From: Polaromonas sp.
Lineage (GTDB): Bacteria > Pseudomonadota > Gammaproteobacteria > Burkholderiales > Burkholderiaceae_C
Reading direction: 5' to 3'
NCBI GenBank assembly: GCA_028291985.1
Contig: JAQGNE010000070.1
Coordinates: 1-64,000 of the forward strand
DNA length: 64,000 bases
Shown here piece by piece: positions 1-64,000 of the stretch. Each line of letters starts with the position of its first letter. The first letter of the stretch is position 1. The translations under genes and the position numbers were made by a program. The notes beneath the pieces are model-generated. The model worked only from the letters and a program-made list of their open reading frames with translations. It was not told the origin of the DNA and searched no databases.

Positions 1-251
1 AGGAAGGCTAAGCGACGACTGTCGGCGTAAGGCTTTTACGGCTGTCATCTACCGGGCGGGAAACTATTCGGTATCTGTGTAAAGCCCTGGGGTGCCACGA
101 ACTGGTACTTGGCTTCTGGCTTCTGGCGTCAGTAGGGACTACCAAGCAGGGCTTGAACATTGAGACTCAGAATTCCAATCGTCTTATTACTTAACATAAT
201 ATACATCGTGGAATGTCTTTATGACAGTGCTTGGCTCAGCTGGACGGCGCG

Positions 252-662
252 CTATCCAAGTAAAACAGGGCCCCAGGCCTCAGGCATCCAGTACTCTACC
301 GCGGACACGAGTGACGCAAACAGCAGCGCAAGCAGGAACAGCTCCATCGCTAGCCGCGGGTTGAATGAGGGAGCGCGGACACAGCCTCTCCAAACCTCGC
401 ACGCAGGGAAGGCACTGCAAGAGTGACGGTTCCCATGCGGCCCAGTGCAGCCGTTGACGCGGTCATGGACGCTGACATCAGGGCGTTCTCAGTGTCTGGA
501 CGGCCAAGACCTCCGAGCGGAGTTGGCTTCAAACCAGCCCTCGCGTAGGTTCGTGTGCTGTCCTGGCCATGCGGTCCGGTCGCAGGCGCGCTGGGCCACT
601 GCCAGCATGGCCGCGTACGAGAGTAGCACCCCAACGGTCACGAACGCTGCTAGCCAGCTCAC
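252..662 (-). pseudogene. Decayed DUF599-like membrane protein gene
   Basis: On the minus strand, GTG at 662 opens a hydrophobic segment beginning VSWLAAFVTVGVLLSYAAM, which stops at 489. The expected continuation is in other frames: EVLAVQTLR, then NALMSASMTASTAALG, then FNPRLAMELFLLALLFASLV, ending at a stop at 252. Motifs of the type VQTLRN-LM-AT-LAST after a membrane N-terminus recall DUF599 family proteins. At least three frameshifts are needed, one of them apparently a lost A in the run near position 485, and the C-terminal part of the family is missing. I read this as a dead gene once adjacent to the YeeE operon. The family name comes from memory and is moderately sure; the pattern of hydrophobic coding fragments across frames is direct. 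Confidence 0.5.
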
Positions 663-679
663 GGCCGACGGTCATTTGG

Positions 680-1117
680 TCATGCCGGTGACAGGTCGCC
701 AGAGTGCTTCCTGCGCTCGACCAATTCGAAGATGCCCATCCCGACGAGCATCGCCACCACAAAGACGGCAGCCTTGCCCTCACCCATGCCCAGGGCAATC
801 AGTGCCGGTCCCGGGCAGAACCCGGCGACGCCCCAGCCGACGCCGAACAGCAGGCCCCCCCCAACCAACCTGCGGTCGAGTTGCCTTGCCTTGGGCAGCC
901 GCATCTCCGCGCCCAGGAAGGACACGGTCCTGCGTCGGGCAACTGCGAATGCGCCGATGCCGACGGCGATGGCGCCGGCCATCACCAAGGCCAAGGAGGG
1001 GTCCCAGCGGCCGGCAACGTCCAGAAAGCCGAGCACCTTGGCTGGGTCGGCCATGCCAGACACGATGAGACCCAGGCCGAAGACCAGTCCGGCAAGCAAC
1101 GAAGTGAAAACATACAT
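680..1117 (-). CDS. YeeE/YedE-type membrane protein, C-terminal-half type (DUF6691)
   Basis: A 145-residue integral membrane protein with about four hydrophobic segments. It has the YeeE/YedE signatures GLGLIVSGMADPAKVLGFLD near the N-terminus and GVGWGVAGFCPGPALIALG in the second half, including the conserved Cys in GFCPGPA. Such proteins form half of a two-gene version of the YeeE (TsuA) channel that takes up thiosulfate or related sulfur species through conserved cysteines. It lies 9 nt downstream of the partner half (1127-1561), so the two probably assemble together. Co-location with a persulfide-sensing repressor and a persulfide dioxygenase-like gene supports a role in reactive sulfur handling. 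The exact substrate is inference. Confidence 0.85.
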   Translation of the reverse strand: MYVFTSLLAGLVFGLGLIVSGMADPAKVLGFLDVAGRWDPSLALVMAGAIAVGIGAFAVARRRTVSFLGAEMRLPKARQLDRRLVGGGLLFGVGWGVAGFCPGPALIALGMGEGKAAVFVVAMLVGMGIFELVERRKHSGDLSPA

Positions 1118-1126
1118 GGCGGTTCC

Positions 1127-1561
1127 TCAGATTCCAAGGAGGTGACGGGTGACGAACACGGTCAGAAAACCTGCCCCCATGAACGCCGCTGTCGCAGCAA
1201 GCGAGCGCGGTGAGAGTCGTGACAGGCCGCAGACCCCATGGCCGCTGGTGCAACCCGATCCGTAGCGCGTTCCCACCCCAACGAGAAGGCCAGCAAGGAC
1301 CAAAGCCGCGTAACTCGCATCAATTTGTGGACGCGGCACTTCGGCGACAAGGAGGTACACCAGAGGCGCGCTGAGCAGACCGAGCACGAAGGCGACACGC
1401 CAAGCCATGTCGCCCCTGACCGGCTTCAGAAGACCGCCCAGCACGCCACTGATGCCGGCGATACGGCCGTTCAGTAGCGCGAACATCGCGGCGGCGATTC
1501 CGATGAGCACGCCGCCAGCCAAAGAAGACCAGGGTGTGAAAGCGTTCCAATCAATAGTCAT
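1127..1561 (-). CDS. YeeE/YedE sulfur transporter family protein, N-terminal-half type
   Basis: A 144-residue membrane protein starting [13 protein letters not shown], with the family motifs [12 protein letters not shown] and [17 protein letters not shown]. The Cys in GSGCTSGHG is the conserved thiosulfate/persulfide relay type residue of YeeE. I chose ATG at 1561 rather than the earlier in-frame start at 1579 because 1561 lies 2 nt after the stop of the upstream repressor gene, typical of translational coupling. It pairs with the downstream half at 680-1117. Together with the repressor it forms a minus-strand operon, repressor then two transporter halves. Confidence 0.87.
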
Positions 1562-1563
1562 TG

Positions 1564-1905
1564 CTAGTCCTTCGGGCAATACAGGCGGTACAAAAGCGAC
1601 AGAATTTCGAGGAGGCGCTTATCTGCGACGCCGTAGAAGATGTTCTTTCCTTCACGCCGCGTGCTCACGACCTCCTCGTTGCGCAACACGCCCAGCTGTT
1701 GTGACAACGTTGGCTGATGAATTTCTAGTGCCTCCTCCAACTCGCTGACGCACATCTCTCCTTGGGAGAGCTGGCACAGCAGCAGCAGCCGTTCTGGATT
1801 GGCGAGCACCTTCAAAGCGGCGACGGCTTCGGTGGCGGCGCCTCGAAGGAGGTCGGGAGAAATCGTGGCGGGTTTTGCAGGCATAGGCAGTCGTGACTTG
1901 ACCAT
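1564..1905 (-). CDS. bigR: ArsR-family persulfide-sensing repressor, BigR-like
   Basis: A winged-helix ArsR-family protein of about 113 residues. Recognition helix region: [13 protein letters not shown], followed by the wing [10 protein letters not shown]. Two cysteines sit where BigR/SqrR has its sulfide-sensing pair: one in [13 protein letters not shown] and one in the C-terminal YRLYCPKD. In BigR these form a disulfide or polysulfide bridge that releases DNA, so it would derepress sulfur-detoxification genes when sulfide rises. The start is uncertain: ATG at 1905 is used, ATG at 1884 is an alternative, and neither has a good Shine-Dalgarno. An extra Cys (GEMC) is present. An AT-rich dyad at 1904-1930 is the probable operator controlling this operon and the divergent gene at 1959. 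Confidence 0.85.
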
Positions 1906-1930
1906 TAATATATCAAAACATATAATCAAT
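1904..1930. promoter_or_regulatory. Probable BigR-type operator dyad
   Basis: The sequence reads ATTAATATAT, then CAAAAC, then ATATAATCAAT: an imperfect inverted repeat of about 10 nt per arm in an AT-rich pocket within otherwise GC-rich DNA. It lies between the divergent repressor gene and the persulfide dioxygenase-like gene, about 29 nt before the latter's start. BigR binds AT-rich dyads of this kind. Assignment as operator is inference from position and composition. Confidence 0.6.
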
Positions 1931-1958
1931 GTCAATAAAGTAACGGCCGAGGTACCGT

Positions 1959-2837
1959 GTGACCGTCCGCACCCACATCCAACCGTTTTTCGACCAGAAG
2001 ACCTGGACCGTTTCCTACGTCATCAACGACCTCCGAAGCAAAAACGCCGCTGTCATCGACCCGGTTCTCGACTACGACTTCAAGTCTGGCCACACGGACA
2101 CGTACGCCGCCGACGCTGTCCGTGAGTACGTACAGGCCAACGGCCTCGGCGTCCAGTGGATTCTGGAAACGCACGCGCATGCCGACCATCTCTCTGGCGC
2201 TCGCTACCTGCAGGAGCGAGTCGGCGGTCAGATTGCGATTGGCGAGCACATCCGGGAGGTGCAAGCGACGTTCAAGAAGCTGTACAACTTGGAGCGGACA
2301 TTCCTGCCGGATGGCAGTCAGTTCGACCACCTCTTCAAGGATGGCGAGGTGTTCAAGATTGGCGAAGTCGAGGCGACCGCGATGCTCGTACCGGGCCACA
2401 CGCCGGCGGACATGGCATACCTCGTGGACGGGGCGGTTTTTGTAGGGGACACCCTGTTCATGCCCGATGTCGGCAGCGCGCGCGCCGACTTCCCAGGTGG
2501 CGACGCGCATACGCTGTATCGCTCAATGCACAGGATTCTCGACCTGCCGCCGCAGACACGCATGTTCGTCTGCCACGACTACCCGCCCAAAGGTAGGGAG
2601 GCCAATTGGGAGACCACGGTCGCAGATCAGCGAGCAAGCAACATCCACGTGCGTGACGGAATCAGCGAGGAAGAGTTCGTTGCGATGCGGCAGGCTCGGG
2701 ACGCGACGCTCGAGGTCCCGACTCTCATCCTGCCCGCCATCCAGGTCAACGTCAGGGCTGGGCAGTTGCCACCGGCTGACGAGAACGGCGTGGCCTACCT
2801 CCGCATCCCGCTGAACATGTTGCCTATCCGGAAGTAG
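1959..2837 (+). CDS. blh: MBL-fold hydrolase, persulfide dioxygenase (Blh/ETHE1-like)
   Basis: A 292-residue metallo-beta-lactamase-fold protein. Metal-binding signature THAHADH at residues 71-77, then VPGHTPADM and VFVGDTLFMPDVGSARADFP, and a late metal ligand in CHDYPPKGREANWETTVADQ. This C-terminal pattern (DYPP-GRE--WETTV-DQ) marks the Blh/persulfide dioxygenase group, which oxidises glutathione persulfide to sulfite and is typically controlled by BigR. It starts at GTG 1959, preceded by GAGG. It is divergent from the repressor and shares the regulatory gap, so the likely job is sulfide/persulfide detoxification. A separate rhodanese or Blh N-terminal phosphatase domain is absent. Confidence 0.87.
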   Translation: MTVRTHIQPFFDQKTWTVSYVINDLRSKNAAVIDPVLDYDFKSGHTDTYAADAVREYVQANGLGVQWILETHAHADHLSGARYLQERVGGQIAIGEHIREVQATFKKLYNLERTFLPDGSQFDHLFKDGEVFKIGEVEATAMLVPGHTPADMAYLVDGAVFVGDTLFMPDVGSARADFPGGDAHTLYRSMHRILDLPPQTRMFVCHDYPPKGREANWETTVADQRASNIHVRDGISEEEFVAMRQARDATLEVPTLILPAIQVNVRAGQLPPADENGVAYLRIPLNMLPIRK

Positions 2838-2844
2838 GACCCTT

Positions 2845-3111
2845 GTGCCCGACAGGCTTCAAATCGGGCCGATGGCAATTCCCATCTCACTTGTCCTTAT
2901 ATTGGTCGCCCTCGCGTCGGCTACATACGTCGGCAAATGGACAGGTCGCGAGAGCGGTACAGAAATCGAGACGGTGTCCAGTCAAAGCCCGCCACTCTCG
3001 GATTGCCCTGCCTGGCACAGGGCGCGCCCACAAGTCGGGAACGTCACTGGCAAAGAGCGTCCAGCACAAGCTGCGCACAACGGGTCGCGGTGCTGCGGGG
3101 GGCGACGGTAA
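2845..3111 (+). pseudogene. Truncated 5' end of a TlpA-like membrane-anchored protein
   Basis: GTG at 2845, 7 nt after the preceding gene, opens MPDRLQIGPMAIPISLVLIL followed by a short segment ending VGKWTGRESG. This resembles the membrane N-terminus of TlpA-family thiol-disulfide proteins often found beside persulfide dioxygenase genes. After about residue 40 the sequence loses any recognisable character and ends at 3111 without a thioredoxin domain or CxxC motif. I read it as a gene cut short by deletion. The family assignment rests only on the N-terminal style and is tentative. Confidence 0.35.
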
Positions 3112-3619
3112 CCACGTCGTCCACGCCAGGTGACCACATGCGCAGCACGAGCGTCGTTGTGCCAGGCTGCCAAGTCTGGCTTTGCGCGCTGACGGCGCAC
3201 GCGGGCTGCGGAGTCACCTGCCAGGGGGACCAACACGGTGAACTCAATCGCTCGCTCCGGGGTCGCTTCCCGGTCAGGGGCCGGACGCACCCATCGCAGC
3301 GGTCGAGCCAGAGCCTGCGGTGCCACGTACACACCGAATACCTGAAATTTGAGAGCCACCTTGAACTCGGGATACCTGATTTGAGCCGCTGACGCACCCG
3401 ATTCCTGAGGTGCCCGTCTTAGTCGCTGCGATGCCTGAGGAAAACCTGGGGTAACGGCACTCGAATGAATGTCCGGCCCATCAACGACTTAGCGAACGTT
3501 CCTCCAGTTACTTTGTTCCCGAGCCGTTCACTGAGCAATTCACTTCCAGTGTCACCGCTACAGTCTCCCTCGCCCGCCCAGGCCCACCAGGCCTGACCAC
3601 GGGATGGTTAACCCAGCGC
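3112..3619. other. Intergenic stretch without a recognisable gene
   Basis: About 500 nt between the truncated TlpA-like fragment and the ankyrin gene. Several overlapping open frames occur on both strands (for example minus-strand 2982-3359), but none shows a recognisable domain. It may be the eroded right edge of the sulfur block. No RNA gene or clear repeat was seen. Confidence 0.5.
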
Positions 3620-4312
3620 TTACCACTTCCCGCTGGATTTGCCGGTTGGGCGGTTTGCTCGCGCAAACGTGGTGACGATCTCGGCAATATCCGGACGATC
3701 GGCGCGTTCTGCAAACTGGGCAGCTGTCAGGCCTTGCTGGTTCTTGATCATCGGATCCGATCCTTCGGCCAGCAGCAGCTTGACGGCGTCCGGGCTGCCG
3801 TACATGCAGGCCATCATCAATGGCGTGCTCTTGTTGGGCGACTCGGCATCGATGAAGGCGTGATGTTCCAGCAGGAGGCTGATCATTTTGAGATCGCCGG
3901 CCGTGGCTGCGTAATGCAACGGCGTCCAGCCGGTCTTGTTCACGGCAGCGTTCCTGACAATCAGCTGCCGGGCAATCTCGAACTCTCCCTTTAGCGCCGC
4001 CATCATCAATGGCGTTTCACCGGCGCTGTTCAGCGCATTCAGGTCTGTTCGAGGCCAGCTGATCAGAACGCGCGACACCTTGGGCGACGGTTCCTGCAAG
4101 GCCATCATCAGCGCGGTAACGCCATGGGGATCGGGTGTGTTGGCATCAAAACCCAGGTTCAACAGCTGTTGAATGCGCGAGCCATCATCTCGTTTGACGG
4201 CCCGAAAGAAGTCCTCATAAGAACCCGCGCGCGCTGACCAGCACACTAATAACCCAGCAATAACAGCAAGCTCTACCAGAATCCTCATGCATTTTATGAA
4301 GACGAAATTCAC
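3620..4312 (-). CDS. Secreted ankyrin-repeat protein
   Basis: A 230-residue protein with an N-terminal signal peptide (hydrophobic core VELAVIAGLLVCW, then SARA as cleavage region) followed by five to six ankyrin repeats. Repeat hallmarks visible are GVTALMMALQ, GETPLMMAALKGEFEIARQL, GWTPLHYAATAGDLKMISLL and STPLMMACMYGSPDAVKLLL. Ankyrin repeats bind proteins; periplasmic versions occur beside catalase or DNase genes, but no ligand can be deduced. GTG at 4312 overlaps the tatD stop (GTGA), suggesting coupling to tatD; ATG at 4288 is an alternative start that still gives a signal peptide. Confidence 0.85.
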   Translation of the reverse strand: MNFVFIKCMRILVELAVIAGLLVCWSARAGSYEDFFRAVKRDDGSRIQQLLNLGFDANTPDPHGVTALMMALQEPSPKVSRVLISWPRTDLNALNSAGETPLMMAALKGEFEIARQLIVRNAAVNKTGWTPLHYAATAGDLKMISLLLEHHAFIDAESPNKSTPLMMACMYGSPDAVKLLLAEGSDPMIKNQQGLTAAQFAERADRPDIAEIVTTFARANRPTGKSSGKW

Positions 4313-5106
4313 GCGTTGACCCCACGAAAAAGCGACTCGAAGTTGTGACTGGTCGCCGATGCAATGGTTTCCAGATCAAGCCCCTTCAGTTCTGCCACAA
4401 GCTTGGCAACATAGGGCACGTAGGATGGATTGTTGGTTTTTCCGCGGTACGGAACCGGCGCCAAGTACGGACTGTCGGTTTCGATCAGGATACGGTCCAG
4501 CGGCACAAAGGCGGCCACCTCGCGCAAGTCTGCTGCGGTCTTGAAGGTCAGGATGCCTGAAAACGAGATATAAAAGCCCAGGTCAAGCGCCGCCCTGGCC
4601 ACTGCCTGCGACTCCGTGAAGCAATGAAAAACCCCCTCCGCCCGGCTCAGGCCGTTGGCGCTGTCGCCCTCCTCCTTCAGGATGGCCAGCGTGTCGTCCG
4701 ATGCGCTGCGGGTGTGGATGATGAGCGGCTTTGCCGTTTCGCGTGCGGCACGGATGTGCACCCGAAAGCGGTCGCGTTGCCAGGCCATGTCCCTGACGTG
4801 GCGCTCACCCAGACGGTAGTAGTCAAGCCCCGTCTCTCCGATCCCGACAACTTTGGGCAACGCCGCGCGGCGTGTCAGGTCGTCGACGGTAGGCTCGGTA
4901 ACACCTTCATTGTCTGGATGGACCCCGACACTGGCCCAGAAGTTGTCATAGGTAATGGCAAGCTCATGCACCTCTTCAAATTCTTCCAGCGTGGTGCAGA
5001 TGCAAAGCGCCCGGCTGACCTTGGCATCCTTCATCGCCTGGCGAATACCCGGGAGCTGTGCCTTTAACGCCGGAAAACTCAAATGGCAATGCGAATCGGT
5101 AAACAT
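4309..5106 (-). CDS. tatD: TatD-family metal-dependent hydrolase
   Basis: 265 residues with the full TatD signature set: SHCHL at residues 5-9 (metal-binding HxH), VGIGETGLDYY, HTRSAS, FHCFTES and IETDSPYLAPVPYRGK. TatD-type proteins are cytoplasmic metal-dependent 3'-5' exonucleases/DNases linked to DNA repair and oxidative damage. Length is normal for the family. It lies last but one in a minus-strand run mltG-tmk-holB-pilZ-tatD-ankyrin, the usual Burkholderiales order, although the 131-nt gap to pilZ contains a possible terminator. Confidence 0.93.
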   Translation of the reverse strand: MFTDSHCHLSFPALKAQLPGIRQAMKDAKVSRALCICTTLEEFEEVHELAITYDNFWASVGVHPDNEGVTEPTVDDLTRRAALPKVVGIGETGLDYYRLGERHVRDMAWQRDRFRVHIRAARETAKPLIIHTRSASDDTLAILKEEGDSANGLSRAEGVFHCFTESQAVARAALDLGFYISFSGILTFKTAADLREVAAFVPLDRILIETDSPYLAPVPYRGKTNNPSYVPYVAKLVAELKGLDLETIASATSHNFESLFRGVNA

Positions 5107-5122
5107 CGATCAACCGGAAAAG

Positions 5123-5143
5123 AAAAGACTTTCGGGTCTTTTT
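5123..5143 (-). terminator. Possible intrinsic terminator after pilZ
   Basis: AAAAGAC (5123-5129), a 6-nt loop, then GTCTTTT with T-rich flanks on both sides. Read on the minus strand, the stem is followed by TTTTCTTTTC. The stem is short and AU-rich, so it may be only partly effective. Position fits the end of the mltG-tmk-holB-pilZ transcript. Confidence 0.4.
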
Positions 5144-5188
5144 ATAAGCAAAAAAATGGTTAAAGCGCTTGTTTTATAAAGGGCTATA

Positions 5189-5205
5189 GCTATGCTAATC
5201 ATAGC
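5189..5205. repeat. Partial copy of the 48-nt palindromic element
   Basis: GCTATGCTAATCATAGC is a dyad matching the 17-nt left arm of the element family. It is directly preceded by TAAAGGGCTATAGC, which resembles the right end of the element, so the two halves sit in swapped order here. It lies upstream of tatD. Confidence 0.55.
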
Positions 5206-5237
5206 AAACAGCCAAGGCTGCGGGTCAACGCCAATCG

Positions 5238-5651
5238 CTAGATGGTTTGCGTAGGCCGCTCGGATGCCAGGTGGGCACCCAGGATTTCTTCAATCTTCAG
5301 CTTGAGCGTGCGCGATTTTTCATCGCTGGGAAAGCGTACACCTACTCCCTGTGTCCGGTTACCTGAAGCACGCGCTGGTGTGACCCAGGCGACTTTACCG
5401 GCCACCGGATAGCGCTGGGTGTCCTCGGGCAAAGTCAGCAACACATACACATCAGCGCCAAGTTTGTAGTCCCGCGCCGTTGGTATAAAAACGCCGCCCT
5501 CCTTGAACAACGGTATGTAAGCGGCATACAAGGCAGCTTTTTCCTTGATGGCCAACTGCACCACGCTCGGTCGAGCCCCGGCACCGGGCGCCGCGGCTGC
5601 AGCGGCAGGGCTGACAGGGCTGACAGGGTTGGAAGGTGATGTTGAGCTCAT
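5238..5651 (-). CDS. PilZ-domain protein
   Basis: 137 residues: an Ala/Pro-rich N-terminal 25 residues, then a single PilZ domain of about 100 residues with KEKAALYAAYIPLFKEGGVF, VYVLLTLPED, VAGKVAWVTPA and GVGVRFPSDE. This matches the type IV pilus PilZ type found between holB and tatD in many beta- and gammaproteobacteria. That type lacks the RxxxR and DxSxxG c-di-GMP-binding residues, and I do not see them here either, so it probably acts through protein contacts in pilus biogenesis rather than by binding c-di-GMP. Confidence 0.88.
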   Translation of the reverse strand: MSSTSPSNPVSPVSPAAAAAAPGAGARPSVVQLAIKEKAALYAAYIPLFKEGGVFIPTARDYKLGADVYVLLTLPEDTQRYPVAGKVAWVTPARASGNRTQGVGVRFPSDEKSRTLKLKIEEILGAHLASERPTQTI

Positions 5652-5769
5652 GCTGCTAGTTTATCGGTGAGGCGGCGATGCGGGGCTTAACAGGCCACCG
5701 AAAACACAGATTGTGCGCTTTGCTGCTCGTTTGCCGTTGCTCTGGCGCAGCGCTGTGCAGTAAATGAAT

Positions 5770-6852
5770 TCAACCCGCTGTTAGGGCAAGTTTTGCCCGG
5801 CTGGCCAGCGACTCCAGCAAAAGCCCGGGGTTGTAGGGATGCTCCACTGTTCTTGCCGCATCGGCAAGCTCACGAGACCACGCCGCCATCGCCCGGGTGG
5901 CAGACCGGTCGGCTGGTAGCGGTACGGCCAGCAGATCCTGTGGCGTAAAAAACCGCGGCGCCGCCCCTGCCCTTGTGGCCATGACATCGTGGCAAAGCTT
6001 TTGCAAGGCATCAAGCGCGATCGCAGGTGCCCATTCGTACAGCGCACCAGCCGCACCACGCGTCATTGCGGCCGGCAGGTCCTGCCAGCCTTTGGCAATG
6101 GCGGATGCCTGGCCGCTCTGCACCCAGGCCAGTGCATCGGCAGGCCGCCCTCCGGCAGCCATCAGCAGGGTTCGCAGATCAGCGGCAGACGGTGGCCTGG
6201 GCGCCTTGCTGCTGCCCTGAGCGTCTCCATGCTGAGCTGATCCACCCGCCGTGGTTTCGAGCCACGCCAGAGCCTCATCAAATGCCGGCCACGCCATGAC
6301 ATGGCCCAGGCAGCGGCTGCGAATGGTGGGCAGCAATTGATGGGTCGCTTCGGTTGCCAGGATGAACCGCACAGCACCGGGCGGCTCTTCCAGTGTTTTC
6401 AGCAGGGTGTTGGCGGTGATACCGTTCATCCGCTCGGCAGGAAAAACCAGCACTACTTTCGTATTGCCGCGCGACCGCGTCATTTGGGTGAACGCCACCG
6501 CTTCCCGCGCCGCATCAACCTTGATTTCCTTGCTGGGCTTGCGTTTTTTGCTGTCCAGTTCATCCTGCGTTTTTTCAGCCAGCGGCCAGCCCAGCGCCAG
6601 GAATAGCGTCTCGGGCATCAGCGCGCACAGGTCGGCATGGGTATGGACACGCAGGGCGTGGCAGCTTCCGCAGTTGCCGCACGCGCCTGCCGGCGTCGGT
6701 TGTTCACACAACCAGGCACTCGCCAATCCCATGGCCAGCTCGAACTGGCCCAGACCCGAAGGCCCGCTCAGCAACCAGGCATGGCCGCGCTGGACCAGCA
6801 AAGCCTCAAGCTGGATTTGCAGCCAGGGCGCCAGCGGGAGATTGCCGATCAC
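5770..6852 (-). CDS. holB: DNA polymerase III delta-prime subunit
   Basis: 360 residues of the clamp-loader AAA+ family. The P-loop is degenerate (GPSGLGQFE, residues 30-38, without the Lys), as expected for non-ATPase delta-prime. A zinc-binding cysteine set follows (C49, C58, C61, C64). The SRC motif appears as TIRSRCLGH. The ATG overlaps the tmk stop by 4 nt, so the two are translationally coupled. An insertion around residues 110-118 (KKRKPSKE) lengthens the linker relative to E. coli HolB. Role: opens and loads the beta sliding clamp with tau/gamma and delta. Confidence 0.93.
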
Positions 6853-7568
6853 AGCCAGCCCCGCGCAAGCAGAACTTGGCGTATATCGCGGCCAACCGCG
6901 TCAGGCGCCTGGCTGGCGTCGATGCGCGCGAAGCGGTGCGGCTCGCGCTGCAAGCGCGCCGCATAGCCCGCCGCCACCCGGCGAAAGAATGCAAGGGGTT
7001 GCGCCTCAAACTTGTCCGGCATGCGGGCATCGGCCAGCCGCAGCGCAGCCTCTTCAGGCGGCAGGTCGAACCATATCGTCAGGTGCGGCTGTAATAATTT
7101 CTGCGTTGGCAGTTCGGCGTCGTCATCACAGGCCTGAACCCAGGCTTCCAGGGTGCTTAGTACCGCCAGGTCAAACCCTCGGCCGCCGCCCTGGTAGGCA
7201 AAGCTGGCGTCGGTAAACCTGTCGCACAGCAGTACATCGCCACGCGCCAGTGCCGGTGCGATGACGTTGACGACATGGTCACGTCTTGCGGCAAAGATGA
7301 GCAGGGATTCCGTCAGCGGGTCCATGGCGTCGTTAAGTACTACCTGCCGCAGCTTTTCGGCCAGCGCAGTGCCGCCGGGCTCCCGTGTCAGGGTTACCGC
7401 CCTGCCCGCCTGCCTGAAAGCGTCAGCCAGCGCGGTGATATGGGTTGACTTGCCAGCCCCGTCAATACCTTCAAAACTGATGAAAAGGCCGCCGCTGTCG
7501 CCGGGCAGCGCTGCGGGTTGAAGCGCAGAAGACTGCGCTGGCTGGTCGGCCAGATGACGCACGCCCAT
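6849..7568 (-). CDS. tmk: Thymidylate kinase
   Basis: 239 residues, dTMP to dTDP phosphorylation. P-loop [11 protein letters not shown] near residue 33, the DR(E/Y)-type REPGGT motif, and [17 protein letters not shown], the TMP-binding segment. The N-terminus carries about 28 residues before the usual FISFEG start, and no closer ATG exists; the ATG used is 3 nt after the mltG stop, favouring this start. A residue run [12 protein letters not shown] in the middle is a modest extra. Operon: mltG-tmk-holB, the standard order. Confidence 0.93.
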
Positions 7569-7571
7569 GGC

Positions 7572-8579
7572 CTATTGCCCCCTGATGTATTTGTTGACCG
7601 CCCGGTTGTGCTCTTCCAGGCTGCTGCTGAAATGGCTGGCACCGTCGCCCCGTGCCACGAAGTAGAGCGCCTTGGTCGGCTCTGGCCGCACGGCTGCCAT
7701 CAGGGCGGCCTTGCCAGGCATGGCGATGGGCGTTGGCGGCAAGCCGCCGCGGGTGTAGGTGTTGTAAGCCGTGTCCGCCTGCAGATCGCGCTTGCGCAGG
7801 TTGCCGTCAAATCGCTCGCCAAGACCGTAGATTACCGTAGGGTCGGTTTGCAGAGGCATGCCGATGCGCAAGCGATTGATGAAAACCCCAGCGATTTGGC
7901 CTCTGTCCGATGGCTTGCCGGTTTCCTTTTCGACAATGCTGGCAAGTATCAGCGCCTGATCCGGCGTTTGCAAAGGGGTGTCCGGGCTGCGCAGGGCCCA
8001 GGCGGCCTCGGTATGGCGGTCCATAGCGCGGGCAGCGCGACGCAGCACCGCAAGGTCGCTTGCACCTTTGGCAAAGGTGTAGGTGTCCGGAAAAAACCGG
8101 CCTTCAGGGTGCAGGCCCGGCCGGCCCAGCTTTTGCATGATCGTTTCAGGCGTCAGCCCAATAGTTTCATGGTTTAGTTGCTCTTCCTTTTGTAGCGTTT
8201 TCAATACCTGAGAAAAGGTCCAGCCTTCGACGAGCGTGACGCTTTTCAAGGTCTCTTCGCCACGCACCAGCATGCTGAGCAGCTCGCGAGGGGTGGCCCC
8301 CGGTAGCACTTCATAACTGCCGGCCTTGATCTGCCGGGCCTGTCCTGACAGCCTGAACCAGGCCTGTAGCACCAGCGGCGGTACAACAACGCCTGCTGCA
8401 ACAGCACTTTCTGCCACCGCACGGGCACTGCTGCCAGGCTCAATCTCCAGGTCAAGCGCTGTGGCACCAGGCTGCAACCTGAGCGGAAGCGGCGCATGCA
8501 GCCACCACAGCGCACCGCCAAATCCGGCCAGTCCGGCGACGAGGACAAGTATCAAAAAGCTGGTGATTACGCGACGCAA
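7572..8579 (-). CDS. mltG: Endolytic murein transglycosylase
   Basis: 335 residues from a TTG start at 8579. One transmembrane segment (VITSFLILVLVAGLAGFGGA), a LysM-like region, then the YceG catalytic domain with LASIVEKETGKPSDRGQIAG (the catalytic Glu is in VEKE), FINRLRIGMPLQTDPTVIYG and NTYTRGGLPPTPI. It cleaves nascent peptidoglycan strands at the inner membrane. The TTG start is chosen because AAGGAAA lies 8 nt upstream and the length then matches E. coli MltG (340); an open frame extends to 8711 but those residues are not family-like. Divergent from ygfZ. Confidence 0.9.
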   Translation of the reverse strand: MRRVITSFLILVLVAGLAGFGGALWWLHAPLPLRLQPGATALDLEIEPGSSARAVAESAVAAGVVVPPLVLQAWFRLSGQARQIKAGSYEVLPGATPRELLSMLVRGEETLKSVTLVEGWTFSQVLKTLQKEEQLNHETIGLTPETIMQKLGRPGLHPEGRFFPDTYTFAKGASDLAVLRRAARAMDRHTEAAWALRSPDTPLQTPDQALILASIVEKETGKPSDRGQIAGVFINRLRIGMPLQTDPTVIYGLGERFDGNLRKRDLQADTAYNTYTRGGLPPTPIAMPGKAALMAAVRPEPTKALYFVARGDGASHFSSSLEEHNRAVNKYIRGQ

Positions 8580-8668
8580 ACCGAATTTCCTTGTGAACAG
8601 CGCCTGCCTGCATGCGGTTACTGACACCGGTTGCATGCGGCAAACGCCTGGCCCATGATAATTCAGCC

Positions 8669-9637
8669 ATGCACACCACACACCCGGCCGAATTCGCACC
8701 CACGCACACATCTGAAGTACCGGAATCGGGAATTTCCGAGCTCCAGCATCTCGGCATCATCCGGGTGGCGGGCACCGATGCTGTTCACTTTTTGCAAGGT
8801 CAGCTGACCCAGGACATCGCACTTCTCGGCCAGTCGCAGGCCAGGCTGGCCGCGTTTTGCAATGCCAAGGGCCGTATGCAGGCGAGCTTTGTGGTGTTCA
8901 AACGCAGCGACGAGGAAGTGCTGTTGGTCTGCCACCGGGATATTCTGGCCCAGACCTTGAAGCGACTGAGCATGTTCGTGCTGCGCGCCAAGGTCAGGCT
9001 GACCGATGCCACCGGCGACTTTGTGCTCGCCGGTCTTACCGGAAACGCTATTACTTCAATAGCGGGTAGCCCTTTGAATACCTGGTCTAGAGCCGATTTT
9101 GATGCCAAAACCGTGATCGGGCTGCACCCGACCTGCGGCACGACCCGGGCGTTGTGGTGCGCCCCGTCCGGCACCGCCCTGCCTGCCGCGCCTTCGCTGG
9201 ATATCGGTACGTGGCAATGGCTCGCAGTGCGTTCGGGAATTGCAATGATCACCCTGCCGGTTTTTGAAGCTTTTGTGCCGCAAATGCTCAACTACGAATC
9301 AGTAGGCGGTGTGAGCTTCAAAAAAGGCTGCTACCCCGGGCAGGAAATTGTTGCGCGAAGCCAGTTTCGCGGCACGCTGAAGCGGCGGGCCTATCTGGCG
9401 CATGGTGCAGAGCCCATGGCCGCCGGGCAGGAAATTTTTCACGCCGGCGACAGGGAACAACCTTGCGGTCTGGTCGCGCAAGCCGCTGCCCATCCTTCGG
9501 GCGGTTTTGATGCGGTGGTGTCGCTGCAGACCGCAGCAGCGGGCGATGCTGCCGACGGCAAGTTGACGCTGGGCTCCGCCGCCGGCCCAGCCTTGAGCCT
9601 GCTGCCGCTGCCCTACCCTTTGCTGGAAGACATCTGA
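8669..9637 (+). CDS. ygfZ: YgfZ/GcvT-domain folate-binding protein
   Basis: 322 residues from ATG 8669 (earlier in-frame starts from 8612 overlap the mltG promoter region). The family signature KGCYPGQEIVAR includes the redox-active Cys of YgfZ, and the N-terminal block is GTDAVHFLQGQLTQDI. YgfZ supports assembly and repair of Fe-S clusters in a folate-dependent way. Residues 127-142 (AITSIAGSPLNTWSRA) are encoded by a complete copy of the 48-nt palindromic element, read in frame, so the protein appears to have absorbed a repeat. The next gene follows after 13 nt. Confidence 0.9.
   Translation: MHTTHPAEFAPTHTSEVPESGISELQHLGIIRVAGTDAVHFLQGQLTQDIALLGQSQARLAAFCNAKGRMQASFVVFKRSDEEVLLVCHRDILAQTLKRLSMFVLRAKVRLTDATGDFVLAGLTGNAITSIAGSPLNTWSRADFDAKTVIGLHPTCGTTRALWCAPSGTALPAAPSLDIGTWQWLAVRSGIAMITLPVFEAFVPQMLNYESVGGVSFKKGCYPGQEIVARSQFRGTLKRRAYLAHGAEPMAAGQEIFHAGDREQPCGLVAQAAAHPSGGFDAVVSLQTAAAGDAADGKLTLGSAAGPALSLLPLPYPLLEDI
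9047..9094 (+). repeat. 48-nt palindromic element, inside ygfZ
   Basis: Left arm GCTATTACTTCAATAGC, then a 20-nt middle and right end GGTCTAGAGCC. It starts exactly on a codon boundary and encodes AITSIAGSPLNTWSRA. Same orientation and frame as the copies in the patatin-like and DUF934 genes and one of the two in imuB. Confidence 0.75.
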
Positions 9638-9650
9638 GCCGCTTTGCGTC

Positions 9651-10565
9651 ATGTGTCTGATCGCTTTTGCCATAGGCGCCTCAACCCGCTGGCCGCTGGT
9701 CGTAGCGTCCAACCGCGATGAATTTTTCAACCGCCCCACGCTGGCGCTGAGCCAGTGGCGCAGCACTGGCCAACACGCCATCGTGTCGGGTCGGGACCTC
9801 CAGCAAGGCGGTACTTGGCTGGGCGCCACGCCGACCGGACGGGCAGCCTGGCTCACCAATGTGCGGGAAGCTGATCCGCTGCCAGCGCCCGCTTCCCGGG
9901 GTGAACTGGTGCTGCGCTGGCTGGAAGGCTGCATGTCAGCGGCCGATTTCATGAGGCAGCTCGATCCCGCTATTTACGGCGGCTTCAACCTGGTGCTGGG
10001 CGACCTGCAAAGCAGCAGCTGGACCTGGCTAAGTAACCGGCGCTTTAGCGCCAACCCGTCAGCGTCCCATACTCCAGTGGCGGGTTGGGTATCGAAAACA
10101 CTGCTGCCTGGCATTTATGGGCTGTCTAATGCCGCACTGGATTCTCCCTGGCCGAAAACACTGTTGCTGAAACATGCGCTTGGCCTGGCCTTGCGGACCG
10201 CCACCGATCAAGCCGATCTGGAAAGACCGCTGTGGCAAGCGCTGGCAAACCGCGAACCGGCCCCCGATGCCCTTTTGCCTGCAACCGGACTGCCGATGGA
10301 GCTGGAGCAGGCGCTGTCCAGTGCGTTCGTCGAATTGCCGCAGCGCGGAACTGCTGGCTATGGCACGCGCTGCAGCACGCTGCTCATTGCCGAGGTGGAG
10401 CCTGACGCGCGGGGTGTATTACCCGTACCGTCCGCTCAGCGTCTGCCCTGGACGATCCGGCTGGAAGAGCGCACCTGGCCAACGCCTGCGGATGAGGCCT
10501 CAGCGATGGCCGGCGCGGGTAGAACCATCAAGACAGGCTTCACGTGGCGACACGCGGCTGAGTAG
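9651..10565 (+). CDS. NRDE/TANGO2-family protein
   Basis: 304 residues beginning MCLIAFAIGA with the namesake NRDE motif in VVASNRDEFFNRPT and an N-terminal Cys2 typical of Ntn-hydrolase-like folds. Further family marks are GRDLQQGGTWLG and AWLTNVREADP, with RTIKTGFTWRHA-like residues at the end. Members are conserved from bacteria to human TANGO2; the molecular role is unsettled (heme trafficking or lipid homeostasis have been proposed). It probably shares a transcript with ygfZ (13-nt gap). Confidence 0.88.
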   Translation: MCLIAFAIGASTRWPLVVASNRDEFFNRPTLALSQWRSTGQHAIVSGRDLQQGGTWLGATPTGRAAWLTNVREADPLPAPASRGELVLRWLEGCMSAADFMRQLDPAIYGGFNLVLGDLQSSSWTWLSNRRFSANPSASHTPVAGWVSKTLLPGIYGLSNAALDSPWPKTLLLKHALGLALRTATDQADLERPLWQALANREPAPDALLPATGLPMELEQALSSAFVELPQRGTAGYGTRCSTLLIAEVEPDARGVLPVPSAQRLPWTIRLEERTWPTPADEASAMAGAGRTIKTGFTWRHAAE

Positions 10566-10595
10566 CCGGTCGCAAGCAGCCAGATCCCCCTGCTA

Positions 10596-12920
10596 TCAGA
10601 GCTGGCTGAGGTAGGTGTCAGGAATCTGCCGGCGGATAGCGGCTTGTTCAGCCGGCGGCGCTCCGGCGGACAGGGCAATCGCGGCCCTGTACGCCGCCAG
10701 GGCGCGGTCACGGTTTTGCTTGTGGTTGGCGAAGATGGCGCCCAGCTTCAAGAGGCTGTCCACACTTAGCGACGGAAAGCTCTGTTGCCGCAATTCCAGG
10801 CTGTTGATCGCCATATCGAAATCATTGGCCCGCATCGCCAGCACATAGGCTGAATTGAGCAGATCGGAGTCGTAGGTGCCATCTTGCATATATTGCCGGG
10901 CCAGCCTGCGGGCCTCCGGTTCGCGTCCCATGCGGCTCAGGAGAATCACCTTGAGCGAAAGTACCGCAGGCGCTCTGGGCTGGAGCTTTTCGCCGCGCTC
11001 CAGGTAGTGAAGCGCCTGTTCAAACCTGCCCATCTGGGCATATCCGCGGGCAATATTGGCCAGGATGGCCACGACGTAGGGCCTTGACGAAATGACTGAT
11101 TCCCAGATCCATACCGCGTTTTTCCAGTCGCCCCATCGGGCCATCTCGTCGGCAACCATGGGCGTGATTTTTCGGTAATGCGGGTTGATCGCAATGCCTT
11201 CGGCAAGCAGACGCAACATCTCTTTTTTCCGGGCGTCCCAGCGCGGATCGTTGTGGTCGCCCGAATGCGATATGCCCAGCGTCATCTTGACCGCCAGCAC
11301 GATTTTTTGCTCGGCTGCCGCAGCCTGCTGGCTGATATAGACCGTCAGGGCCAGGCATAGCACCATCAGCCCGACCAGCCCTTTGGAGTACAGCGGTTTC
11401 CAAGCCAAACGCGCAGCATGAAAAATCCCCTGCTTCTGCAAACGCGCATCCGATGCCGCAAGCATGCCCAGGCACAGCGCGAACAGGCAACCGGTACTGG
11501 CCAGGCGCCAGGGAAACCCGATGTTGCTGACCACCATCAAGGCCAGCAGGCTGGACAGCGCAATGGCGCGCACCGGAGCCTCTGCTGCACCTTCGGCCAT
11601 ACGGTTTCGAAGCGTCGCCCAGGCGGCATGCAGCAGGTAGCTGAAAAGACCCAGCAGAAACAGCAGGCCGGTGAGCCCGTACTCGGCAAGCAGCTGCAGG
11701 ACTTCGTTGTGCACGTAATAGTCGGTCTCCAGCTGCGAGCCTTCGGCCTGGTACAGCGGCAGCATGGCCTCCCAGGCGCCGGCACCGATGCCCGCCAAGG
11801 GATGTGCCTTGATGATGCCGCCAGTTGCCTTCCACATCACGACGCGGATCTGCAAAGAGCCATCATTGGGCGAAATCGATGCGGTTCGTGTAAGAGCACG
11901 GCCGAAAGCGTGCGTACTGTAGCCATTGCCATCGGCAATCAGCTTTTCGTTTCCGGTTCCTATCAAGCCCAGGCCCAGCACGGCGGCTGAAAGAACACCG
12001 CACGCGAGTACGCGCTGGTTGAAGCTCCAGGCGACAGCGGCAAACCGCTGGCGATACAGCACGGCAATCAGCGGAAACACAAGGAATGCGGTTATCCAGA
12101 AGGCCGTGAGCGCGCCTCTGGTGCCCGTCATCATCAAAGCGACCACATTCAAGCCCAGCGTGGCTGCCATCAGTGCAATCCGTGGCGAACTACGCGACTG
12201 CACCAGCAAATAGGCTGAAAAGGGAATCGTGCACACCACAAACTCGGCAAAAAAGTTGCGGTTGACAAAAGTCGACGCCGGGTTGGGACCCTGCGGGAAC
12301 AAACGGAAGTCAAACCAGAACTGCAAAGCGGTCCAGAGCGATGCGACAACCGCGCCCCAGTGGATGCCTTCCATGACATAAGGAAGACGCGCACGCGAAA
12401 GCGTGTTCAGTGCAAGAAACAGCATCAGGCTGAAAAGAAACCAGCGGATGGCCTCGACGCCAGCGAGGAATGTATGCGACCACATCATGCTGCCCAGGGC
12501 ATAAGCCGTCAGCGCTAGGGGCAGCCACATGAGCGCATGCCAGCGCAGGCCGCCTTCGAGCTGCCGCAGACGCCAGAAAAACAGCAGACCGGCGATGACT
12601 ACCGAGAACGCTGCCACCATGGACTTGAGCGTGTCCTGCAGCATCTCTTCATGTGGAACACCGAGCGCAGGCGCCAAAAACATCATGGCGGCCAGAATGA
12701 ATGCCGTCCAGTCGCCGCGCTCGATTTCGGCAGGAATTGGCCCTGCCGCAACCGGCTCGTGGTTCGCACGTTGTATTGAAGAAGCAGACCGGCTTGCTCT
12801 GGCAGGCCTGGAAGCATCGATGCCGGCCTGCTGGCTCCGACCTGGCTTGCCGGCCGCAGTCGATGCCGATGTTGCCAGGCCGGCGGGCTTGCCGCCCTCA
12901 CTACGTCTTTTCCGGGCCAT
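10596..12920 (-). CDS. O-antigen ligase/polymerase-type membrane protein with TPR tail
   Basis: 774 residues. A basic, Ala/Ser-rich cytoplasmic N-terminus (about 70 residues) is followed by roughly a dozen transmembrane helices and a Wzy_C/WaaL-type periplasmic loop with HPLAGIGAGAWEAMLPLY and the conserved YYVHNEVLQLLAEYGLTG. The last 200 residues are TPR-like helices (ARGYAQMGRFEQALHYLERG). This layout occurs in O-antigen ligases and in PglL/PilO-type oligosaccharyltransferases that glycosylate pilins or other proteins. No glycan gene cluster lies nearby, so I cannot choose between them. Convergent with the NRDE gene, 30 nt apart. Confidence 0.82.
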   Translation of the reverse strand: MARKRRSEGGKPAGLATSASTAAGKPGRSQQAGIDASRPARASRSASSIQRANHEPVAAGPIPAEIERGDWTAFILAAMMFLAPALGVPHEEMLQDTLKSMVAAFSVVIAGLLFFWRLRQLEGGLRWHALMWLPLALTAYALGSMMWSHTFLAGVEAIRWFLFSLMLFLALNTLSRARLPYVMEGIHWGAVVASLWTALQFWFDFRLFPQGPNPASTFVNRNFFAEFVVCTIPFSAYLLVQSRSSPRIALMAATLGLNVVALMMTGTRGALTAFWITAFLVFPLIAVLYRQRFAAVAWSFNQRVLACGVLSAAVLGLGLIGTGNEKLIADGNGYSTHAFGRALTRTASISPNDGSLQIRVVMWKATGGIIKAHPLAGIGAGAWEAMLPLYQAEGSQLETDYYVHNEVLQLLAEYGLTGLLFLLGLFSYLLHAAWATLRNRMAEGAAEAPVRAIALSSLLALMVVSNIGFPWRLASTGCLFALCLGMLAASDARLQKQGIFHAARLAWKPLYSKGLVGLMVLCLALTVYISQQAAAAEQKIVLAVKMTLGISHSGDHNDPRWDARKKEMLRLLAEGIAINPHYRKITPMVADEMARWGDWKNAVWIWESVISSRPYVVAILANIARGYAQMGRFEQALHYLERGEKLQPRAPAVLSLKVILLSRMGREPEARRLARQYMQDGTYDSDLLNSAYVLAMRANDFDMAINSLELRQQSFPSLSVDSLLKLGAIFANHKQNRDRALAAYRAAIALSAGAPPAEQAAIRRQIPDTYLSQL

Positions 12921-13024
12921 TACAAAATATTGTCTTTCGCGAACGCGTTATGGGTTTGCCTGTCATCACAACAGGAGATTGTCGCTGCGACAAGCCCCGC
13001 ATTTGCATAAGCAGATAAACCGGC

Positions 13025-13996
13025 TCATTCCAGAGTCGGTTTTGACAGACCAAAAGCCTCAGCCAGCGCGCGAGCAGCGTCGGCATGTGCCTGACGTGCT
13101 TCGGGTATGGCGCGGCCCATCTTGATGAACTCATGCGTGACGCCGCGGTAGATCTCGATATCCACAGGTACACCGGCAGCGCGCAGCTTGTCGGCATAGA
13201 GAATGCCCTCGTCCACCAGGGGATCACATTCCGCCAGTCCTACCCATGCGGGTGCGACACCATCGACATCGGGCGCGTTGAGCGGTGCGAAACGCCAGTC
13301 TTCCCGATCAGCCGGACCACGCAGATACTGGCTGAAAAACCAGTTGATATCACGCGCTTCGAGTACAAAACCGCGGGCGAAGCGCCCGTGCGACGGCGCG
13401 TCCTGATGGGCTGCACAGCCCGGGTAAATGAGCAACTGAAGAGCCAGCCGGAGGCCGGCATCGCGCGCCATCAGGGCGCAGCCGGTTGCAAGCGTTCCGC
13501 CAGCACTGTCGCCACCAACCGCCATGCGGCTGCCATCGAGACCACGCGTTTGAGCCTGCGTGGCCAGCCATTGCAGGGCGTCCCATGCGTCGTTGGACGC
13601 TGTAGGAAATGAGTGCTCTGGCGCCAACCGGTATGCCAGCGACACCACTGCACAGCCCGAAAGACGGCTAAGCTGGCTGCACAGGGTATCGTGCGACGAG
13701 ATGCTGCCGATGGTGAAACCGCCGCCGTGAAAGTAAAGCAGCACCGGCAGTCGAGCCACAGAAGGCGCGTACAGGCGAGCAAGAAGCCTATGGCCATCGC
13801 GTGCGGTGATGTGGAAGTCCTCTCGCCGCACCAGTGGCGGCCTGGCGATTTCAAGCACGCCCGCGCCCGCCTCGTAAGCTGCGCGAGCCTCGGTCGGGGT
13901 CAGGGTATGAAAAGCCGGACGCCGTGCCCGCGCCATGCGGTCGAGCACGCCTTGCATGGCCGGGGTCAAAAGGGCCGGGACAGTTCGGCTTGGCAT
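13025..13996 (-). CDS. Alpha/beta hydrolase of the hormone-sensitive lipase family
   Basis: 323 residues with the HSL-family oxyanion motif YFHGGGFTIGS, nucleophile elbow GGDSAGG, the acid in LAECDPLVDEG and the catalytic His in GVTHEFIKMGR. These enzymes are cytoplasmic esterases or lipases acting on short-chain esters. Length is typical. Divergent from the Fe-dependent alcohol dehydrogenase 196 nt away; ester cleavage to an alcohol followed by oxidation is conceivable but is only inference. Confidence 0.9.
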   Translation of the reverse strand: MPSRTVPALLTPAMQGVLDRMARARRPAFHTLTPTEARAAYEAGAGVLEIARPPLVRREDFHITARDGHRLLARLYAPSVARLPVLLYFHGGGFTIGSISSHDTLCSQLSRLSGCAVVSLAYRLAPEHSFPTASNDAWDALQWLATQAQTRGLDGSRMAVGGDSAGGTLATGCALMARDAGLRLALQLLIYPGCAAHQDAPSHGRFARGFVLEARDINWFFSQYLRGPADREDWRFAPLNAPDVDGVAPAWVGLAECDPLVDEGILYADKLRAAGVPVDIEIYRGVTHEFIKMGRAIPEARQAHADAARALAEAFGLSKPTLE

Positions 13997-14192
13997 AAGG
14001 CAGCGTCAACGAAAGAACAGGCTGACCCGACACGCAGTAAAAACGATACCAACGCGGCCGAAACAAGGGTTTGCTTGCAAATCACAAAGGGCTTCCAGCT
14101 AGTACAGTGAACAGCTAAGCGGGCTTTTTCGCAGAACCGGATAAGACTCTGCTGATTCGATGGCATCGTACAACGGCGAAGGACAGCGACCC

Positions 14193-15329
14193 ATGGCATT
14201 TATCTACTACGTCACCCAGATCCAGTTCGAGTACGGCGCTGTGAGGCTACTGCAGCAGGAATGCGAGCGCGTGGCCATTTCAAGGCCGCTGATCGTGACC
14301 GACGCAGGTGTCAAGGCGGCAGGCGTGCTGCAAAAAGCGCTCGACGCCCTGCCCGGCTTGCCAGTCACCGTGTTTGACCAGACACCGTCAAACCCGACCG
14401 AGGCCGCTGTACGTGCAGCAACCGCGCTTTACAAGTCAGCCGGTTGCGATGGCTTGATCGCAGTGGGCGGCGGCTCTGCCATTGACTGCGCCAAGGGCGT
14501 GGCGATCGCAGCAACTCATGACGGTCCGCTCAAGACCTACGCGACGATTGAAGGCGGCTCAGCAAAGATCACTGAGCACGCCGCACCGCTGATCGCCGTG
14601 CCCACGACCAGTGGAACCGGCAGCGAGGTAGCACGCGGGGCCATCATCATCGTGGACGACCACCGCAAGCTGGGGTTCCATTCGTGGCATCTGGTGCCCA
14701 AAGCCGCCATTTGTGACCCGGAACTCACGCTCGGTCTGCCGCCCCGTCTGACCGCTGCCACGGGAATGGACGCGATTGCACACTGCATGGAAACCTTCAT
14801 GTCGGCCACGTTCAACCCACCGGCTGACGGCATCGCACTCGACGGCCTGGAACGCGGCTGGGCGCATATCGAACGTGCGACACGTGATGGCAGTGACCGT
14901 GAGGCACGCCTGAACCTGATGAGCGCCTCAATGCAAGGCGCCATGGCGTTTCAAAAGGGCCTCGGTTGCGTGCATTCGCTCAGCCACAGCCTGGGAGGCG
15001 TTGATCCGCGACTGCATCACGGCACACTGAACGCGGTATTTTTGCCGGCGGTCATACGCTTCAATGCCAGCGCAGAATCGATGCGCAAAGAGCATCGCCT
15101 GCAACGCATGGCGCGCGCGATGGGACTCGCGTCAGGCGACGATATTCCAGCAGCCGTCCAGGACATGAGCCGGCGCCTGGGTTTGCCAACAGGCCTGGCA
15201 GAAATGGGCGTAAACCGCCGTCACTTCGCCAGCATCATTGATGGAGCCATGGCGGATCATTGCCATAAGACCAACCCGCGGCTTGCGACGGCCGAGGAAT
15301 ACCAGGAGATGCTAGGCGAATCGCTCTAA
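14193..15329 (+). CDS. Iron-containing alcohol dehydrogenase
   Basis: 378 residues, group III metal-dependent alcohol dehydrogenase. NAD-binding GGGSAIDCAKG, then VPTTSGTGSEV, metal-binding region MDAIAHCMETFMS and HSLSHSLGG with downstream LHHG. ATG 14193 is preferred over 14160 because AAGGA sits upstream and the protein then begins near the fold (MAFIYYVTQIQFEYG). The HHG segment and overall style resemble enzymes acting on short-chain or hydroxy-acid-type alcohols; the substrate is not deducible. Confidence 0.9.
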   Translation: MAFIYYVTQIQFEYGAVRLLQQECERVAISRPLIVTDAGVKAAGVLQKALDALPGLPVTVFDQTPSNPTEAAVRAATALYKSAGCDGLIAVGGGSAIDCAKGVAIAATHDGPLKTYATIEGGSAKITEHAAPLIAVPTTSGTGSEVARGAIIIVDDHRKLGFHSWHLVPKAAICDPELTLGLPPRLTAATGMDAIAHCMETFMSATFNPPADGIALDGLERGWAHIERATRDGSDREARLNLMSASMQGAMAFQKGLGCVHSLSHSLGGVDPRLHHGTLNAVFLPAVIRFNASAESMRKEHRLQRMARAMGLASGDDIPAAVQDMSRRLGLPTGLAEMGVNRRHFASIIDGAMADHCHKTNPRLATAEEYQEMLGESL

Positions 15330-15349
15330 CCGCGATGCAAGGGCTGTGA

Positions 15350-16423
15350 CTAGCGTCCGCGAAAGGATCGCATCGGCTTCTCGAAATATTTTTCGCTTAC
15401 AAGCGCCAGCACGAAAGACAGCAGCAAGACGGTGAGCAACAGGGCAAGCTGACCCGCGCGCGTCCATTCCACCGGACTGACCAGCGAAAATCGCGGCAAT
15501 ATGACGTATACCAGCCCAAAAAACAGCACGGGATGCAAGAGATACACGCCATATGTAGCGTCACCACAAAGCCGGGCTAACCGGGCAACATTGTGCTGTA
15601 ACTTCAGGCGACCGGCGAAATCGACCAGCGCAAAGCAAAAGGAAAATAGCATTAGGCCGCGCCACCCGGTTATCTCATCGCCTGCTAATGACGGATTCAG
15701 GAGCAGAAACAGTCCAAACCCTGCTGTTAAAACGAAAAGTCCTTTGACCCCGGAAATGCCGTCGGACAACGGCGCACGGCGCCTGACCATGCCCAGCAGG
15801 CAGCCACCCATGAAGTAGGCGGCAAACGCCGGCCCATGGTGATAAGCCACAGCGTTACTGGCATAGTCCCCGCTCCGTCCTAAGGTGGCCCCAATCCAGG
15901 CCATTTGCGTTAACGACAGCAGCAGGAAGAGTGCCCACGCGCCCCCGCGCAAGCGAAAGGCTTGCATAAAGACCGGAAACAAGAGATAGAAGACCGCTTC
16001 GATTCCCAGGGACCACCCGCCTACTACCACTGCGTTGGTCGATGGCTGATAAAAACCAAACGACATCGTCGCATTACTTATATAGTCGAACGCTAGCTCC
16101 GTTGTAGCTCCGTTTTTTGCCAGTTTCCAAGGAAGCATGATGAGCATGACGGCTACATAAAGCGGCGCAAGCCGCATGTAGCGAATCCACAAAAACTGCG
16201 TGAACGAGAATTTTCTTTCGTTCAAAGAATCGGCGTAGTTATAAGTAAGGCTGGCACCTGAAAGAACAAAAAACAGATACACACCGTAGCTGCCCCAGGT
16301 GTAAATTGCAGCGACGTTCTGCCACGACAGGAGATGGTAAGTGGCGACGGCAATCGCGCACAGTCCACGTAGCAAGTCCCAGCCCAGAACTCGCTCAGGG
16401 GTATTGGACAGCGCAGCGTTCAT
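15350..16423 (-). CDS. Acyltransferase family 3 (OafA/YrhL-like)
   Basis: 357 residues, about ten transmembrane helices. Family marks: GWDLLRGLCAIAVATYHLLSWQ near the start (catalytic His in YHLL), YGVYLFFVLSGASLTY, and GDATYGVYLLHPVLFF. Such proteins O-acylate sugars of the cell surface. The ATG overlaps the stop of the upstream patatin-like gene (ATGA), indicating translational coupling and a shared lipid-related role. Convergent with the alcohol dehydrogenase. Confidence 0.88.
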   Translation of the reverse strand: MNAALSNTPERVLGWDLLRGLCAIAVATYHLLSWQNVAAIYTWGSYGVYLFFVLSGASLTYNYADSLNERKFSFTQFLWIRYMRLAPLYVAVMLIMLPWKLAKNGATTELAFDYISNATMSFGFYQPSTNAVVVGGWSLGIEAVFYLLFPVFMQAFRLRGGAWALFLLLSLTQMAWIGATLGRSGDYASNAVAYHHGPAFAAYFMGGCLLGMVRRRAPLSDGISGVKGLFVLTAGFGLFLLLNPSLAGDEITGWRGLMLFSFCFALVDFAGRLKLQHNVARLARLCGDATYGVYLLHPVLFFGLVYVILPRFSLVSPVEWTRAGQLALLLTVLLLSFVLALVSEKYFEKPMRSFRGR

Positions 16424-17553
16424 AAGCTCTGCATATTAGCCAGGTCAGGCTTCGCCAACCAATCCGCAAACTCGTCCGCCAGCTGCTGGCTCAACGAGAC
16501 CGCTGTGGTCCAGGCTTTGATGCGCGCCTGCAAATCAGGGCCATAACGCAAAAAGTCGTTGCGGTCGGGTAGTTTGTGGTGGGGTAGCGTTTTCACCCAG
16601 TCCGGGTCGGGTGCCAGCAGCACCATGCTGTCCAGAAACGGGGTTGCCTTGTGGCGCCATGTCAGGCTTTTATCCAGCCAGCCGGGGATAACAGACTTCT
16701 GGAAGTGTGGATAGAGGACCAGGCCTGGCCCCGGTTTTTCGCCATCAAAAGCGCCGCTAGCCCTTTCGCCTTGAGGGCCAGAGGCTATTGATTCAATAGC
16801 GTAATTCAGGTGCAGGTGGTAATCCGTGATGCCGCCATCCCAATACGCTCCTGGCGGTGCACCGGGAATATTGTGAACACATCGCAGCATGAAAGGAATG
16901 GAGCAGCTCGCCTGCAGCGCCGGGTTGAAATTGTCTTCAGACAGCGTCACCTGCCGCGTGCGGTAGTCACTGGTTGAAAACGGCAGGCTCGCGCCAGCAC
17001 TGGAAAATACCACGCGTTCAAGCCATGCGCCCATTGCCTTTCGGTGCAGCGTATTGGTGAGATAGGCACCCAGATAGCCCAGCGGGGTGGCAATCTTGTT
17101 CTCGCGGCCCAGCACGTGGCGGCCACGGGAAGTCACGATATGCAACCGGTAGCGGGCATGCTGCAGCACCTCATGCACCCTGCCGCCGTAAAACCGTTGC
17201 AGGCTCTGCCCGAACTGCTCGCTGACCGCGTCGGCCGTCGGGCGCTTCTGGCCTGGAAGCAGTTGGTAATGCTGGCGAATATATTCGTGCTCCAGTTGTC
17301 CGAAAGCCGCAACCGGCTTGTTCAGGCACGCCGTTGCCATGCGCCATGCACCGATAGAGGCGCCGACCAGATGAACCGGGTGCTCAGATCTGGCCAGCCA
17401 GTCACCAAAAATAAAACGGTCGAGCGGTCCCAGGATCAGCCCTTTGGGCCCGCCGGCGGCCCCTGGCACCACGCCGACGTCCGTGGGCTGCAATCCGTTC
17501 TTCTCGATATGCGCCCGCGCTTTGGGGCCAGCGTAAATGCGCAGCGCTTTCAT
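16420..17553 (-). CDS. Patatin-like phospholipase
   Basis: 377 residues with the patatin catalytic set: glycine-rich oxyanion loop PGAAGGPKGLILGP, nucleophile elbow VGASIGAWRMA (GxSxG), and the Asp of the dyad in YWDGGITDYHL. It should hydrolyse acyl esters of lipids. Residues 252-267 (AIESIASGPQGERASG) are encoded by a complete 48-nt palindromic element read in frame, placed just after the DGG motif in what is probably a surface loop. Coupled to the downstream acyltransferase. Confidence 0.88.
   Translation of the reverse strand: MKALRIYAGPKARAHIEKNGLQPTDVGVVPGAAGGPKGLILGPLDRFIFGDWLARSEHPVHLVGASIGAWRMATACLNKPVAAFGQLEHEYIRQHYQLLPGQKRPTADAVSEQFGQSLQRFYGGRVHEVLQHARYRLHIVTSRGRHVLGRENKIATPLGYLGAYLTNTLHRKAMGAWLERVVFSSAGASLPFSTSDYRTRQVTLSEDNFNPALQASCSIPFMLRCVHNIPGAPPGAYWDGGITDYHLHLNYAIESIASGPQGERASGAFDGEKPGPGLVLYPHFQKSVIPGWLDKSLTWRHKATPFLDSMVLLAPDPDWVKTLPHHKLPDRNDFLRYGPDLQARIKAWTTAVSLSQQLADEFADWLAKPDLANMQSL
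16753..16800 (-). repeat. 48-nt palindromic element, inside the patatin-like gene
   Basis: Read on the minus strand: left arm GCTATTGAATCAATAGC and right end GGGCTAGCGGC. It begins on a codon boundary and encodes AIESIASGPQGERASG in the host gene's frame and orientation. Confidence 0.8.
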
Positions 17554-17592
17554 GGTGTGCTTGTCGGGACTGAGCGAAAGGTCAGTGTATAC

Positions 17593-17640
17593 GCTATGCT
17601 TTAAGGAGCTATCAGACCTTTTGGCTGCTGGGCCAGACGC
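17593..17640 (+). repeat. Degenerate 48-nt palindromic element
   Basis: GCTATGCTTTAAGGAGC as left arm and GGGCCAGACGC as right end, with the same spacing as other copies. It lies between the patatin-like gene and tex. The match is weak and rests on spacing. Confidence 0.4.
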
Positions 17641-17695
17641 CTTTTTTATGCGAATAATTCGCTTCTACGCCGGCTGGGTCTTGAAACAGCGATGG

Positions 17696-20089
17696 CTACT
17701 TTTTTAGCCCTGCCAGTTTGCCGAACGCAGAAGCCATCGCAGACGGCACTGCCTGTTGTGGCGCCGCTGAGCGGCCCCCGTCATAGCTGCCATCCCGGCC
17801 GCGGCCCTGCCCGGGCCGTGCGCCTTCAAACCTGTTGTCGCGCGGTGCATCGCGTCGCGCGGGAGCTTCACCCAGCTTCATCGTCAGTCCAATGCGCTTG
17901 CGGGCCACGTCCACCTCGGTCACGCGCACCTTGACGATATCGCCGGTTTTGACCACCTCACGCGCATCGGTTGTGAACTTGTGGCTGAGCTGGCTGACAT
18001 GCACCAGGCCGTCCTGGTGCACGCCGATGTCGATGAAAGCGCCGAATGCGGCCACGTTGCTGACGGTGCCCTGCAGTTCCATGCCTTCTTTCAAGTCCTT
18101 GATGTCCTCCACGCCGTCATTAAAGCGGGCCACCTTGAAATCAGGACGCGGGTCACGGCCGGGTTTTTCAAGTTCCGTCAGGATGTCCCTGACGGTGATC
18201 ACGCCGAACCTGTCATTGACGAACAACTCGGGCTTGAGGGTTTTCAGCATATCGGCACGGCCCATCAGCTCGGCGACGGGTTTGCCGGTGTGCTGCATGA
18301 TTTGCTCGACCACCGCATAGGTCTCCGGGTGTACGCCGGTCATGTCCAGCGGGTTGCTACCGGCACGCAAGCGCAAAAAGCCTGCGCTCTGCTCGAAAGT
18401 CTTGGCCCCCAGCCCGCTGACCTTGAGCAGATCGGCACGGCTGGCAAATGCGCCGTTGGCATCGCGCCAGCGCACCACCGACTTGGCGACCGTCTGCGAC
18501 AGACCTGAAACCCGCGCCAGCAGCGGGACACTGGCGGTATTCAGGTCAACGCCAACACTGTTCACGCAGTCTTCCACCACCGTGTCGAGGCTTCGCGCCA
18601 GGTCGCTCTGGTTCACATCATGCTGATACTGGCCGACGCCTATGGATTTGGGGTCAATCTTGACCAGTTCGGCCAGTGGGTCCTGCAGGCGCCGGGCAAT
18701 GCTGGCAGCCCCACGCAGGCTGACATCCACATCCGGCATTTCCTGCGAAGCAAACTCGCTGGCTGAATAGACAGACGCGCCGGCTTCGCTGACCACCACT
18801 TTTTCGATGGCCTGGTCTACCTTGGCCATCAGCTTGATCAGATCGGCTGCAAGTTTGTCAGTCTCGCGGCTGGCGGTACCGTTGCCAATGGCAATCAGGT
18901 TAACGCCATGCTTTTCACAGAGCTTGCCCAAGGCATGCAGCGAGCCGTCCCAATCCTTGCGCGGCTCGTGCGGAAACACCGTCGCCGTCTCGACCAGCTT
19001 GCCGGTAGTGTCAACCACGGCCACCTTCACGCCGGTGCGAATGCCTGGATCCAGGCCCATCACCACGCGCGGGCCGGCAGGCGCAGCGAGCAGCAGGTCG
19101 CGCAGGTTGTCGGCAAATACCTTGATGGCAACCTTTTCGGCCTCATCTCGCAGGCGGCTGAACAAATCTCGCTCCAGCGACAGACTCAGCTTGACGCGCC
19201 AGGCCCACGCAACGCACTTGCGAATCAGGTCATCGGCAGGCCGTGCCTTGTGGCTCCAGCCCAGGTGCAGGGCAATCTTGCCCTCCGCCAGGCTGACCAC
19301 CGGCGCGGGCTTGCCGCTGGCCAAAGGCGATAGTTCAGGCGGCTCCGGAAGCACCAGCTTGGCATCCAGAATCTCCAGCCCCCTGCCCCTGAAAACCGCC
19401 AGCGCCCGGTGTGACGGCACGCGGCCTATCGGCTCATCGTAGTCAAAATAATCGCGAAACTTGGCGTTCTCGGCGTTGTTTTCGTCCTTGCCCGCCACCC
19501 GTTTTGATGAGAATAGCCCGTCGCTCCACAGCCATCCGCGAAGCGATTGCACCAGTGCCGGGTCTTCTGCCCAACGCTCGCTCAGGATGTCGCGCACCCC
19601 ATCGAGCACCGCCTGCACGCTGGTGAAATCGTCGCCGGTCTCATTTTTGTCTGCCTTGACAAAAGCAGCCGCCTCTTGCGCCGGCGTCAGCGAGGGGTCT
19701 GCAAACAATTTGTCTGCCAGGGGCTCGATACCGGCCTCGCGGGCAATCTGCCCCTTGGTGCGGCGCTTTTGCTTGTATGGCAGGTAAATATCTTCCAGGT
19801 CTTGCTTGGTGGCTGCCAGGTCAATGGCGGCGCGCAGTTCCGGCGTCAGCTTGCCCTGCTCCTCAATGCTTTTGATGACAGCTTCCCGGCGATCCTGCAA
19901 CTCCCGCAGGTAGCCCAGCCGATATTCGAGTTCGCGCAGCTGGATGTCATCAAGGCCGCCGGTGGCCTCCTTGCGGTAGCGTGCGACAAAGGGAACGGTC
20001 GCGCCGCCGTCCAGCAGGTCCACAGCAGTCTGCACCTGCTGATCCTGAACCTTGATCTCCAAGGCGATCTGGTGAATGATTTTTTGCAT
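17696..20089 (-). CDS. tex: Tex-family S1 RNA-binding transcription accessory protein
   Basis: 797 residues in the Tex domain order: N-terminal Tex helices (QIALEIKVQDQQVQTAVDLL), the central YqgF-like RNase H fold with MGLDPGIRTGVKVAVVD, helix-hairpin-helix region with VNTAS-type VDLNTASVPLLARVSGL, and a C-terminal S1 domain GTVSNVAAFGAFIDIGVHQDGLVHVSQLS. Tex binds nucleic acid and affects transcription and toxin expression in several proteobacteria. ATG 20089 is used because the family begins there; the frame is open up to 20194. The C-terminus after S1 is a low-complexity Arg/Gly-rich tail. Confidence 0.94.
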   Translation of the reverse strand: MQKIIHQIALEIKVQDQQVQTAVDLLDGGATVPFVARYRKEATGGLDDIQLRELEYRLGYLRELQDRREAVIKSIEEQGKLTPELRAAIDLAATKQDLEDIYLPYKQKRRTKGQIAREAGIEPLADKLFADPSLTPAQEAAAFVKADKNETGDDFTSVQAVLDGVRDILSERWAEDPALVQSLRGWLWSDGLFSSKRVAGKDENNAENAKFRDYFDYDEPIGRVPSHRALAVFRGRGLEILDAKLVLPEPPELSPLASGKPAPVVSLAEGKIALHLGWSHKARPADDLIRKCVAWAWRVKLSLSLERDLFSRLRDEAEKVAIKVFADNLRDLLLAAPAGPRVVMGLDPGIRTGVKVAVVDTTGKLVETATVFPHEPRKDWDGSLHALGKLCEKHGVNLIAIGNGTASRETDKLAADLIKLMAKVDQAIEKVVVSEAGASVYSASEFASQEMPDVDVSLRGAASIARRLQDPLAELVKIDPKSIGVGQYQHDVNQSDLARSLDTVVEDCVNSVGVDLNTASVPLLARVSGLSQTVAKSVVRWRDANGAFASRADLLKVSGLGAKTFEQSAGFLRLRAGSNPLDMTGVHPETYAVVEQIMQHTGKPVAELMGRADMLKTLKPELFVNDRFGVITVRDILTELEKPGRDPRPDFKVARFNDGVEDIKDLKEGMELQGTVSNVAAFGAFIDIGVHQDGLVHVSQLSHKFTTDAREVVKTGDIVKVRVTEVDVARKRIGLTMKLGEAPARRDAPRDNRFEGARPGQGRGRDGSYDGGRSAAPQQAVPSAMASAFGKLAGLKK

Positions 20090-20448
20090 GAAATATATGA
20101 AGCGGGGCATCAAGCCAGTGTCGACATCAACGCCTGTGACTCGTGGAAATGCGCCTGGCTGGCCATGGCAAGAGGTTGTGCGGGCGGCATACATGCAGCC
20201 TCACTACGCGATGGGAGCGCATTGTCCCACAGCGAAAACATGCTGAAACGCCATACTTGAGCTTGTAAAGCGATGCCCTGAACAGGCGTGTATTTACCTG
20301 ACAATTCGGCCGTCGGCCCGGCGGGTTCTGCTGTTGAACAGCATCTTCGGCGCAGACGGCAGGGCAAAACGACGTAGCAGATTGATCTTGAGGCGGTGCA
20401 TTTCCCCGGCAGGATTTTCGGTCACACACATTTCATCGGAGGCCAGGC

Positions 20449-20940
20449 ATGCGTGCAAAATCTATTTTTTTGATACTGGGTATTGTTCTGATCGCGGCTT
20501 TTGCAGCGCTCAACATGGACGAATTCAGGCGTCAAAGCGTTCTGAGCCTGGGTTTCACCACCGTCAGCGCCCCGCTGGGTCTTGTTCTGCTGGGGCTGCT
20601 GGTCGCGACGCTGCTGATTTTTCTGGCAACGATGATGTACATGCAAAGTGTGAACATGATCGAGGCGCGCAAGTTGACCCGCGAACTGAGTGTGCAGCGC
20701 GAGCTGGCCGACAAGGCTGAGGCTTCCCGATTTACCGAATTGCGCCATTACCTTGAAACCCAGGCCGCCCAGGCGCACCAGCGCGAGCAGGCTGCGGCAT
20801 CGGTATTGGCCGATCGGCTGGCGCAGACGCAGGCCATCCTCATCAACCGACTGGAACAATCCGACAACGCCACTGCCGCCTACATCGGTCAACTATCAGA
20901 CCAGCTGGAGCGCAGGCCGCAATTACCGGTGGCCCGATAG
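20449..20940 (+). CDS. LapA-domain (DUF1049-like) membrane protein with coiled coil
   Basis: 163 residues: one transmembrane segment (IFLILGIVLIAAFAALN), a short loop, a second (LGLVLLGLLVATLLIFLA), then about 90 residues of Glu/Gln/Arg-rich helix predicted as coiled coil. This two-helix plus coiled-coil layout matches LapA/YciS-type proteins linked to lipopolysaccharide assembly. The cytoplasmic coiled coil is longer than in E. coli LapA. It stands alone, divergent from tex. Confidence 0.7.
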   Translation: MRAKSIFLILGIVLIAAFAALNMDEFRRQSVLSLGFTTVSAPLGLVLLGLLVATLLIFLATMMYMQSVNMIEARKLTRELSVQRELADKAEASRFTELRHYLETQAAQAHQREQAAASVLADRLAQTQAILINRLEQSDNATAAYIGQLSDQLERRPQLPVAR

Positions 20941-21202
20941 CGGTTCCGCCAGCGTAAATCTTTAGCCCTGCTCCTTGGCGGGCCTGCAAAGGGGTAAACA
21001 TTGGCCGTAAGACGTTGAGGGTGGAGGAGACAACCTATGGCTGGAGACACCGTCTACCGCTCTCCTTGTCATCCCCATCCTTTGCGAGAAGTCCGTGATT
21101 TTCCCCGCTCCTTTCTCCTGCCTGCAGTACGCAGGGGCGATCTGCTGGCCCTCGCAATCTCGACAATGTCGTCACGGCATCAGCTCGACGCGTCGGAAGT
21201 AT

Positions 21203-21250
21203 GCTACTTAATTAATAGCGATATCAGGTCTTCTCATAGGGGCTAGCGGC
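21203..21250 (+). repeat. 48-nt palindromic element
   Basis: Left arm GCTACTTAATTAATAGC, right end GGGCTAGCGGC, intergenic. Confidence 0.75.
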
Positions 21251-21498
21251 CTGTTTTCCAAAATAAACCAGTGCTCGATCTTGTCCGGACCGTTGATCAC
21301 GCCGGCTGTCGGGCAGTACGCCTCCGAAGGCTGCAGCTCATGCCCTCCCGCTGACAAATGAGCATCGTCGCTGAAGGGTGGCGGTGCGGTCGTATAAGCT
21401 TCCAGATGAGCTACCGGGACTACATCGTCTGGTCGACCGCTTTGCCTCGCCTGCCTACGCCCAACGCCAGCGCGCCGCCGCAGCCGCACGCGCTGCGC

Positions 21499-21532
<34 letters not shown>

Positions 21533-21584
21533 TTCAGTGTGCAGTCTGATCGCATCCATTCCAGGCGGTGGGCAATTTAGCCCG

Positions 21585-23015
21585 TCAGCTGGCTAAAATA
21601 GGCTCGCGACGGGCCGCCAGGACATGTTTGGGGCGTTCGCTACCCAATGGAACCATCAGCGTCAGGCAGGTTCCGAGCCCCGGTTTGCTGGAAATACGCA
21701 GGTGCCCACCGGCGTCACGGGCGCGCCGGATCATGCCTTCGATGCCCTTGCCCATTCGCTTGACGCCGCCCTTGCGTGCCAGGCCATTACCGTTGTCGCT
21801 TATCTCAAGCATGAGGTGATGGGTGTCCTTGCGCACACGGCAGGCTACCGTCACCTGTGATGCGCGGGAGTGACGCATCACATTGGCCAGGCCTTCCTGC
21901 GTGATGCGCAGCGCCTGCTGCGCCTGCATGCCGCGGACGGCCTCCAGCGCATGGCTGATCTCCACCGTCCACACCATCTGTATGCCCAGCCGGTCCAGCG
22001 AGTGCTGCACGCGGTAGCGCAGCCGACCCAGCGCGTCGAGCAGGTTGTCGTCTTCACTGTCGATGGCATCTACCGTCATCTTGAGATCGATCAGGCATTG
22101 CTCCAGCGCCAAAAACACCTCCTGCTGCTGCGGCATCTGGTGGTCAAGCGACGACAGGATGGAGACGATCTGGGAGCCCACGCCATCATGCAGCTCCTGC
22201 GCTATGCGTCGGCGCTCGGAGGCTACCGCTGTCGATGCTGCAACGCCGGCGATGTCAAAACCGGTGATGGATTCAAACGCTGACGAGGCCTCGAAGTCCT
22301 TGCGCAACAGTGTCGAGACACTGGCCTGCATGGCCGGCTGCGCCGCAAGCCGCCAGACGATCAGCAGAAAAAATGCATAGGCGTAATGCGGCAAGCTGGC
22401 AAAGGGTGCGGTGTCGCCGGTTGACTGGATACCTTCCAGAAAAAACGAACATCCCACAACACCCGCAGCAAGCGCCAGCCACGCGCCAACGGTGCCTGCC
22501 GTGTACACGCGCCGGGCCATGGCCGCCAGGGAAACAGCCATTATGGACACATTCGCCGCGATCCAGCCCGAGTGCTCGGACGGCCGGATGATTCCATACC
22601 GGCTTTCGACCAGCTGCGCCAGCGGATGTACCTGGCCTTGCTGCCACACCAGCACGCATGCGCCCGCCATTGCTTGCACTGCCAGAAGGCCATAAACGCT
22701 GGAGCGGGTGACGCCGCTGCAGATCAGCAAGAAAAAGCATGTCGCGAGAATGACCGCCTGATAGCCAAGGTAAGTGGTGTAGACCGACGTCAGGCGCAGG
22801 TTGAAGCCCGGCGCATCCGTTGCAGCAACCTGCCCGAGCAAGGTGGCAGTCAGCAGATGCAGCATCCAGGCTGCCGCGCAGCCGGTGAAGGCAAGGTCCC
22901 GCAACTCGTGCTTTTCCATCCAGGCCTGGCCCGACTGCTGCACAGCCCACCACGCCAGGCAAAACGCAACCAGCGGACCTATGACGGGAAAAACACTCAA
23001 GGCCGGGTCGCTCAC
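21585..23015 (-). CDS. NarX-type sensor histidine kinase with multi-span membrane sensor
   Basis: 476 residues. About seven hydrophobic segments in the first 225 residues form a membrane sensor with no extracytoplasmic domain of note. A HisKA_3 dimerisation helix follows, ERRRIAQELHDGVGSQ (phospho-acceptor His276), then an HATPase with GLANVMRHSRASQVTV, EISDNGNGL and GKGIEGMIRRARDAGG. GTG at 23015 is supported by GGAGG 6 nt upstream, overlapping the end of the response regulator gene. It is the partner of the LuxR-type regulator at 23025-23765. The stimulus is unknown. Confidence 0.9.
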   Translation of the reverse strand: MSDPALSVFPVIGPLVAFCLAWWAVQQSGQAWMEKHELRDLAFTGCAAAWMLHLLTATLLGQVAATDAPGFNLRLTSVYTTYLGYQAVILATCFFLLICSGVTRSSVYGLLAVQAMAGACVLVWQQGQVHPLAQLVESRYGIIRPSEHSGWIAANVSIMAVSLAAMARRVYTAGTVGAWLALAAGVVGCSFFLEGIQSTGDTAPFASLPHYAYAFFLLIVWRLAAQPAMQASVSTLLRKDFEASSAFESITGFDIAGVAASTAVASERRRIAQELHDGVGSQIVSILSSLDHQMPQQQEVFLALEQCLIDLKMTVDAIDSEDDNLLDALGRLRYRVQHSLDRLGIQMVWTVEISHALEAVRGMQAQQALRITQEGLANVMRHSRASQVTVACRVRKDTHHLMLEISDNGNGLARKGGVKRMGKGIEGMIRRARDAGGHLRISSKPGLGTCLTLMVPLGSERPKHVLAARREPILAS

Positions 23016-23024
23016 CGCTGCCTC

Positions 23025-23765
23025 CTACAGCAGGCCACTACTCATGGCTGAGCGAACCGCCTGCACGCGGCTGTGAACCTGAAGCTTGCGATAGATCCCC
23101 CGAAGATGTGTGTTGACGGTCTGAGGGCTGATCCCCATCTGCAGTGCAATTTCGCTGCTGGTGTAACCCGCCGCAATCATCTTAAGCACGTCTTTCTCGC
23201 GAGGCGTCAACTTGTCCTTCACGATGGCCGGCCTCGGCAGGTTTTGAACCACAGGCAGTGCAAACTTCTGCAGCAAGCGCCGGGCAAGATTGGGCGAGAT
23301 CGACGCTCCACCGTTGACCACCTGCAACAGCGCCTGTGGCAGACTGCCAAACAGAGAATTCTTGATGAGATAGCCGGTAGCGCCCATCTCAAATGCCCGC
23401 AGCGCGTGCTGCTCGTCCTCCATCGCCGAGATCACGATGGCCTCTGCCAACGGCCGTATCACCTTCATGTGCTCAATCAGGTCAAAGCCGCTGCCATCGC
23501 CCAGGTTGAGGTCAACCAGCATGACGTCGAACTCATGCTGCTTGATGAGCCAGCGTCCCTCACGCATGGAGCCGGCCTGCGCAACCAGATCGGTGCGTGA
23601 ATCCCGCAGAAGCTCATTGGCAATCACGCGCCTCATGTGGGCGTCATCTTCGATCAGCAGCACACGCACCGGTCGGGCCACCTGACCGACCATGAAGTCG
23701 GGCCACAGCTGATGGATGTTTCCATGCGCAGGCTGATGGGATACGGCTTGTAACGGGCTGCTCAT
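23025..23765 (-). CDS. NarL/FixJ-family response regulator
   Basis: 246 residues: a receiver domain with phospho-acceptor Asp85 in MLVDLNLGDGSGF, acidic pocket LIEDD at residues 37-41, Thr/Ser switch in IVISAM, Lys in YLIKN, and a C-terminal LuxR HTH (LTPREKDVLKMIAAGYTSSE, MGISPQTVNTHLRGIYRKL). It has an N-terminal extension of about 30 residues before the receiver. It lies upstream of and 9 nt from the kinase gene, forming a two-gene operon. Targets are unknown. Confidence 0.92.
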   Translation of the reverse strand: MSSPLQAVSHQPAHGNIHQLWPDFMVGQVARPVRVLLIEDDAHMRRVIANELLRDSRTDLVAQAGSMREGRWLIKQHEFDVMLVDLNLGDGSGFDLIEHMKVIRPLAEAIVISAMEDEQHALRAFEMGATGYLIKNSLFGSLPQALLQVVNGGASISPNLARRLLQKFALPVVQNLPRPAIVKDKLTPREKDVLKMIAAGYTSSEIALQMGISPQTVNTHLRGIYRKLQVHSRVQAVRSAMSSGLL

Positions 23766-24212
23766 CTTGGTGATCCTTACTTTTTGATTCTTTTTCAGAA
23801 TTTGGGTACGGAACTTTTCGTTCCCGCCACAGGGTTACTCAAATTTTTGATGTTTCACCAGCAATTTTCTGTAGTCCTTTTTCGCGTCCGTATCATTGAA
23901 AAATCCATGCAACCCGTCTGGATGCCCACGGTTGCGTCTTGATTCAATTGCTACAGAAAAACATGTACCCAAAATTTTCACCAATTGACACCTCCCGGCT
24001 CAGTTCAGCTGGCACAGCCTATTAGCAAACCACGAGTGTCAAAGGCCGCTGACCGCGAGACAGTATTTTTTGCACCCAGGTAATTGGTCTATCAGATGAT
24101 AGGTATATACAGGGGCTGAGGGCGTGTTGAAACTTGCCGCCGGATGCTGCAACGTGAGACGTAGGGTCCGCGGTGCGCCAACACGCGCATTGCACCGCTG
24201 CCGCGTTGAGCT

Positions 24213-24250
24213 GGGTGAGCCGGGTGAGCCAAGGCCAGCCAGGGCCAGCC
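24213..24250. repeat. Short tandem repeats related to the AGCC tract
   Basis: GGGTGAGCC occurs twice in direct succession (24213-24230), then AAGGCCAGCC and AGGGCCAGCC (24231-24250). With the (AGCC)8 tract they flank the two-component operon on either side. Confidence 0.6.
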
Positions 24251-24286
24251 ACAACCAGCAGACCCGATGGAAGCGCTGCCTAGTAC

Positions 24287-24334
24287 GCTACCGAATAAAT
24301 AGCTACAACCCTCCATATCTATTGGTGTAGAGGA
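24287..24334 (+). repeat. Degenerate 48-nt palindromic element
   Basis: Left arm GCTACCGAATAAATAGC, right end GGTGTAGAGGA with the usual spacing; upstream of serA. Confidence 0.55.
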
Positions 24335-24510
24335 ACTTTTCACTTATATTCGTCACGGTTTCGATGGCTGGCACCAGAGCCTTTTTCTGCGGGCCTGATC
24401 ACGCTCGGACGCTTATTTAAATGTCAGCGATGGCCTTGGACTGCTGCGGTTTTGGCTTTCTTCGATACTTTGCCTTCAACAACTTCTGGCAGTAGCCACA
24501 GTCCCCACCC

Positions 24511-25740
24511 ATGACAAAAACCTCGACCGACAAAGCGCGGATCAAATTTCTGTTGCTCGAAGGCATACACCCTTCTGCCGTTCAGGTTCTCCAGGCCGCC
24601 GGCTACAGCCAGATTGAAAGCCTGCCCGGCGCGCTGCCTGAAGATGAGTTGAAGGCGCGCATCGCTGACGCGCACTTTGTCGGCATTCGCTCCCGCACCC
24701 AGCTCACCGCAGATGTTTTTGCCCATGCAAGCAAGCTGGCGGCCGTGGGCTGCTTTTGCATAGGCACCAACCAGGTTGATCTGGACGCCGCACGCGAACG
24801 CGGAATTGCGGTCTTCAATGCACCTTATTCCAATACCCGTTCGGTGGCCGAGCTGGTGCTGGCAGAGGCAATCCTCCTGCTGCGCGGTGTGCCTGAAAAA
24901 AGCGCGGTGGCGCACAGGGGCGGCTGGCTCAAGTCAGCCGAAAACGCCTATGAGATCCGTGGCAAGACGCTAGGCATCGTGGGTTATGGCTCCATCGGCA
25001 CCCAACTGTCGGTGCTGGCGGAATCGCTGGGCATGCATGTGGTGTTTTATGACGTCGCGACCAAGCTGGCGCTGGGCAATGCGCGGCAGATTCCCCAACT
25101 GCATGATCTGCTGGCGCAGTCTGACGTGGTGAGCCTGCATGTGCCTGAAAACCCGTCGACCCAGTGGATGATCGGTGCGACGCAGATTGCCGCCATGAAG
25201 CCGAACAGTGTGCTGATCAATGCCTCACGCGGAACCGTCGTTGAGATCGAACCCCTGGCCGACGCCCTGCGTCAGAAAAAACTGCTGGGCGCAGCCATCG
25301 ATGTGTTTCCGGTTGAACCGCGCAGCAACAAGGACACCTTCGAGTCCCCGCTGCGCGGGCTGGACAACGTGATCCTGACGCCACATGTGGGCGGCTCCAC
25401 TCTGGAGGCGCAGGAAAACATCGGCATTGAGGTGGCCGAAAAGCTGGTCAAGTACAGCGACAACGGCACCTCGACATCGTCTGTCAACTTTCCCGAGGTG
25501 GCCTTGCCGGCCCACCCCGGCAAGCACCGGCTGCTGCATGTGCACCGCAATGTGCCGGGCGTGCTGTCGGCCATCAACGAGGTGTTTGGCATCAACCACA
25601 TCAATATTGCGTCGCAATATCTGCAGACGCATGGCGATATTGGCTATGTGGTGATCGATATCGACGCTGCGCATTCCGACATGGCGCTGGGCAAACTCGC
25701 CGAGGTGCCCGGAACGATTCGCAGCCGCGTGCTTTTCTAG
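24511..25740 (+). CDS. serA: D-3-phosphoglycerate dehydrogenase
   Basis: 409 residues, the same length class as E. coli SerA. Substrate-binding HFVGIRSRTQL, Rossmann fold GKTLGIVGYGSIGTQLSVLA, the catalytic Arg/Glu region NASRGTVVEIEPLADAL and active-site His in ILTPHVGGSTLEAQ. A C-terminal ACT domain (LLHVHRNVPGVLSAINEVFG onwards) is the serine-feedback module. It catalyses the first step of serine synthesis, which also supplies the carbon acceptor for cysteine. Confidence 0.94.
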   Translation: MTKTSTDKARIKFLLLEGIHPSAVQVLQAAGYSQIESLPGALPEDELKARIADAHFVGIRSRTQLTADVFAHASKLAAVGCFCIGTNQVDLDAARERGIAVFNAPYSNTRSVAELVLAEAILLLRGVPEKSAVAHRGGWLKSAENAYEIRGKTLGIVGYGSIGTQLSVLAESLGMHVVFYDVATKLALGNARQIPQLHDLLAQSDVVSLHVPENPSTQWMIGATQIAAMKPNSVLINASRGTVVEIEPLADALRQKKLLGAAIDVFPVEPRSNKDTFESPLRGLDNVILTPHVGGSTLEAQENIGIEVAEKLVKYSDNGTSTSSVNFPEVALPAHPGKHRLLHVHRNVPGVLSAINEVFGINHINIASQYLQTHGDIGYVVIDIDAAHSDMALGKLAEVPGTIRSRVLF

Positions 25741-26202
25741 TCTTGCCGCATCGGCGGCACCAGATCGGGCTTGATGGCAAACAAAAAAACGTCAAGTATC
25801 GAATTTGGCTGCCAATAAGCCTGTAAGCCATTGCAAGAACGGTAATGAGCTTGTCGATGAGTTTGTCAGACGCCGCGCCGTGGCAAGCCGGGTTTCAGCG
25901 CTACAGACTGAACATCGCCAACCAAAACCGCCTGTAAGCTGCGCCTGACATCGGGCGCCGTCTCGCTAACAGCAGAGCACCTGTCGCTGGGCCGTGAGCA
26001 GCATTTGACACGACCATTCCGCTCCTTCACCTCGTCGGGCGATTGGCACCAGCCGCCCGGCGTCTTTTTTTGCGGCAAGCCCAAGATTGCACGCACATTT
26101 CGCACATCCGGTTGCTCAGGTTTCCTGAGACAACAAGACGGATGCCCTTTTCGTCAGCGCTCAGCCTGAATGGCCTAACAATACCCGCCAACTCATCCAG
26201 GC
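25741..26202. other. Intergenic, no gene recognised
   Basis: About 460 nt between serA and the secreted SGNH hydrolase gene. Open frames on either strand (for example minus 25866-26105) lack recognisable features. It presumably carries the promoter of the hydrolase gene. Confidence 0.5.
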
Positions 26203-27534
26203 GTGACATTGCATACCCTACTCCCCCCTTCCCGCAAATGGCTATCTGCCTTTTTCCCTGTCATCCATTTCCTCATATCTGCAACTGTTCTGATGCTTGT
26301 GCTTGTGCCTGTGCTGCAGGCGCAAGCGCAGACCTCCACAACGCCCACGACGCCCGCCACCGCCTGCAGCAGCTCGCTATGGGTTGGCGGCAAAACCTAT
26401 GCCGCTGGCAGCGTGGTGGTGTACAGCGATGGCAACCGCTATATCGCCAAGATTGCCAACGCGGGCTACAACCCGACGATCAGCACCCATTACTGGTCAA
26501 GGTATATTTGCTCCACGCCGGTGGTGTCACCCGTCCCGCCGCCAGCGCCACCGTCGGCGCCTGTACTTGGAGCCGGCTGCAGCAGCACACCCTGGACAGG
26601 CGGAAAAGCTTATCCGGCTGGCCAGGTCGTCAGCCACGCCAATGGCAGCACCTACATCGCCAAATACGCCAACCCCGGCTACAACCCGACCGTCAGCACC
26701 TATTACTGGGCACCCTACACCTGTGCGGCATCCGCGCCAGCGCTGCCGGCCTGCAACAGTTCGAATTGGGTGGGCGGCAAGGCCTACAGTGCCGGTCAGG
26801 TGGTGTCGTATAACGGTGGCAGCAAATACATCGCCCGGTACGCCAATGCGGGGTTCAACCCGACGGTCAGCACCTTTTACTGGGCACGCCATACCTGCAC
26901 CGAGGCCGCGCCGCTTGTCAGCCCGGGCACCTGGGCCGTTGTGGGTTCGTCCACCGCCGCAGGCTGCTGCCCCCTGGTATCCGACTGGGTCAGGCTGGTT
27001 CGCCAGACCTATGCCAGCCGCGCGGTGGACATCGTGAACTTTGCCAAGGGTGGAACCAGCAGCTATGTGGGTCTGCCTGCAGAGAGCCTGCCGGTGCCCT
27101 ACCGCCCGTTGCCTGACCCTTTGCACAATATCGATGCCGCGCTGGCGCGCACACCCAAGCTTGTCCTGCTGTCCTATCCCAGCAACGACATTGACTCCGG
27201 TTTCAGTGTGGATGAGGTGGTGCGCAACCTGCTGGCGACTCGTTCAAAAGCACTGGCCGGCGGTGCGGCGGTGATTATGCTGTCGACCCAGCCGATGAAT
27301 TTTCCGCCTGAAAAATTGAGGCAGCTTGAACAGATCGACGAGCGCCTGCAGGCCGCCGCGCCGCAGTGTTTTGTCGCCTTGCGCAAGGCAATGGCAGCGC
27401 CTGACGGCACGCTTGCCAAGATCTACGACTCCGGCGACAGACGGCACCCCAACGATGCCGGTCATGCGCTGATCAGGGACAAGATCGTCAGCCTGATCGA
27501 CGGCGGCCAGTGCGTGCGTGTACCGCCGGCCTGA
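26203..27534 (+). CDS. Secreted SGNH hydrolase with three N-terminal carbohydrate-binding modules
   Basis: 443 residues. A signal peptide (core FLISATVLMLVLVPVL, then QAQAQ) is followed by three near-identical modules of about 49 residues, each bounded by a Cys pair: C55-C103, C126-C174, C184-C232. Each has the pattern W-GG--Y-AG-VV-Y---YIAK-ANPGYNPTVSTYYW, typical of CBM5/12 chitin-binding modules. The C-terminal 200 residues form an SGNH/GDSL domain with VVGSSTAAGCC (nucleophile block, Ser250 expected), SYPSNDID (Asn328) and DRRHPNDAGH (Asp412 and His415). The nucleophile block is GSS, not GDS. It probably deacylates a polysaccharide such as chitin-like material outside the cell. GTG start at 26203; no neighbour suggests a pathway. 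Confidence 0.85.
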   Translation: MTLHTLLPPSRKWLSAFFPVIHFLISATVLMLVLVPVLQAQAQTSTTPTTPATACSSSLWVGGKTYAAGSVVVYSDGNRYIAKIANAGYNPTISTHYWSRYICSTPVVSPVPPPAPPSAPVLGAGCSSTPWTGGKAYPAGQVVSHANGSTYIAKYANPGYNPTVSTYYWAPYTCAASAPALPACNSSNWVGGKAYSAGQVVSYNGGSKYIARYANAGFNPTVSTFYWARHTCTEAAPLVSPGTWAVVGSSTAAGCCPLVSDWVRLVRQTYASRAVDIVNFAKGGTSSYVGLPAESLPVPYRPLPDPLHNIDAALARTPKLVLLSYPSNDIDSGFSVDEVVRNLLATRSKALAGGAAVIMLSTQPMNFPPEKLRQLEQIDERLQAAAPQCFVALRKAMAAPDGTLAKIYDSGDRRHPNDAGHALIRDKIVSLIDGGQCVRVPPA

Positions 27535-27552
27535 GGCCTGCAGCATCTTGTT

Positions 27553-27600
27553 GCTATTGAATTAATAGCAGCAGTTCTTTGTATACATTGGGCTACAGCC
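27553..27600 (+). repeat. 48-nt palindromic element
   Basis: Left arm GCTATTGAATTAATAGC, right end GGGCTACAGCC, in the 91-nt gap between two convergent genes. Confidence 0.85.
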
Positions 27601-27625
27601 ATTATCCGCCTGAATTTTCAAAAAC

Positions 27626-28225
27626 TCAGGGCGCAGGCACCTGAAGCCCGAGCAGGCCCGCCAACGCAGCCGTGGACATGGCGCCCTCGTTCTTGACGAG
27701 TGCTCCAGTCTGGGCATGGGTGCCCACAATCGTGGGAATGGACGAAAAACCGAAACGGTTCATCAGTTCGGTGTTCTTGCGCAGCGTGTCTTTTTGCGCG
27801 TCGGTGATGCCGGTTGCGCTGATGCCGCCGCCCTTGGCCATGAGCGACGCTTCATGCGTGTCCATCGCTGCTACCGGGTCGCTGGCAGCCAGCAAGGCAG
27901 CGCCTTGCGAGGTGCTGGCGTCATTGAGCAGGCCGACCGGAATCCAGACAAACTTCGCTTGCGACTTCAGGGGCTTGGCCGCATACCAGAGCGCGCCGCA
28001 ATGCGAGCATTGGGTGTCGAAAAATACATAAACCGTACGGGCGCTCATGGCCGAGCCGACCGTAAAACCACTGGCTCCGGCGCTGATCGCCTCCATCGAC
28101 AGGGGTGTTGATGCGCCCTTGGCAGCAGCGGCCGATGGCGATGTGGTGTCGCTGCAGCCAGGCAGCATGACAGACAGGATGGCAGCGGCGGCGACAAGTG
28201 CTGGCGAAAGGCGTTTGAAGATCAT
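27626..28225 (-). CDS. DsbG/DsbC-like thioredoxin-fold lipoprotein
   Basis: 199 residues. Lipoprotein signal with lipobox LPGC (Cys24), a short linker, then a thioredoxin fold with active site CSHC (C73-C76) after VYVFFDTQ, and a cis-Pro loop in SSIPTIVG. It resembles the catalytic half of DsbG but lacks the N-terminal dimerisation domain, so it is probably a monomeric periplasmic thiol oxidoreductase anchored to a membrane. Convergent with the SGNH hydrolase gene, whose paired cysteines could be a substrate (inference). Confidence 0.85.
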   Translation of the reverse strand: MIFKRLSPALVAAAAILSVMLPGCSDTTSPSAAAAKGASTPLSMEAISAGASGFTVGSAMSARTVYVFFDTQCSHCGALWYAAKPLKSQAKFVWIPVGLLNDASTSQGAALLAASDPVAAMDTHEASLMAKGGGISATGITDAQKDTLRKNTELMNRFGFSSIPTIVGTHAQTGALVKNEGAMSTAALAGLLGLQVPAP

Positions 28226-28297
28226 GTCGGTACCAGATGAATGAGCAAATAGACCCCAAGAATAGCCGAAGGCACATGCCCGTCACAGTGCAGCGCT

Positions 28298-31200
28298 TCA
28301 ATGAAAATCCCGGCTCGATGTGCCCAGCCGCCCTAGCAGCGGTGTCAGATCTTCCAGCCGGTGCGCCACCAGGTTGCGAACAGCGCCGTAGCCTTTTTCA
28401 CAGCCGTCTTCCTCGCTGCGCTGCCATACGCCGTATACCGCCAGCAGCCTGGCATGCAGCACTTCATGGCGCTGGGTTTCACGCAGCGATTTCCAGATGA
28501 TGACATTGACCGAACCGGTCTCGTCTTCCATCGACAGGAAAATCGTGCCTTTGGCGGTTTGGGGCTGCTGGCGCATGGTGATGATGCCGCAACTCGCCAC
28601 TTTTTCACCATCGGGCAGCGTATTCAACTGGCCTGCACTGAGCAGGCCTTTGCCGGCCAGCCGCGGCCTTAGCAAGGCCAGTGGGTGCCGGCGCAGGGTG
28701 AGACCGGTCGACCTGTAGTCAAACAGGATGTTTTCCCCTTCAGGGGTGGGCGCCAGGGCCAATGCGGTTTCATGTATCGGCACCGCCTTGAGCAGGCCTG
28801 GCGCGGGCTTGATGGCCGCGGCTTCCCAGACCTGCTGACGCCGGTGACCCGCCAGCGGCAGCAAGGCATCGGCAGCAGCCAGGGTTTTGATCTCCAGTAC
28901 GTTCAGCCGGGCCCGCGAAACCAGGTCTTCAGTCGATGTAAAAGGCGCTTCGGCTCTTGCCTTGACCAGCCGCAAGGCCGCGGCTTCAGGCAAGCCGGCC
29001 ACCAGGCGCAGGCCCAGGCGCACGGCAGGCTGAGGGTCCCGGATGCCAGGGTATTTTTTTTGGGTTGCGGGCTGCTCCTCACATCGTTCGGGTTGGGCTG
29101 CCTGAATGCTTTCGGCAGCCTCAAAACGATCGGACGAGGTTTCAGAAGCACCAAGCGGAAGAACAGGCTCCAGCGTGCAGTCCCATTCACTGGCGGTCAC
29201 GTCCACCGCCTTCACCTCGATGCCGTGTCGGCGCGCATCCTGCACCAGCTGCGAGGGCGCATAAAAGCCCATGGGTTGCGAGTTGAGCATGGCGGCCACA
29301 AAGCAGGCAGGCTCATGGCACTTGAGCCAGCAGCTCACATAAACCAGCTTGGCAAAACTGGCGGCGTGGCTTTCCGGAAAACCGTACTCGCCAAAGCCTT
29401 CGATCTGCTTGAAGATGTTTTCGGAAAACGCCCGCTCATAGCCTTTTTCGATCATGCGGTTGACCAGCCGCTTGTAAAACCGGTGCACGCCGCCCTTGCG
29501 CTTCCAGGCCGCCATCGAGCGGCGCAGGTCGTCGGCCTCATCGGCCGAAAAATCAGCCGCAGTCATGGCAATCTGCATGACCTGCTCCTGAAAGATCGGC
29601 ACCCCCAGCGTGCGGCCCAGCGCTACCTTCAGTTCAGGGTATTGAAAAGGTATCTCGCCGCCGTTCCTCACAATCTCGCGGTTCTTCAGATACGGATGTA
29701 CCATGCCACCCTGAATCGGGCCGGGCCTGACGATGGCGACTTCCACCACCAGGTCGTAATACTGACGCGGCTGCAGGCGCGGCAGCATGGACATCTGGGC
29801 ACGGCTTTCGATCTGGAACACGCCTACCGTGTCGGCCTCGCAGATCATGTCGTAGGTTTGCCGGTCTTCCCCGGGAATGGTGTGCATCTCCAGGCAGCCG
29901 CCACGGGTCTGGTCCACCAGATGCAGCGCACGGCGTATGGCCGACAGCATGCCAAGGGCCAGCACATCGACCTTGAGCAGGCCCACGTCGTCCAGGTCGT
30001 CTTTGTCCCACTGGATGATGCGGCGGTCCACCATCGACGCGGGCTGGATCGGCACCAGCCGGCTCAGCTTGCCCTGCGTCAGCACAAAGCCGCCAACATG
30101 CTGGCTGAGATGGCGCGGAAATCCCGGGCGCTCCTTGTCGCGCTTGCGGCCATCGTCTGCCTGGGCAATCTCGTCCTGGCGGCTGGGGTACACCGCCAGC
30201 AGCAGACGCGACAGCTCCAGCCACTGCAGCACCGGGCCGATCTCATGCTGCCGGCCGGCTTCTTGCAGCTTTTGCTCCAGCAAGCCGCTGCCGTCAAACC
30301 AGAAATGCTCACTGGCAAACTGCTCGACCAGTTCGGTGGCTATGCCCAGCGCCTTGCCGACATCGCGGATGGCGCTGCGCGAGCGGTAGCTGATCACCGT
30401 GGCGGCAATGGCGGCGCGGTCATGGCCGTACTTGTTGTAGATGTACTGGATGACTTCTTCGCGCCGCTGATGCTCGAAGTCCACATCGATGTCGGGTGGC
30501 TCTCGCCGTTCGCGGCTTATGAAGCGCTCAAACAGGGTGTCCAGCTCGTTCGGGTTTACTGCCGTGATGCCCAAGCAATAACAAACCGTGGAATTAGCGG
30601 CAGACCCGCGTCCCTGGCAGAGGATGCCCTTGCTGCGCGCAAACGCCACGATGTCCTGCACCGTGACGAAATACATCTCGTACTGCAGCTCCTCAATCAG
30701 GTCCAGTTCCTTGTCGAGGCTGGCCTGGATTTTGGGAGGAATGCCGCCCGGGAACCTTTCCCGCGCGCCGGCTGCCGTGAGCCGGCGCAGGCAGGCAGCA
30801 GGGCTTTCATCACGCGGCACGATGCTGTCCTGCGGATAGCGGTAGAGGTCGCGGATCTCGTCCAGGTTGAAGCTGCAACGCCCCGCCACCTCAAGCGTTG
30901 CCCGCAACAACTTCGCCGGGTAGATGCTGCTCAGGCGCATCCGCGGACGCAGGTGGGCCTCGGCATTGGCCTGCAGCTCGAAACCGCATTCATGCACGGT
31001 CTTGCCGAGCTTGATGGCGGTCAGCACGTCATGCAGCGGCTTGCGCGATCGGATGTGCATCAGCACCCTGCCCGCCGCCACCAGGCGGATGCCGCTGCGC
31101 TGCCCGATGCTCTGCAACTGCTGCAGCCGCAAGGCATCGTCCATCTCTTGCAGCAGCTCCACGGCCAGCCATGAATGATGGCCAAAAAGGCCTTTTGCCC

Positions 31201-31684
31201 AGGTGCAGACGGCGTTTAGCGCTTCGGTATCGATAGCCGCCGACAACGGAGACAACATGATTTCACACGCCGCCAGGACGGAAAAATCGGTTTCGTCCCA
31301 CACCGCGCGGTAACTGCCTTTTTCGAGCGCATCCCCCGCCTGCCGGACAGCAGTGATGAATTCGCAGAGGTTACCCCAGCCGGCAGCGTTATGCGGCAAC
31401 ACCACCAGCCGGAAAGGCCCGCCGGTTTTTTGACCGGGCTGCACCAGAAATTCTGCGCCCGGAATCAGCTTGAAGCCCAGCTGCTTGGCCGCCACATGCG
31501 CACGCACCACGCCAGCAACCGAACATTCGTCGGTAATGGCAATCGCGCGGTAACCGAGCTGGGCTGCGCGCTCCACCAGTTCGTGGGCATGCGAGGCACC
31601 GCGCTGGAAGCTGAAATTGCTCAGCGCGTGCAGCTCTGCGTAATCGGGCAACTGAAGGGTTTGCGGCAAGGCGTCCGGGAACAT
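28298..31684 (-). CDS. dnaE2: Error-prone DNA polymerase DnaE2 (ImuC)
   Basis: 1128 residues of the C-family polymerase alpha type. Order: PHP domain (YAELHALSNFSFQRGASHAHELV at the start), palm with the catalytic motif PPDIDVDFEHQRR, fingers segments such as FQIESRAQMSMLPRLQPRQ, helix-hairpin-helix region, and a C-terminal OB fold (GIITMRQQPQTAKGTIFLSM). It lacks the long C-terminal tau-binding tail of DnaE1. It performs translesion extension in SOS mutagenesis with ImuA and ImuB. ATG 31684 is 8 nt after the imuB stop. A Gln/Glu-rich insert around residues 850-880 is unusual and looks like a flexible linker. Confidence 0.95.
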   Translation of the reverse strand: MFPDALPQTLQLPDYAELHALSNFSFQRGASHAHELVERAAQLGYRAIAITDECSVAGVVRAHVAAKQLGFKLIPGAEFLVQPGQKTGGPFRLVVLPHNAAGWGNLCEFITAVRQAGDALEKGSYRAVWDETDFSVLAACEIMLSPLSAAIDTEALNAVCTWAKGLFGHHSWLAVELLQEMDDALRLQQLQSIGQRSGIRLVAAGRVLMHIRSRKPLHDVLTAIKLGKTVHECGFELQANAEAHLRPRMRLSSIYPAKLLRATLEVAGRCSFNLDEIRDLYRYPQDSIVPRDESPAACLRRLTAAGARERFPGGIPPKIQASLDKELDLIEELQYEMYFVTVQDIVAFARSKGILCQGRGSAANSTVCYCLGITAVNPNELDTLFERFISRERREPPDIDVDFEHQRREEVIQYIYNKYGHDRAAIAATVISYRSRSAIRDVGKALGIATELVEQFASEHFWFDGSGLLEQKLQEAGRQHEIGPVLQWLELSRLLLAVYPSRQDEIAQADDGRKRDKERPGFPRHLSQHVGGFVLTQGKLSRLVPIQPASMVDRRIIQWDKDDLDDVGLLKVDVLALGMLSAIRRALHLVDQTRGGCLEMHTIPGEDRQTYDMICEADTVGVFQIESRAQMSMLPRLQPRQYYDLVVEVAIVRPGPIQGGMVHPYLKNREIVRNGGEIPFQYPELKVALGRTLGVPIFQEQVMQIAMTAADFSADEADDLRRSMAAWKRKGGVHRFYKRLVNRMIEKGYERAFSENIFKQIEGFGEYGFPESHAASFAKLVYVSCWLKCHEPACFVAAMLNSQPMGFYAPSQLVQDARRHGIEVKAVDVTASEWDCTLEPVLPLGASETSSDRFEAAESIQAAQPERCEEQPATQKKYPGIRDPQPAVRLGLRLVAGLPEAAALRLVKARAEAPFTSTEDLVSRARLNVLEIKTLAAADALLPLAGHRRQQVWEAAAIKPAPGLLKAVPIHETALALAPTPEGENILFDYRSTGLTLRRHPLALLRPRLAGKGLLSAGQLNTLPDGEKVASCGIITMRQQPQTAKGTIFLSMEDETGSVNVIIWKSLRETQRHEVLHARLLAVYGVWQRSEEDGCEKGYGAVRNLVAHRLEDLTPLLGRLGTSSRDFH

Positions 31685-31692
31685 GCAGAGCC

Positions 31693-33144
31693 TCAGGCAA
31701 AAAAGCCGTGCAGGTACCAGTCATGGCGCTGTGCCTGTAACGGGGCTTGCGTATCCGGCAAGACCAGCCGGACGCTGTAAATCCACAGCAGGCTGCCGCG
31801 CTCGTTGCGGTAGATGTAGTAGTCGCGCATCGCCGGCGGCGTCTGGCGTCTGGCATGCGCCTGATGGGCATCTTCAGTGAGCGCAAGCCAGCCAGTGGCT
31901 TCCAGCCGCTGAGGTCCGGCCAGACGCAGCAGCCTGCCCTGGTACAGCGGGTTGTTGCCGGTGACAGCCAGCCTCAAGGGCTCGGGCAACAGCCAACTGG
32001 GGTAAAGCGCTTCAACCCGGTTGTTGTCTGAAAAAGGCAGTGTTTTTAAGTCTTTTTTGCCTCTAGCCCTTTTGATATCAGTGCTTATAGCTATTGATTT
32101 AATAGCGTTTTGCGCCGGCACCCAGCGCTGCATCCGTTCAGGCCGGTGGTCGGCGGCGGGCTGCCAGGCCTGCACCTGCGCCTCGCCCAGGCGCGCGCTC
32201 AGGCGTTCGATCAGTTCAACGAGGCTGCCGCCCTGCTTGCCCTCTTTCATCAGCAAGCTGGCAGTGGCATCGGCGGCATCGCCCAGTGGTTCGGTCACCA
32301 GCGACAGCAGGCTCAGCGAATGCACCGGCGCTGCCAGCTGGTGCCGAGCCAGGTGTTCGGCAACCAGCCGCGCCACATGCTGCAGGGCTTGTGCAGGCTG
32401 GGCGGTTCGTATCTCCAGTTCGCCAGTAGGCGGCACATCCTTTCGCTTGTCGAGGTGCCAGATGAGCCTGAGTGCGCTCAGCCCGCTTTGCCGGCCCAGC
32501 AGCCAGGCCTGCAGCCGGGTCAGCAGGCGTTGCACGCCAGCCATCAGCGCCGGCGCATGGACGACCAGCGCCTCCAGCTCGATCTTTTCCTCAAACTGAT
32601 CTGGCAGCGTCTGCCAGGGGTAGTCATCGGCTACCGCGCCGCGGGCCCGGTCCAGCGCTTCCAGAAGTTCGGCGCCGAAGCGCCGGGCTACGCCGTCACG
32701 CGGCAGGCGCAGCAGGTCATCCCAGGTGCGGCAGCCGATGCGCTCCAGCACGCCCAAGTGCGGCCGAGCAGCGCTCAGGGTATGCATGGGCAGGTTTGCA
32801 ACGCGTGTTTTTGCCGTGGCACCGGGACCATCGAGCTGCTGGCGCAGCCGTGCAATCGCTATCAAGGATGTAGCGCCATACCTTTGATTTATATGGGCTA
32901 TAGCTTGATTTGACTCAAAAAAATCAAGCAGACGGGCTTGCAGCAGCTGGGTCAGGCGCGTCAAGTCGCCAAACAGCCGCAGGCTACCGGTCACGTCCAC
33001 CAGCACGGCCTCATCCAGCAGCGTCACTCGCGGGGAAAAGCCCAATGCCACGCTGGCCACCGCCTGCTGCACCGCGGCGGGCTCCCACAGATCCTGCCCG
33101 GCCTCAATGGTGATCGAGATGTGCAAGGCGATCCAGCAGCGCAT
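31693..33144 (-). CDS. imuB: ImuB, catalytically inactive Y-family polymerase-like protein
   Basis: 483 residues from ATG 33144, which lies inside the end of imuA (41-nt overlap). The N-terminus WIALHISI lacks the metal-binding Asp of active Y-family enzymes, as expected for ImuB, which bridges DnaE2 and the beta clamp. Other marks: LLDEAVLVDVTGSLRLFGD and the C-terminal RDYYIYRNERGSLLWIYSVR. Two copies of the 48-nt palindromic element are inside the gene. Residues 80-96 (around QAIAHINQRYGATSLIA) come from a reverse-oriented copy, and residues 347-362 (AIKSIAISTDIKRARG) from a same-oriented copy. Both keep the frame open. The operon is imuA-imuB-dnaE2. Confidence 0.92.
   Translation of the reverse strand: MRCWIALHISITIEAGQDLWEPAAVQQAVASVALGFSPRVTLLDEAVLVDVTGSLRLFGDLTRLTQLLQARLLDFFESNQAIAHINQRYGATSLIAIARLRQQLDGPGATAKTRVANLPMHTLSAARPHLGVLERIGCRTWDDLLRLPRDGVARRFGAELLEALDRARGAVADDYPWQTLPDQFEEKIELEALVVHAPALMAGVQRLLTRLQAWLLGRQSGLSALRLIWHLDKRKDVPPTGELEIRTAQPAQALQHVARLVAEHLARHQLAAPVHSLSLLSLVTEPLGDAADATASLLMKEGKQGGSLVELIERLSARLGEAQVQAWQPAADHRPERMQRWVPAQNAIKSIAISTDIKRARGKKDLKTLPFSDNNRVEALYPSWLLPEPLRLAVTGNNPLYQGRLLRLAGPQRLEATGWLALTEDAHQAHARRQTPPAMRDYYIYRNERGSLLWIYSVRLVLPDTQAPLQAQRHDWYLHGFFA
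32059..32106 (-). repeat. 48-nt palindromic element, inside imuB
   Basis: On the minus strand: left arm GCTATTAAATCAATAGC, right end GGGCTAGAGGC. It starts on a codon boundary and is translated as AIKSIAISTDIKRARG. Confidence 0.85.
32858..32905 (+). repeat. 48-nt palindromic element, inside imuB, opposite orientation
   Basis: On the plus strand: left arm GCTATCAAGGATGTAGC, right end GGGCTATAGCT. The host gene runs on the minus strand, so this copy is read through its complement and still adds 16 codons without a stop. Confidence 0.75.
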
Positions 33145-33901
33145 CGAGATGTACCTGTGAAAAATGTGGAGCGGTTTCTTCACGCTTGAGGTGGGCGCGC
33201 TCGCGGCTTGCCGCCAGCAGCGCCGCCAGGCGGGCGGGTCGGGTGTCGAGCAGCAGCGGCGAGGCCAGTGGCGGGCCACGCCGCTTCAGTACATGCACCA
33301 GCAGGTTACCGGCCTCCTGGTCTGTGCCTTCCAGCATCAGCCGCAAGGGCGCGGGTGATGATTCGTCTTGGGCCCGCAGCGGCCTGAAGACAAACAGCAG
33401 CTTGTTGTGCGCATGCGCGGCAATTTGCAAACGGCGCAAATGGGCGCTGCGGGCATCAGGAAGCCAGGCCAGCACGGCGGCCACATCGGCGCATTGCAGC
33501 GCTTCACGCGTGGCCCAGAGCAAGGTAGGGGCATCGGCTTGCTGGGCATGGATACACAGCAGGCGCTGCATACGAAGCTGGCGTGCACCCAGGGCCGGTC
33601 CAAAAGGCAGGTAAGGCATGCCAGCCAGCACAATCATGTGCTGGGACGACGCAAGCTGCAAGGCAGCAAGCGCAGGCGCCACCAAACCCCATTCATACAG
33701 ACCCGCCTGGGCTTGCAAAATTTCTATCAACGCACCCTGCGGCCAGCCACCGCCTGGCAAGACAGGGTCAAACGCTGCATGACAGGTCGAGGTTACAGTT
33801 TGTAACGTTGTGCCCAGCTCGCCGGCACGCCATACCGACGCATTCGCCAAGACGTCTGACAAATCTGGCAGGGTGAAACGAGGTGAAAATACCGTCGGCA
33901 T
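33104..33901 (-). CDS. imuA: ImuA, SOS mutagenesis accessory protein
   Basis: 265 residues, RecA-like fold. N-terminal block VWRAGELG, then GGGWPQGALIEILQAQAGLYEWGLVAPALA, which replaces the Walker A of RecA, and IVLAGMPYLPFGPALGARQ. The C-terminal part has RRGPPLASPLLLDTRPA. It is first gene of the SOS cassette imuA-imuB-dnaE2 and acts with RecA in translesion synthesis. A near-perfect LexA box lies 23 nt upstream of the ATG, so the cassette should be DNA-damage inducible. Confidence 0.92.
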   Translation of the reverse strand: MPTVFSPRFTLPDLSDVLANASVWRAGELGTTLQTVTSTCHAAFDPVLPGGGWPQGALIEILQAQAGLYEWGLVAPALAALQLASSQHMIVLAGMPYLPFGPALGARQLRMQRLLCIHAQQADAPTLLWATREALQCADVAAVLAWLPDARSAHLRRLQIAAHAHNKLLFVFRPLRAQDESSPAPLRLMLEGTDQEAGNLLVHVLKRRGPPLASPLLLDTRPARLAALLAASRERAHLKREETAPHFSQVHLDALLDRLAHLDHH

Positions 33902-33924
33902 AGGTCAGGTGAACTCTGGATAAA

Positions 33925-33944
33925 TACTGATTTTTTATACAGTA
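33925..33944. promoter_or_regulatory. LexA box (SOS operator) of imuA-imuB-dnaE2
   Basis: TACTGATTTTTTATACAGTA: CTG-N10-CAG within the palindromic TACTG/CAGTA ends of the proteobacterial LexA consensus, AT-rich centre. It is 23 nt before the imuA start codon, so bound LexA would cover the promoter. Confidence 0.88.
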
Positions 33945-33993
33945 TAAAGTCCAAAAACCGACTTGCCCAAAGCTTTTTTGATATTTGCGCACC

Positions 33994-34029
33994 AATAAAA
34001 AAACAGGCTGAGCCGCCTGTTTTTTTATT
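33994..34029 (-). terminator. Strong intrinsic terminator after dsbB
   Basis: Perfect 15-bp inverted repeat, AATAAAAAAACAGGC (33994-34008) and its complement (34015-34029), with a 6-nt loop and a T-run on either strand. It sits 84 nt past the dsbB stop and isolates dsbB from the SOS cassette promoter. Confidence 0.88.
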
Positions 34030-34112
34030 GACAACACGCGCTGTTTGCTGCGCGAGATCAAAAGCCTCGAGTTAACAACATCTAGCTGGCGATCCAGCAC
34101 ATCTGCCGGAGC

Positions 34113-34619
34113 TCAGCGCCGCTGCGCCTGGCGCAAGACCAAAACCAGCATCACCAGCGCGATGGCCAGAAAGCACAGGAACGACCAGTTGGCGATCGAC
34201 AAGCCCAAAAAGGTCCAATCGACCTTGGTGCAGTCACCGCTACCTTTGAAGATCATCGGAATGGCACGCTGCAGCGGAAAGGTTTCGATCATTCCGTAAA
34301 AGTCGCGGCCGCAGGACACAATCTCAGGTGGAAACCATTGCAAAAAACTCTGGCGGGCAGCGACAAAAGCTCCAAATCCTGAAAGCAGCAGGGCAAGCAT
34401 TCCACCCGTCATCAACAGACCGCGGCTTTTGGCAAGTGCAGTCAGCGCAGCAATGATCATCACCAGCGCCAGGGCGTAGCGCTGGACGATGCACATCGGG
34501 CAAGGCTCAAGCCCGACCACATGCTGCAAATACAGCCCAAAAACCAGCATGGCCGCACAAATTGCAGCTGTCAGCGCCAGAAGACGGCGTGGCATGGCAT
34601 CGAAATACGTCAAAAGCAT
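34113..34619 (-). CDS. dsbB: Disulfide bond formation protein B
   Basis: 168 residues, four transmembrane helices. The first periplasmic loop has the redox pair CPMC after GLEP, followed by IVQRYALA with the conserved Arg that contacts quinone. The second loop carries the second Cys pair, in VSCGRDF and GSGDCTKVDW. It reoxidises DsbA and passes electrons to quinone. ATG 34619 has AGGAAG about 7 nt upstream. It is monocistronic with its own terminator at 33994-34029. Confidence 0.94.
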   Translation of the reverse strand: MLLTYFDAMPRRLLALTAAICAAMLVFGLYLQHVVGLEPCPMCIVQRYALALVMIIAALTALAKSRGLLMTGGMLALLLSGFGAFVAARQSFLQWFPPEIVSCGRDFYGMIETFPLQRAIPMIFKGSGDCTKVDWTFLGLSIANWSFLCFLAIALVMLVLVLRQAQRR

Positions 34620-34697
34620 CTAGGACTTCCTGAACAAATAAATGCCATTGTCCGGCATGGGTGAATCAGTCTTGAGCGGGTCAAACCGTTTGCCTGA

Positions 34698-35037
34698 TCA
34701 CCTGTTTTCAACCAACTTGCCTTCTACATATTTGTGCAGCAAGCTCGAAATGAGGGCCTGATAAGGAAGATCTTCGCTCAAAGCGCGTTTTGCAGTGCGC
34801 GTAAGTCTTTGGACGATATACGCAGAAAAAGTTCTGTTTCAGACTCAACAAAAGGCACCAGATAAACGTACCTTCCATCAGCACGACAGAGATTTTTTTG
34901 GTGTGGATAACGCTCTGTTGGGATGCTCCAGAACATTGATCTCATCTTTTGCTTCGATGTGAAACACGACGCCTTCAAAGCTGACACCCCTGCCCTTTTT
35001 AACAAGGCGTTTTTTCAGGCTCCCAAGCGTAGTGTCG
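34698..35037 (-). pseudogene. Decayed toxin-antitoxin module (BrnT-like toxin fused to antitoxin tail)
   Basis: Three minus-strand frames together give recognisable pieces. First GVSFEGVVFHIEAKDEINVL with EHPNR (toxin N-terminal half). Then, in another frame, ERYPHQKN followed by GRYVYLVPFVESETELFLR (toxin C-terminal half). Then, in a third, KRALSEDLPYQALISSLLHK followed by YVEGKLVENR (C-terminus of a ribbon-helix-helix-type antitoxin). The end of the toxin and the start of the antitoxin are missing and the parts are joined directly, so at least two frameshifts and a deletion occurred. No functional product is expected. Family assignment is from recognised wording of such pairs. Confidence 0.7.
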
Positions 35038-35082
35038 ACTGATCAGCACATGCGAACCCGTGCTGACCAGCGAAACCTTATC

Positions 35083-36183
35083 TCAGATGCCCTCCCCCGC
35101 ATCCACAAACACCCGCACATGACGCGGTGTCAGCGCCAAGATGTCGCCTTCTCGCAAGCTCATTTCCTTGTACTGGCGGGCGGACATCTGCACCTCGATC
35201 AAATTTTCGCCCGGTGGATTACCCGGGCGTTTCTGGCCTTCTTCGGGCACCAGTTCGAGTCTGGCAATGGGACCGATGACGATGGCGCGGCTGAGCTGGG
35301 CCACCATGCCTTCCGCGCCGGGCTGGTAGCGCTGCACGTCAAAGTCATGCGGACGCACATAGGCGGTAGCTTTTGCGTCCTGCGCACCCGCGTGTTCGGG
35401 CGCTGCAAAACTGACGCCTTCGAGTTGCACTTCGCCTTCATGGGCACGGCCATGAAACAGATTGACGTCGCCCAGAAAGCCGTACACAAACGGGCTGGCC
35501 GGGTGGTCCCAGACCTGCTGGGGTGAACCGATCTGCTCGACACTGCCCTGGTTCATCAGCACCACGCGGTCTGCAACTTCCAGCGCTTCTTCCTGGTCAT
35601 GCGTCACAAAAATGCTGGTGACATTGAGGTCTTCATGCAGGCGGCGCAGCCAGCGGCGCAATTCCTTGCGCACCTTGGCGTCAAGCGCGCCGAACGGCTC
35701 GTCCAGCAGCAGCACCTTGGGCTCTACCGCCAGCGCCCGTGCCAGTGCGATGCGCTGGCGCTGTCCGCCGGAAAGCTGCGACGGAAAGCGATCTGCCAGC
35801 CAGTCAAGTTGGACCAGATTCAGGAGCGAATGCACCTTTTCCTTGATCAACGCTTCGCTCGGCCGTTGCCCGCGCGGCTTCATGCGCAAGCCAAAGGCCA
35901 CATTGTCAAACACCGTCATGTGCCGGAACAAGGCGTAGTGCTGAAAGACAAACCCGACCTGCCGCTCACGCACGTGCACGTCGGTGGTGTCTTCGCCGCT
36001 GAAGAAGATGTTCCCGTGATCGGCCGTCTCCAGCCCGGCAATAATGCGCAGCAGGGTGGTCTTGCCGCAGCCTGAAGGACCGAGCAGCGCCACCAGTTCG
36101 CCGGAATGAATATCCAGGCTGACATCGCTCAAGGCCTGGAAATTGCCGAAATGCTTGCTGACGTTGCGAATTTCGATGCTCAT
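35083..36183 (-). CDS. cysA: Sulfate/thiosulfate ABC transporter ATPase
   Basis: 366 residues. Walker A GPSGCGKT (35-42), Q-loop FVFQHYALF, signature LSGGQRQR (from residue 137), Walker [13 protein letters not shown] (157-168) and switch His195 in [12 protein letters not shown]-terminal TOBE-like regulatory domain follows from about residue 240 ([13 protein letters not shown]), typical of CysA. It energises sulfate import by CysT/CysW. The ATG overlaps the cysW stop by 4 nt. It is last in the operon sbp-cysT-cysW-cysA. Confidence 0.95.
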
Positions 36184-37280
36184 GTTGTTGCTCCTTGAAG
36201 GGCCCTGGGTGCAGCGTGCGGCCGCTCAGGCGGCAAATCGGCGGCGGCCTTCATCTCAGCCTGCTGTCGCCATTCGGCTATCGACTTGATGACCAGAGTC
36301 ACCAGCGCCAGAATCGCCAATAGCGATGCCACGGCAAATGCCGCAACCGACTGGTATTCGTTGTACAAAATCTCGACATGCAACGGCAGCGTATTGGTTT
36401 GCCCGCGTATGTGGCCCGACACCACTGACACCGCGCCAAACTCGCCCATGGCCCGTGCGTTGCACAAGATAACGCCGTAGATCAGTCCCCATTTGATGTT
36501 GGGCAGGGTGACATGCCAGAAGGTCTGCCAGCCGGTGGCGCCCAGCACGATGGCGGCTTGCTCTTCATCATTGCCCTGTGCCTGCATCAGCGGAATCAGC
36601 TCGCGCGCAATGAACGGAAAAGTCACAAAGACCGTCGCCAGCACGATGCCGGGAACGGCAAAGATGATCTTGAGGTCGTTAGCCTGCAACCAGGGGCCGA
36701 ACCAGCCCTGCGCGCCAAAAACCAGCACGTACATCAGGCCGGCTACTACCGGTGACACCGAAAACGGCAGGTCGACCAGGGTGGTCAGCACTGACTTGCC
36801 CCAGAACTCGTACTTGGCGATAGCCCATGCGGCCGCCACGCCAAAAACCAGGTTCAGCGGCACCGAAATGGCTGCTGCTATCAGCGTCAGCCTGATGGCT
36901 GACCAGGCATCAGGCTCCTTCAAGGCTTCCAGGTAAGCGCCAAAACCTTTGCGCAGCGCTTCGGTAAATACCGCCGCCAGCGGCAGGACCAGAAACAGCA
37001 GGATGAAAGCGAGCGCAATACCGGTCAGGGTGTAACGCATCCAGGGCGCCTCAGTCGTGCCGGCGCGTGCACGGGTCAAGGGTGAGGCTTTCCCCTTCAA
37101 GGCGGGGCCGCGGATCTGGCTTTGCCAGGTCGCAGGCGCAGCGCCTTGCAGGTCGGGCTGCGAGACGCAGCCCTTCTTCGTGCCGTCCAAGCCTGCACTT
37201 GCAGGCTCGGAGTCGCGGCACTCAGCCCCCTCGGGGGGTAGTGAGGACACGTCAGTGCCGGGCGTGGGGGCTTTGTTCAT
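36180..37280 (-). CDS. cysW: Sulfate ABC transporter permease CysW with repeat-derived N-terminal extension
   Basis: 366 residues. The permease proper begins near residue 76 ([20 protein letters not shown]) and has six transmembrane helices with the EAA loop [23 protein letters not shown]. Residues 4-72, rich in Gly, Pro and charged residues, do not belong to the family. They are the in-frame translation of a GC-rich intergenic repeat (about 37070-37270). The start at 37280 is kept because it overlaps the cysT stop (ATGA), the ancestral coupling. Internal ATG 37040 (residue 81) would give a normal-length protein and cannot be excluded. Confidence 0.92.
37070..37270 (-). repeat. GC-rich intergenic-type repeat inserted in cysW
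   Basis: Read on the minus strand, it begins GCCCCCACGCC, passes through CTACCCCCCGAGGGGG, a hairpin of CCTGCAAGTGCAGG, then GCGCCTGCGACCTGGCAA and TCCGCGGCCCC. The blocks CTACCCCCC, GCGCCTGCG, TGGCAA-GCCAG and TCCGCGGCCC recur in the same order at 61196-61310. Exact ends are not defined. Confidence 0.7.
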
Positions 37281-38179
37281 GCTGGCGCTCCTGCATGGCG
37301 GCGCTGCCAGGCCTGAAGCCCGTTGATGACCAGCAGCAAGACAAACGACACCACCAGCATCACGACTGCCACGGCGGTAGCACCGGTGTAGTCATATTGC
37401 TCCAGCTTGCCGATGATGATCAGGGGCGTGATTTCAGACACCATGGGCATGTTGCCGGCAATGAAGATGACCGAGCCGTACTCACCAATCGCACGGGCAA
37501 ACGCCATAGCAAAGCCAGTGAGCAGCGCGGGCATGATGTGCGGCAGGATCACATGACGAAAAATCTGCAGCCGGGTCGCGCCCAGCGATGTGGCGGCTTC
37601 TTCCAGTTCTTTTTCAGCGTCTTCCAGCACGGGCTGGACGGTTCGCACCACAAAAGGTATGCCGACAAAAATCAGCGCGATCACCACACCGGCCGGCGTG
37701 AAGGCCAGCTTGATGCCCATGGGCTCCAGATACTGGCCCAGCCAGCCGTTGCCGGCCAGCAGTGCGGTCAACGATATGCCCGCCACTGCGGTCGGCAGGG
37801 CAAACGGCAAGTCGATCAGGGCATCAACGATTTTCTTGCCCGGGAAGGTATAGCGCACCAGCACCCAGGCCACCAGCAGGCCGAACACCAGGTTGACCAC
37901 CGCGGCCAGCAGCGATGCGCCAAACGTCAGGCGGTACGACGCCAGCACCCGGGGTGAGCTGACGGCAAACCAGAACTGCTCCCAGGTCATGGTGAAGGTT
38001 TTCAGAAACAGCGCTGAAATCGGAATCAGCACGATCAGGCTGAGGTACAGCAGGGTGTAGCCCAGCGTGAGCCGAAAGCCGGGCAATACGCGCCGGGGTG
38101 CACGCTTTTGACCAGCGGGCAACACCGGCTGCGGCAATGCCGAATTCACCGGCGCTGCCGCAGAAGACAGGGAACTCAT
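37277..38179 (-). CDS. cysT: Sulfate ABC transporter permease CysT
   Basis: 300 residues with six transmembrane helices after a polar N-terminus of about 30 residues (ending [20 protein letters not shown]). Family marks: [20 protein letters not shown] and the EAA motif [19 protein letters not shown]. It forms the membrane channel with CysW. It begins 12 nt after the sbp stop and overlaps cysW by 4 nt. Confidence 0.94.
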
Positions 38180-38191
38180 GCTGTTCGGAAC

Positions 38192-39184
38192 TTAGCGGAC
38201 GGTGTAAATCTTGTCGAACTGGCCGCCGTCGTTGAAATGAATCTTCTGTGCTTCACCCAGCGAGCCGAACATTTCCTGCACCGTGAACAGCTGCAAGGGC
38301 TTGAACACCGACGCGTATTTCTTTAGGACCGCCTGCGAGCGCGGACGAATCGCATGCTTGGCGGCAATCTCCTGTCCTTCTTCTGAGTAAAGGTAGTTCA
38401 GGTAGGCCTTGGCCAGCTCGCCAGTGCCCTTTTTGGCCACTGTGCGCTCAACAACCGCCACCGGGTTCTCAGCCACGATGCTCATGGATGGATACACGGT
38501 ATCGGCCTTGCCTTCGCCAAACTCCTTGTTGACGGAGACGACTTCGGATTCAAAGGTGATCAGCACATCGCCGATGTTGCGCTGCAAAAACACGGTGGTG
38601 GCATCGCGTCCGCCCTTGCCCAGCACCGGGACGTTTTTGTACAGCTTGCCGACAAATTCGGCAGCCTGCGCGTCGCTGGCGCCCTTCTTTTTGGCGTAAC
38701 CCCAGGCTGCCAGGTAGGCATAGCGGCCGTTGCCGCCGGTCTTGGGGTTGACCAGAATCACCTGTATGCCGGGTTTGACCAGGTCGTCCCAGTCCTTGAT
38801 GCCCTTGGGGTTGCCATTGCGAACCAGAAACATCATGGTCGATGTCGTGGGTGCCGCGTTGTCGGGGAAGCGCTTGTTCCAGTCCTTGGCGACAACACCG
38901 GCATTGGCCAGAAAGTCAACGTCCGTGGTCGTGTTCATGGTCACCACGTCGGCATCCAGGCCATCGGCCACTGATCGCGCTATGGCACTTGAGCCGGCGT
39001 GTGACTGGTCTATCTTGACGTCCTTGCCGGTGGTTTTTTTGTAGTGGGCTACAAAGGCGGCGTTGTAGTCCTTGTAGAACTCCCGGGCCACGTCATAGGA
39101 TCCGTTAAGAAGTGTCTGCGATGAGGCGAGACCGCCCGTTGCCAGCACTACGGCGGCAAAGGCAAGTTTTAGAGGTGAAGTCAT
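38192..39184 (-). CDS. sbp: Sulfate-binding periplasmic protein (first copy)
   Basis: 330 residues from ATG 39184, with a signal peptide (LAFAAVVLATGGLASS). Family marks: [61 protein letters not shown] and [19 protein letters not shown]. The anion-binding loop reads QSHAGSSAIARSV, differing from the [11 protein letters not shown] of the copy at 50925, so the two may differ in affinity or anion preference. It feeds CysTWA directly downstream. Confidence 0.93.
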   Translation of the reverse strand: MTSPLKLAFAAVVLATGGLASSQTLLNGSYDVAREFYKDYNAAFVAHYKKTTGKDVKIDQSHAGSSAIARSVADGLDADVVTMNTTTDVDFLANAGVVAKDWNKRFPDNAAPTTSTMMFLVRNGNPKGIKDWDDLVKPGIQVILVNPKTGGNGRYAYLAAWGYAKKKGASDAQAAEFVGKLYKNVPVLGKGGRDATTVFLQRNIGDVLITFESEVVSVNKEFGEGKADTVYPSMSIVAENPVAVVERTVAKKGTGELAKAYLNYLYSEEGQEIAAKHAIRPRSQAVLKKYASVFKPLQLFTVQEMFGSLGEAQKIHFNDGGQFDKIYTVR

Positions 39185-39307
39185 GGCATTCTCGAAAGTT
39201 AAAAAAATTGGGGGTGGCTGGCTGCGGGTTCGCAGCCGCCCGGCGATCCATGCGTCAACGAACAATGCTGTTAAGCGCCGCTGCTTGCGGATGACCGCCT
39301 GAACAGC

Positions 39308-39949
39308 TTACTTGTTGGGCTGCGGGGTCATCCGCAGGTAAGGCCGCACGGCAGTGAACCCCTTGGGAAACCGCTGCGCCAGTTCGGCCGGGTCCTGGAC
39401 GCTGGGCACGATGACGCAGTCATCGCCGTCTTTCCAGTTCACGGGCGTGGCCACCTTGTGGCTGTCGGTCAGTTGCAGTGAATCGATCACCCGCAGGATT
39501 TCATCGAAATTGCGGCCCGTGCTGGCGGGGTAGGTAAATGTGGTGCGGATCACCTTTTTCGGATCGATGATGAAAACGCTGCGCACGGTTGCAGTGGTTG
39601 ACGCGTTCGGGTGAATCATGTCATACAGGTTGGCGACGGTTTTGTCCGCATCGGCCAGGATGGGAAAATTGACCGTGGTGTTCTGTGTCTCGTTGATGTC
39701 GTTGATCCAGGTTCCGTGCTTGTCGAGCGGGTCCACGCTGATGGCGATCGGTTTGACATTGCGCTTTGCAAATTCGCTGCTCAGTGCGGCCGTCTTGCCA
39801 AGTTCCGTGGTGCAGACAGGGGTGAAATCAGCCGGATGTGAAAACAGCACCACCCATGAGTCACCCGCCCAAGCGTGAAACGAAATAGGTCCGGCCGTTG
39901 ATTCCTGGCGGAAATCCGGCGCGGTATCTCCGAGTCGTAATGTCGTCAT
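39308..39949 (-). CDS. 1-Cys peroxiredoxin (Prx6 type)
   Basis: 213 residues. Peroxidatic Cys in the motif FTPVCTTELGKTA after LFSHPAD, and the Prx6-type C-terminal domain with VIRTTFTYPASTGRNFDEIL and a final RPYLRMTPQPNK. It reduces peroxides, typically with glutathione or another thiol. AGGAG lies 5 nt before the ATG. It stands upstream of the sulfate uptake operon in the same direction with a 123-nt gap, so co-transcription is unlikely but possible. Confidence 0.93.
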   Translation of the reverse strand: MTTLRLGDTAPDFRQESTAGPISFHAWAGDSWVVLFSHPADFTPVCTTELGKTAALSSEFAKRNVKPIAISVDPLDKHGTWINDINETQNTTVNFPILADADKTVANLYDMIHPNASTTATVRSVFIIDPKKVIRTTFTYPASTGRNFDEILRVIDSLQLTDSHKVATPVNWKDGDDCVIVPSVQDPAELAQRFPKGFTAVRPYLRMTPQPNK

Positions 39950-40523
39950 GTCTGCTCCTGGGTGATGTCAAGCTGTGGATTGTGAAGGCGTTGCTGCTGA
40001 GATCAAAGAAACATATAGCTCTTAATTTATCCCATTAAAAGCATATAAGGATTCTGCGGACTATGCCGTCGGACGCATTCCCTAAAGATGAAGCGAGGCC
40101 GCCACCGGTTGGCCCATACATGCCAGCGGCGTTGGCCCGCAGCAAGACGCAGCAGGTCATGCATCTGCTATTGATTAAATAGCTGCCAACCTTTATATAT
40201 ATTGGGCTATGGCCGTATTTCGTGTAAATTTACCAGCCTGCTACGTGGCACCCGCCATGCATCGATTTCTGCTTCGCGGCGCGTGCACGAACCGGCGGAG
40301 CGCTCGAGGATCGGGTGTCCTTATCCCTCGTCTTTGTAGGTGCGTTGCATGCATCGCAGCCCGAAAGTACCGGCGCCCGCCATCAACGCTGTGCTTGGTG
40401 CTTCGCCTACAACAGCCTACGACCTGGGCTCACGAGCGAAAACGTCGTGTTTGTTCACAGTGCCCGCATGACAACAGCGACTGGCCTGGAACCCTGGACA
40501 CGCATTCTGAAGCGGGTGACCAC
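39950..40523. other. Intergenic region upstream of the YihY gene
   Basis: 574 nt. It holds a 48-nt palindromic element (40167-40214). An open frame in phase with the YihY gene runs back to 40209, but its residues are not family-like and the family start is at 40524. No other gene recognised. Confidence 0.55.
40167..40214 (+). repeat. 48-nt palindromic element
   Basis: Left arm GCTATTGATTAAATAGC, right end GGGCTATGGCC; a clean intergenic copy close to the family consensus. Confidence 0.88.
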
Positions 40524-41498
40524 ATGAATCTCCGACATTTTTATGGGGTCGCCAAAAAATCGGTGACGGCCTGGGTGGACGACTATGCGCCCAGCATGGG
40601 CGCTGCTATCTCGTACTACACGGTGTTTTCAATCGCGCCCTTGCTGATCATCGTGATTGCGGTAGCCGGCCTGGTATGGGGCCGCGAAGCGGTACAGGGT
40701 GAAATCGTTGGCCAGCTCTCTGGCCTGATGGGTAACGAGGGAGCGTCAGGCGTTCAGGCGCTGATTGAAAGCGCCAACCAGCCGGCCAAGGGCGTGGTGG
40801 CTACCGTGGTCAGCATCGTGGTGCTCGTCATCGGCGCGACAACAGTGTTTGCAGAGCTGCAAAGCGCCATGGACCGTATCTGGGACGTGCCCGCGGCTAA
40901 AAAAGCTTCTGGCATATGGGCAACCCTGCGGGCCCGGTTGCTGTCGCTGGGCTTCATTCTGGGTCTGGGCTTTCTGCTGGCGGTTTCGCTGGTTTTCAGC
41001 GCAGGTACGGCCGCGCTTGGAAGCTGGGCAAGCGCTTTGCTTCCTGGATGGGAATCGCTCATGCTTGTCGTGAACTTTGTCGTATCCCTGGGGATGGCAA
41101 CGCTGCTGTTCGGCCTGATTTTCAAGCTGATGCCGCAGGCCAAGGTCGCATGGCGCGATGTGTGGGTCGGCGCCGCGGTGACGGCGGTGCTCTTTGAAAT
41201 CGGCAAGACGCTGATTGGTCTTTACATCGGCAAGAGCAGCGTGACATCATCATTTGCTGCTGCCGGATCGCTGGTCGTGTTGCTGATCTGGGTTTATTAC
41301 TCTGCACAGATTTTTTTGCTGGGCGCGGAGTTCACCTGGGTCTATGCCAATGACCATGGCTCATTGTCGAAACCCGGCGAAAAGATTCCCGAGACGGCTG
41401 CAGGGCGCCAGCAGCCCGGTACGGCGCGAGGAGCGGAGGCAAGCGATGCGTCCAGCCAAAGCACATCGGCGCGCAAACCTGGTACCCAGCTGCACTAA
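40524..41498 (+). CDS. YihY/BrkB-family inner-membrane protein
   Basis: 324 residues, six transmembrane helices. Family marks: PSMGAAISYYTVFSIAPLLIIVIAVAG near the start, IWDVPAAKKASG and GAAVTAVLFEIGKTLIGLYIG with VVLLIWVYYSAQIFLLGAEFTWVYA. The C-terminal 50 residues are polar and low-complexity. Function of the family is unsettled (earlier annotated as RNase BN or BrkB). Its stop overlaps the stop of the convergent DUF2243 gene by 4 nt. Confidence 0.9.
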   Translation: MNLRHFYGVAKKSVTAWVDDYAPSMGAAISYYTVFSIAPLLIIVIAVAGLVWGREAVQGEIVGQLSGLMGNEGASGVQALIESANQPAKGVVATVVSIVVLVIGATTVFAELQSAMDRIWDVPAAKKASGIWATLRARLLSLGFILGLGFLLAVSLVFSAGTAALGSWASALLPGWESLMLVVNFVVSLGMATLLFGLIFKLMPQAKVAWRDVWVGAAVTAVLFEIGKTLIGLYIGKSSVTSSFAAAGSLVVLLIWVYYSAQIFLLGAEFTWVYANDHGSLSKPGEKIPETAAGRQQPGTARGAEASDASSQSTSARKPGTQLH

Positions 41499-42022
41499 TG
41501 CGGTCCGGGCGCAGCCTGGTGGGGTTTGTCACGCAAGCGCCGGCTCATCATCCAGCCGGCCAGCAGCATGGCGGCGCCCCAGGCCAGAAAACCCAGATCC
41601 CAATACAGCCATTGGTGACGGGGAGCCGTTTCGTTGACATGGTGCAAACCCAGAATTTGATGGTTGATGATGCCTTCAACCAGGTTGAAAATGCCAAAGC
41701 CCATCAGGATGGAAGCCAGCAGAAGCGCTGCCGACCATTTGAAATGCCGCAGTCTGGCCTTGCGCCACAACACCACCAGTCCCCACACCACAAACACATA
41801 GGTGCTGGCATGAAACAGCCCATCGGCCAGGGTGTTGACCTTCAGGTTGTGCAGGGTGTCGGCCGGGTAGCCAGCGCTGGTCAGCATGTGGTGCCATTGC
41901 AGCAGCTGATGCAACACGATGCCATCGAAAAAACCGCCAAGGCCCAGCCCCAGCAATATGCCGGCCGATACGGGAAAGGGCGGCAAGCTTGCGCCAGACG
42001 GCGCGTCGCGTGTGGGTTGCAT
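41495..42022 (-). CDS. DUF2243 membrane protein
   Basis: 175 residues from ATG 42022. Four transmembrane segments with the DUF2243 pattern GILLGLGLGGFFDGIVLHQLLQWHHM, ADGLFHASTYVFVVWGL, FNLVEGIINHQILGLHHVNE and WLYWDLGFLAWGA. The conserved His residues (HQLLQWHH, NHQILGLHH) hint at metal or heme contact, but no function is established. Longer frames to 42169 exist but add no family sequence. Confidence 0.88.
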   Translation of the reverse strand: MQPTRDAPSGASLPPFPVSAGILLGLGLGGFFDGIVLHQLLQWHHMLTSAGYPADTLHNLKVNTLADGLFHASTYVFVVWGLVVLWRKARLRHFKWSAALLLASILMGFGIFNLVEGIINHQILGLHHVNETAPRHQWLYWDLGFLAWGAAMLLAGWMMSRRLRDKPHQAAPGPH

Positions 42023-42132
42023 GGCGGGTATGCGAAGTGGTGGGCCATCAACATAAGGCCGAACCGGCCGCCAGGCCTTTCGCCAAGGTGCGCATGCTGG
42101 CGTAGGCCAATGCGCTACCGGAACATTGCCGC

Positions 42133-42924
42133 ATGGAGCAGCCGATGAGCGAGCCAGCCAGGCTGGCAAGCCGGCCGTTCCGTTGGGGCCGGTGGCTGCT
42201 GCTGCTGTGGACGCCGCTGCTGGCCATTGTCTATGCCTTCTGGATCGGCGTTCTCACGATTCCGGAGCGTTACAACCCCTACAACCCCTGGGCTCCGCTG
42301 GAGCCGCTGGCCTCGCCTAATGCTCTGACCAGCTACAAGCTTGCCCGTGCCCGCGGCAGCCCCGCCCTGTGCAATCAGGCGCTGGCGCAAACTGGCATGG
42401 ATGTTGAAGCCGTGCCCGATCGGGTCACTGGCCCCTCCTGCGGGTTCGAGAATGCAGTGCGTGTGCGCCAGGCCAACATCACACTGGGCATGCCGCTTAC
42501 CCTGAGCTGCCCGATGGCACTGTCATTGGCGATGTGGGAGCGGCATGCGCTGCAGCCGGCAGCGACGCGTCACTTTGGCGAACCGGTGGCGGGTCTTGAG
42601 CACCTGGGCAGTTATGCCTGCCGCAATGTCAACACGGGCGAAGGTACGGCGCCGCAGGCGAGGCCGGCGCATCGAAGCCGTCATGCCACAGCCAACGCGC
42701 TGGATCTTGCCGGCCTGAAGCTGGCGAGTGGCAGACGCATCACGGTGCTCAGGGATTTTCAGCGCGCGGATGCCAGTGCGCCCGCTACGCCTGAAGCATC
42801 TTTCTGGAAGGACGTCCACGCCGGAGCCTGCCATTATTTCCAGGGAGTTTTGGGACCTGACTACAACGCTGCCCACAGAGACCATTTACACCTTGAAACC
42901 GGCGGCTTCCGTATGTGCCGGTAA
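42133..42924 (+). CDS. Membrane-anchored extensin-like family protein
   Basis: 263 residues. N-terminal transmembrane anchor (WLLLLWTPLLAIVYAFWIGV), then an extensin-like C-terminal domain with CGFENAVRVRQ, LSCPMALSLAMWER, SYACRNVN, SRHATANALDLAG and a final HRDHLHLE. The HATANALD and HRDHLHLE pair resembles the zinc ligands of LAS-type D,D-carboxypeptidases, so a periplasmic peptidoglycan-related activity is plausible. Six or more Cys probably form disulfides. ATG 42145 is an alternative start. Confidence 0.85.
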   Translation: MEQPMSEPARLASRPFRWGRWLLLLWTPLLAIVYAFWIGVLTIPERYNPYNPWAPLEPLASPNALTSYKLARARGSPALCNQALAQTGMDVEAVPDRVTGPSCGFENAVRVRQANITLGMPLTLSCPMALSLAMWERHALQPAATRHFGEPVAGLEHLGSYACRNVNTGEGTAPQARPAHRSRHATANALDLAGLKLASGRRITVLRDFQRADASAPATPEASFWKDVHAGACHYFQGVLGPDYNAAHRDHLHLETGGFRMCR

Positions 42925-42985
42925 GGTAGGCCATATGGCTCAACACGTGGCGCGACATCAAAAGGCAAGGCAAGGTGTCCGTGTC

Positions 42986-43033
42986 GCTATATTTTTAATA
43001 GCTGCAGGCCATTGAATATAATGGGCTTGCGAG
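42986..43033 (+). repeat. 48-nt palindromic element
   Basis: Left arm GCTATATTTTTAATAGC, right end GGGCTTGCGAG; intergenic, before the glutathione S-transferase gene. Confidence 0.65.
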
Positions 43034-43122
43034 TCTTCTGGCTTAAAACAGCTTGCATCGCCCCGGTTGGTATTCAGCACAGCCCGCATGGGCTGCCGTA
43101 GCAACTGCTGCAAAAGGACGGT

Positions 43123-43767
43123 ATGAAACTGATCGGCATGCTCGATTCCCCTTACGTTCGCCGCGTGGCCATCTCGCTTCAACTTCTCGGCCTGCGTTTT
43201 GAACACCAGTCACTGTCGGTCTTCAGCACCTTCGAGGAATTCGCGTTGATCAATCCTGTGGTCAAGGCGCCGTCACTGGTGTGCGACGACGGCCAGGTGC
43301 TCATCGACTCCACGCTCATCACCGACTATGCCGAACTGCTGTCCGCACAAAAGCTGCGGCACAGAACGCTGATGCCAGCCGGGCTCGTTGAGCGTCAACG
43401 GGCAGTGCGCATGATCGGACTGGCGCTAGTAGCCTGTGAAAAAAGCATTCAGATTGTTTATGAACACAAGCTCCGGCCCGCTGAGAAGCTGCATCAGCCC
43501 TGGATTGCACGTGTAACCGCCCAGATGCTGGCAGCCTGCGATGCACTAGAGACCGAAATGGAAAAGCATCCGCTGGCCGTCAGCAGCCACAGCATCAACC
43601 AGGCAGGCATCAGCACTGCTGTGGCCTGGCATTTCATGCAGCAGATGGTGCCAGAAGTGGTGGACGCCAACCAATACCCGCTGCTGTGCGCGTTTTCCGT
43701 GTTGGCAGAAGAGCTTGATGCCTTCAGGGCTGCGCCCCACGGTGCATCAACCTACCGCGACCCCTGA
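43123..43767 (+). CDS. Glutathione S-transferase family protein
   Basis: 214 residues. N-terminal thioredoxin fold MKLIGMLDSPYVRRVAISLQ, with the GSH-contact segments VVKAPSLVCDDG (cis-Pro region) and LIDSTLITDYAE, then an all-helical C-terminal domain. The SPY at residues 9-11 is the usual position of the catalytic Ser. AAGGACG precedes the ATG. Substrate is unknown. Confidence 0.88.
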   Translation: MKLIGMLDSPYVRRVAISLQLLGLRFEHQSLSVFSTFEEFALINPVVKAPSLVCDDGQVLIDSTLITDYAELLSAQKLRHRTLMPAGLVERQRAVRMIGLALVACEKSIQIVYEHKLRPAEKLHQPWIARVTAQMLAACDALETEMEKHPLAVSSHSINQAGISTAVAWHFMQQMVPEVVDANQYPLLCAFSVLAEELDAFRAAPHGASTYRDP

Positions 43768-43799
43768 CGCATCGGGCTGGCGCAAGCCCATCAGCGTGA

Positions 43800-44102
43800 C
43801 TAGCGGCCCTGTTGCTCGATAAAAGGCACGCGCGGAAGCCAGGCGCTGCTTTCGTCAACCGCATCGTCTCCCGGATCACGGATGGGACGCAGGCGATAGT
43901 CCTCGATGGGCCCCACCGTGCTTTCGCTGCGGATGCCATCGGCACCGCCCAGCACAGTTTTGAGCGGATGGTCACAGCGCACAATCCAGCAGCCCGGCTG
44001 ATGCGCCGGGCCCAGAACGGTTACCAGCTTCCCGATATTTCGGGTCGTCGTGAAACCCTGAATGATGATGGCCAGGTCACCGGGTTTGCAGTTGAGTTTC
44101 AT
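43800..44102 (-). CDS. Small conserved hypothetical protein
   Basis: 100 residues starting MKLNCKPGDLAIIIQGFTTT. It contains NIGKLVTVLGPA and ends RLRPIRDPGDDAVDESSAWL then PRVPFIEQQGR. The PGDLAII...NIGK...V and LRPIRDPGDDAVDE patterns recur in small hypothetical proteins of betaproteobacteria and phages. The N-terminal half looks like an SH3-like barrel. No function can be assigned. ATG 44102 chosen over an upstream extension to 44219. Confidence 0.75.
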   Translation of the reverse strand: MKLNCKPGDLAIIIQGFTTTRNIGKLVTVLGPAHQPGCWIVRCDHPLKTVLGGADGIRSESTVGPIEDYRLRPIRDPGDDAVDESSAWLPRVPFIEQQGR

Positions 44103-44166
44103 GATCGTCTCCGTCGCTCCCACGTCTAGATTAGTTAACAACATTCGCAAAAAGCCAGCCTCACCG

Positions 44167-44688
44167 TCAACGCCGTCGGGCCTTGCGTTTTGGACGAGAC
44201 CACAAAAGCAGCGCAGCAACTCCCACTACCGCGGTCGCCACTGCGGCTTTTTTCACCGCCCCGTCGCGGTTATGGGTCAGTTCGGCCTTGCCACCCATTT
44301 CGGCAAAAAAATTGGGCACATGGCCACGCATCAGGTCAGAGCCTATACCTTCGACCATGTTCACACGGTCCGCAAAAAGCAGCAGCATCCAGTGTCGAAG
44401 ATCGTTCTCGCTGTACCGGAACGCCGTGCGCCGGATCGTGCCGCTGATGCCGCTGGGCGGAACCGTGGTTCCGAAGACGGGCGTGATGCGGTCGCGCTCG
44501 TTTGACACCAGGATTTCGACGGTCTCAGCCTGCTGCTGCGGTTCATGCACATGCGTCAGGTCAAGGCGCGGCGGCTTGCGCTCCATGGGATAAGCCGGCC
44601 GGTTTTCATGTGGGAGATCAACGCCCCAGCCAGTGATGTGGGCGTATTTTTCGGGTGTCTGCTGAGTCTGCCGAGCCGGTGAATCCAT
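44167..44688 (-). CDS. Hypothetical protein with C-terminal membrane anchor
   Basis: 173 residues. The body is soluble and polar (PRLDLTHVHEPQQQAETVEI, SENDLRHWMLLLFADRVNMV). A single hydrophobic segment near the end (AAVATAVVGVAALLLW) is followed by a basic tail RPKRKARRR, so it is probably tail-anchored facing the cytoplasm. I do not recognise a domain. It overlaps the upstream extension, not the chosen start, of the neighbouring small gene. Confidence 0.65.
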   Translation of the reverse strand: MDSPARQTQQTPEKYAHITGWGVDLPHENRPAYPMERKPPRLDLTHVHEPQQQAETVEILVSNERDRITPVFGTTVPPSGISGTIRRTAFRYSENDLRHWMLLLFADRVNMVEGIGSDLMRGHVPNFFAEMGGKAELTHNRDGAVKKAAVATAVVGVAALLLWSRPKRKARRR

Positions 44689-44722
44689 AGCGATGCTCCG
44701 CTGAAAAGAGATGTGAAAAGCT

Positions 44723-45886
44723 TCAGCTCATAGACACCCGGGCGCGTGGCGGCACCAGGATGGTTTTGATGCAGTTGTCCAGCTTGCTGGAAAAGATATG
44801 GTAGGCGTCGGCGACCTCTTCAAGCGGTATGCGATGGGTAATGATGTCGCTGGGTTTGATTCGGCCGGCCTGGATATGCTCGATCAGCCGCGGCAGGTGG
44901 CGCTTGACGCTGGCCTGGTTCATCCGCAGCGTAAGGCCCTTGTTGACGGCGTTGCCAATCGGCATGGCGTTGAATGTGGGGCCGTAGACGCCCACGATGG
45001 AAACCACGCCGCCTTTGCGAACGCAGTTGATGCACCAGTGCAGCACCGTAGCCGCGCCGCCCTGCAGCTTGAGCCTGACGCCTGTCAGGGTCTGCATAAA
45101 GTTGCCTGCCGCCTCGGCGCCCACGGCGTCAATGCAGACATCGGCACCCATGCCGTCTGTCAGTTTTTTGATGTGGATCGCCATGTCGTCAACGTACCTG
45201 AAATTGACCGTCTCGCACTGGGCAAACTTCTGGGCAAATTCCAGCCGGTAATCCACATGGTCAACCACGATGACGCGCCCTGCCCCCAGCAGCCAGGCCG
45301 ATTTGGCCGCGAAGAGGCCTACCGGCCCTGCGCCAAACACCACGACCGTGTCGCCTTCATCAATGTCGCCCATTTCAGCGGCCTGATAACCAGTGGGAAA
45401 GGCGTCGGTCAACAGCACCGCATCGTCCTCGTCCATGTCCGCCGGGATGATGGTGGGCCCCACGTTCGCCATCGGCACCCGCACATATTCAGCCTGGCCG
45501 CCGTCATAGCCGCCAGTGGTGTGCGAATAGCCATAAATGCCCCCAACGGCGCTGGCTTCAGGATTGACGTTGTGGCAGTTGCTGAAAAGCTCTCGCTGGC
45601 AAAAAAAGCATGAGCCGCAAAAAACATTGAAAGGAACCAGTACCCGGTCGCCCACCTTCAGGTTGTGAACCCCAGGGCCGACTTCCTCGATAACACCAGT
45701 GAACTCATGGCCAAACGTGGTGCCTATACGGGTGTCGGGAACCAGCCCATGGTAGAGATGAAGGTCAGAGCCGCAGATGCAGGAACGGGTCACGCGAACG
45801 ATGGCGTCTTCAGGATGCTCGATCTCGGGTTCGGGCTTGTGATCGGCCCGCACGCGGTAAGGACCCCGGTAGTTCATAGCAAGCAT
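44723..45886 (-). CDS. Zinc-dependent alcohol dehydrogenase (MDR family)
   Basis: 387 residues from ATG 45886 (AAGG 8 nt upstream). Catalytic zinc ligands in SCICGSDLHLYHG and GHEFTGVIEEVGPGV, a structural zinc Cys cluster CGSCFFCQRELFSNC, and a Rossmann motif VVFGAGPVGLFAAKSAWLLG. The long insert region resembles the glutathione-independent formaldehyde dehydrogenase group of MDR enzymes. Divergent from rhlE. The physiological substrate is not deducible. Confidence 0.9.
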   Translation of the reverse strand: MLAMNYRGPYRVRADHKPEPEIEHPEDAIVRVTRSCICGSDLHLYHGLVPDTRIGTTFGHEFTGVIEEVGPGVHNLKVGDRVLVPFNVFCGSCFFCQRELFSNCHNVNPEASAVGGIYGYSHTTGGYDGGQAEYVRVPMANVGPTIIPADMDEDDAVLLTDAFPTGYQAAEMGDIDEGDTVVVFGAGPVGLFAAKSAWLLGAGRVIVVDHVDYRLEFAQKFAQCETVNFRYVDDMAIHIKKLTDGMGADVCIDAVGAEAAGNFMQTLTGVRLKLQGGAATVLHWCINCVRKGGVVSIVGVYGPTFNAMPIGNAVNKGLTLRMNQASVKRHLPRLIEHIQAGRIKPSDIITHRIPLEEVADAYHIFSSKLDNCIKTILVPPRARVSMS

Positions 45887-46202
45887 GTACGGCCTTTTGG
45901 TGGGTTGGCATGGATAGCGCTTAGCGGCGCCCCGAGTCGCACCCACACTAACGGTGCTCGCAGGCAAATGCCGTAGGCACTGCAGGCAAGTAGCGGTAAG
46001 CCAAGTCTGACGTACTCTTGCACGTGGGCGTGGCGTCTGGATGATGTGCACCGGGCAACGCGCCAGCCAGGCCGCAGCCGACAGCTAAACTTGGTCTACC
46101 TGGTCGCCGACACGGCCCGTGTCCACACAGGGCGCGCTCGTGCACTTTCGCGCAGCCTTCGTTCTGCCCATTCGTTTTTGCCACCGCGGCAGTTTGATCC
46201 TT
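45887..46202. other. Divergent promoter region of the MDR dehydrogenase and rhlE
   Basis: 316 nt; frames from both genes extend into it but show no family-like residues. No strong promoter or operator was identified. Confidence 0.5.
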
Positions 46203-47516
46203 ATGTCATTTAGCACCTTCGGCCTTTGCCCGGAACTCCTTCGCGCCTTGCGCGAGAAGGGCTACGTTAAGCCCACCGCTATTCAACAGGCCGCTATTCC
46301 AGCGGTGCTGCAGGGACGCGATGTACTGGGCGCGGCCCAGACCGGTTCGGGCAAGACAGCGGCTTTCGGGCTGCCCTTGCTGCAGCAACTGGCCAGCACG
46401 CCAGCCCTACCGCCTGGCCGTACGCCGCGCCCTGTTCAAGCGCTGGTACTGGTTCCCACGCGTGAACTGGCGGCACAGGTCGGCGAAACCGTTGTCAATC
46501 TGGCGCGATACCTGCCGCGCCGCATCAAGGTGGCGGTTTTGTTTGGTGGTGTTTCAATCAACCCACAAATGCTGGCGTTGCGCGGTGGCGCTGATCTGGT
46601 GGTGGCGACACCCGGGCGGCTTATTGACCTGGTAGCGCAAAACGCGCTTAAGCTTGCACATGTGCAGACCCTGGTGCTCGACGAGGCTGATCGCCTTCTG
46701 GACATGGGGTTTGGCGACGAACTCGCGCAGATTCTCGGCCTGCTGCCAGCCCGGCGTCAGAACCTGTTTTTTTCGGCAACCTTCCCGCCCGCCATCGAAG
46801 GGCTGGCCCATCGCCTGCTGCATGACCCACTGCGCATCCGGGCTGAGCCGCCGGGCGATGAAGCGCAGACCGGCGCGGCAGGAAAGGCTCCGGCGATTGC
46901 CCAGCGCGCGATTGAAGTCGATGCGCCGCGCCGCACCCAGCTGCTTCGCCATCTGATCCAGACCGAAAAGTGGACCCGCGTGCTGGTTTTTGTTGCGACC
47001 AAGCATGCGGCCGAAACCGTGGCCGACAAGCTGCGCAAGGCCGGGCTGGAAGCAGAGCCCTTTCATGGGGAGCTGAGCCAGGGCAAGCGCCAGCAGGTGC
47101 TGATGGACTTCAAGGCCAGCACGGTAAAGATAGTCGTGGCTACCGACGTGGCGGCGCGCGGTATCGACATTGCGCTGCTGCCGGTGGTCGTCAATTACGA
47201 CCTGCCGCGCTCTGCCGTGGACTATATCCACCGCATCGGGCGAACCGGCCGCGCTGGGGGCAGCGGCATGGCCATCAGCTTCGTCAGCGCGGGCACCGAC
47301 GCGCATTTTCGGGTGATTGAAAAGCGGCAGTCGTATGTCATCCTGCGCGAACAGATCCCCGGATTCGAGGCGGTCGAAGCCATGACCCTATCCGTCACGG
47401 ACCCTCAAGGCACCGGCGGCATCAAGGGCAAGCGGCCCAGCAAGAAAGACAAATTGCGCGCCGAGGATGAAGCAAAGCGGGTCGACCAGCCATCCGATAT
47501 CGAACCAGGGCTGTAG
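46203..47516 (+). CDS. rhlE: DEAD-box RNA helicase, RhlE type
   Basis: 437 residues. Q motif FSTFGLCPELLRALREKGY with KPTAIQQAAIP, motif I AAQTGSGKTAAFG, Ia PTRELAAQV, II VLDEADRLLDMGF, III SATFP, V ATDVAARGIDI and VI HRIGRTGRAG. The C-terminus is short and basic (KGKRPSKKDKLRAEDEA). It remodels RNA, probably in ribosome assembly or cold response. ATG 46203 is the family start. Confidence 0.93.
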   Translation: MSFSTFGLCPELLRALREKGYVKPTAIQQAAIPAVLQGRDVLGAAQTGSGKTAAFGLPLLQQLASTPALPPGRTPRPVQALVLVPTRELAAQVGETVVNLARYLPRRIKVAVLFGGVSINPQMLALRGGADLVVATPGRLIDLVAQNALKLAHVQTLVLDEADRLLDMGFGDELAQILGLLPARRQNLFFSATFPPAIEGLAHRLLHDPLRIRAEPPGDEAQTGAAGKAPAIAQRAIEVDAPRRTQLLRHLIQTEKWTRVLVFVATKHAAETVADKLRKAGLEAEPFHGELSQGKRQQVLMDFKASTVKIVVATDVAARGIDIALLPVVVNYDLPRSAVDYIHRIGRTGRAGGSGMAISFVSAGTDAHFRVIEKRQSYVILREQIPGFEAVEAMTLSVTDPQGTGGIKGKRPSKKDKLRAEDEAKRVDQPSDIEPGL

Positions 47517-47606
47517 CGCTGCAGCCTGCCCGGCACTGGCCCCCAACGCAGGGTTATCAACTGCGTCCGCGCCAGGGCCAGCTTGACGATTGTTGAGATG
47601 AAGGCG

Positions 47607-48170
47607 TCAGGTGTTCCGGTCCTGCGACTGCGTTTGAAAGTGGCGCCGCTCAGCCAATGCAGCACGCACCATCCTCTCACTGTCCCGCTTGAAAACCTGG
47701 GTCATCTCAAAACCGTGCTTTTTCGCGATGGCCTCGCTCAGGGGGCCAATCAATGCTTCCAGACCCTCGACCGTGCTGGCGCGCTCGATCTGCAGCTGAA
47801 AGATGAAGCCTCGAAGTCCGAGCAATGATTTGGTCTGGCTGACCAGATAGGCATAGAGGTCGTTAAAACCTCTGAACTGGGCTTGGTCATCCGGCAGTTG
47901 TGCGGGTTTTGAAGGCACGTCCGGCGGGCTGTCGTTGATGATGCGAACCGGTGTCGGGCTTCCCTTGTAGCGCTGCTCCAGAAAGCCGCCATGCAGCAGG
48001 ATATCCAGCGCGTCCAGTGGCAGATCTGCCTGCTGCGCGAGCTGCCTGATTTCTGCCGAATCGCGAATGCCATCTACCAGCACCAGCACGCTGAAGAGCC
48101 TCCCATCGATACTGGGGCTGCGCGCAAGCAGCTCTTCCATGCCCTTATGCGTTTTCTTGTAGACGGTCAT
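47607..48170 (-). CDS. Conserved hypothetical protein, DUF-type helical domain
   Basis: 187 residues. The first 65 residues (SIDGRLFSVLVLVDGIRDSA followed by EIRQLAQQADLPLDALDILLHGGFLE) look like a small winged-helix domain of a type found at the start of several betaproteobacterial hypothetical proteins. After a Pro-rich linker, residues 100-170 are helical. It may be a regulatory partner, but no enzyme motif is visible. Convergent with rhlE. Confidence 0.7.
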   Translation of the reverse strand: MTVYKKTHKGMEELLARSPSIDGRLFSVLVLVDGIRDSAEIRQLAQQADLPLDALDILLHGGFLEQRYKGSPTPVRIINDSPPDVPSKPAQLPDDQAQFRGFNDLYAYLVSQTKSLLGLRGFIFQLQIERASTVEGLEALIGPLSEAIAKKHGFEMTQVFKRDSERMVRAALAERRHFQTQSQDRNT

Positions 48171-48497
48171 GGGGTGGCGCCTGCGTGATGCAAGACCAGG
48201 CTGCCGTCCCTAGCGAGTGACTCAGCGCCTGAACCTCGGCCCCCGGTTGCACAGCGGCCTGCGAGGCCCCTGGTTGCACATGCGAAGCCGCAGCGGTGCC
48301 TGTAGGTAAATTTTGGTGTACCTGCACCGGTTGAGCTGAGCATGCCGGTTGTTGTACCGACATACCGCGACTGAGCGCGTCAGTGGTCGCCGCGAGTTGT
48401 CATCAACCCACGCTGACATATCGAAAACGACCGATCCACGCGAGCCAAGCATCAGCCGGGGCGATCCCGATACGGGAAAAAAGATCAAAATCGCGGG
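48171..48497. other. Intergenic, no gene recognised
   Basis: 327 nt between two minus-strand genes. A low-complexity frame (minus 48145-48363) shows no family features. It presumably carries the promoter of the gene at 47607-48170. Confidence 0.5.
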
Positions 48498-48827
48498 TTA
48501 GCTAACGCCGTGCGGGCCGTCCGCATCGGCATGGCCATCTGTAGCCGGCCGCCGCGTACGGTGCCCGTGGGTGGTGATCACCTCGACATACAGCTGCTCT
48601 GACGTCTTTGCCAGCGTATCCAGTGCCGGGATGAGTTCGCCGAAATGCACGGCCTTTGCTCCGGCAGCATCTGCCCCCAGCTTGCACTGGAAATCCCAGA
48701 AATCGACACCTGCGGGCAATGCGCGGCCGCGTTCACGTTTCACATATTTGCGAATGTCGTGTTTGGCAGCCTCCAGCAAACGGTCGCTGTTTTTGCCTTC
48801 GATAGTCAGGAGGTAGGTTTTCTTCAT
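48498..48827 (-). CDS. DUF6172-family small protein
   Basis: 109 residues starting MKKTYLLTIEGKNSDRLLEA, with KHDIRKYVKRERGRALPAGVDFWDF and QLYVEVITTHGHRTRRP. This matches DUF6172, a small basic protein common in proteobacteria with no established function. The C-terminal dozen residues are Asp/Gly-rich and not conserved. Confidence 0.78.
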   Translation of the reverse strand: MKKTYLLTIEGKNSDRLLEAAKHDIRKYVKRERGRALPAGVDFWDFQCKLGADAAGAKAVHFGELIPALDTLAKTSEQLYVEVITTHGHRTRRPATDGHADADGPHGVS

Positions 48828-49125
48828 GCCGTGGTGCGTGGAGGGATGGAATCGGATCGTGCGGCCGGATAGCAGAAGTGCCGAGCGATATGGACAAGGT
48901 GAGCAGGCCCTGGTGACGCAGCGTCATGTATCGGCCGCAGAGCGCTGGATGGAAAGGTGCCGACATTCGCCGCCGAGGCTACGGCAAAAATCGACGACTG
49001 CCCTGCAAGGCCCGGCTCAGGCTACCCGAAGCCGCATGAGGATTCAGGGAGCCTGATGGGCCTGAGCGTTCAACCTGTGGGATGTCTCAGAGCCTGGTCG
49101 ATCAAGACTGGACAGGTGATTGGTA

Positions 49126-49377
49126 CTAGACCGTTCCGGCCGCCGCTTTTTCGAGTTGCTCATCCAGCGCTTTGCAGGATGGAGCGCAGACGGCCTGGGA
49201 TTTGCCCAGTACCTTGCGGGTACCCATCAGCGACCGGGCGCGGTGTTTGCCGCACATGAAGCACGACATGGTTGCCGCACCAAACGAGGTTGTGGCCGCA
49301 AATGGAGAACCCGATACCTTGGATTTGTAGCGCAGGCCGTCAGCGAGGACAGCAGTTTTGGCGTCAGCTCTTGCCAT
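49126..49377 (-). CDS. Small conserved hypothetical protein with zinc-ribbon-like cysteines
   Basis: 83 residues from ATG 49377 (AAGGAAG upstream). Sequence marks: MARADAKTAVLADGLRYKSK and GAATMSCFMCGKHRARSLMG, then KSQAVCAPSCKALDEQL. Four cysteines in two CxxC/CxxxC pairs suggest a metal-binding fold. Similar small proteins occur in related Comamonadaceae; function unknown. It is bordered by empty sequence on both sides (48828-49125 holds no recognisable gene). Confidence 0.72.
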   Translation of the reverse strand: MARADAKTAVLADGLRYKSKVSGSPFAATTSFGAATMSCFMCGKHRARSLMGTRKVLGKSQAVCAPSCKALDEQLEKAAAGTV

Positions 49378-49887
49378 GGTTTGAATCTTCCTTGGTTGGG
49401 TTAGTACACGCACCGCAAGGCCTTTGATGGCGAATGGCCGGACGCAGATTGCCGGTAGCAGGACATGAGATGCGCGGTAAGAAAAATGCACCGTCGAGCT
49501 TGAAGGCTTGGCCCAGCCGGTAGGCGGACATAGCGATGGAGGTCGCATTCATGGCTATAAGCTCTGGAGCATTCACGCCTTTTCAAGCGGAAGCACGTAT
49601 TTTACCTGTATTTGACAACCTCGGGGCGCATGGCATTGCTATTCATTCAATAGCGCAATCCTCACACCGGGTGCGGGCAAGGGTAGAGCGGCGGTAGCTG
49701 CGAAATTGGCGTTGCAGCAGCTGGCCGGAGCTGGACGCGGGATGGTGTGAATGAAAGCCCAGTCATTGACCCAGCCTGCCACTGTTTGGCTAATGCCTGT
49801 TCGCCGGGTCGGCACCGTACAGCTTGAGCAAGTCGGCCGGCGGGATGCAGTCCCCGGCCAGCAACAGCAAAAAGGCGCCGGGAAAAA
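49378..49887. other. Eroded intergenic region with half a palindromic element
   Basis: About 510 nt without a recognisable gene. It contains the arm GCTATTCATTCAATAGC at 49638-49654, which lacks the rest of the 48-nt element. A minus-strand frame adjoining the broken mop gene runs on into this region but is not conserved in style. Confidence 0.5.
49638..49654. repeat. Left arm only of the 48-nt palindromic element
   Basis: GCTATTCATTCAATAGC, a 17-nt dyad; neither flank carries the GGGCTATAGCC-like end. Confidence 0.6.
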
Positions 49888-50104
49888 TCAGGACAGTTTG
49901 GCGATGGGGTCCTCGGTGGATTTGACCGGCGCACCGCCTCGCTTCCCACGGTCCGTTCAGGCTGGTCAACCGAGCAGGTGGTGACGACCGAGGTAACGAT
50001 GCCGCACGCGGCTTCAACATCGATCTCGGAGGCCACATCCCGGGAATGATTTCCTTGACCTTGCTGCGGAACTGGTTGCGTACATTGAGGGTTTGGATGG
50101 ACAT
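49888..50104 (-). pseudogene. mop: Frameshifted Mop/TOBE molybdopterin-binding protein gene
   Basis: ATG 50104 opens MSIQTLNVRNQFRSKVKEII, the start of small Mop proteins that bind molybdate. The next part of the fold, SEIDVEAACGIVTSVVTTCS, is in a second frame, and the end, GAPVKSTEDPIAKLS, in a third, with its stop at 49888. Two frameshifts therefore break an otherwise full-length gene of about 70 codons. The frameshifts could be true decay or sequencing error; eroded flanks favour decay. Confidence 0.75.
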
Positions 50105-50140
50105 AAGTTTCTTCTTTTGAGGGCGGCGGGAGTGTCGTTT

Positions 50141-50188
50141 GCTACGAAATCAGTAGCTAAAAACCCTGTATACGAAAGGGCTATAGGC
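50141..50188 (+). repeat. 48-nt palindromic element
   Basis: Left arm GCTACGAAATCAGTAGC, inner CCC-GGG stem, right end GGGCTATAGGC. It sits just upstream of the broken mop gene. Confidence 0.85.
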
Positions 50189-50264
50189 TTGTTTGGTGTA
50201 TGAAAGTTGTCAGATCGCCCAGCGGAGCCCTTGTACCGGCGTGGGCAATTACGACGAATTCGGT

Positions 50265-50800
50265 TCAGGCTGGTCTGTACCGGGACGCTGCAATACCTTC
50301 TATCAGCAGGTTGCTGACGGCTTCATCCACGCGCGGCGCAATGTCCGGGCCGAGCTGATAGCGCTTGTCTTCCAGCTGAACCATCTGGCTGTCGGTGGCA
50401 TAGACGCCCGGCAGGATATGACGGGCCGACCGCGACTGCAGAACCGCGGCAGGCGCGGTCGAGCGCCAGCCTGCGGTGTGGGCTCCCGCCAGTGGCCAGC
50501 GGCAACGCCGTCTGCCCTTCATGCGGTTTGCGGCAGTTGGTCGAGAAACGCGCTGAGTACGCCGCTGCAGGCCGCCCTGGAACGGGTGTGGCCACCAACC
50601 ACTGCGGTGGCACGTGCCGCGTGCTCCAGCGCCTTGACAACCGACGCATCGTTCCTGTCGGCGGTGACCAGAGAAGACGCTGACGGGTCGCGTACTTTCA
50701 ACCTGTCGACCAGCAGCCCGTGATGGCCGGTCAGTCGTTTGGCTGACAGCGTCGAGCAGCGCAGACGAGCGTGAGTCGAGTGAGGGGGCTGCCTGCAATC
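50265..50800 (-). pseudogene. Decayed, unidentified coding region
   Basis: Minus-strand fragments with protein-like composition lie in more than one frame: LVTADRNDASVVKALEHAAR with TAVVGGHTRS (about 50560-50700), then ARHILPGVYATDSQMVQLED with KRYQLGPDIAPRVDEAVSNL (to a stop at 50265). A stop at 50519 separates them. I do not recognise the family. The position between a broken mop gene and a sulfate-binding protein gives no firm clue. Confidence 0.4.
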
Positions 50801-50924
50801 AGCAGCACCTAGGCTTCTGTGGACATCATTTCCTAGGGTTTTACGTGACGTGTCGTGGGTAGTAGCCATCGGCTGCCGCCCAGCTGCAGCAACGCAACCC
50901 AGTCGCGACAGGGGTCTCAGGGGC

Positions 50925-51953
50925 TTACTTGCGGGTGTATATCTGATCGAACGACCCGCCGTCTGAAAAATGCTCCTTGTCGGCTTTGCTCCAGCCGCCA
51001 AAAGACTGCTCGATGCTGAACAGATTGACCTTGGCGAACTGCCTGGCGTACTTGGCCTTGGCTTTTTCTGAAACCGCGGGACGGTAGAAGTTTTTGCCGG
51101 CGATGTCCTGGCCTTCTTCAGAATACAAATACTTCAGGTATTCCTCCGCTGCGGCACGGGTGCCTTTGCGGTCGACGTTCCTGTCGATGACGGCCACTGC
51201 CGGCTCGGCCAGGATGCTGAGCGAAGGCGCGACCACGTCGAACTTGGCGCCAAATTCCTTTTCCAGCAGGAAGGCCTCGTTTTCCCAGGCGATGAGCACG
51301 TCGCCCTGCGCACGCTGCGCAAAGCTGATGGTGGAACCGCGCGCACCTGTGTCCAGCACCGGAACGTTGCCATAGAGCTTGGCAACAAAGTTTTTTGCCT
51401 TGGCATCGCCGCCATATTTGCGTTTGGCAAATTCCCAGGCAGCCAGGTAGTTCCAGCGGGCGCCGCCGGAAGTCTTGGGGTTTGGCGTGATCACGTTGAC
51501 GCCTGGCTTGATCAGGTCATCCCAGTCCTTGATGCCCTTGGGATTGCCCTGGCGCACCACCAGCACAATGGTCGATGTATAGGGCGACGCATTCTGTGGC
51601 AGCCGCTTTTGCCAGTCTGCCGCGAGCCAGCCGCCATTTTTGACCAGTGCGTCGGTATCGCCTGCCAGGGCCAGCGTGGCAACATCGGCGTCCAGTCCGT
51701 CAATGATGGAGCGCGCCTGCTTGCCGGAGCCTCCGTGCGACTGCTTGATCGTGACGTCCTGGCCGGTCTTGGTTTTCCAGTGTTTGGCAAATGCGGCATT
51801 GAACTCGACATACAGTTCCCGCGTCGGGTCGTACGACACGTTCAGCAGGGTAATGGGTGCCGGCTGGACCAGCGCAACCGTGCTGGACGTTGCCAGTGCG
51901 ATGGCCACAGCGCCGCGGTTGAAAAGGTTGATAAAGTTGCGACGTGTTTTCAT
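50925..51953 (-). CDS. sbp: Sulfate-binding periplasmic protein (second copy)
   Basis: 342 residues. Signal peptide (core [15 protein letters not shown]), then [20 protein letters not shown], the anion loop [43 protein letters not shown] and [18 protein letters not shown]. This copy has the canonical Sbp/CysP loop. It has no permease genes next to it, so it presumably delivers to the CysTWA complex encoded at 35-38 kb. Its AT-rich upstream region (52020-52090) is shared with yggX in the opposite direction and includes TTCTTTATAAGA, a possible LysR/CysB-type dyad (weak). Confidence 0.93.
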
Positions 51954-52100
51954 GGCTTGCCTTCAGGGTAAGAATAGGCGGCGGTAGGAGTTATCGCCTG
52001 CAGAGCGCCGATTCTGAAAGCAGGTCTTCAAAACTGGAAATAATACAAATTCAGTTCTTTATAAGATATTGAATCTAACAAATACCGGGTAACTCATCAC

Positions 52101-52373
52101 ATGGCACGTACCGTTAAATGCATCAAGCTGGGAACCGAAGCCGAGGGGCTGGACTTCCCGCCCTATCCCGGACCGCTGGGCAAGCGCATCTGGGAGGAGG
52201 TCAGCAAGCAGGCCTGGGCAGACTGGATGAAACAGCAAACCATGCTGGTCAACGAAAACCGTCTGAACCTGGCCGATGCGCGGGCGCGTCAGTACCTGGC
52301 CAGACAGATGGAAAAGCATTTCTTCGGCGACGGCGCCGATGCGGTGCAGGGCTATGTTCCGCCAGCTGCCTGA
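52101..52373 (+). CDS. yggX: YggX-type iron trafficking/oxidative damage protection protein
   Basis: 90 residues, matching the family closely: [51 protein letters not shown] and MEKHFFG. It binds Fe(II) and protects Fe-S enzymes from oxidants. Fe-S-rich sulfur assimilation enzymes are encoded just downstream. mnmC starts 8 nt after its stop. Confidence 0.95.
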
Positions 52374-52381
52374 CACAAGGA

Positions 52382-54310
52382 ATGCCGGAGCGCATTGAGT
52401 GGCGACACGACGCAGGCACTGGCACCACACCTTACAGCCCCCGGTTTGCCGATCGGTACCGCAGCGAGTCCGGCGGGCTGGATCAGGCCCAAGAGGTATT
52501 TTTGGCAGGTTGCGGGCTGCCAGCCGCCTGGCATTGCAGGCCCCAATGGTGCGTTCTGGAAACCGGATTCGGTCTGGGCCTGAATTTTCTGGTGACCTGG
52601 CTGGCGTGGAGATCTGACCCGCATCGCCCGCGCCTGCTGCACTTTGTATCGACCGAGGCTTATCCTGCTGGCGCAGACGACATCGTTCGAGCGGCTTTGG
52701 CGCACCCCCAACTGACCGGCCTGGCCGTCCAGCTCGCCGCCGATCTGTATGGCTTGCTTCCGGGTGTTCACCGGTTTGCCTTTGAAGACGGCCAGGTGCT
52801 GCTGACGCTGTGCATTGGGGACGCGAAAGCCATGCTGCGGCAACAGCGTGTTTCAGCAGACTCGGTCTACCTGGACGGCTTCAGTCCGGCAAAAAATCCC
52901 GACATCTGGGATGTGCACACCTTCAAGGCGGTCGCCCGGTGCTGCAGCCGCGGCGCGCGGGTGGCCAGTTGGACGGTTTCCCGGCAGGTCAGGGATGCAC
53001 TGGCCGAAGCCGGTTTTGTGGTGGACAAAACGCCGGGGGTTCCGCCCAAGCGGGATAACCTTCAAGGGGTGTACAACCCGGCCTGGGAGCCGAAAAAACC
53101 GCCGCATACAGCAGCAGTTGCGAGGCCGGTAGCCGCATCGGCTTGCCTGGTCATCGGGGCAGGACTTGCCGGCGCGGCGGTAGCAGCCAGCCTGGCGCGA
53201 CGTGGCTGGCGTGTGCTGGTGCTCGACCTGGCCAGCACGCCCGCGAGCGGCGCTTCAGCGCTGCCAGCCGGGCTGCTGGCCCCGCACTATTCACCGGATG
53301 ACAGCCCGTTGTCGAGGCTTTGCCGCAGCGGTGTGCGCATGGCCCTGCAGCAGGCCGAGCGGCTACTGAAGGCAGGCGATGACTGGCAGCTGACAGGCAG
53401 CCTGCAGCGGAGCGCCGACAAGGAACCTGCCGCGATGGCCGCCACAGACCCGAAAGGCACGGCCAGTTTTCGGCATCCTGAAAACTGGGCCGGCTTTGAG
53501 GGCGAAGCCGCTGACTGGGTAAAGCGTTCGACCGCGGAGCAAATGCGCGATGCCGGCGTTGAAGCAACTGGTGATTCCCTGTACTTTCCGCGCAGCGGCT
53601 GGGTCAAGCCGGCAAGTCTGGTGACAGCCTGGCTGCATACACCAGGAGTCACTTGGCGCGGCCGTTGCAGGGTCGCGAGGCTGGCTCCGGGAAGCCGGGG
53701 CTGGCAGGCGCTGGACGACAACGGAACGGTCATCGCCGAAGCACCGCTGGTGGTGCTGGCAACTGCGTTTGACAGCCTGCGGCTGGCCGAAGGTCTGGCG
53801 CCCTTGTCCTTGCAGGCCATTCGTGGACAGGTCTCTTTTGGTCTGCATGCCGACGCTGGCGACAACGTGGTTGACGCATTGCCGCCCCTTCCGCTGAACG
53901 GCAGCGGCAGCCTGATTCCAGCCGTGCCTCTGGAATCAGGCATGGCCTGGCTGGCGGGAGCCACCTATCAAAGGAATGTGACAACGCCGGTCGTGACACG
54001 CCAGGATCACCAGGACAACCTCCGGCGCCTGCAGGCCTTGCATCCGGCCGCTGCTGCAGGGCTGGTCGCTGGGTTCGAGGCCGACCGGGTTGCGGGCTGG
54101 TCGGGTGTGCGCTGCGCGACACCGACACGCATGCCTCTGGTGGGACGGCTTGCAACGCACGCGGCTGGGGAAGTCTGGATCAGCACCGGCATGGGCTCTC
54201 GCGGCCTGACGCTTTCTGCGCTATGTGGTGAACTTCTGGCGGCACAGCTGCATGGCGAACCATTGCCGATCGAGCTGTCACTCGCCAACAGCCTGAATCC
54301 GGTCGGGTGA
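52382..54310 (+). CDS. mnmC: Bifunctional tRNA mnm5s2U biosynthesis protein
   Basis: 642 residues from ATG 52382. N-terminal methyltransferase domain: VLETGFGLGLNFLVTWLAWR (SAM site), LHFVSTEAYP, and VYLDGFSPAKNPDIWD. C-terminal FAD oxidase domain from about residue 258: LVIGAGLAGAAVAASLARRG (dinucleotide fold), GASALPAGLLAPHYS and the terminal TGMGSRGLTLSALCGELLA. It converts cmnm5U34 to mnm5U34 in tRNA. The domain order is that of full-length MnmC. It follows yggX closely and may be co-transcribed. Confidence 0.94.
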   Translation: MPERIEWRHDAGTGTTPYSPRFADRYRSESGGLDQAQEVFLAGCGLPAAWHCRPQWCVLETGFGLGLNFLVTWLAWRSDPHRPRLLHFVSTEAYPAGADDIVRAALAHPQLTGLAVQLAADLYGLLPGVHRFAFEDGQVLLTLCIGDAKAMLRQQRVSADSVYLDGFSPAKNPDIWDVHTFKAVARCCSRGARVASWTVSRQVRDALAEAGFVVDKTPGVPPKRDNLQGVYNPAWEPKKPPHTAAVARPVAASACLVIGAGLAGAAVAASLARRGWRVLVLDLASTPASGASALPAGLLAPHYSPDDSPLSRLCRSGVRMALQQAERLLKAGDDWQLTGSLQRSADKEPAAMAATDPKGTASFRHPENWAGFEGEAADWVKRSTAEQMRDAGVEATGDSLYFPRSGWVKPASLVTAWLHTPGVTWRGRCRVARLAPGSRGWQALDDNGTVIAEAPLVVLATAFDSLRLAEGLAPLSLQAIRGQVSFGLHADAGDNVVDALPPLPLNGSGSLIPAVPLESGMAWLAGATYQRNVTTPVVTRQDHQDNLRRLQALHPAAAAGLVAGFEADRVAGWSGVRCATPTRMPLVGRLATHAAGEVWISTGMGSRGLTLSALCGELLAAQLHGEPLPIELSLANSLNPVG

Positions 54311-54384
54311 ACCGTCTGCAACCGCACCGGACGAGCGAAATCAGGGGAATCGCAGACGCCATTTGATGCACATCAACTTCTTCA

Positions 54385-54396
54385 AATAAGCTTATT
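54385..54396. promoter_or_regulatory. 12-bp perfect palindrome upstream of tauE-cysI
   Basis: AATAAGCTTATT lies 64 nt before the TauE-family gene, in an AT-rich patch, with TTTCTATAAG further downstream. It could be part of a LysR-type (CysB-like) regulatory site for the assimilation cluster; evidence is position only. Confidence 0.3.
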
Positions 54397-54459
54397 GGCA
54401 TATGGGCACAACGATTTTGTAGTTTGTTTCTATAAGCAGACGCCCTACATTGCGGTGCT

Positions 54460-55251
54460 ATGCATGAATACGCCTTTGTGATCGCCGGTTTTGCGGTTGG
54501 CCTGATAGTGGGTCTGACCGGCGTCGGCGGCGGCTCCCTGATGACACCCCTGCTCATCTTCGTGTTTGGCGTCAAACCGCATCTGGCCATCGGCACCGAC
54601 CTGTTGTTTGCCGCCTTCACCAAGATGGGCGGCACCATCAGCCTGGCGCGCGCCCGCGTGATCGACTGGCGCATCGTCGGCCAGGTAGCCGCTGGAAGCA
54701 TACCTGCAACTTTGATCACCCTGTACTTTTTGAAGAGCGTGGGCCCCGCCAATCCGCAGACGCAGTCGTTGATGACGACCACCCTGGGACTGGCATTGCT
54801 TCTGACGGCGGCGGCAACCTTGTACAAGGCTCTTCGCGGAAAGGCAGCGCCCACCCGTATCGCACCGGAGCTTCTACCCCAGGCGACACGCTCGCGCCAT
54901 TGGGCGCTTCCGGTGGTGTTCGGTGCAGTCATCGGCGTGCTGGTGACGCTGACGTCCGTGGGCGCTGGCGCCATTGGCGTGATTGTGTTGATGCTGCTCT
55001 ATCCCGCCCTGCCCCTGCCGCGTATTGTGGCGGCTGACATTGCCCATGCCGTGCCTTTGACCCTGGTGGCGGGCCTGGGTCACGCCTCCATCGGCTCGGT
55101 CGACTGGCCGCTGTTGGCCAAGCTGCTGGTGGGCTCGCTACCCGGTATCTGGCTGGGCTCCTATTTGATGCACAAAACGCCGGACCGGGTGATTCGCTCG
55201 CTGTTGTCAGTATTGCTGGCCTACGCAGGCGTGAAGCTTATTTCGATATAG
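54460..55251 (+). CDS. TauE/SafE-family sulfite/organosulfonate exporter-like protein
   Basis: 263 residues, about eight transmembrane helices. Family marks: GFAVGLIVGLTGVGGGSLMT near the start, HLAIGTDLLFAAFTK, and the second-half repeat VTLTSVGAGAIGVIVLMLLY. It probably exports sulfite or a related anion, which fits its place directly upstream of the sulfite reductase gene (40-nt gap), where it would relieve sulfite build-up. The direction of transport is inference. Confidence 0.9.
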   Translation: MHEYAFVIAGFAVGLIVGLTGVGGGSLMTPLLIFVFGVKPHLAIGTDLLFAAFTKMGGTISLARARVIDWRIVGQVAAGSIPATLITLYFLKSVGPANPQTQSLMTTTLGLALLLTAAATLYKALRGKAAPTRIAPELLPQATRSRHWALPVVFGAVIGVLVTLTSVGAGAIGVIVLMLLYPALPLPRIVAADIAHAVPLTLVAGLGHASIGSVDWPLLAKLLVGSLPGIWLGSYLMHKTPDRVIRSLLSVLLAYAGVKLISI

Positions 55252-55291
55252 TCACCAGCGATTTCGCCCCCACGCCACTTTTACCTGACTT

Positions 55292-57133
55292 ATGTACCAA
55301 TACACAGAATTTGACCGCCAGTTTGTCAAGGCCAGAGCCAATCAGTACCGGGACCAATTAAGCCGCTGGCAAGCCGGCCTGCTACCGGAAGACGAGTTTC
55401 GCCCCTTGCGCCTGCAGAACGGCTGGTATGTGCAGCGCTACGCACCCATGCTGCGGGTGGCGGTGCCTTATGGCGAGCTTTCAAGCACGCAGTTACGGGC
55501 GCTCTCCACCATCGCGAGCCAGTATGACCAGCCCGACACGGCGCTTTTCAAGCGCGCCCAGGCAGCCCAGGACGAGTTGGGAGACATTCCGCTCGATGAC
55601 GGGAAGTCTGTCAAAACAAACCTGACCAAGGGTTATGCGCACTTCACTACCCGCCATAACGTTCAGTACAACTGGATTCCGCTAGACAAATCTGCCGACG
55701 TGATGGACCTGCTGGCCAGTGTCAACATGCATGGCATCCAGACCAGCGGTAACTGCATCCGCAACATCACCAGCGACGAGCGCGCCGGCATTGCGGTTGA
55801 CGAGATCGCCGATCCGCGGCCGTTTGCGGAAATCATGCGCCAGTGGAGCACGCTTCACCCGGAGTTCGCGTTCTTGCCGCGCAAGTTCAAGGTAGCTATC
55901 ACCGGCGCAACTGAAGACCGGGCTGCGACCGCATGGCATGACGTTGGCCTGCATCTGGTCAAAAACGCTTCAGGAGAATTGGGCTTCAAGGTGCTGGTGG
56001 GCGGTGGCATGGGCCGCACGCCTATCCTGGGCATGGAAATTCGCAGCTTTTTGCCGTGGAACCAGATCCTCAACTACCTCGAAGCCATTGTTCGCGCCTA
56101 CAACCGCTTTGGCCGTCGGGACAATATCTACAAGGCTCGCATCAAGATTCTGGTCAAGGCAGAGGGCCAGCAATTTGTTGACCAGGTCGAGGCCGAGTAC
56201 CAGGACATTCTTCAGATTGACGGCGCGCCGCACACCATCACCCCGGCAGAACTGGCGCGGGTGTCGGCATCTTTTGTCGAGCCTGACCTGACTTCCCTGC
56301 ATGCAAGTCTGAAGGGCGCACCTCCTGCTGCAGCTCCGGTGGCAGCTGCCGACAACACCGAGTATTCCCGCTGGCTGAAGCAAAATGTGGCGCCCCACAA
56401 AAACCCTGAGTTGCGCATTGTGACGCTGTCGTTCAAGCGTCTGGGCCAGGCCCCTGGTGACGCCACGGCAGACCAGCTGAAGCTGGCGGCTGACCTGGCC
56501 GACCAGTTCAGCGCCGGCGAAGCGCGGGTCACGCATGACCAGAACCTGGTGCTGCCGTGGGTACATCAGGCGCAGCTGACGGCGCTGTGGGAGGCCGCTC
56601 GCAAGGCCGGTTTTGCACGCGCCAACATCCGGCTGCTGACCGACATGATCGCCTGCCCCGGCGGCGATTTTTGTTCGCTGGCCAATGCGCGATCGTTGCC
56701 ACTGGCTGAAGCCATCACCCGCCGCTACCAGGACCTGGACGAACTGCACGACCTGGGTGAGATCGACCTGCATATCAGCGGTTGTATCAACTCGTGTGGC
56801 CACCACCACAGCGGTCATATTGGCATTCTGGGCGTCGACAAGGATGGCAAGGAGTGGTATCAGATCACGCTCGGCGGCTCTGATGGGTCGCTGCTGTCGG
56901 GAGCGCCCGCCACCGGCAAGGTGGTTGGGCCTTCGTTTTCGGCTGCTGAAGTGCCGCATGTGATTGAAGCCGTGCTCGAGACCTACCGCGAACTGCGCCT
57001 GCCCGCCGACGGCAGGCAGGAAACATTCATCAGCGCCCTGCGTCGGCTGGGCGCTGATCCCTTCAAGGCCGCCGCCAATGGTGTGCGCTTTGCCGCAGCG
57101 GCCAGTCCGATAGCTGAAGCGCAAGTCGCGTGA
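55292..57133 (+). CDS. cysI: Assimilatory sulfite reductase hemoprotein (nitrite/sulfite reductase family)
   Basis: 613 residues. Two ferredoxin-like half domains surround the siroheme and 4Fe-4S site. Cluster/siroheme cysteines are in IACPGGDFCSLANARS and SGCINSCGHHHSGHIG. The substrate-site basic residues are expected in the KTNLTKGYAHFTTR and NIKTSGN-like TSGNCIRNIT regions. It reduces sulfite to sulfide with six electrons. No cysJ flavoprotein is nearby, so electrons probably come from ferredoxin; fdxA and a ferredoxin-NADP reductase lie 4 kb downstream. The next gene starts at or just after its stop. Confidence 0.93.
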   Translation: MYQYTEFDRQFVKARANQYRDQLSRWQAGLLPEDEFRPLRLQNGWYVQRYAPMLRVAVPYGELSSTQLRALSTIASQYDQPDTALFKRAQAAQDELGDIPLDDGKSVKTNLTKGYAHFTTRHNVQYNWIPLDKSADVMDLLASVNMHGIQTSGNCIRNITSDERAGIAVDEIADPRPFAEIMRQWSTLHPEFAFLPRKFKVAITGATEDRAATAWHDVGLHLVKNASGELGFKVLVGGGMGRTPILGMEIRSFLPWNQILNYLEAIVRAYNRFGRRDNIYKARIKILVKAEGQQFVDQVEAEYQDILQIDGAPHTITPAELARVSASFVEPDLTSLHASLKGAPPAAAPVAAADNTEYSRWLKQNVAPHKNPELRIVTLSFKRLGQAPGDATADQLKLAADLADQFSAGEARVTHDQNLVLPWVHQAQLTALWEAARKAGFARANIRLLTDMIACPGGDFCSLANARSLPLAEAITRRYQDLDELHDLGEIDLHISGCINSCGHHHSGHIGILGVDKDGKEWYQITLGGSDGSLLSGAPATGKVVGPSFSAAEVPHVIEAVLETYRELRLPADGRQETFISALRRLGADPFKAAANGVRFAAAASPIAEAQVA

Positions 57134-57141
57134 AAGAAAAC

Positions 57142-57189
57142 ACTATGAAATTGATAGCTGCAACCCCTGGAGAAACAACGGCTGAGGGC
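57142..57189 (+). repeat. 48-nt palindromic element, supplying the 5' end of the DUF934 gene
   Basis: Arm ACTATGAAATTGATAGC (first base diverged), then a 20-nt middle and right end GGCTGAGGGC. The ATG at 57145 lies inside the arm. The element is in the same orientation and frame as the copies in ygfZ and the patatin-like gene. Confidence 0.65.
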
Positions 57190-57546
57190 AAAATTGATCC
57201 AAAAATTCTGTCGCTAGACAACACCGCTGACCCGCGTGAGGTTTCGTTGGCCGGTATTGAGCGTATCGACCTGCACTTTCCCAAGTTCACCGACGGGCGG
57301 GCCTTCAGCCAGGCTTTTTTGCTGAGCCGCCGTCTTGGCTTCAAGGGCGACATCCGCGCAACCGGTGATGTGCTGGTGGACCAGCTGGGGCAAATGGAGC
57401 GCAGTGGCTTTACTGAAGCGATGCTCCGCGCGGACCAGAACCCCGAGATTGCCCAGCGTGTGCTGGGCAGCTACCCCGGTTATGCCGTTGGCAAATACCA
57501 GGGTGACGCGGTTCAGGCCAGCCCGCACTTTGTGGTGGCGGCTTGA
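57145..57546 (+). CDS. DUF934 protein linked to sulfite reductase
   Basis: 133 residues from ATG 57145. The conserved DUF934 region begins near LSLDNTADPREVSLAGIERI, then DLHFPKFTDGRAFSQAFLLS, RRLGFKGDIRATGDVLVDQL and FTEAMLRADQNPEIAQRVLG. DUF934 proteins regularly follow cysI in beta- and alphaproteobacteria and are thought to assist sulfite reduction, though the role is not settled. The alternative GTG at 57130 overlaps the cysI stop (GTGA) and is probably the ancestral start. The first 15 residues from ATG are encoded by a 48-nt palindromic element, so the element seems to have moved or created the start. Confidence 0.88.
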   Translation: MKLIAATPGETTAEGKIDPKILSLDNTADPREVSLAGIERIDLHFPKFTDGRAFSQAFLLSRRLGFKGDIRATGDVLVDQLGQMERSGFTEAMLRADQNPEIAQRVLGSYPGYAVGKYQGDAVQASPHFVVAA

Positions 57547-57641
57547 CCGCATCGAAGGCGTCTGTCGATAGTTGACGGCATCAGCGTCATTTACGGCTCA
57601 CACACCCTCAACGATAAACCGACATCAACTAGAAACCACAC

Positions 57642-58472
57642 ATGGGCGCTATTTCCCTTTACGCCAAACCGTCAGCCACCTTTGCGCAAAAGCTGCAGGC
57701 GAGCAAGGCGCTGCTTGCAGCCGCCGCTGCCCAGCATTTTCCGTTGACGCAGGCTTCCAGCCTGGGGGCCGAAGACATGGTAATCAGTCACCTCATAGCC
57801 GAGGCCGTCCTGCCATGCCGCATCTTCGTGCTGGACACGCGCATGCTGCATGCGCAGACGCTGGCGCTGGTGGGTGAGCTGGAATCACGCTATGGCCTCA
57901 AGATCGATGTGTATCAGCCTGATCCTGCGGCGGCTGAGACATTCGTCACCACATTTGGCGACGGCGCCATGTACAAAAGCCTCAAGTTACGCAAGGCCTG
58001 CTGCGACTTTCGGAAAATGGAGCCGCTGGAGCGGGCGCTGGCTGGCAAAAAAGGCTGGATCACCGGCTTGCGGCGTGAGCAGTCCAACGCCAGGGCCGAT
58101 GTGCATGACATCGAGTTGCAAAAGCTGACGGTCAACGGCCGGCCTGTCACCCGCAGCAAGATCAATCCGCTCGCCGACTGGACCTGGGGCGATGTATGGC
58201 ATTTCATCTCGGTCCACCACGTGCCGTACAACGCGCTGCATGACGAATTCTTTCCCAGCATTGGCTGCGCGCCATGCACCCGCGCGGTCACGCTCGGCGA
58301 AGACTTTCGTTCGGGCCGCTGGTGGTGGGAGCAGGAAAGTGCCAAAGAGTGCGGCCTGCATGTCGCCGATGCCAGCGCCGGCGCTGCACCCGGCCAGGAA
58401 CCACGCGTGTTTGAAACCGCATCCCCGTTTTCCAGCCTCTCGCGCATACCCATCAAAGAAATCACCGCATGA
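57642..58472 (+). CDS. cysH: Adenylylsulfate (APS) reductase, CysH family
   Basis: 276 residues. PP-loop-type ATP pyrophosphatase fold (SSLGAEDMVISHLI), the 4Fe-4S cysteine set C120-C121 in RKACCDFRK and C209/C212 in IGCAPCTRA, and the catalytic Cys237 in the terminal KECGLH. The paired Cys motif marks the APS-using group rather than the E. coli PAPS reductase, so no APS kinase (cysC) is required, and none is seen here. It produces sulfite from APS with thioredoxin or glutathione as donor. The stop overlaps the cysD start (ATGA). Confidence 0.93.
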   Translation: MGAISLYAKPSATFAQKLQASKALLAAAAAQHFPLTQASSLGAEDMVISHLIAEAVLPCRIFVLDTRMLHAQTLALVGELESRYGLKIDVYQPDPAAAETFVTTFGDGAMYKSLKLRKACCDFRKMEPLERALAGKKGWITGLRREQSNARADVHDIELQKLTVNGRPVTRSKINPLADWTWGDVWHFISVHHVPYNALHDEFFPSIGCAPCTRAVTLGEDFRSGRWWWEQESAKECGLHVADASAGAAPGQEPRVFETASPFSSLSRIPIKEITA

Positions 58473-59413
58473 ACGCCCGAACCGAACCCCAACTGCTTGG
58501 CCACCTGAGCAACGCTCACCTGGATGCGCTGGAAGAAGAAGCGATCTTCATCCTGCGCGAAGTCGCCGCGACATTTGAGCGGCCCACGCTGCTTTTCTCG
58601 GGCGGCAAAGACTCGCTGGTCCTGCTCAAGTGCGCTGAAAAAGCTTTCGTTGACAAGCAGCGTGGCTCGGGTATTCCTTACCCCCTGCTGATGATCGACA
58701 CCGGCCATAACTTCCAGGAAGTGACCGACTTCCGTGACTATCGGGCCCAGCAGCTGGGCGCCAATCTGGTGGTGCGCAGTGTTGAAGACTCGATGAAGCG
58801 TGGCACCGTTCGCCTGGCGCATCCAGGCGAATCCCGCAATGTGCACCAGTCGGTCACGCTGCTGGAGGCCATCGACGAGTTTCGCTTTGATGCCTTGATT
58901 GGCGGTGCCCGGCGTGATGAGGAAAAAGCACGCGCCAAGGAGCGTATTTTTTCGCACCGCGATGCGTTTGGCCAGTGGCAACCCAAGGCGCAGCGCCCCG
59001 AACTGTGGACCCTGTTCAACACGCGCATACAGCCGGGCGAGCACTTCCGGGTGTTCCCCATTTCCAACTGGACTGAACTGGATGTGTGGCAATACATCGA
59101 GCGCGAGGCTATCGAGCTGCCGTCACTCTATTACGCGCATCAGCGCAGGGTGGTGGAGCGCAAGGGCCTGCTGGTTCCCGTGACCGGATTGACGCCCCTG
59201 CGCGACGGTGAGACCGCAGTTGAAAAGACCGTGCGCTTTCGTACCGTGGGCGACATCACCTGCACCTGCCCGGTGGAAAGCCCTGCCATGAATGCCAGCG
59301 ATGTGGTCCTGGAGACGCTGGCCGCCGACGTGAGCGAACGTGGTGCAACCCGCATGGACGACAAGACCTCCGACGCGTCCATGGAAAAACGTAAAAAAGA
59401 AGGTTATTTCTGA
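58469..59413 (+). CDS. cysD: Sulfate adenylyltransferase subunit 2
   Basis: 314 residues. PP-loop LLFSGGKDSLVLLKCAEKAF, LMIDTGHNFQEVTDFRD, VGGARRDEEKARAKER-type IGGARRDEEKARAKE and FPISNWTELDVWQYI, all CysD hallmarks. With CysN it makes APS from ATP and sulfate. It overlaps cysH by 4 nt and cysN by 1 nt (TGATG), so the three are tightly coupled. Confidence 0.95.
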   Translation: MNARTEPQLLGHLSNAHLDALEEEAIFILREVAATFERPTLLFSGGKDSLVLLKCAEKAFVDKQRGSGIPYPLLMIDTGHNFQEVTDFRDYRAQQLGANLVVRSVEDSMKRGTVRLAHPGESRNVHQSVTLLEAIDEFRFDALIGGARRDEEKARAKERIFSHRDAFGQWQPKAQRPELWTLFNTRIQPGEHFRVFPISNWTELDVWQYIEREAIELPSLYYAHQRRVVERKGLLVPVTGLTPLRDGETAVEKTVRFRTVGDITCTCPVESPAMNASDVVLETLAADVSERGATRMDDKTSDASMEKRKKEGYF

Positions 59414-60741
59414 TGAGCACGCCAACGTCAACCCTACTTGAGAAGCCAGGCTCGGCCGTTGCCGGAGATGCTGGTCAGGACACCCGCGCCGCACTGCGTT
59501 TTGTCACCTGCGGCAGTGTGGATGACGGCAAGAGCACGCTGATTGGCCGCTTGCTGGTAGACAGCAAGACCGTGTTGCAGGATCAGCTGGCCGGTGTGCA
59601 GCGTGGCGGGCAGACCGATCTGGCCTTGTTGACCGACGGTCTGCAGGCCGAGCGCGAGCAGGGCATCACGATTGACGTGGCCTACCGGTACTTCAACACA
59701 GTGGCCCGCAAATTCATCATTGCCGATGCCCCTGGCCATGAGCAGTACACCCGCAATATGGTGACGGCCGCCTCCAGCGCCGACGCCGCGGTGGTGCTGG
59801 TGGACGCCACCAAGCTCGACTGGAAATCACCCCTGCCGGAGTTGCTGCCGCAAACGCGCCGGCATTCACTGCTGGTCAACCTGCTGCGTGTTCCGGCTAT
59901 CGTGTTTGCCGTCAACAAGCTTGACGCAGTGGACGACCCGGCGCTGGCTTTTGCCCATATCAGCCAGGCCTTGCAGCGCTTCACCGCCGATGCAGGCATT
60001 GCGGTAACGGCCATCGTTCCGGTGTCAGCGCTTGTCGGCTACAACGTGGTTGATGCGCAACCCGGCTGGTGCGATTACGCGGGACAGAGCCTTCTGCAGA
60101 TTCTTGAGCAGGTTTCGGCGACACCTGCTGATGTGGCCAGCCCGTTTGCCTTTCCGGTTCAGTGGGTCGAGAAGTTCTCGAGCAGCAGCGTGACATCGCA
60201 AGGCCGACGAATTTTCTGGGGCCGTATTGCCAGCGGTCTGCTAAAGCCCGGCCAGCCTGTCACGGTTCTGCCCAGTGGAAAAACCGCGCTGGTCGCGGAA
60301 GTCTTGGACCACGCGCGCCAGCCACGGGATGTAGCGGCTGGGCATAGTGCCGGCATCATCCTTGACCGGGAACTGGACGTCTCCCGCGGCGACTGGTTGA
60401 TGGCGTCTGGCGGTTTCGATTCAACCTCGGGCGCCAAAACACTTGCGGCGACCGTGGCCTGGATGGACGAAGAACCGCTGGTGCCAGGCCGGCTTTACTG
60501 GGCACTGCACGGACACCGCTGGGTAAAGGCCAAGGTTACACGCATCGTGCACCAGATCGATATCAACACGCTGCAGACGCACGACGCCACCCGGCTGGAG
60601 GCCAACGCCATCGGCGTGGTGGAGTTGTCGTTGCTCGAGCCGATCGCAGCGCTGCCTTACCTGGAGTCCAGGGTGCTGGGCTCGCTGGTGCTGGTGGACA
60701 CCGCATCGCACAAGACCTCGGGCGCTGCGCTGGTGCTTTGA
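59413..60741 (+). CDS. cysN: Sulfate adenylyltransferase subunit 1 (GTPase)
   Basis: 442 residues. Translation-factor GTPase: G1 GSVDDGKSTLIGRLL, G2/switch region EREQGITIDVAYRYF, G3 DAPGHEQYTRNM, G4 NKLDAVDD. Beta-barrel domains follow from about residue 240. It couples GTP hydrolysis to APS formation by CysD. There is no C-terminal APS kinase (CysC) domain, consistent with an APS-reducing pathway. Confidence 0.95.
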   Translation: MSTPTSTLLEKPGSAVAGDAGQDTRAALRFVTCGSVDDGKSTLIGRLLVDSKTVLQDQLAGVQRGGQTDLALLTDGLQAEREQGITIDVAYRYFNTVARKFIIADAPGHEQYTRNMVTAASSADAAVVLVDATKLDWKSPLPELLPQTRRHSLLVNLLRVPAIVFAVNKLDAVDDPALAFAHISQALQRFTADAGIAVTAIVPVSALVGYNVVDAQPGWCDYAGQSLLQILEQVSATPADVASPFAFPVQWVEKFSSSSVTSQGRRIFWGRIASGLLKPGQPVTVLPSGKTALVAEVLDHARQPRDVAAGHSAGIILDRELDVSRGDWLMASGGFDSTSGAKTLAATVAWMDEEPLVPGRLYWALHGHRWVKAKVTRIVHQIDINTLQTHDATRLEANAIGVVELSLLEPIAALPYLESRVLGSLVLVDTASHKTSGAALVL

Positions 60742-60857
60742 GCGCCTTCCGGGCCTGCTCAAGCCGCGCTGCGTGCGGCTGGCATGCTCCCCGATCCAAC
60801 CGTGCGGTGGAAAGCTCTTAAAATTGAGGGTTTCACCGCTTAGCCCATCACACACCC

Positions 60858-61187
60858 ATGACTCACATCGTTTCCGAATCCTGCATCCGCTGTAAATACA
60901 CCGACTGCGTGGATGTCTGCCCTGTGGATTGCTTCCGCGAAGGCCCGAACATGCTGGTCATCGATCCGGACGAATGCATCGACTGCGCGGTTTGCATTCC
61001 GGAATGCCCTGTCAATGCGATTTATGCCGAAGAAGACGTTCCTGCCGATCAGCTGGCTTTTATCCAGCTGAATGTCGAGCTCAGCCGCGCGGCTGGCTGG
61101 AAGAGCATTACCAAGCGCAAGGATGCGCTGCCCGATGCTGAAGAATGGAAAGACAAGACTGGAAAGCTGTCAGAGCTGGTTCGGTGA
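60858..61187 (+). CDS. fdxA: 7Fe ferredoxin FdxA
   Basis: 109 residues with the FdxA cysteine pattern: [17 protein letters not shown] (C9 to C25) and [12 protein letters not shown] (C40 to C50), giving one 3Fe-4S and one 4Fe-4S cluster. The C-terminal extension ([20 protein letters not shown]) is also typical. A likely electron donor, with a ferredoxin-NADP reductase gene next to it; service to CysI is inference. Confidence 0.95.
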
Positions 61188-61195
61188 TTGATTCA

Positions 61196-61310
61196 CCCCC
61201 TCCGGATGCTCACCTCGTGTAGCACCTACCCCCCTTGCAGGAGGCGGCGCCTGCGGCTTGGCAACGCCAGTTCCGCGGCCCATGCTGGTGGCACTGCAAG
61301 AGCTGTTTCC
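61196..61310 (+). repeat. GC-rich intergenic-type repeat, second copy
   Basis: CACCCCCTCCGG, CTACCCCCC, GGCGCCTGCGGCTTGGCAAC, then TTCCGCGGCCC. These blocks match, in order, the repeat found inside cysW (minus strand 37070-37270), though shorter and more diverged. It fills the gap between fdxA and the reductase gene. Confidence 0.65.
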
Positions 61311-61324
61311 GGGTGCGCAAAAAA

Positions 61325-62407
61325 ATGACGGACCAGATAACGGAGCATCAGGCCATAGAAACCGACGCGCTTATCGTCGGCGCTGGCCCGGCCGGCCTGT
61401 TTCAGGCCTTCCAGCTCGGCTTGCTTGAGATCTCATCGCACATCGTTGATGCCCTGCCCTATGCCGGCGGCCAGTGCATCGAGTTGTACCCCGACAAGCC
61501 GATCTATGACATTCCGGGCCTGCCTTTCTGTACCGGGCGTCAGTTGGTTGGCAATCTGCTTGAACAGCTTGCACCCTTTAAACCGGTGATGCACCTGGGG
61601 CAAATGATTAGCGGATTTGAAAAGAGGCCCGATGGCCGCTTTGCAGTGACGACGTCGACCGGCGCGGTTTTTTGGGTGAAGTGCGTGGTTGTGGCGGCCG
61701 GCGTCGGCGCTTTTCAGCCCAAGCGGCTCGCTATTGAGGGCATCGATCGCTTTCAAGGCAAGCAGCTGTTCTATCCCCTAGGGCCGGCAGAAGGATTTGC
61801 CGGCAAAAGCGTTTTGCTGGTGGGTGGCGATGACGTCGCCCTGGACTGGGCAACTGCGCTTGCCGCCGCCGCGGCAACAGCCCGGCCAAAAAGCATCGCC
61901 CTGCTGCACCGCCGCGATGTGTTGCAGGCCAGTCTTGAAGCAACGACCAGGTTCAAGGCTGCCTGTGAGGACGGCGCCGTCAGTTTCGCTGTTGGGCAGA
62001 TCACCGGATATGTCGAGGAAAACGGCGTGATGGCCGCTGTGCAGGTCATGGATGTAGAAGGTCAAACCCGACCAATGCCTGTCGATGCCGTGCTTGTCTT
62101 TTTGGGGCTGTCGCCCAGGCTGGGGCCGATCGCCGATTGGGGCCTCGAAATGGAGCGCAAGCAGGTGCCGGTGGATACCGAGAAGTTTTCGACGCGCATT
62201 CCTGGCGTATTTGCGGTGGGCGACATCAACACCTACCTGGGCAAGAAAAAACTGATTTTGAGCGCCTTTCATGAATGCGCTCTGGCTGCTTTTGGTGTTG
62301 CTGCGCACATCCGTCCAGACAGCAAAATACCGCTGCAATACACGACCACCAGCACCCGCCTGCACACGTTGCTGGGTGTGGCGCCGGTGTCCGCTGCCGG
62401 CAACTGA
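61325..62407 (+). CDS. Ferredoxin-NADP reductase, thioredoxin-reductase-like type
   Basis: 360 residues from ATG 61325. FAD motif ALIVGAGPAGLFQAFQLGLL, DALPYAGGQCIELYPDKPIYD, NADP motif LLVGGDDVALDWA, and FAVGDINTYLGKKKLILSAF. It lacks the CxxC redox centre of thioredoxin reductases, as expected for the FNR2 type (YumC-like). It reduces ferredoxin with NADPH, here probably FdxA. The open frame extends to 61235, but those 30 residues come from the GC-rich repeat. Confidence 0.9.
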   Translation: MTDQITEHQAIETDALIVGAGPAGLFQAFQLGLLEISSHIVDALPYAGGQCIELYPDKPIYDIPGLPFCTGRQLVGNLLEQLAPFKPVMHLGQMISGFEKRPDGRFAVTTSTGAVFWVKCVVVAAGVGAFQPKRLAIEGIDRFQGKQLFYPLGPAEGFAGKSVLLVGGDDVALDWATALAAAAATARPKSIALLHRRDVLQASLEATTRFKAACEDGAVSFAVGQITGYVEENGVMAAVQVMDVEGQTRPMPVDAVLVFLGLSPRLGPIADWGLEMERKQVPVDTEKFSTRIPGVFAVGDINTYLGKKKLILSAFHECALAAFGVAAHIRPDSKIPLQYTTTSTRLHTLLGVAPVSAAGN

Positions 62408-62558
62408 CCCCGGCAGACCGAAAGTCCCTTGCTGTTATCCAGGCAGCACACAGCCCAATAAACGCTAGGGCTTGCGAGCACTTTGACCGGCATCGTTGGG
62501 CATTGGCAGGGCAACCTTGCATGCAAGCGCGTCACTCCTTATAGATTTATATAAAAGT

Positions 62559-62606
62559 GGCTGTAGCCCAGGTTATACAAGGGGTATCAGCTATCGATAG
62601 CATAGC
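62559..62606 (-). repeat. 48-nt palindromic element
   Basis: Read on the minus strand: left arm GCTATGCTATCGATAGC, right end GGGCTACAGCC. It lies between the reductase gene and the TPP riboswitch. The remaining gap 62408-62672 holds no gene. Confidence 0.8.
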
Positions 62607-62672
62607 AAATGCATTCCAGGCCCCGCCCACCCACCATCGCCTACACTTGCCGCTGCGTACCCCGGTGCGCGC

Positions 62673-62768
62673 CCGCTAGGGGTGTTGCCGGTTTGCTCGG
62701 CTCGAGCACTGGCGACTGAGAAAGTCCCTTTGAACCTGATTGAGGTAATCCTCGCGCAGGAAAGCACG
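62673..62768 (+). promoter_or_regulatory. TPP riboswitch (THI element)
   Basis: Conserved THI-box pieces in the right order: CTAGGGGTGTTG (5' side), CTGAGAAAGTCCCTTTGAAC then CTGATTGAGGTAATCCTCGC (core), and GCAGGAAAGC (3' side). The P1 ends GCT/AGC pair. It lies 63 nt before cytX and should reduce its expression when thiamine diphosphate is plentiful. Confidence 0.93.
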
Positions 62769-62831
62769 TAGACGCTGTCCGCCGGACCGGCCGCGCCCAA
62801 GCCAACCTGCTGTTAACGACTGGATCTGTTA

Positions 62832-64000
62832 ATGGCCATTAGCCCGATATCGTCTACTGCTGCCGGTATGCAGCTTGTCACCAACGCTGCGTTGGCGCCT
62901 TTGCCCGCGTCCAGCCGGACTTTTGACTTCGGCGACCACGCCGCGCTCTGGCTCAGCTTGGGCGTGGGATTGCTGGTGATGCAGATTGGCGCGTATCTGG
63001 TTCCTGCGCTGGGCGCACAGCAGGCGTTGCTGGTGATCGTGGCAGGCTCCGTTCTGGGGGCGGGGCTCCTGGCGTGGACGGCCCGGCTAGGCTGCGCAAG
63101 CGGGCTGTCCAGCGCCGGACTCATGCACGCCACCTACGGCAGCAGCTTCGCGCGCCTGCCGGTGTTGCTGAACATCGTGCAGCTTGTCGGATGGACCACT
63201 TTCGAACTGGTCGTCATGCGGGACGGTACGGTCGCCATCGCACGCCAGTCGGGCGGGTTCGCCCATGCCGCATGGCCAGTGCTTGCCACGCTGCTGTGGG
63301 GCACTGTCCTACTGGCGCTACTGTCGGGGTCCATGGTGACACTGGTTCGCAAATTCATCGGCCGCTTTGGATTGCCGCTGGTCGTTGTTTCGCTGCTGTG
63401 GCTGACCTGGCAGTTTCTGGCGAAGGCCAACAGCCAGGGATTGGCTGTGCTGTGGAGCCGGCCTGGCGCTGGCGGCATGAGCATGTTGTCGGCGCTTGAC
63501 CTGGTGATCGCCATGCCCGTCTCCTGGCTGCCACTGGTTGCAGACTTTGCACGCCATGGGCGCAGCAGCAGCAGCGCGTTCCGGGGAACCTGGCTGGGCT
63601 ACGCCATTGCCAACATCTGGTGCTATAGCCTGGGTGTGCTGGTCGCTACTACAACACCCAGCACCGATCTGGTTGCTGCCCTGCTGCTGGCCCAAGGTGG
63701 CCTGATCGCACTGGGGCTGATTCTGGTTGATGAGGTAGACAACGCCTACGGCGACCTTTACTCGGGCTCGGTGGCGAGCCACAGCCTGAAGCCCTCATGG
63801 AGCATACGGCGCTGGGGCATGTTGATGTGCGTGGTATGCACCTTGCTGGCACTGGTATTGCCGATACACAGTCTCGAGCCGTTTTTGCTGATGCTCAGCT
63901 CGGTGTTCATACCGCTTTACGGTGTGATCCTGGCACGGCTTTCGGGCGCTCGTCCGCAGATGCTGCTGCAACCGGACGCCGGCCGCCAGGTCAATACCAG
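62832..64000 (+). CDS. cytX: Hydroxymethylpyrimidine transporter CytX, 3' end outside window
   Basis: The frame runs from ATG 62832 to the window end (389 codons plus 2 nt, incomplete). NCS1 permease features: the N-terminal DHAALWLSLGVGLLVMQIGA and about ten hydrophobic segments, with GSSFARLPVLLNIVQLVGWT and AMPVSWLPLVADFARHG. The TPP riboswitch directly upstream marks it as a thiamin-precursor uptake gene, and the CytX subgroup imports hydroxymethylpyrimidine. Little of the C-terminus should be missing. Confidence 0.88.
   Translation, partial: MAISPISSTAAGMQLVTNAALAPLPASSRTFDFGDHAALWLSLGVGLLVMQIGAYLVPALGAQQALLVIVAGSVLGAGLLAWTARLGCASGLSSAGLMHATYGSSFARLPVLLNIVQLVGWTTFELVVMRDGTVAIARQSGGFAHAAWPVLATLLWGTVLLALLSGSMVTLVRKFIGRFGLPLVVVSLLWLTWQFLAKANSQGLAVLWSRPGAGGMSMLSALDLVIAMPVSWLPLVADFARHGRSSSSAFRGTWLGYAIANIWCYSLGVLVATTTPSTDLVAALLLAQGGLIALGLILVDEVDNAYGDLYSGSVASHSLKPSWSIRRWGMLMCVVCTLLALVLPIHSLEPFLLMLSSVFIPLYGVILARLSGARPQMLLQPDAGRQVNT

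What the first reader, a model, noticed from the sequence alone, without database searches (positions are those of the whole stretch)
9047..57189. Coding insertions share one frame and orientation: a 16-codon portable peptide
Elements in ygfZ, the patatin-like gene, imuB (copy at 32059) and the DUF934 gene are all in sense orientation and all read in the same frame, giving A-I-x-S-I-A at the start and a small residue at the end. Length 48 is a multiple of three and this frame has no stop. The bias could reflect selection for the tolerated frame, or an element that evolved to be translatable.
Basis: partly seen in the sequence, partly recalled or inferred. Interest (0 to 1): 0.8.

Follow-up and report, generated by a model that had tools for sequence, protein, structure and literature searches.

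The report
Long DNA tag scattered through genomes
What looked like a small portable peptide pasted into genes is a roughly 69-letter DNA signal repeated hundreds of times in this bacterium and kept at matching places in related genera, possibly as a self-recognition tag for taking up DNA.

Summary
The repeats are real but are not a one-frame portable peptide. The 48-bp element is the core of a ~69-bp motif (58.9 bits). The window holds 16 copies; a strict pattern finds 259 in the genome against 4 in the reversed control. The window's second imuB copy is antisense.

No two sampled copies exceed 80% identity, as for independent draws from one profile. A model of this clade's variant matches 44 of 120 sampled genomes of the family and misses 76. 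At six genes (RarA, RsmB, UbiA, Pgi, YgfZ, patatin-like), 29 of 41 orthologous sites in motif-bearing genomes fit the motif better than all 300 synonymous recodings, against 0 of 29 in motif-free genomes. At UbiA, RsmB, RarA and LigA the motif lies in native sequence without inserted residues; at Cca and the patatin-like gene extra residues are present.

Best reading: a DNA recognition motif kept at DNA level, with peptide and frames as by-products. A role like DNA uptake sequences is my leading but unproven guess.

The parts
5141..5209 (-). motif copy, intergenic
   Evidence: 47.9 bits with a profile built outside the window
8132..8200 (-). motif copy inside mltG (YceG family), sense, frame +1
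   Evidence: 26.9 bits; Pfam YceG, NCBIfam MltG; frame
   Evidence: 54.2 bits; YgfZ by NCBIfam; orthologous copies in 4 of 7 motif-bearing genomes
17589..17657 (+). motif copy between the start of the patatin-like gene (17553) and the next long ORF (17696)
   Evidence: 42.6 bits; ORFs
21199..21267 (+). motif copy, not inside a called coding ORF
   Evidence: 49.6 bits
24283..24351 (+). motif copy, not inside a called coding ORF
   Evidence: 63.3 bits
27549..27617 (+). motif copy between ORFs ending at 27534 and 27626
   Evidence: 65.3 bits; ORFs
31173..31241 (-). motif copy inside dnaE2, sense, frame +0
   Evidence: 17.5 bits, the weakest in the window; orthologs: P. jejuensis 48.2 bits, other genera up to 50.0 bits; error-prone DNA polymerase
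32854..32922 (+). motif copy inside imuB, site 2, antisense, frame -1
   Evidence: 48.5 bits; copies at the same place in Polaromonas and other genera, L159 57.6 bits
40163..40231 (+). motif copy upstream of and overlapping the ORF start at 40209
   Evidence: 75.3 bits; ORF
42982..43050 (+). motif copy between ORFs ending at 42924 and starting at 43123
   Evidence: 55.7 bits; ORFs
50137..50205 (+). motif copy, not inside a called coding ORF
   Evidence: 60.6 bits
   Evidence: 60.0 bits; Pfam DUF934; ORF 57130-57546
62542..62610 (-). motif copy, not inside a called coding ORF
   Evidence: 65.6 bits

Best explanation
It is a long (about 69 bp) DNA recognition motif, not a translated element. It has a 17-bp palindrome GCTAY-N7-RTAGC, a second block round a clade-variable centre, and two A/T tracts. 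Shown: hundreds of copies in the genome on both strands; copies at orthologous positions in other genera, inside genes as well as between them in this genome; conservation at DNA level beyond what the protein requires at six genes. Inferred: a trans-acting protein recognises it, and many copies arose by substitution in place. Coding copies sit mainly in two reading frames that the motif often leaves open and that give mild residues (AIxSIA from either strand), so the frame bias is a by-product. Most likely role (inferred, about 35-40%): a self-DNA tag like the DNA uptake sequences of Neisseriaceae and Pasteurellaceae, kept by selection and/or uptake-biased recombination. Next most likely: a binding site of a chromosome-organising protein. 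The confidence given is for the DNA-motif reading, not for the uptake role.
For: Sharp family: 209 copies at 8 bits, 198 at 25 bits, none in reversed sequence; the leave-out profile gives 16 window copies. Genome-wide pattern 259 hits against 4, recall 127 of 204 sampled copies. No subfamilies: highest pairwise identity 0.80; column-permuted copies average 0.76, at most 0.80, over 20 permutations. 44 of 120 genomes of the family, own genome included, match at E <= 0.001; 16 reach the limit of 47 scored matches, 6 have only 1 or 2; 76 have none. Orthologous coding sites: 29 of 41 in seven motif-bearing genomes beat all 300 synonymous resamples, 0 of 29 in five motif-free genomes; median z 5.5 against -0.4. 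No inserted residues: LigA, RarA, Pgi, RsmB against solved homologs; UbiA identical in length in all 12 genomes; RsmB equal in 7 motif-bearing and 2 motif-free genomes, the other 3 motif-free longer; RarA of the four non-Polaromonas motif-bearing genomes occupied at the site as long as in four of the five motif-free ones. Clade variants of the centre, also at one orthologous imuB site. No significant replichore strand bias among 150 hits in G136, p=0.14. No full-length match in the phage collection. Parallel: Redfield et al. 2006 applied the same gap test to USS and concluded that they are not insertions (PMC1626085, section read).
Against: Extra residues where the motif is: Cca +16, ThiL about +7, PepN +4, FolC +4; patatin-like gene 17-20 and Pgi 5-12 more than in motif-free genera, although Pgi is gap-free against solved homologs; YgfZ ranges from 10 more to 17 fewer residues than motif-free genera. 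Polaromonas RarA has 3 and Polaromonas imuB 7 extra residues at the edge of the motif, absent from other motif-bearing and motif-free genera alike. So insertion stays possible at some sites. 12 of 41 orthologous sites in motif-bearing genomes do not beat the resamples: 11 look empty, RarA of G126 is intermediate. Length and information (59-64 bits) are far above the 10-12 bp uptake sequences. ComEC is found in 117 of 120 genomes irrespective of the motif; motif-bearing G082 (26 matches) and G076 (1 match) have none. No binding protein was found. 'Motif-free' means no match to a model of this clade's variant under stricter filters.
Confidence: 0.8

Rival explanations
1. The motif is the binding site of a chromosome-organising or other DNA-structuring protein. 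Palindrome and A/T tracts would be wrapped or bent; loss of the protein explains genera without motif.
For: Palindrome and A/T-tract anatomy, with some spectral power near 10.5-11 bp; hits spread over the G136 chromosome; constraint at DNA level; clade variants suggest co-evolution with a binder.
Against: Information content is about four times what locating some 400 sites needs (my estimate); spectral power is higher near 7.75 bp than near 10.75 bp; no candidate protein.
Confidence: 0.35
2. It is an old dispersed element (of the kind of Rickettsia palindromic elements) that inserted long ago and has been inherited since, with host proteins adapting round it.
For: Extra residues at Cca (+16) and the patatin-like gene (17-20); coding copies mostly in open frames; orthologous positions also fit vertical inheritance.
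Against: No extra residues at UbiA, RsmB, LigA, and at RarA outside Polaromonas; only 5 of 209 copies lie between 8 and 18 bits, so few decayed or truncated ones are seen; no pair above 80% identity; some columns near-invariant while others are free, unlike neutral decay.
Confidence: 0.12
3. One reading: an element that evolved to be translatable, a 16-codon portable peptide.
For: Two frames hold 34 of 41 coding copies.
Confidence: 0.03
4. REP-type sequence spread by a RAYT (Y1) transposase.
For: A 70-bit copy ends 65 bp upstream of the Y1 ORF of the own genome; from the tables, 39 of 44 motif-bearing genomes have a Y1 match against 50 of 76 others (Fisher p=0.009, relatedness ignored).
Against: Round 20 Y1 genes of motif-bearing genomes I found 10 matches above 5 bits in 46.5 kb (0.22 per kb; 9 of 20 loci), close to the window's 16 in 64 kb, though about twice my genome-wide estimate for G000; motif-bearing G060 (46 matches) and G132 (26) have no Y1 match; no recent copies.
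Confidence: 0.05

Closest known systems
Uptake signal sequences (USS) of Pasteurellaceae
   Same: Highly overrepresented in the genome, flanking A/T-rich repeats, clade-specific variants, origin by substitution shown by gap tests (PMC1626085, abstract and one section read); in and between genes, one orientation more frequent in reading frames (PMC2346458, abstract and Findings read).
   Different: USS core is 9-10 bp; this motif is ~69 bp and ~59 bits with a 17-bp palindrome. Function in uptake is untested here.
DNA uptake sequence (DUS) of Neisseriaceae and its dialects
   Same: Genome-wide tag with dialects that follow the phylogeny (PMC3630211, abstract read).
   Different: The DUS is 12 nt (PMC2346458); no receptor or uptake test here; other family of bacteria.
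Rickettsia palindromic elements (RPE)
   Same: Dispersed palindromic sequence present in frame inside coding genes (PMC10969869, passages read).
   Different: RPE are ~150-bp insertions that encode a conserved peptide; here several strong sites show no insertion, antisense copies are as common, and no recent copies were seen.
REP/BIME and MITE elements
   Same: Short dispersed palindromic DNA, hundreds of copies.
   Different: No near-identical copies in the sample, and copies lie at orthologous coding sites across genera; a link to Y1 transposase is unclear.

Membership tests
DNA uptake sequences (DUS/USS) | Hundreds to thousands of copies, both orientations, round the chromosome | tested here: met
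   259 strict-pattern hits, 137 forward and 122 reverse, against 4 in control; the 150 best hits in complete G136 show no significant replichore strand bias
DNA uptake sequences (DUS/USS) | Arise by substitution in native sequence, not by insertion | tested here: met
   Met at several, not all, sites: of 8 comparisons with solved homologs 4 have no extra residues, 3 have 4-7, 1 has 16; in family alignments UbiA and RsmB have none, RarA none outside Polaromonas, patatin-like gene and Pgi do
DNA uptake sequences (DUS/USS) | Clade-specific variants (dialects) | tested here: met
   Centre of the motif differs between G000, G136, other Polaromonas and other genera
DNA uptake sequences (DUS/USS) | Short core of about 9-12 bp | tested here: not met
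   Conservation from -4 to +65, 58.9 bits
DNA uptake sequences (DUS/USS) | Tied to competence genes | tested here: inconclusive
   Only ComEC was tested: 117 of 120 genomes have it regardless of motif; motif-bearing G082 and G076 have no match
DNA uptake sequences (DUS/USS) | Raises uptake or transformation by DNA carrying it | not testable with these tools
   Needs a transformation assay
Rickettsia palindromic elements | In-frame insertion visible as a gap in homologs | tested here: not met
   No gap at UbiA, RsmB, LigA, RarA outside Polaromonas; gap-like at Cca and patatin-like gene
Rickettsia palindromic elements | One conserved peptide in the coding copies | tested here: not met
   Two main frames on opposite strands, 16 and 18 of 41
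MITE or REP element | Families of closely similar copies from recent spread | tested here: not met
   20706 pairs of 204 sampled copies, highest identity 0.80, as in column-permuted copies
MITE or REP element | Association with a RAYT/Y1 transposase gene | tested here: inconclusive
   No clear excess round 20 Y1 genes; Y1 somewhat more frequent in motif-bearing genomes, 39 of 44 against 50 of 76, but missing in motif-rich G060 and G132
Structured RNA | Compensatory pair changes or Rfam match | tested here: not met
   Predicted 5-pair stem has no both-side changes in 12 copies; no stem-like covariation among 204 copies; no Rfam match in the window at gathering thresholds

The most novel reading that the evidence does not exclude
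A further, independently evolved genome-wide self-recognition signal of DNA uptake, in Polaromonas and related genera (Comamonadaceae; the family name is recalled), with a 69-bp motif far longer than the uptake sequences I know of, maintained inside housekeeping and DNA-repair genes across genera.
Probability: 0.35. Interest if true: 0.92.

Novelty: new variant of a known kind. Interest (0 to 1): 0.76.

Why it matters
A 69-bp motif kept at DNA level inside conserved proteins across genera is a strong, unexplained constraint on bacterial chromosomes. If it is an uptake signal, it is a new case for how bacteria tell self DNA from foreign DNA and how such signals spread; if it is a structural site, it points to an unknown chromosome-organising protein. 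Its patchy presence (44 of 120 sampled genomes) should make the partner protein findable by gene-content comparison. It also shows that a repeat inside genes need not be an insertion.

Tried and rejected
Considered and rejected or weakened: structured RNA or hairpin; replication-polar signal of the KOPS/Chi type (no significant replichore bias); RAYT/REP (the copy beside the own Y1 gene looked striking, 20 other loci showed no clear excess, but Y1 presence leans to motif-bearing genomes); phage-borne element (the patterns of 54 and 56 were strict and of another clade's variant, 14 viral contigs matched); competence gene profile (ComEC only), uninformative because nearly universal. Literature searches for repeats or uptake sequences in this family listed nothing on this motif as far as titles and abstract starts show; most subscription journals are not in that library.

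Limits: the 204 copies come from stretches fetched round the 150 best model hits (the scoring limit) and 12 palindrome hits, so they lean towards strong copies, and 41 of 204 is not an unbiased coding fraction (in the window 7 of 16 touch a coding gene, 8 with the ORF start at 40209). Coding status rests on my own dicodon score, not on a gene caller. The six genes were chosen because the own genome has the motif there; orthologs were picked by protein similarity. In one search the printed best scores are for whole loci, some 3 kb long, and can come from a neighbouring copy; site-restricted numbers are those. Presence of copies in DNA repair genes (imuB twice, dnaE2, ligA, rarA) was not tested against a background. 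On re-checking I withdrew an earlier statement that imuB site 2 is gap-free: Polaromonas has 7 extra residues at its edge.


Full report
Setting. The window is 64 kb of a 3.58-Mb draft genome in 94 contigs. The three named relatives found are Polaromonas.

The element. Twelve window copies aligned without gaps over 55 positions. A model from them gave 150 hits in the own genome, the number scored, 146 of them exactly 55 nt and all with E of 1.2e-5 or less. I took stretches round these and 12 palindrome hits and built a profile: 204 distinct copies, with a clean floor (209 at 8 bits, 204 at 18, 198 at 25) and no hit in reversed sequence. Conservation extends from about -4 to +65, so the motif is about 69 bp. 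Consensus in this genome: ATTTGCTATTtAATTAATAGCTAcAAcCCCTTGTATTTAATGGGCTAGAGGCATATTTTATTTAAAAAT, 58.9 bits; the complete relative G136 has 64.4 bits from 50 copies. With a profile from 188 copies outside the window, the window holds 16 copies (17.5-76.7 bits); the reversed window reaches 3.0. A strict pattern finds 259 hits in the genome against 4 in the control; it recovers 127 of the 204 copies and 10 of the 16 window copies, so I estimate some 400 copies; the window is richer than average.

Of 204 copies 41 lie inside ORFs with coding flanks: sense frame 0, 16; antisense frame 1, 18; antisense frame 0, 3; sense frame 1, 3; antisense frame 2, 1. Both main frames give A-I-x-x-I-A or near it because the 17-base palindrome reads in the same register on either strand; in sense copies it comes first, in antisense copies last. 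Among the 163 other copies the 48-nt core is stop-free in 93 (sense 0), 81 (antisense 0), 73 (antisense 1), 32 (sense 2), 4 (antisense 2) and 3 (sense 1). Openness explains why sense frame 1 and antisense frame 2 are rare, but not why antisense frame 0 is; residue tolerance may.

Not recent copies. Among 20706 pairs the highest identity over 69 positions is 0.80; permuting columns gives 0.76 on average and at most 0.80. The observed spread is wider than permuted (sd 0.069 against 0.054), which I read as copies differing in overall strength. No pair of columns shows the covariation of a stem.

Orthologous positions. The two imuB copies and the dnaE2 copy are found at the same places in three other Polaromonas, at 10.3 to 48.2 bits; three of the nine matches are below 25 bits. 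imuB site 2 and the dnaE2 site also score in other genera (L159 57.6, L169 50.0, L166 42.4 and others). For RarA, RsmB, UbiA, Pgi, YgfZ and the patatin-like gene I compared seven motif-bearing genomes with five motif-free ones. In a window of aligned codons round each site, 29 of 41 orthologs in motif-bearing genomes score above all 300 synonymous resamples of the same peptide with that genome's codon use; 0 of 29 do in motif-free genomes. By gene: patatin-like 6 of 6, RarA 6 of 7, RsmB 5 of 7, UbiA 4 of 7, Pgi 4 of 7, YgfZ 4 of 7. Of the 12 others 11 score like the motif-free ones and one (RarA of G126) is intermediate. Codon use was estimated from these few ORFs, motif codons included, which should make the test conservative. 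The profile used was the mean of those of G000 and G136.

Insertion or native sequence. Against solved homologs the motif adds no residues in LigA, RarA, Pgi and RsmB, 4 in PepN, 4 at its end in FolC, about 7 in ThiL and 16 in Cca. In family alignments UbiA has the same length in all 12 genomes; RsmB in the 7 motif-bearing and 2 motif-free genomes, the other 3 motif-free being longer; RarA has 3 extra residues in the three Polaromonas genomes only, so that motif-bearing G154 and G155 are as long as four of the five motif-free ones (the fifth has one residue more). The patatin-like protein is 17-20 and Pgi 5-12 residues longer than in motif-free genera; YgfZ varies both ways. imuB site 2 has 7 extra residues at its edge in Polaromonas, while motif-bearing L157-L159 and L161 have the length of motif-free L171 and L182; dnaE2 differs by 1 to 5 residues from most motif-free proteins; imuB site 1 lies in a linker of variable length. 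So the motif is written into native sequence at several strong sites and may have come with extra DNA at others. Redfield et al. made the same test for Haemophilus USS, found gaps in 115 of 474 alignments and concluded that USS are not insertions (PMC1626085, section read).

Distribution. With a model of this clade's variant and stricter filters, 44 of 120 sampled genomes of the family, own genome included, match at E <= 0.001: 16 at the limit of 47 scored, 6 with one or two matches only; 76 have none. A strict pattern gave 18 of 41 genomes in another draw, all of the own genus. In complete G136 the 150 best hits cover the chromosome, with 5 between 2.25 and 2.70 Mb; strands by half are 37+/49- and 36+/28- (p=0.14). 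Plasmids: 5 records match, of which Diaphorobacter and Polaromonas naphthalenivorans cover at least 80% of the query, Delftia half, and two Proteus records (E=6) look like chance. Phages: 9 records, none covering 80%. Viral contigs: 0 with one strict pattern, 14 with another.

Clade variants. With the centre masked during detection, columns 23-41 read cCCCTTGTATttAaTGGGC in this genome (202 copies), GCCCAtGtgctgatTGGGC in G136 (58), GCGCCCGTCcGGcaTGGGC in other Polaromonas (20) and GCGCtTatttgaCaaGGGC in other genera (45). At imuB site 2 this genome has its own centre while P. jejuensis has the other, as expected if sites follow a changing recogniser. I have not tested this over many orthologous sites.

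Mechanism. Constraint on DNA, both strands, fixed spacing, palindrome and A/T tracts point to recognition by a protein (inferred). Whether the recogniser imports DNA or organises it is open. For the uptake reading speak the parallels with USS and DUS (copy number, both strands, substitution origin at several sites, dialects, coding frame bias; PMC1626085, PMC2346458, PMC3630211) and copies in imuB, dnaE2, ligA and rarA, since an uptake-sequence bias to genome-maintenance genes is reported (cited in PMC2346458); I did not test enrichment. Against it speak the length and the uninformative competence profile. A Y1 transposase as driver is unlikely but not excluded.

Verdict. The finding as titled does not stand; what lies under it is more interesting. 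I hold the DNA-motif reading at 0.8 and the uptake role at about 0.35-0.4.

Noticed in passing
window 31173-32922: Three motif copies within 1.75 kb of imuB-dnaE2, all with copies at the same places in other species; ligA and rarA of the same genome also carry copies. Enrichment in DNA repair genes was not tested.
   Followed up: partly
G136 (complete Polaromonas genome) 2.25-2.70 Mb: Only 5 of the 150 best motif hits fall in this tenth of the chromosome, which may be an acquired region.
   Followed up: no
L089 2491-2559 (own genome contig C48): A 70-bit motif copy lies directly upstream of the single Y1 transposase match of the own genome; 20 loci in other genomes showed no clear general link.
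   Followed up: yes
G055: 20 Y1_Tnp matches in one genome of the family, several with identical scores: possibly an IS200/IS605-like expansion.
   Followed up: no
window 26360-26886: Three direct repeats of 140 nt at 71-72% identity to the first.
   Followed up: no
L065 2051-3562: Cca-type nucleotidyltransferase: the TINxxA stretch shared with solved homologs forms the start of the DNA motif, and 16 extra residues follow.
   Followed up: partly
L152 10001-11540: imuB of a Polaromonas MAG has no single open frame over the match (7 stops in the range tried); described only.
   Followed up: no
G082: Motif-bearing genome (26 matches, listed as 100% complete) without a ComEC match.
   Followed up: no
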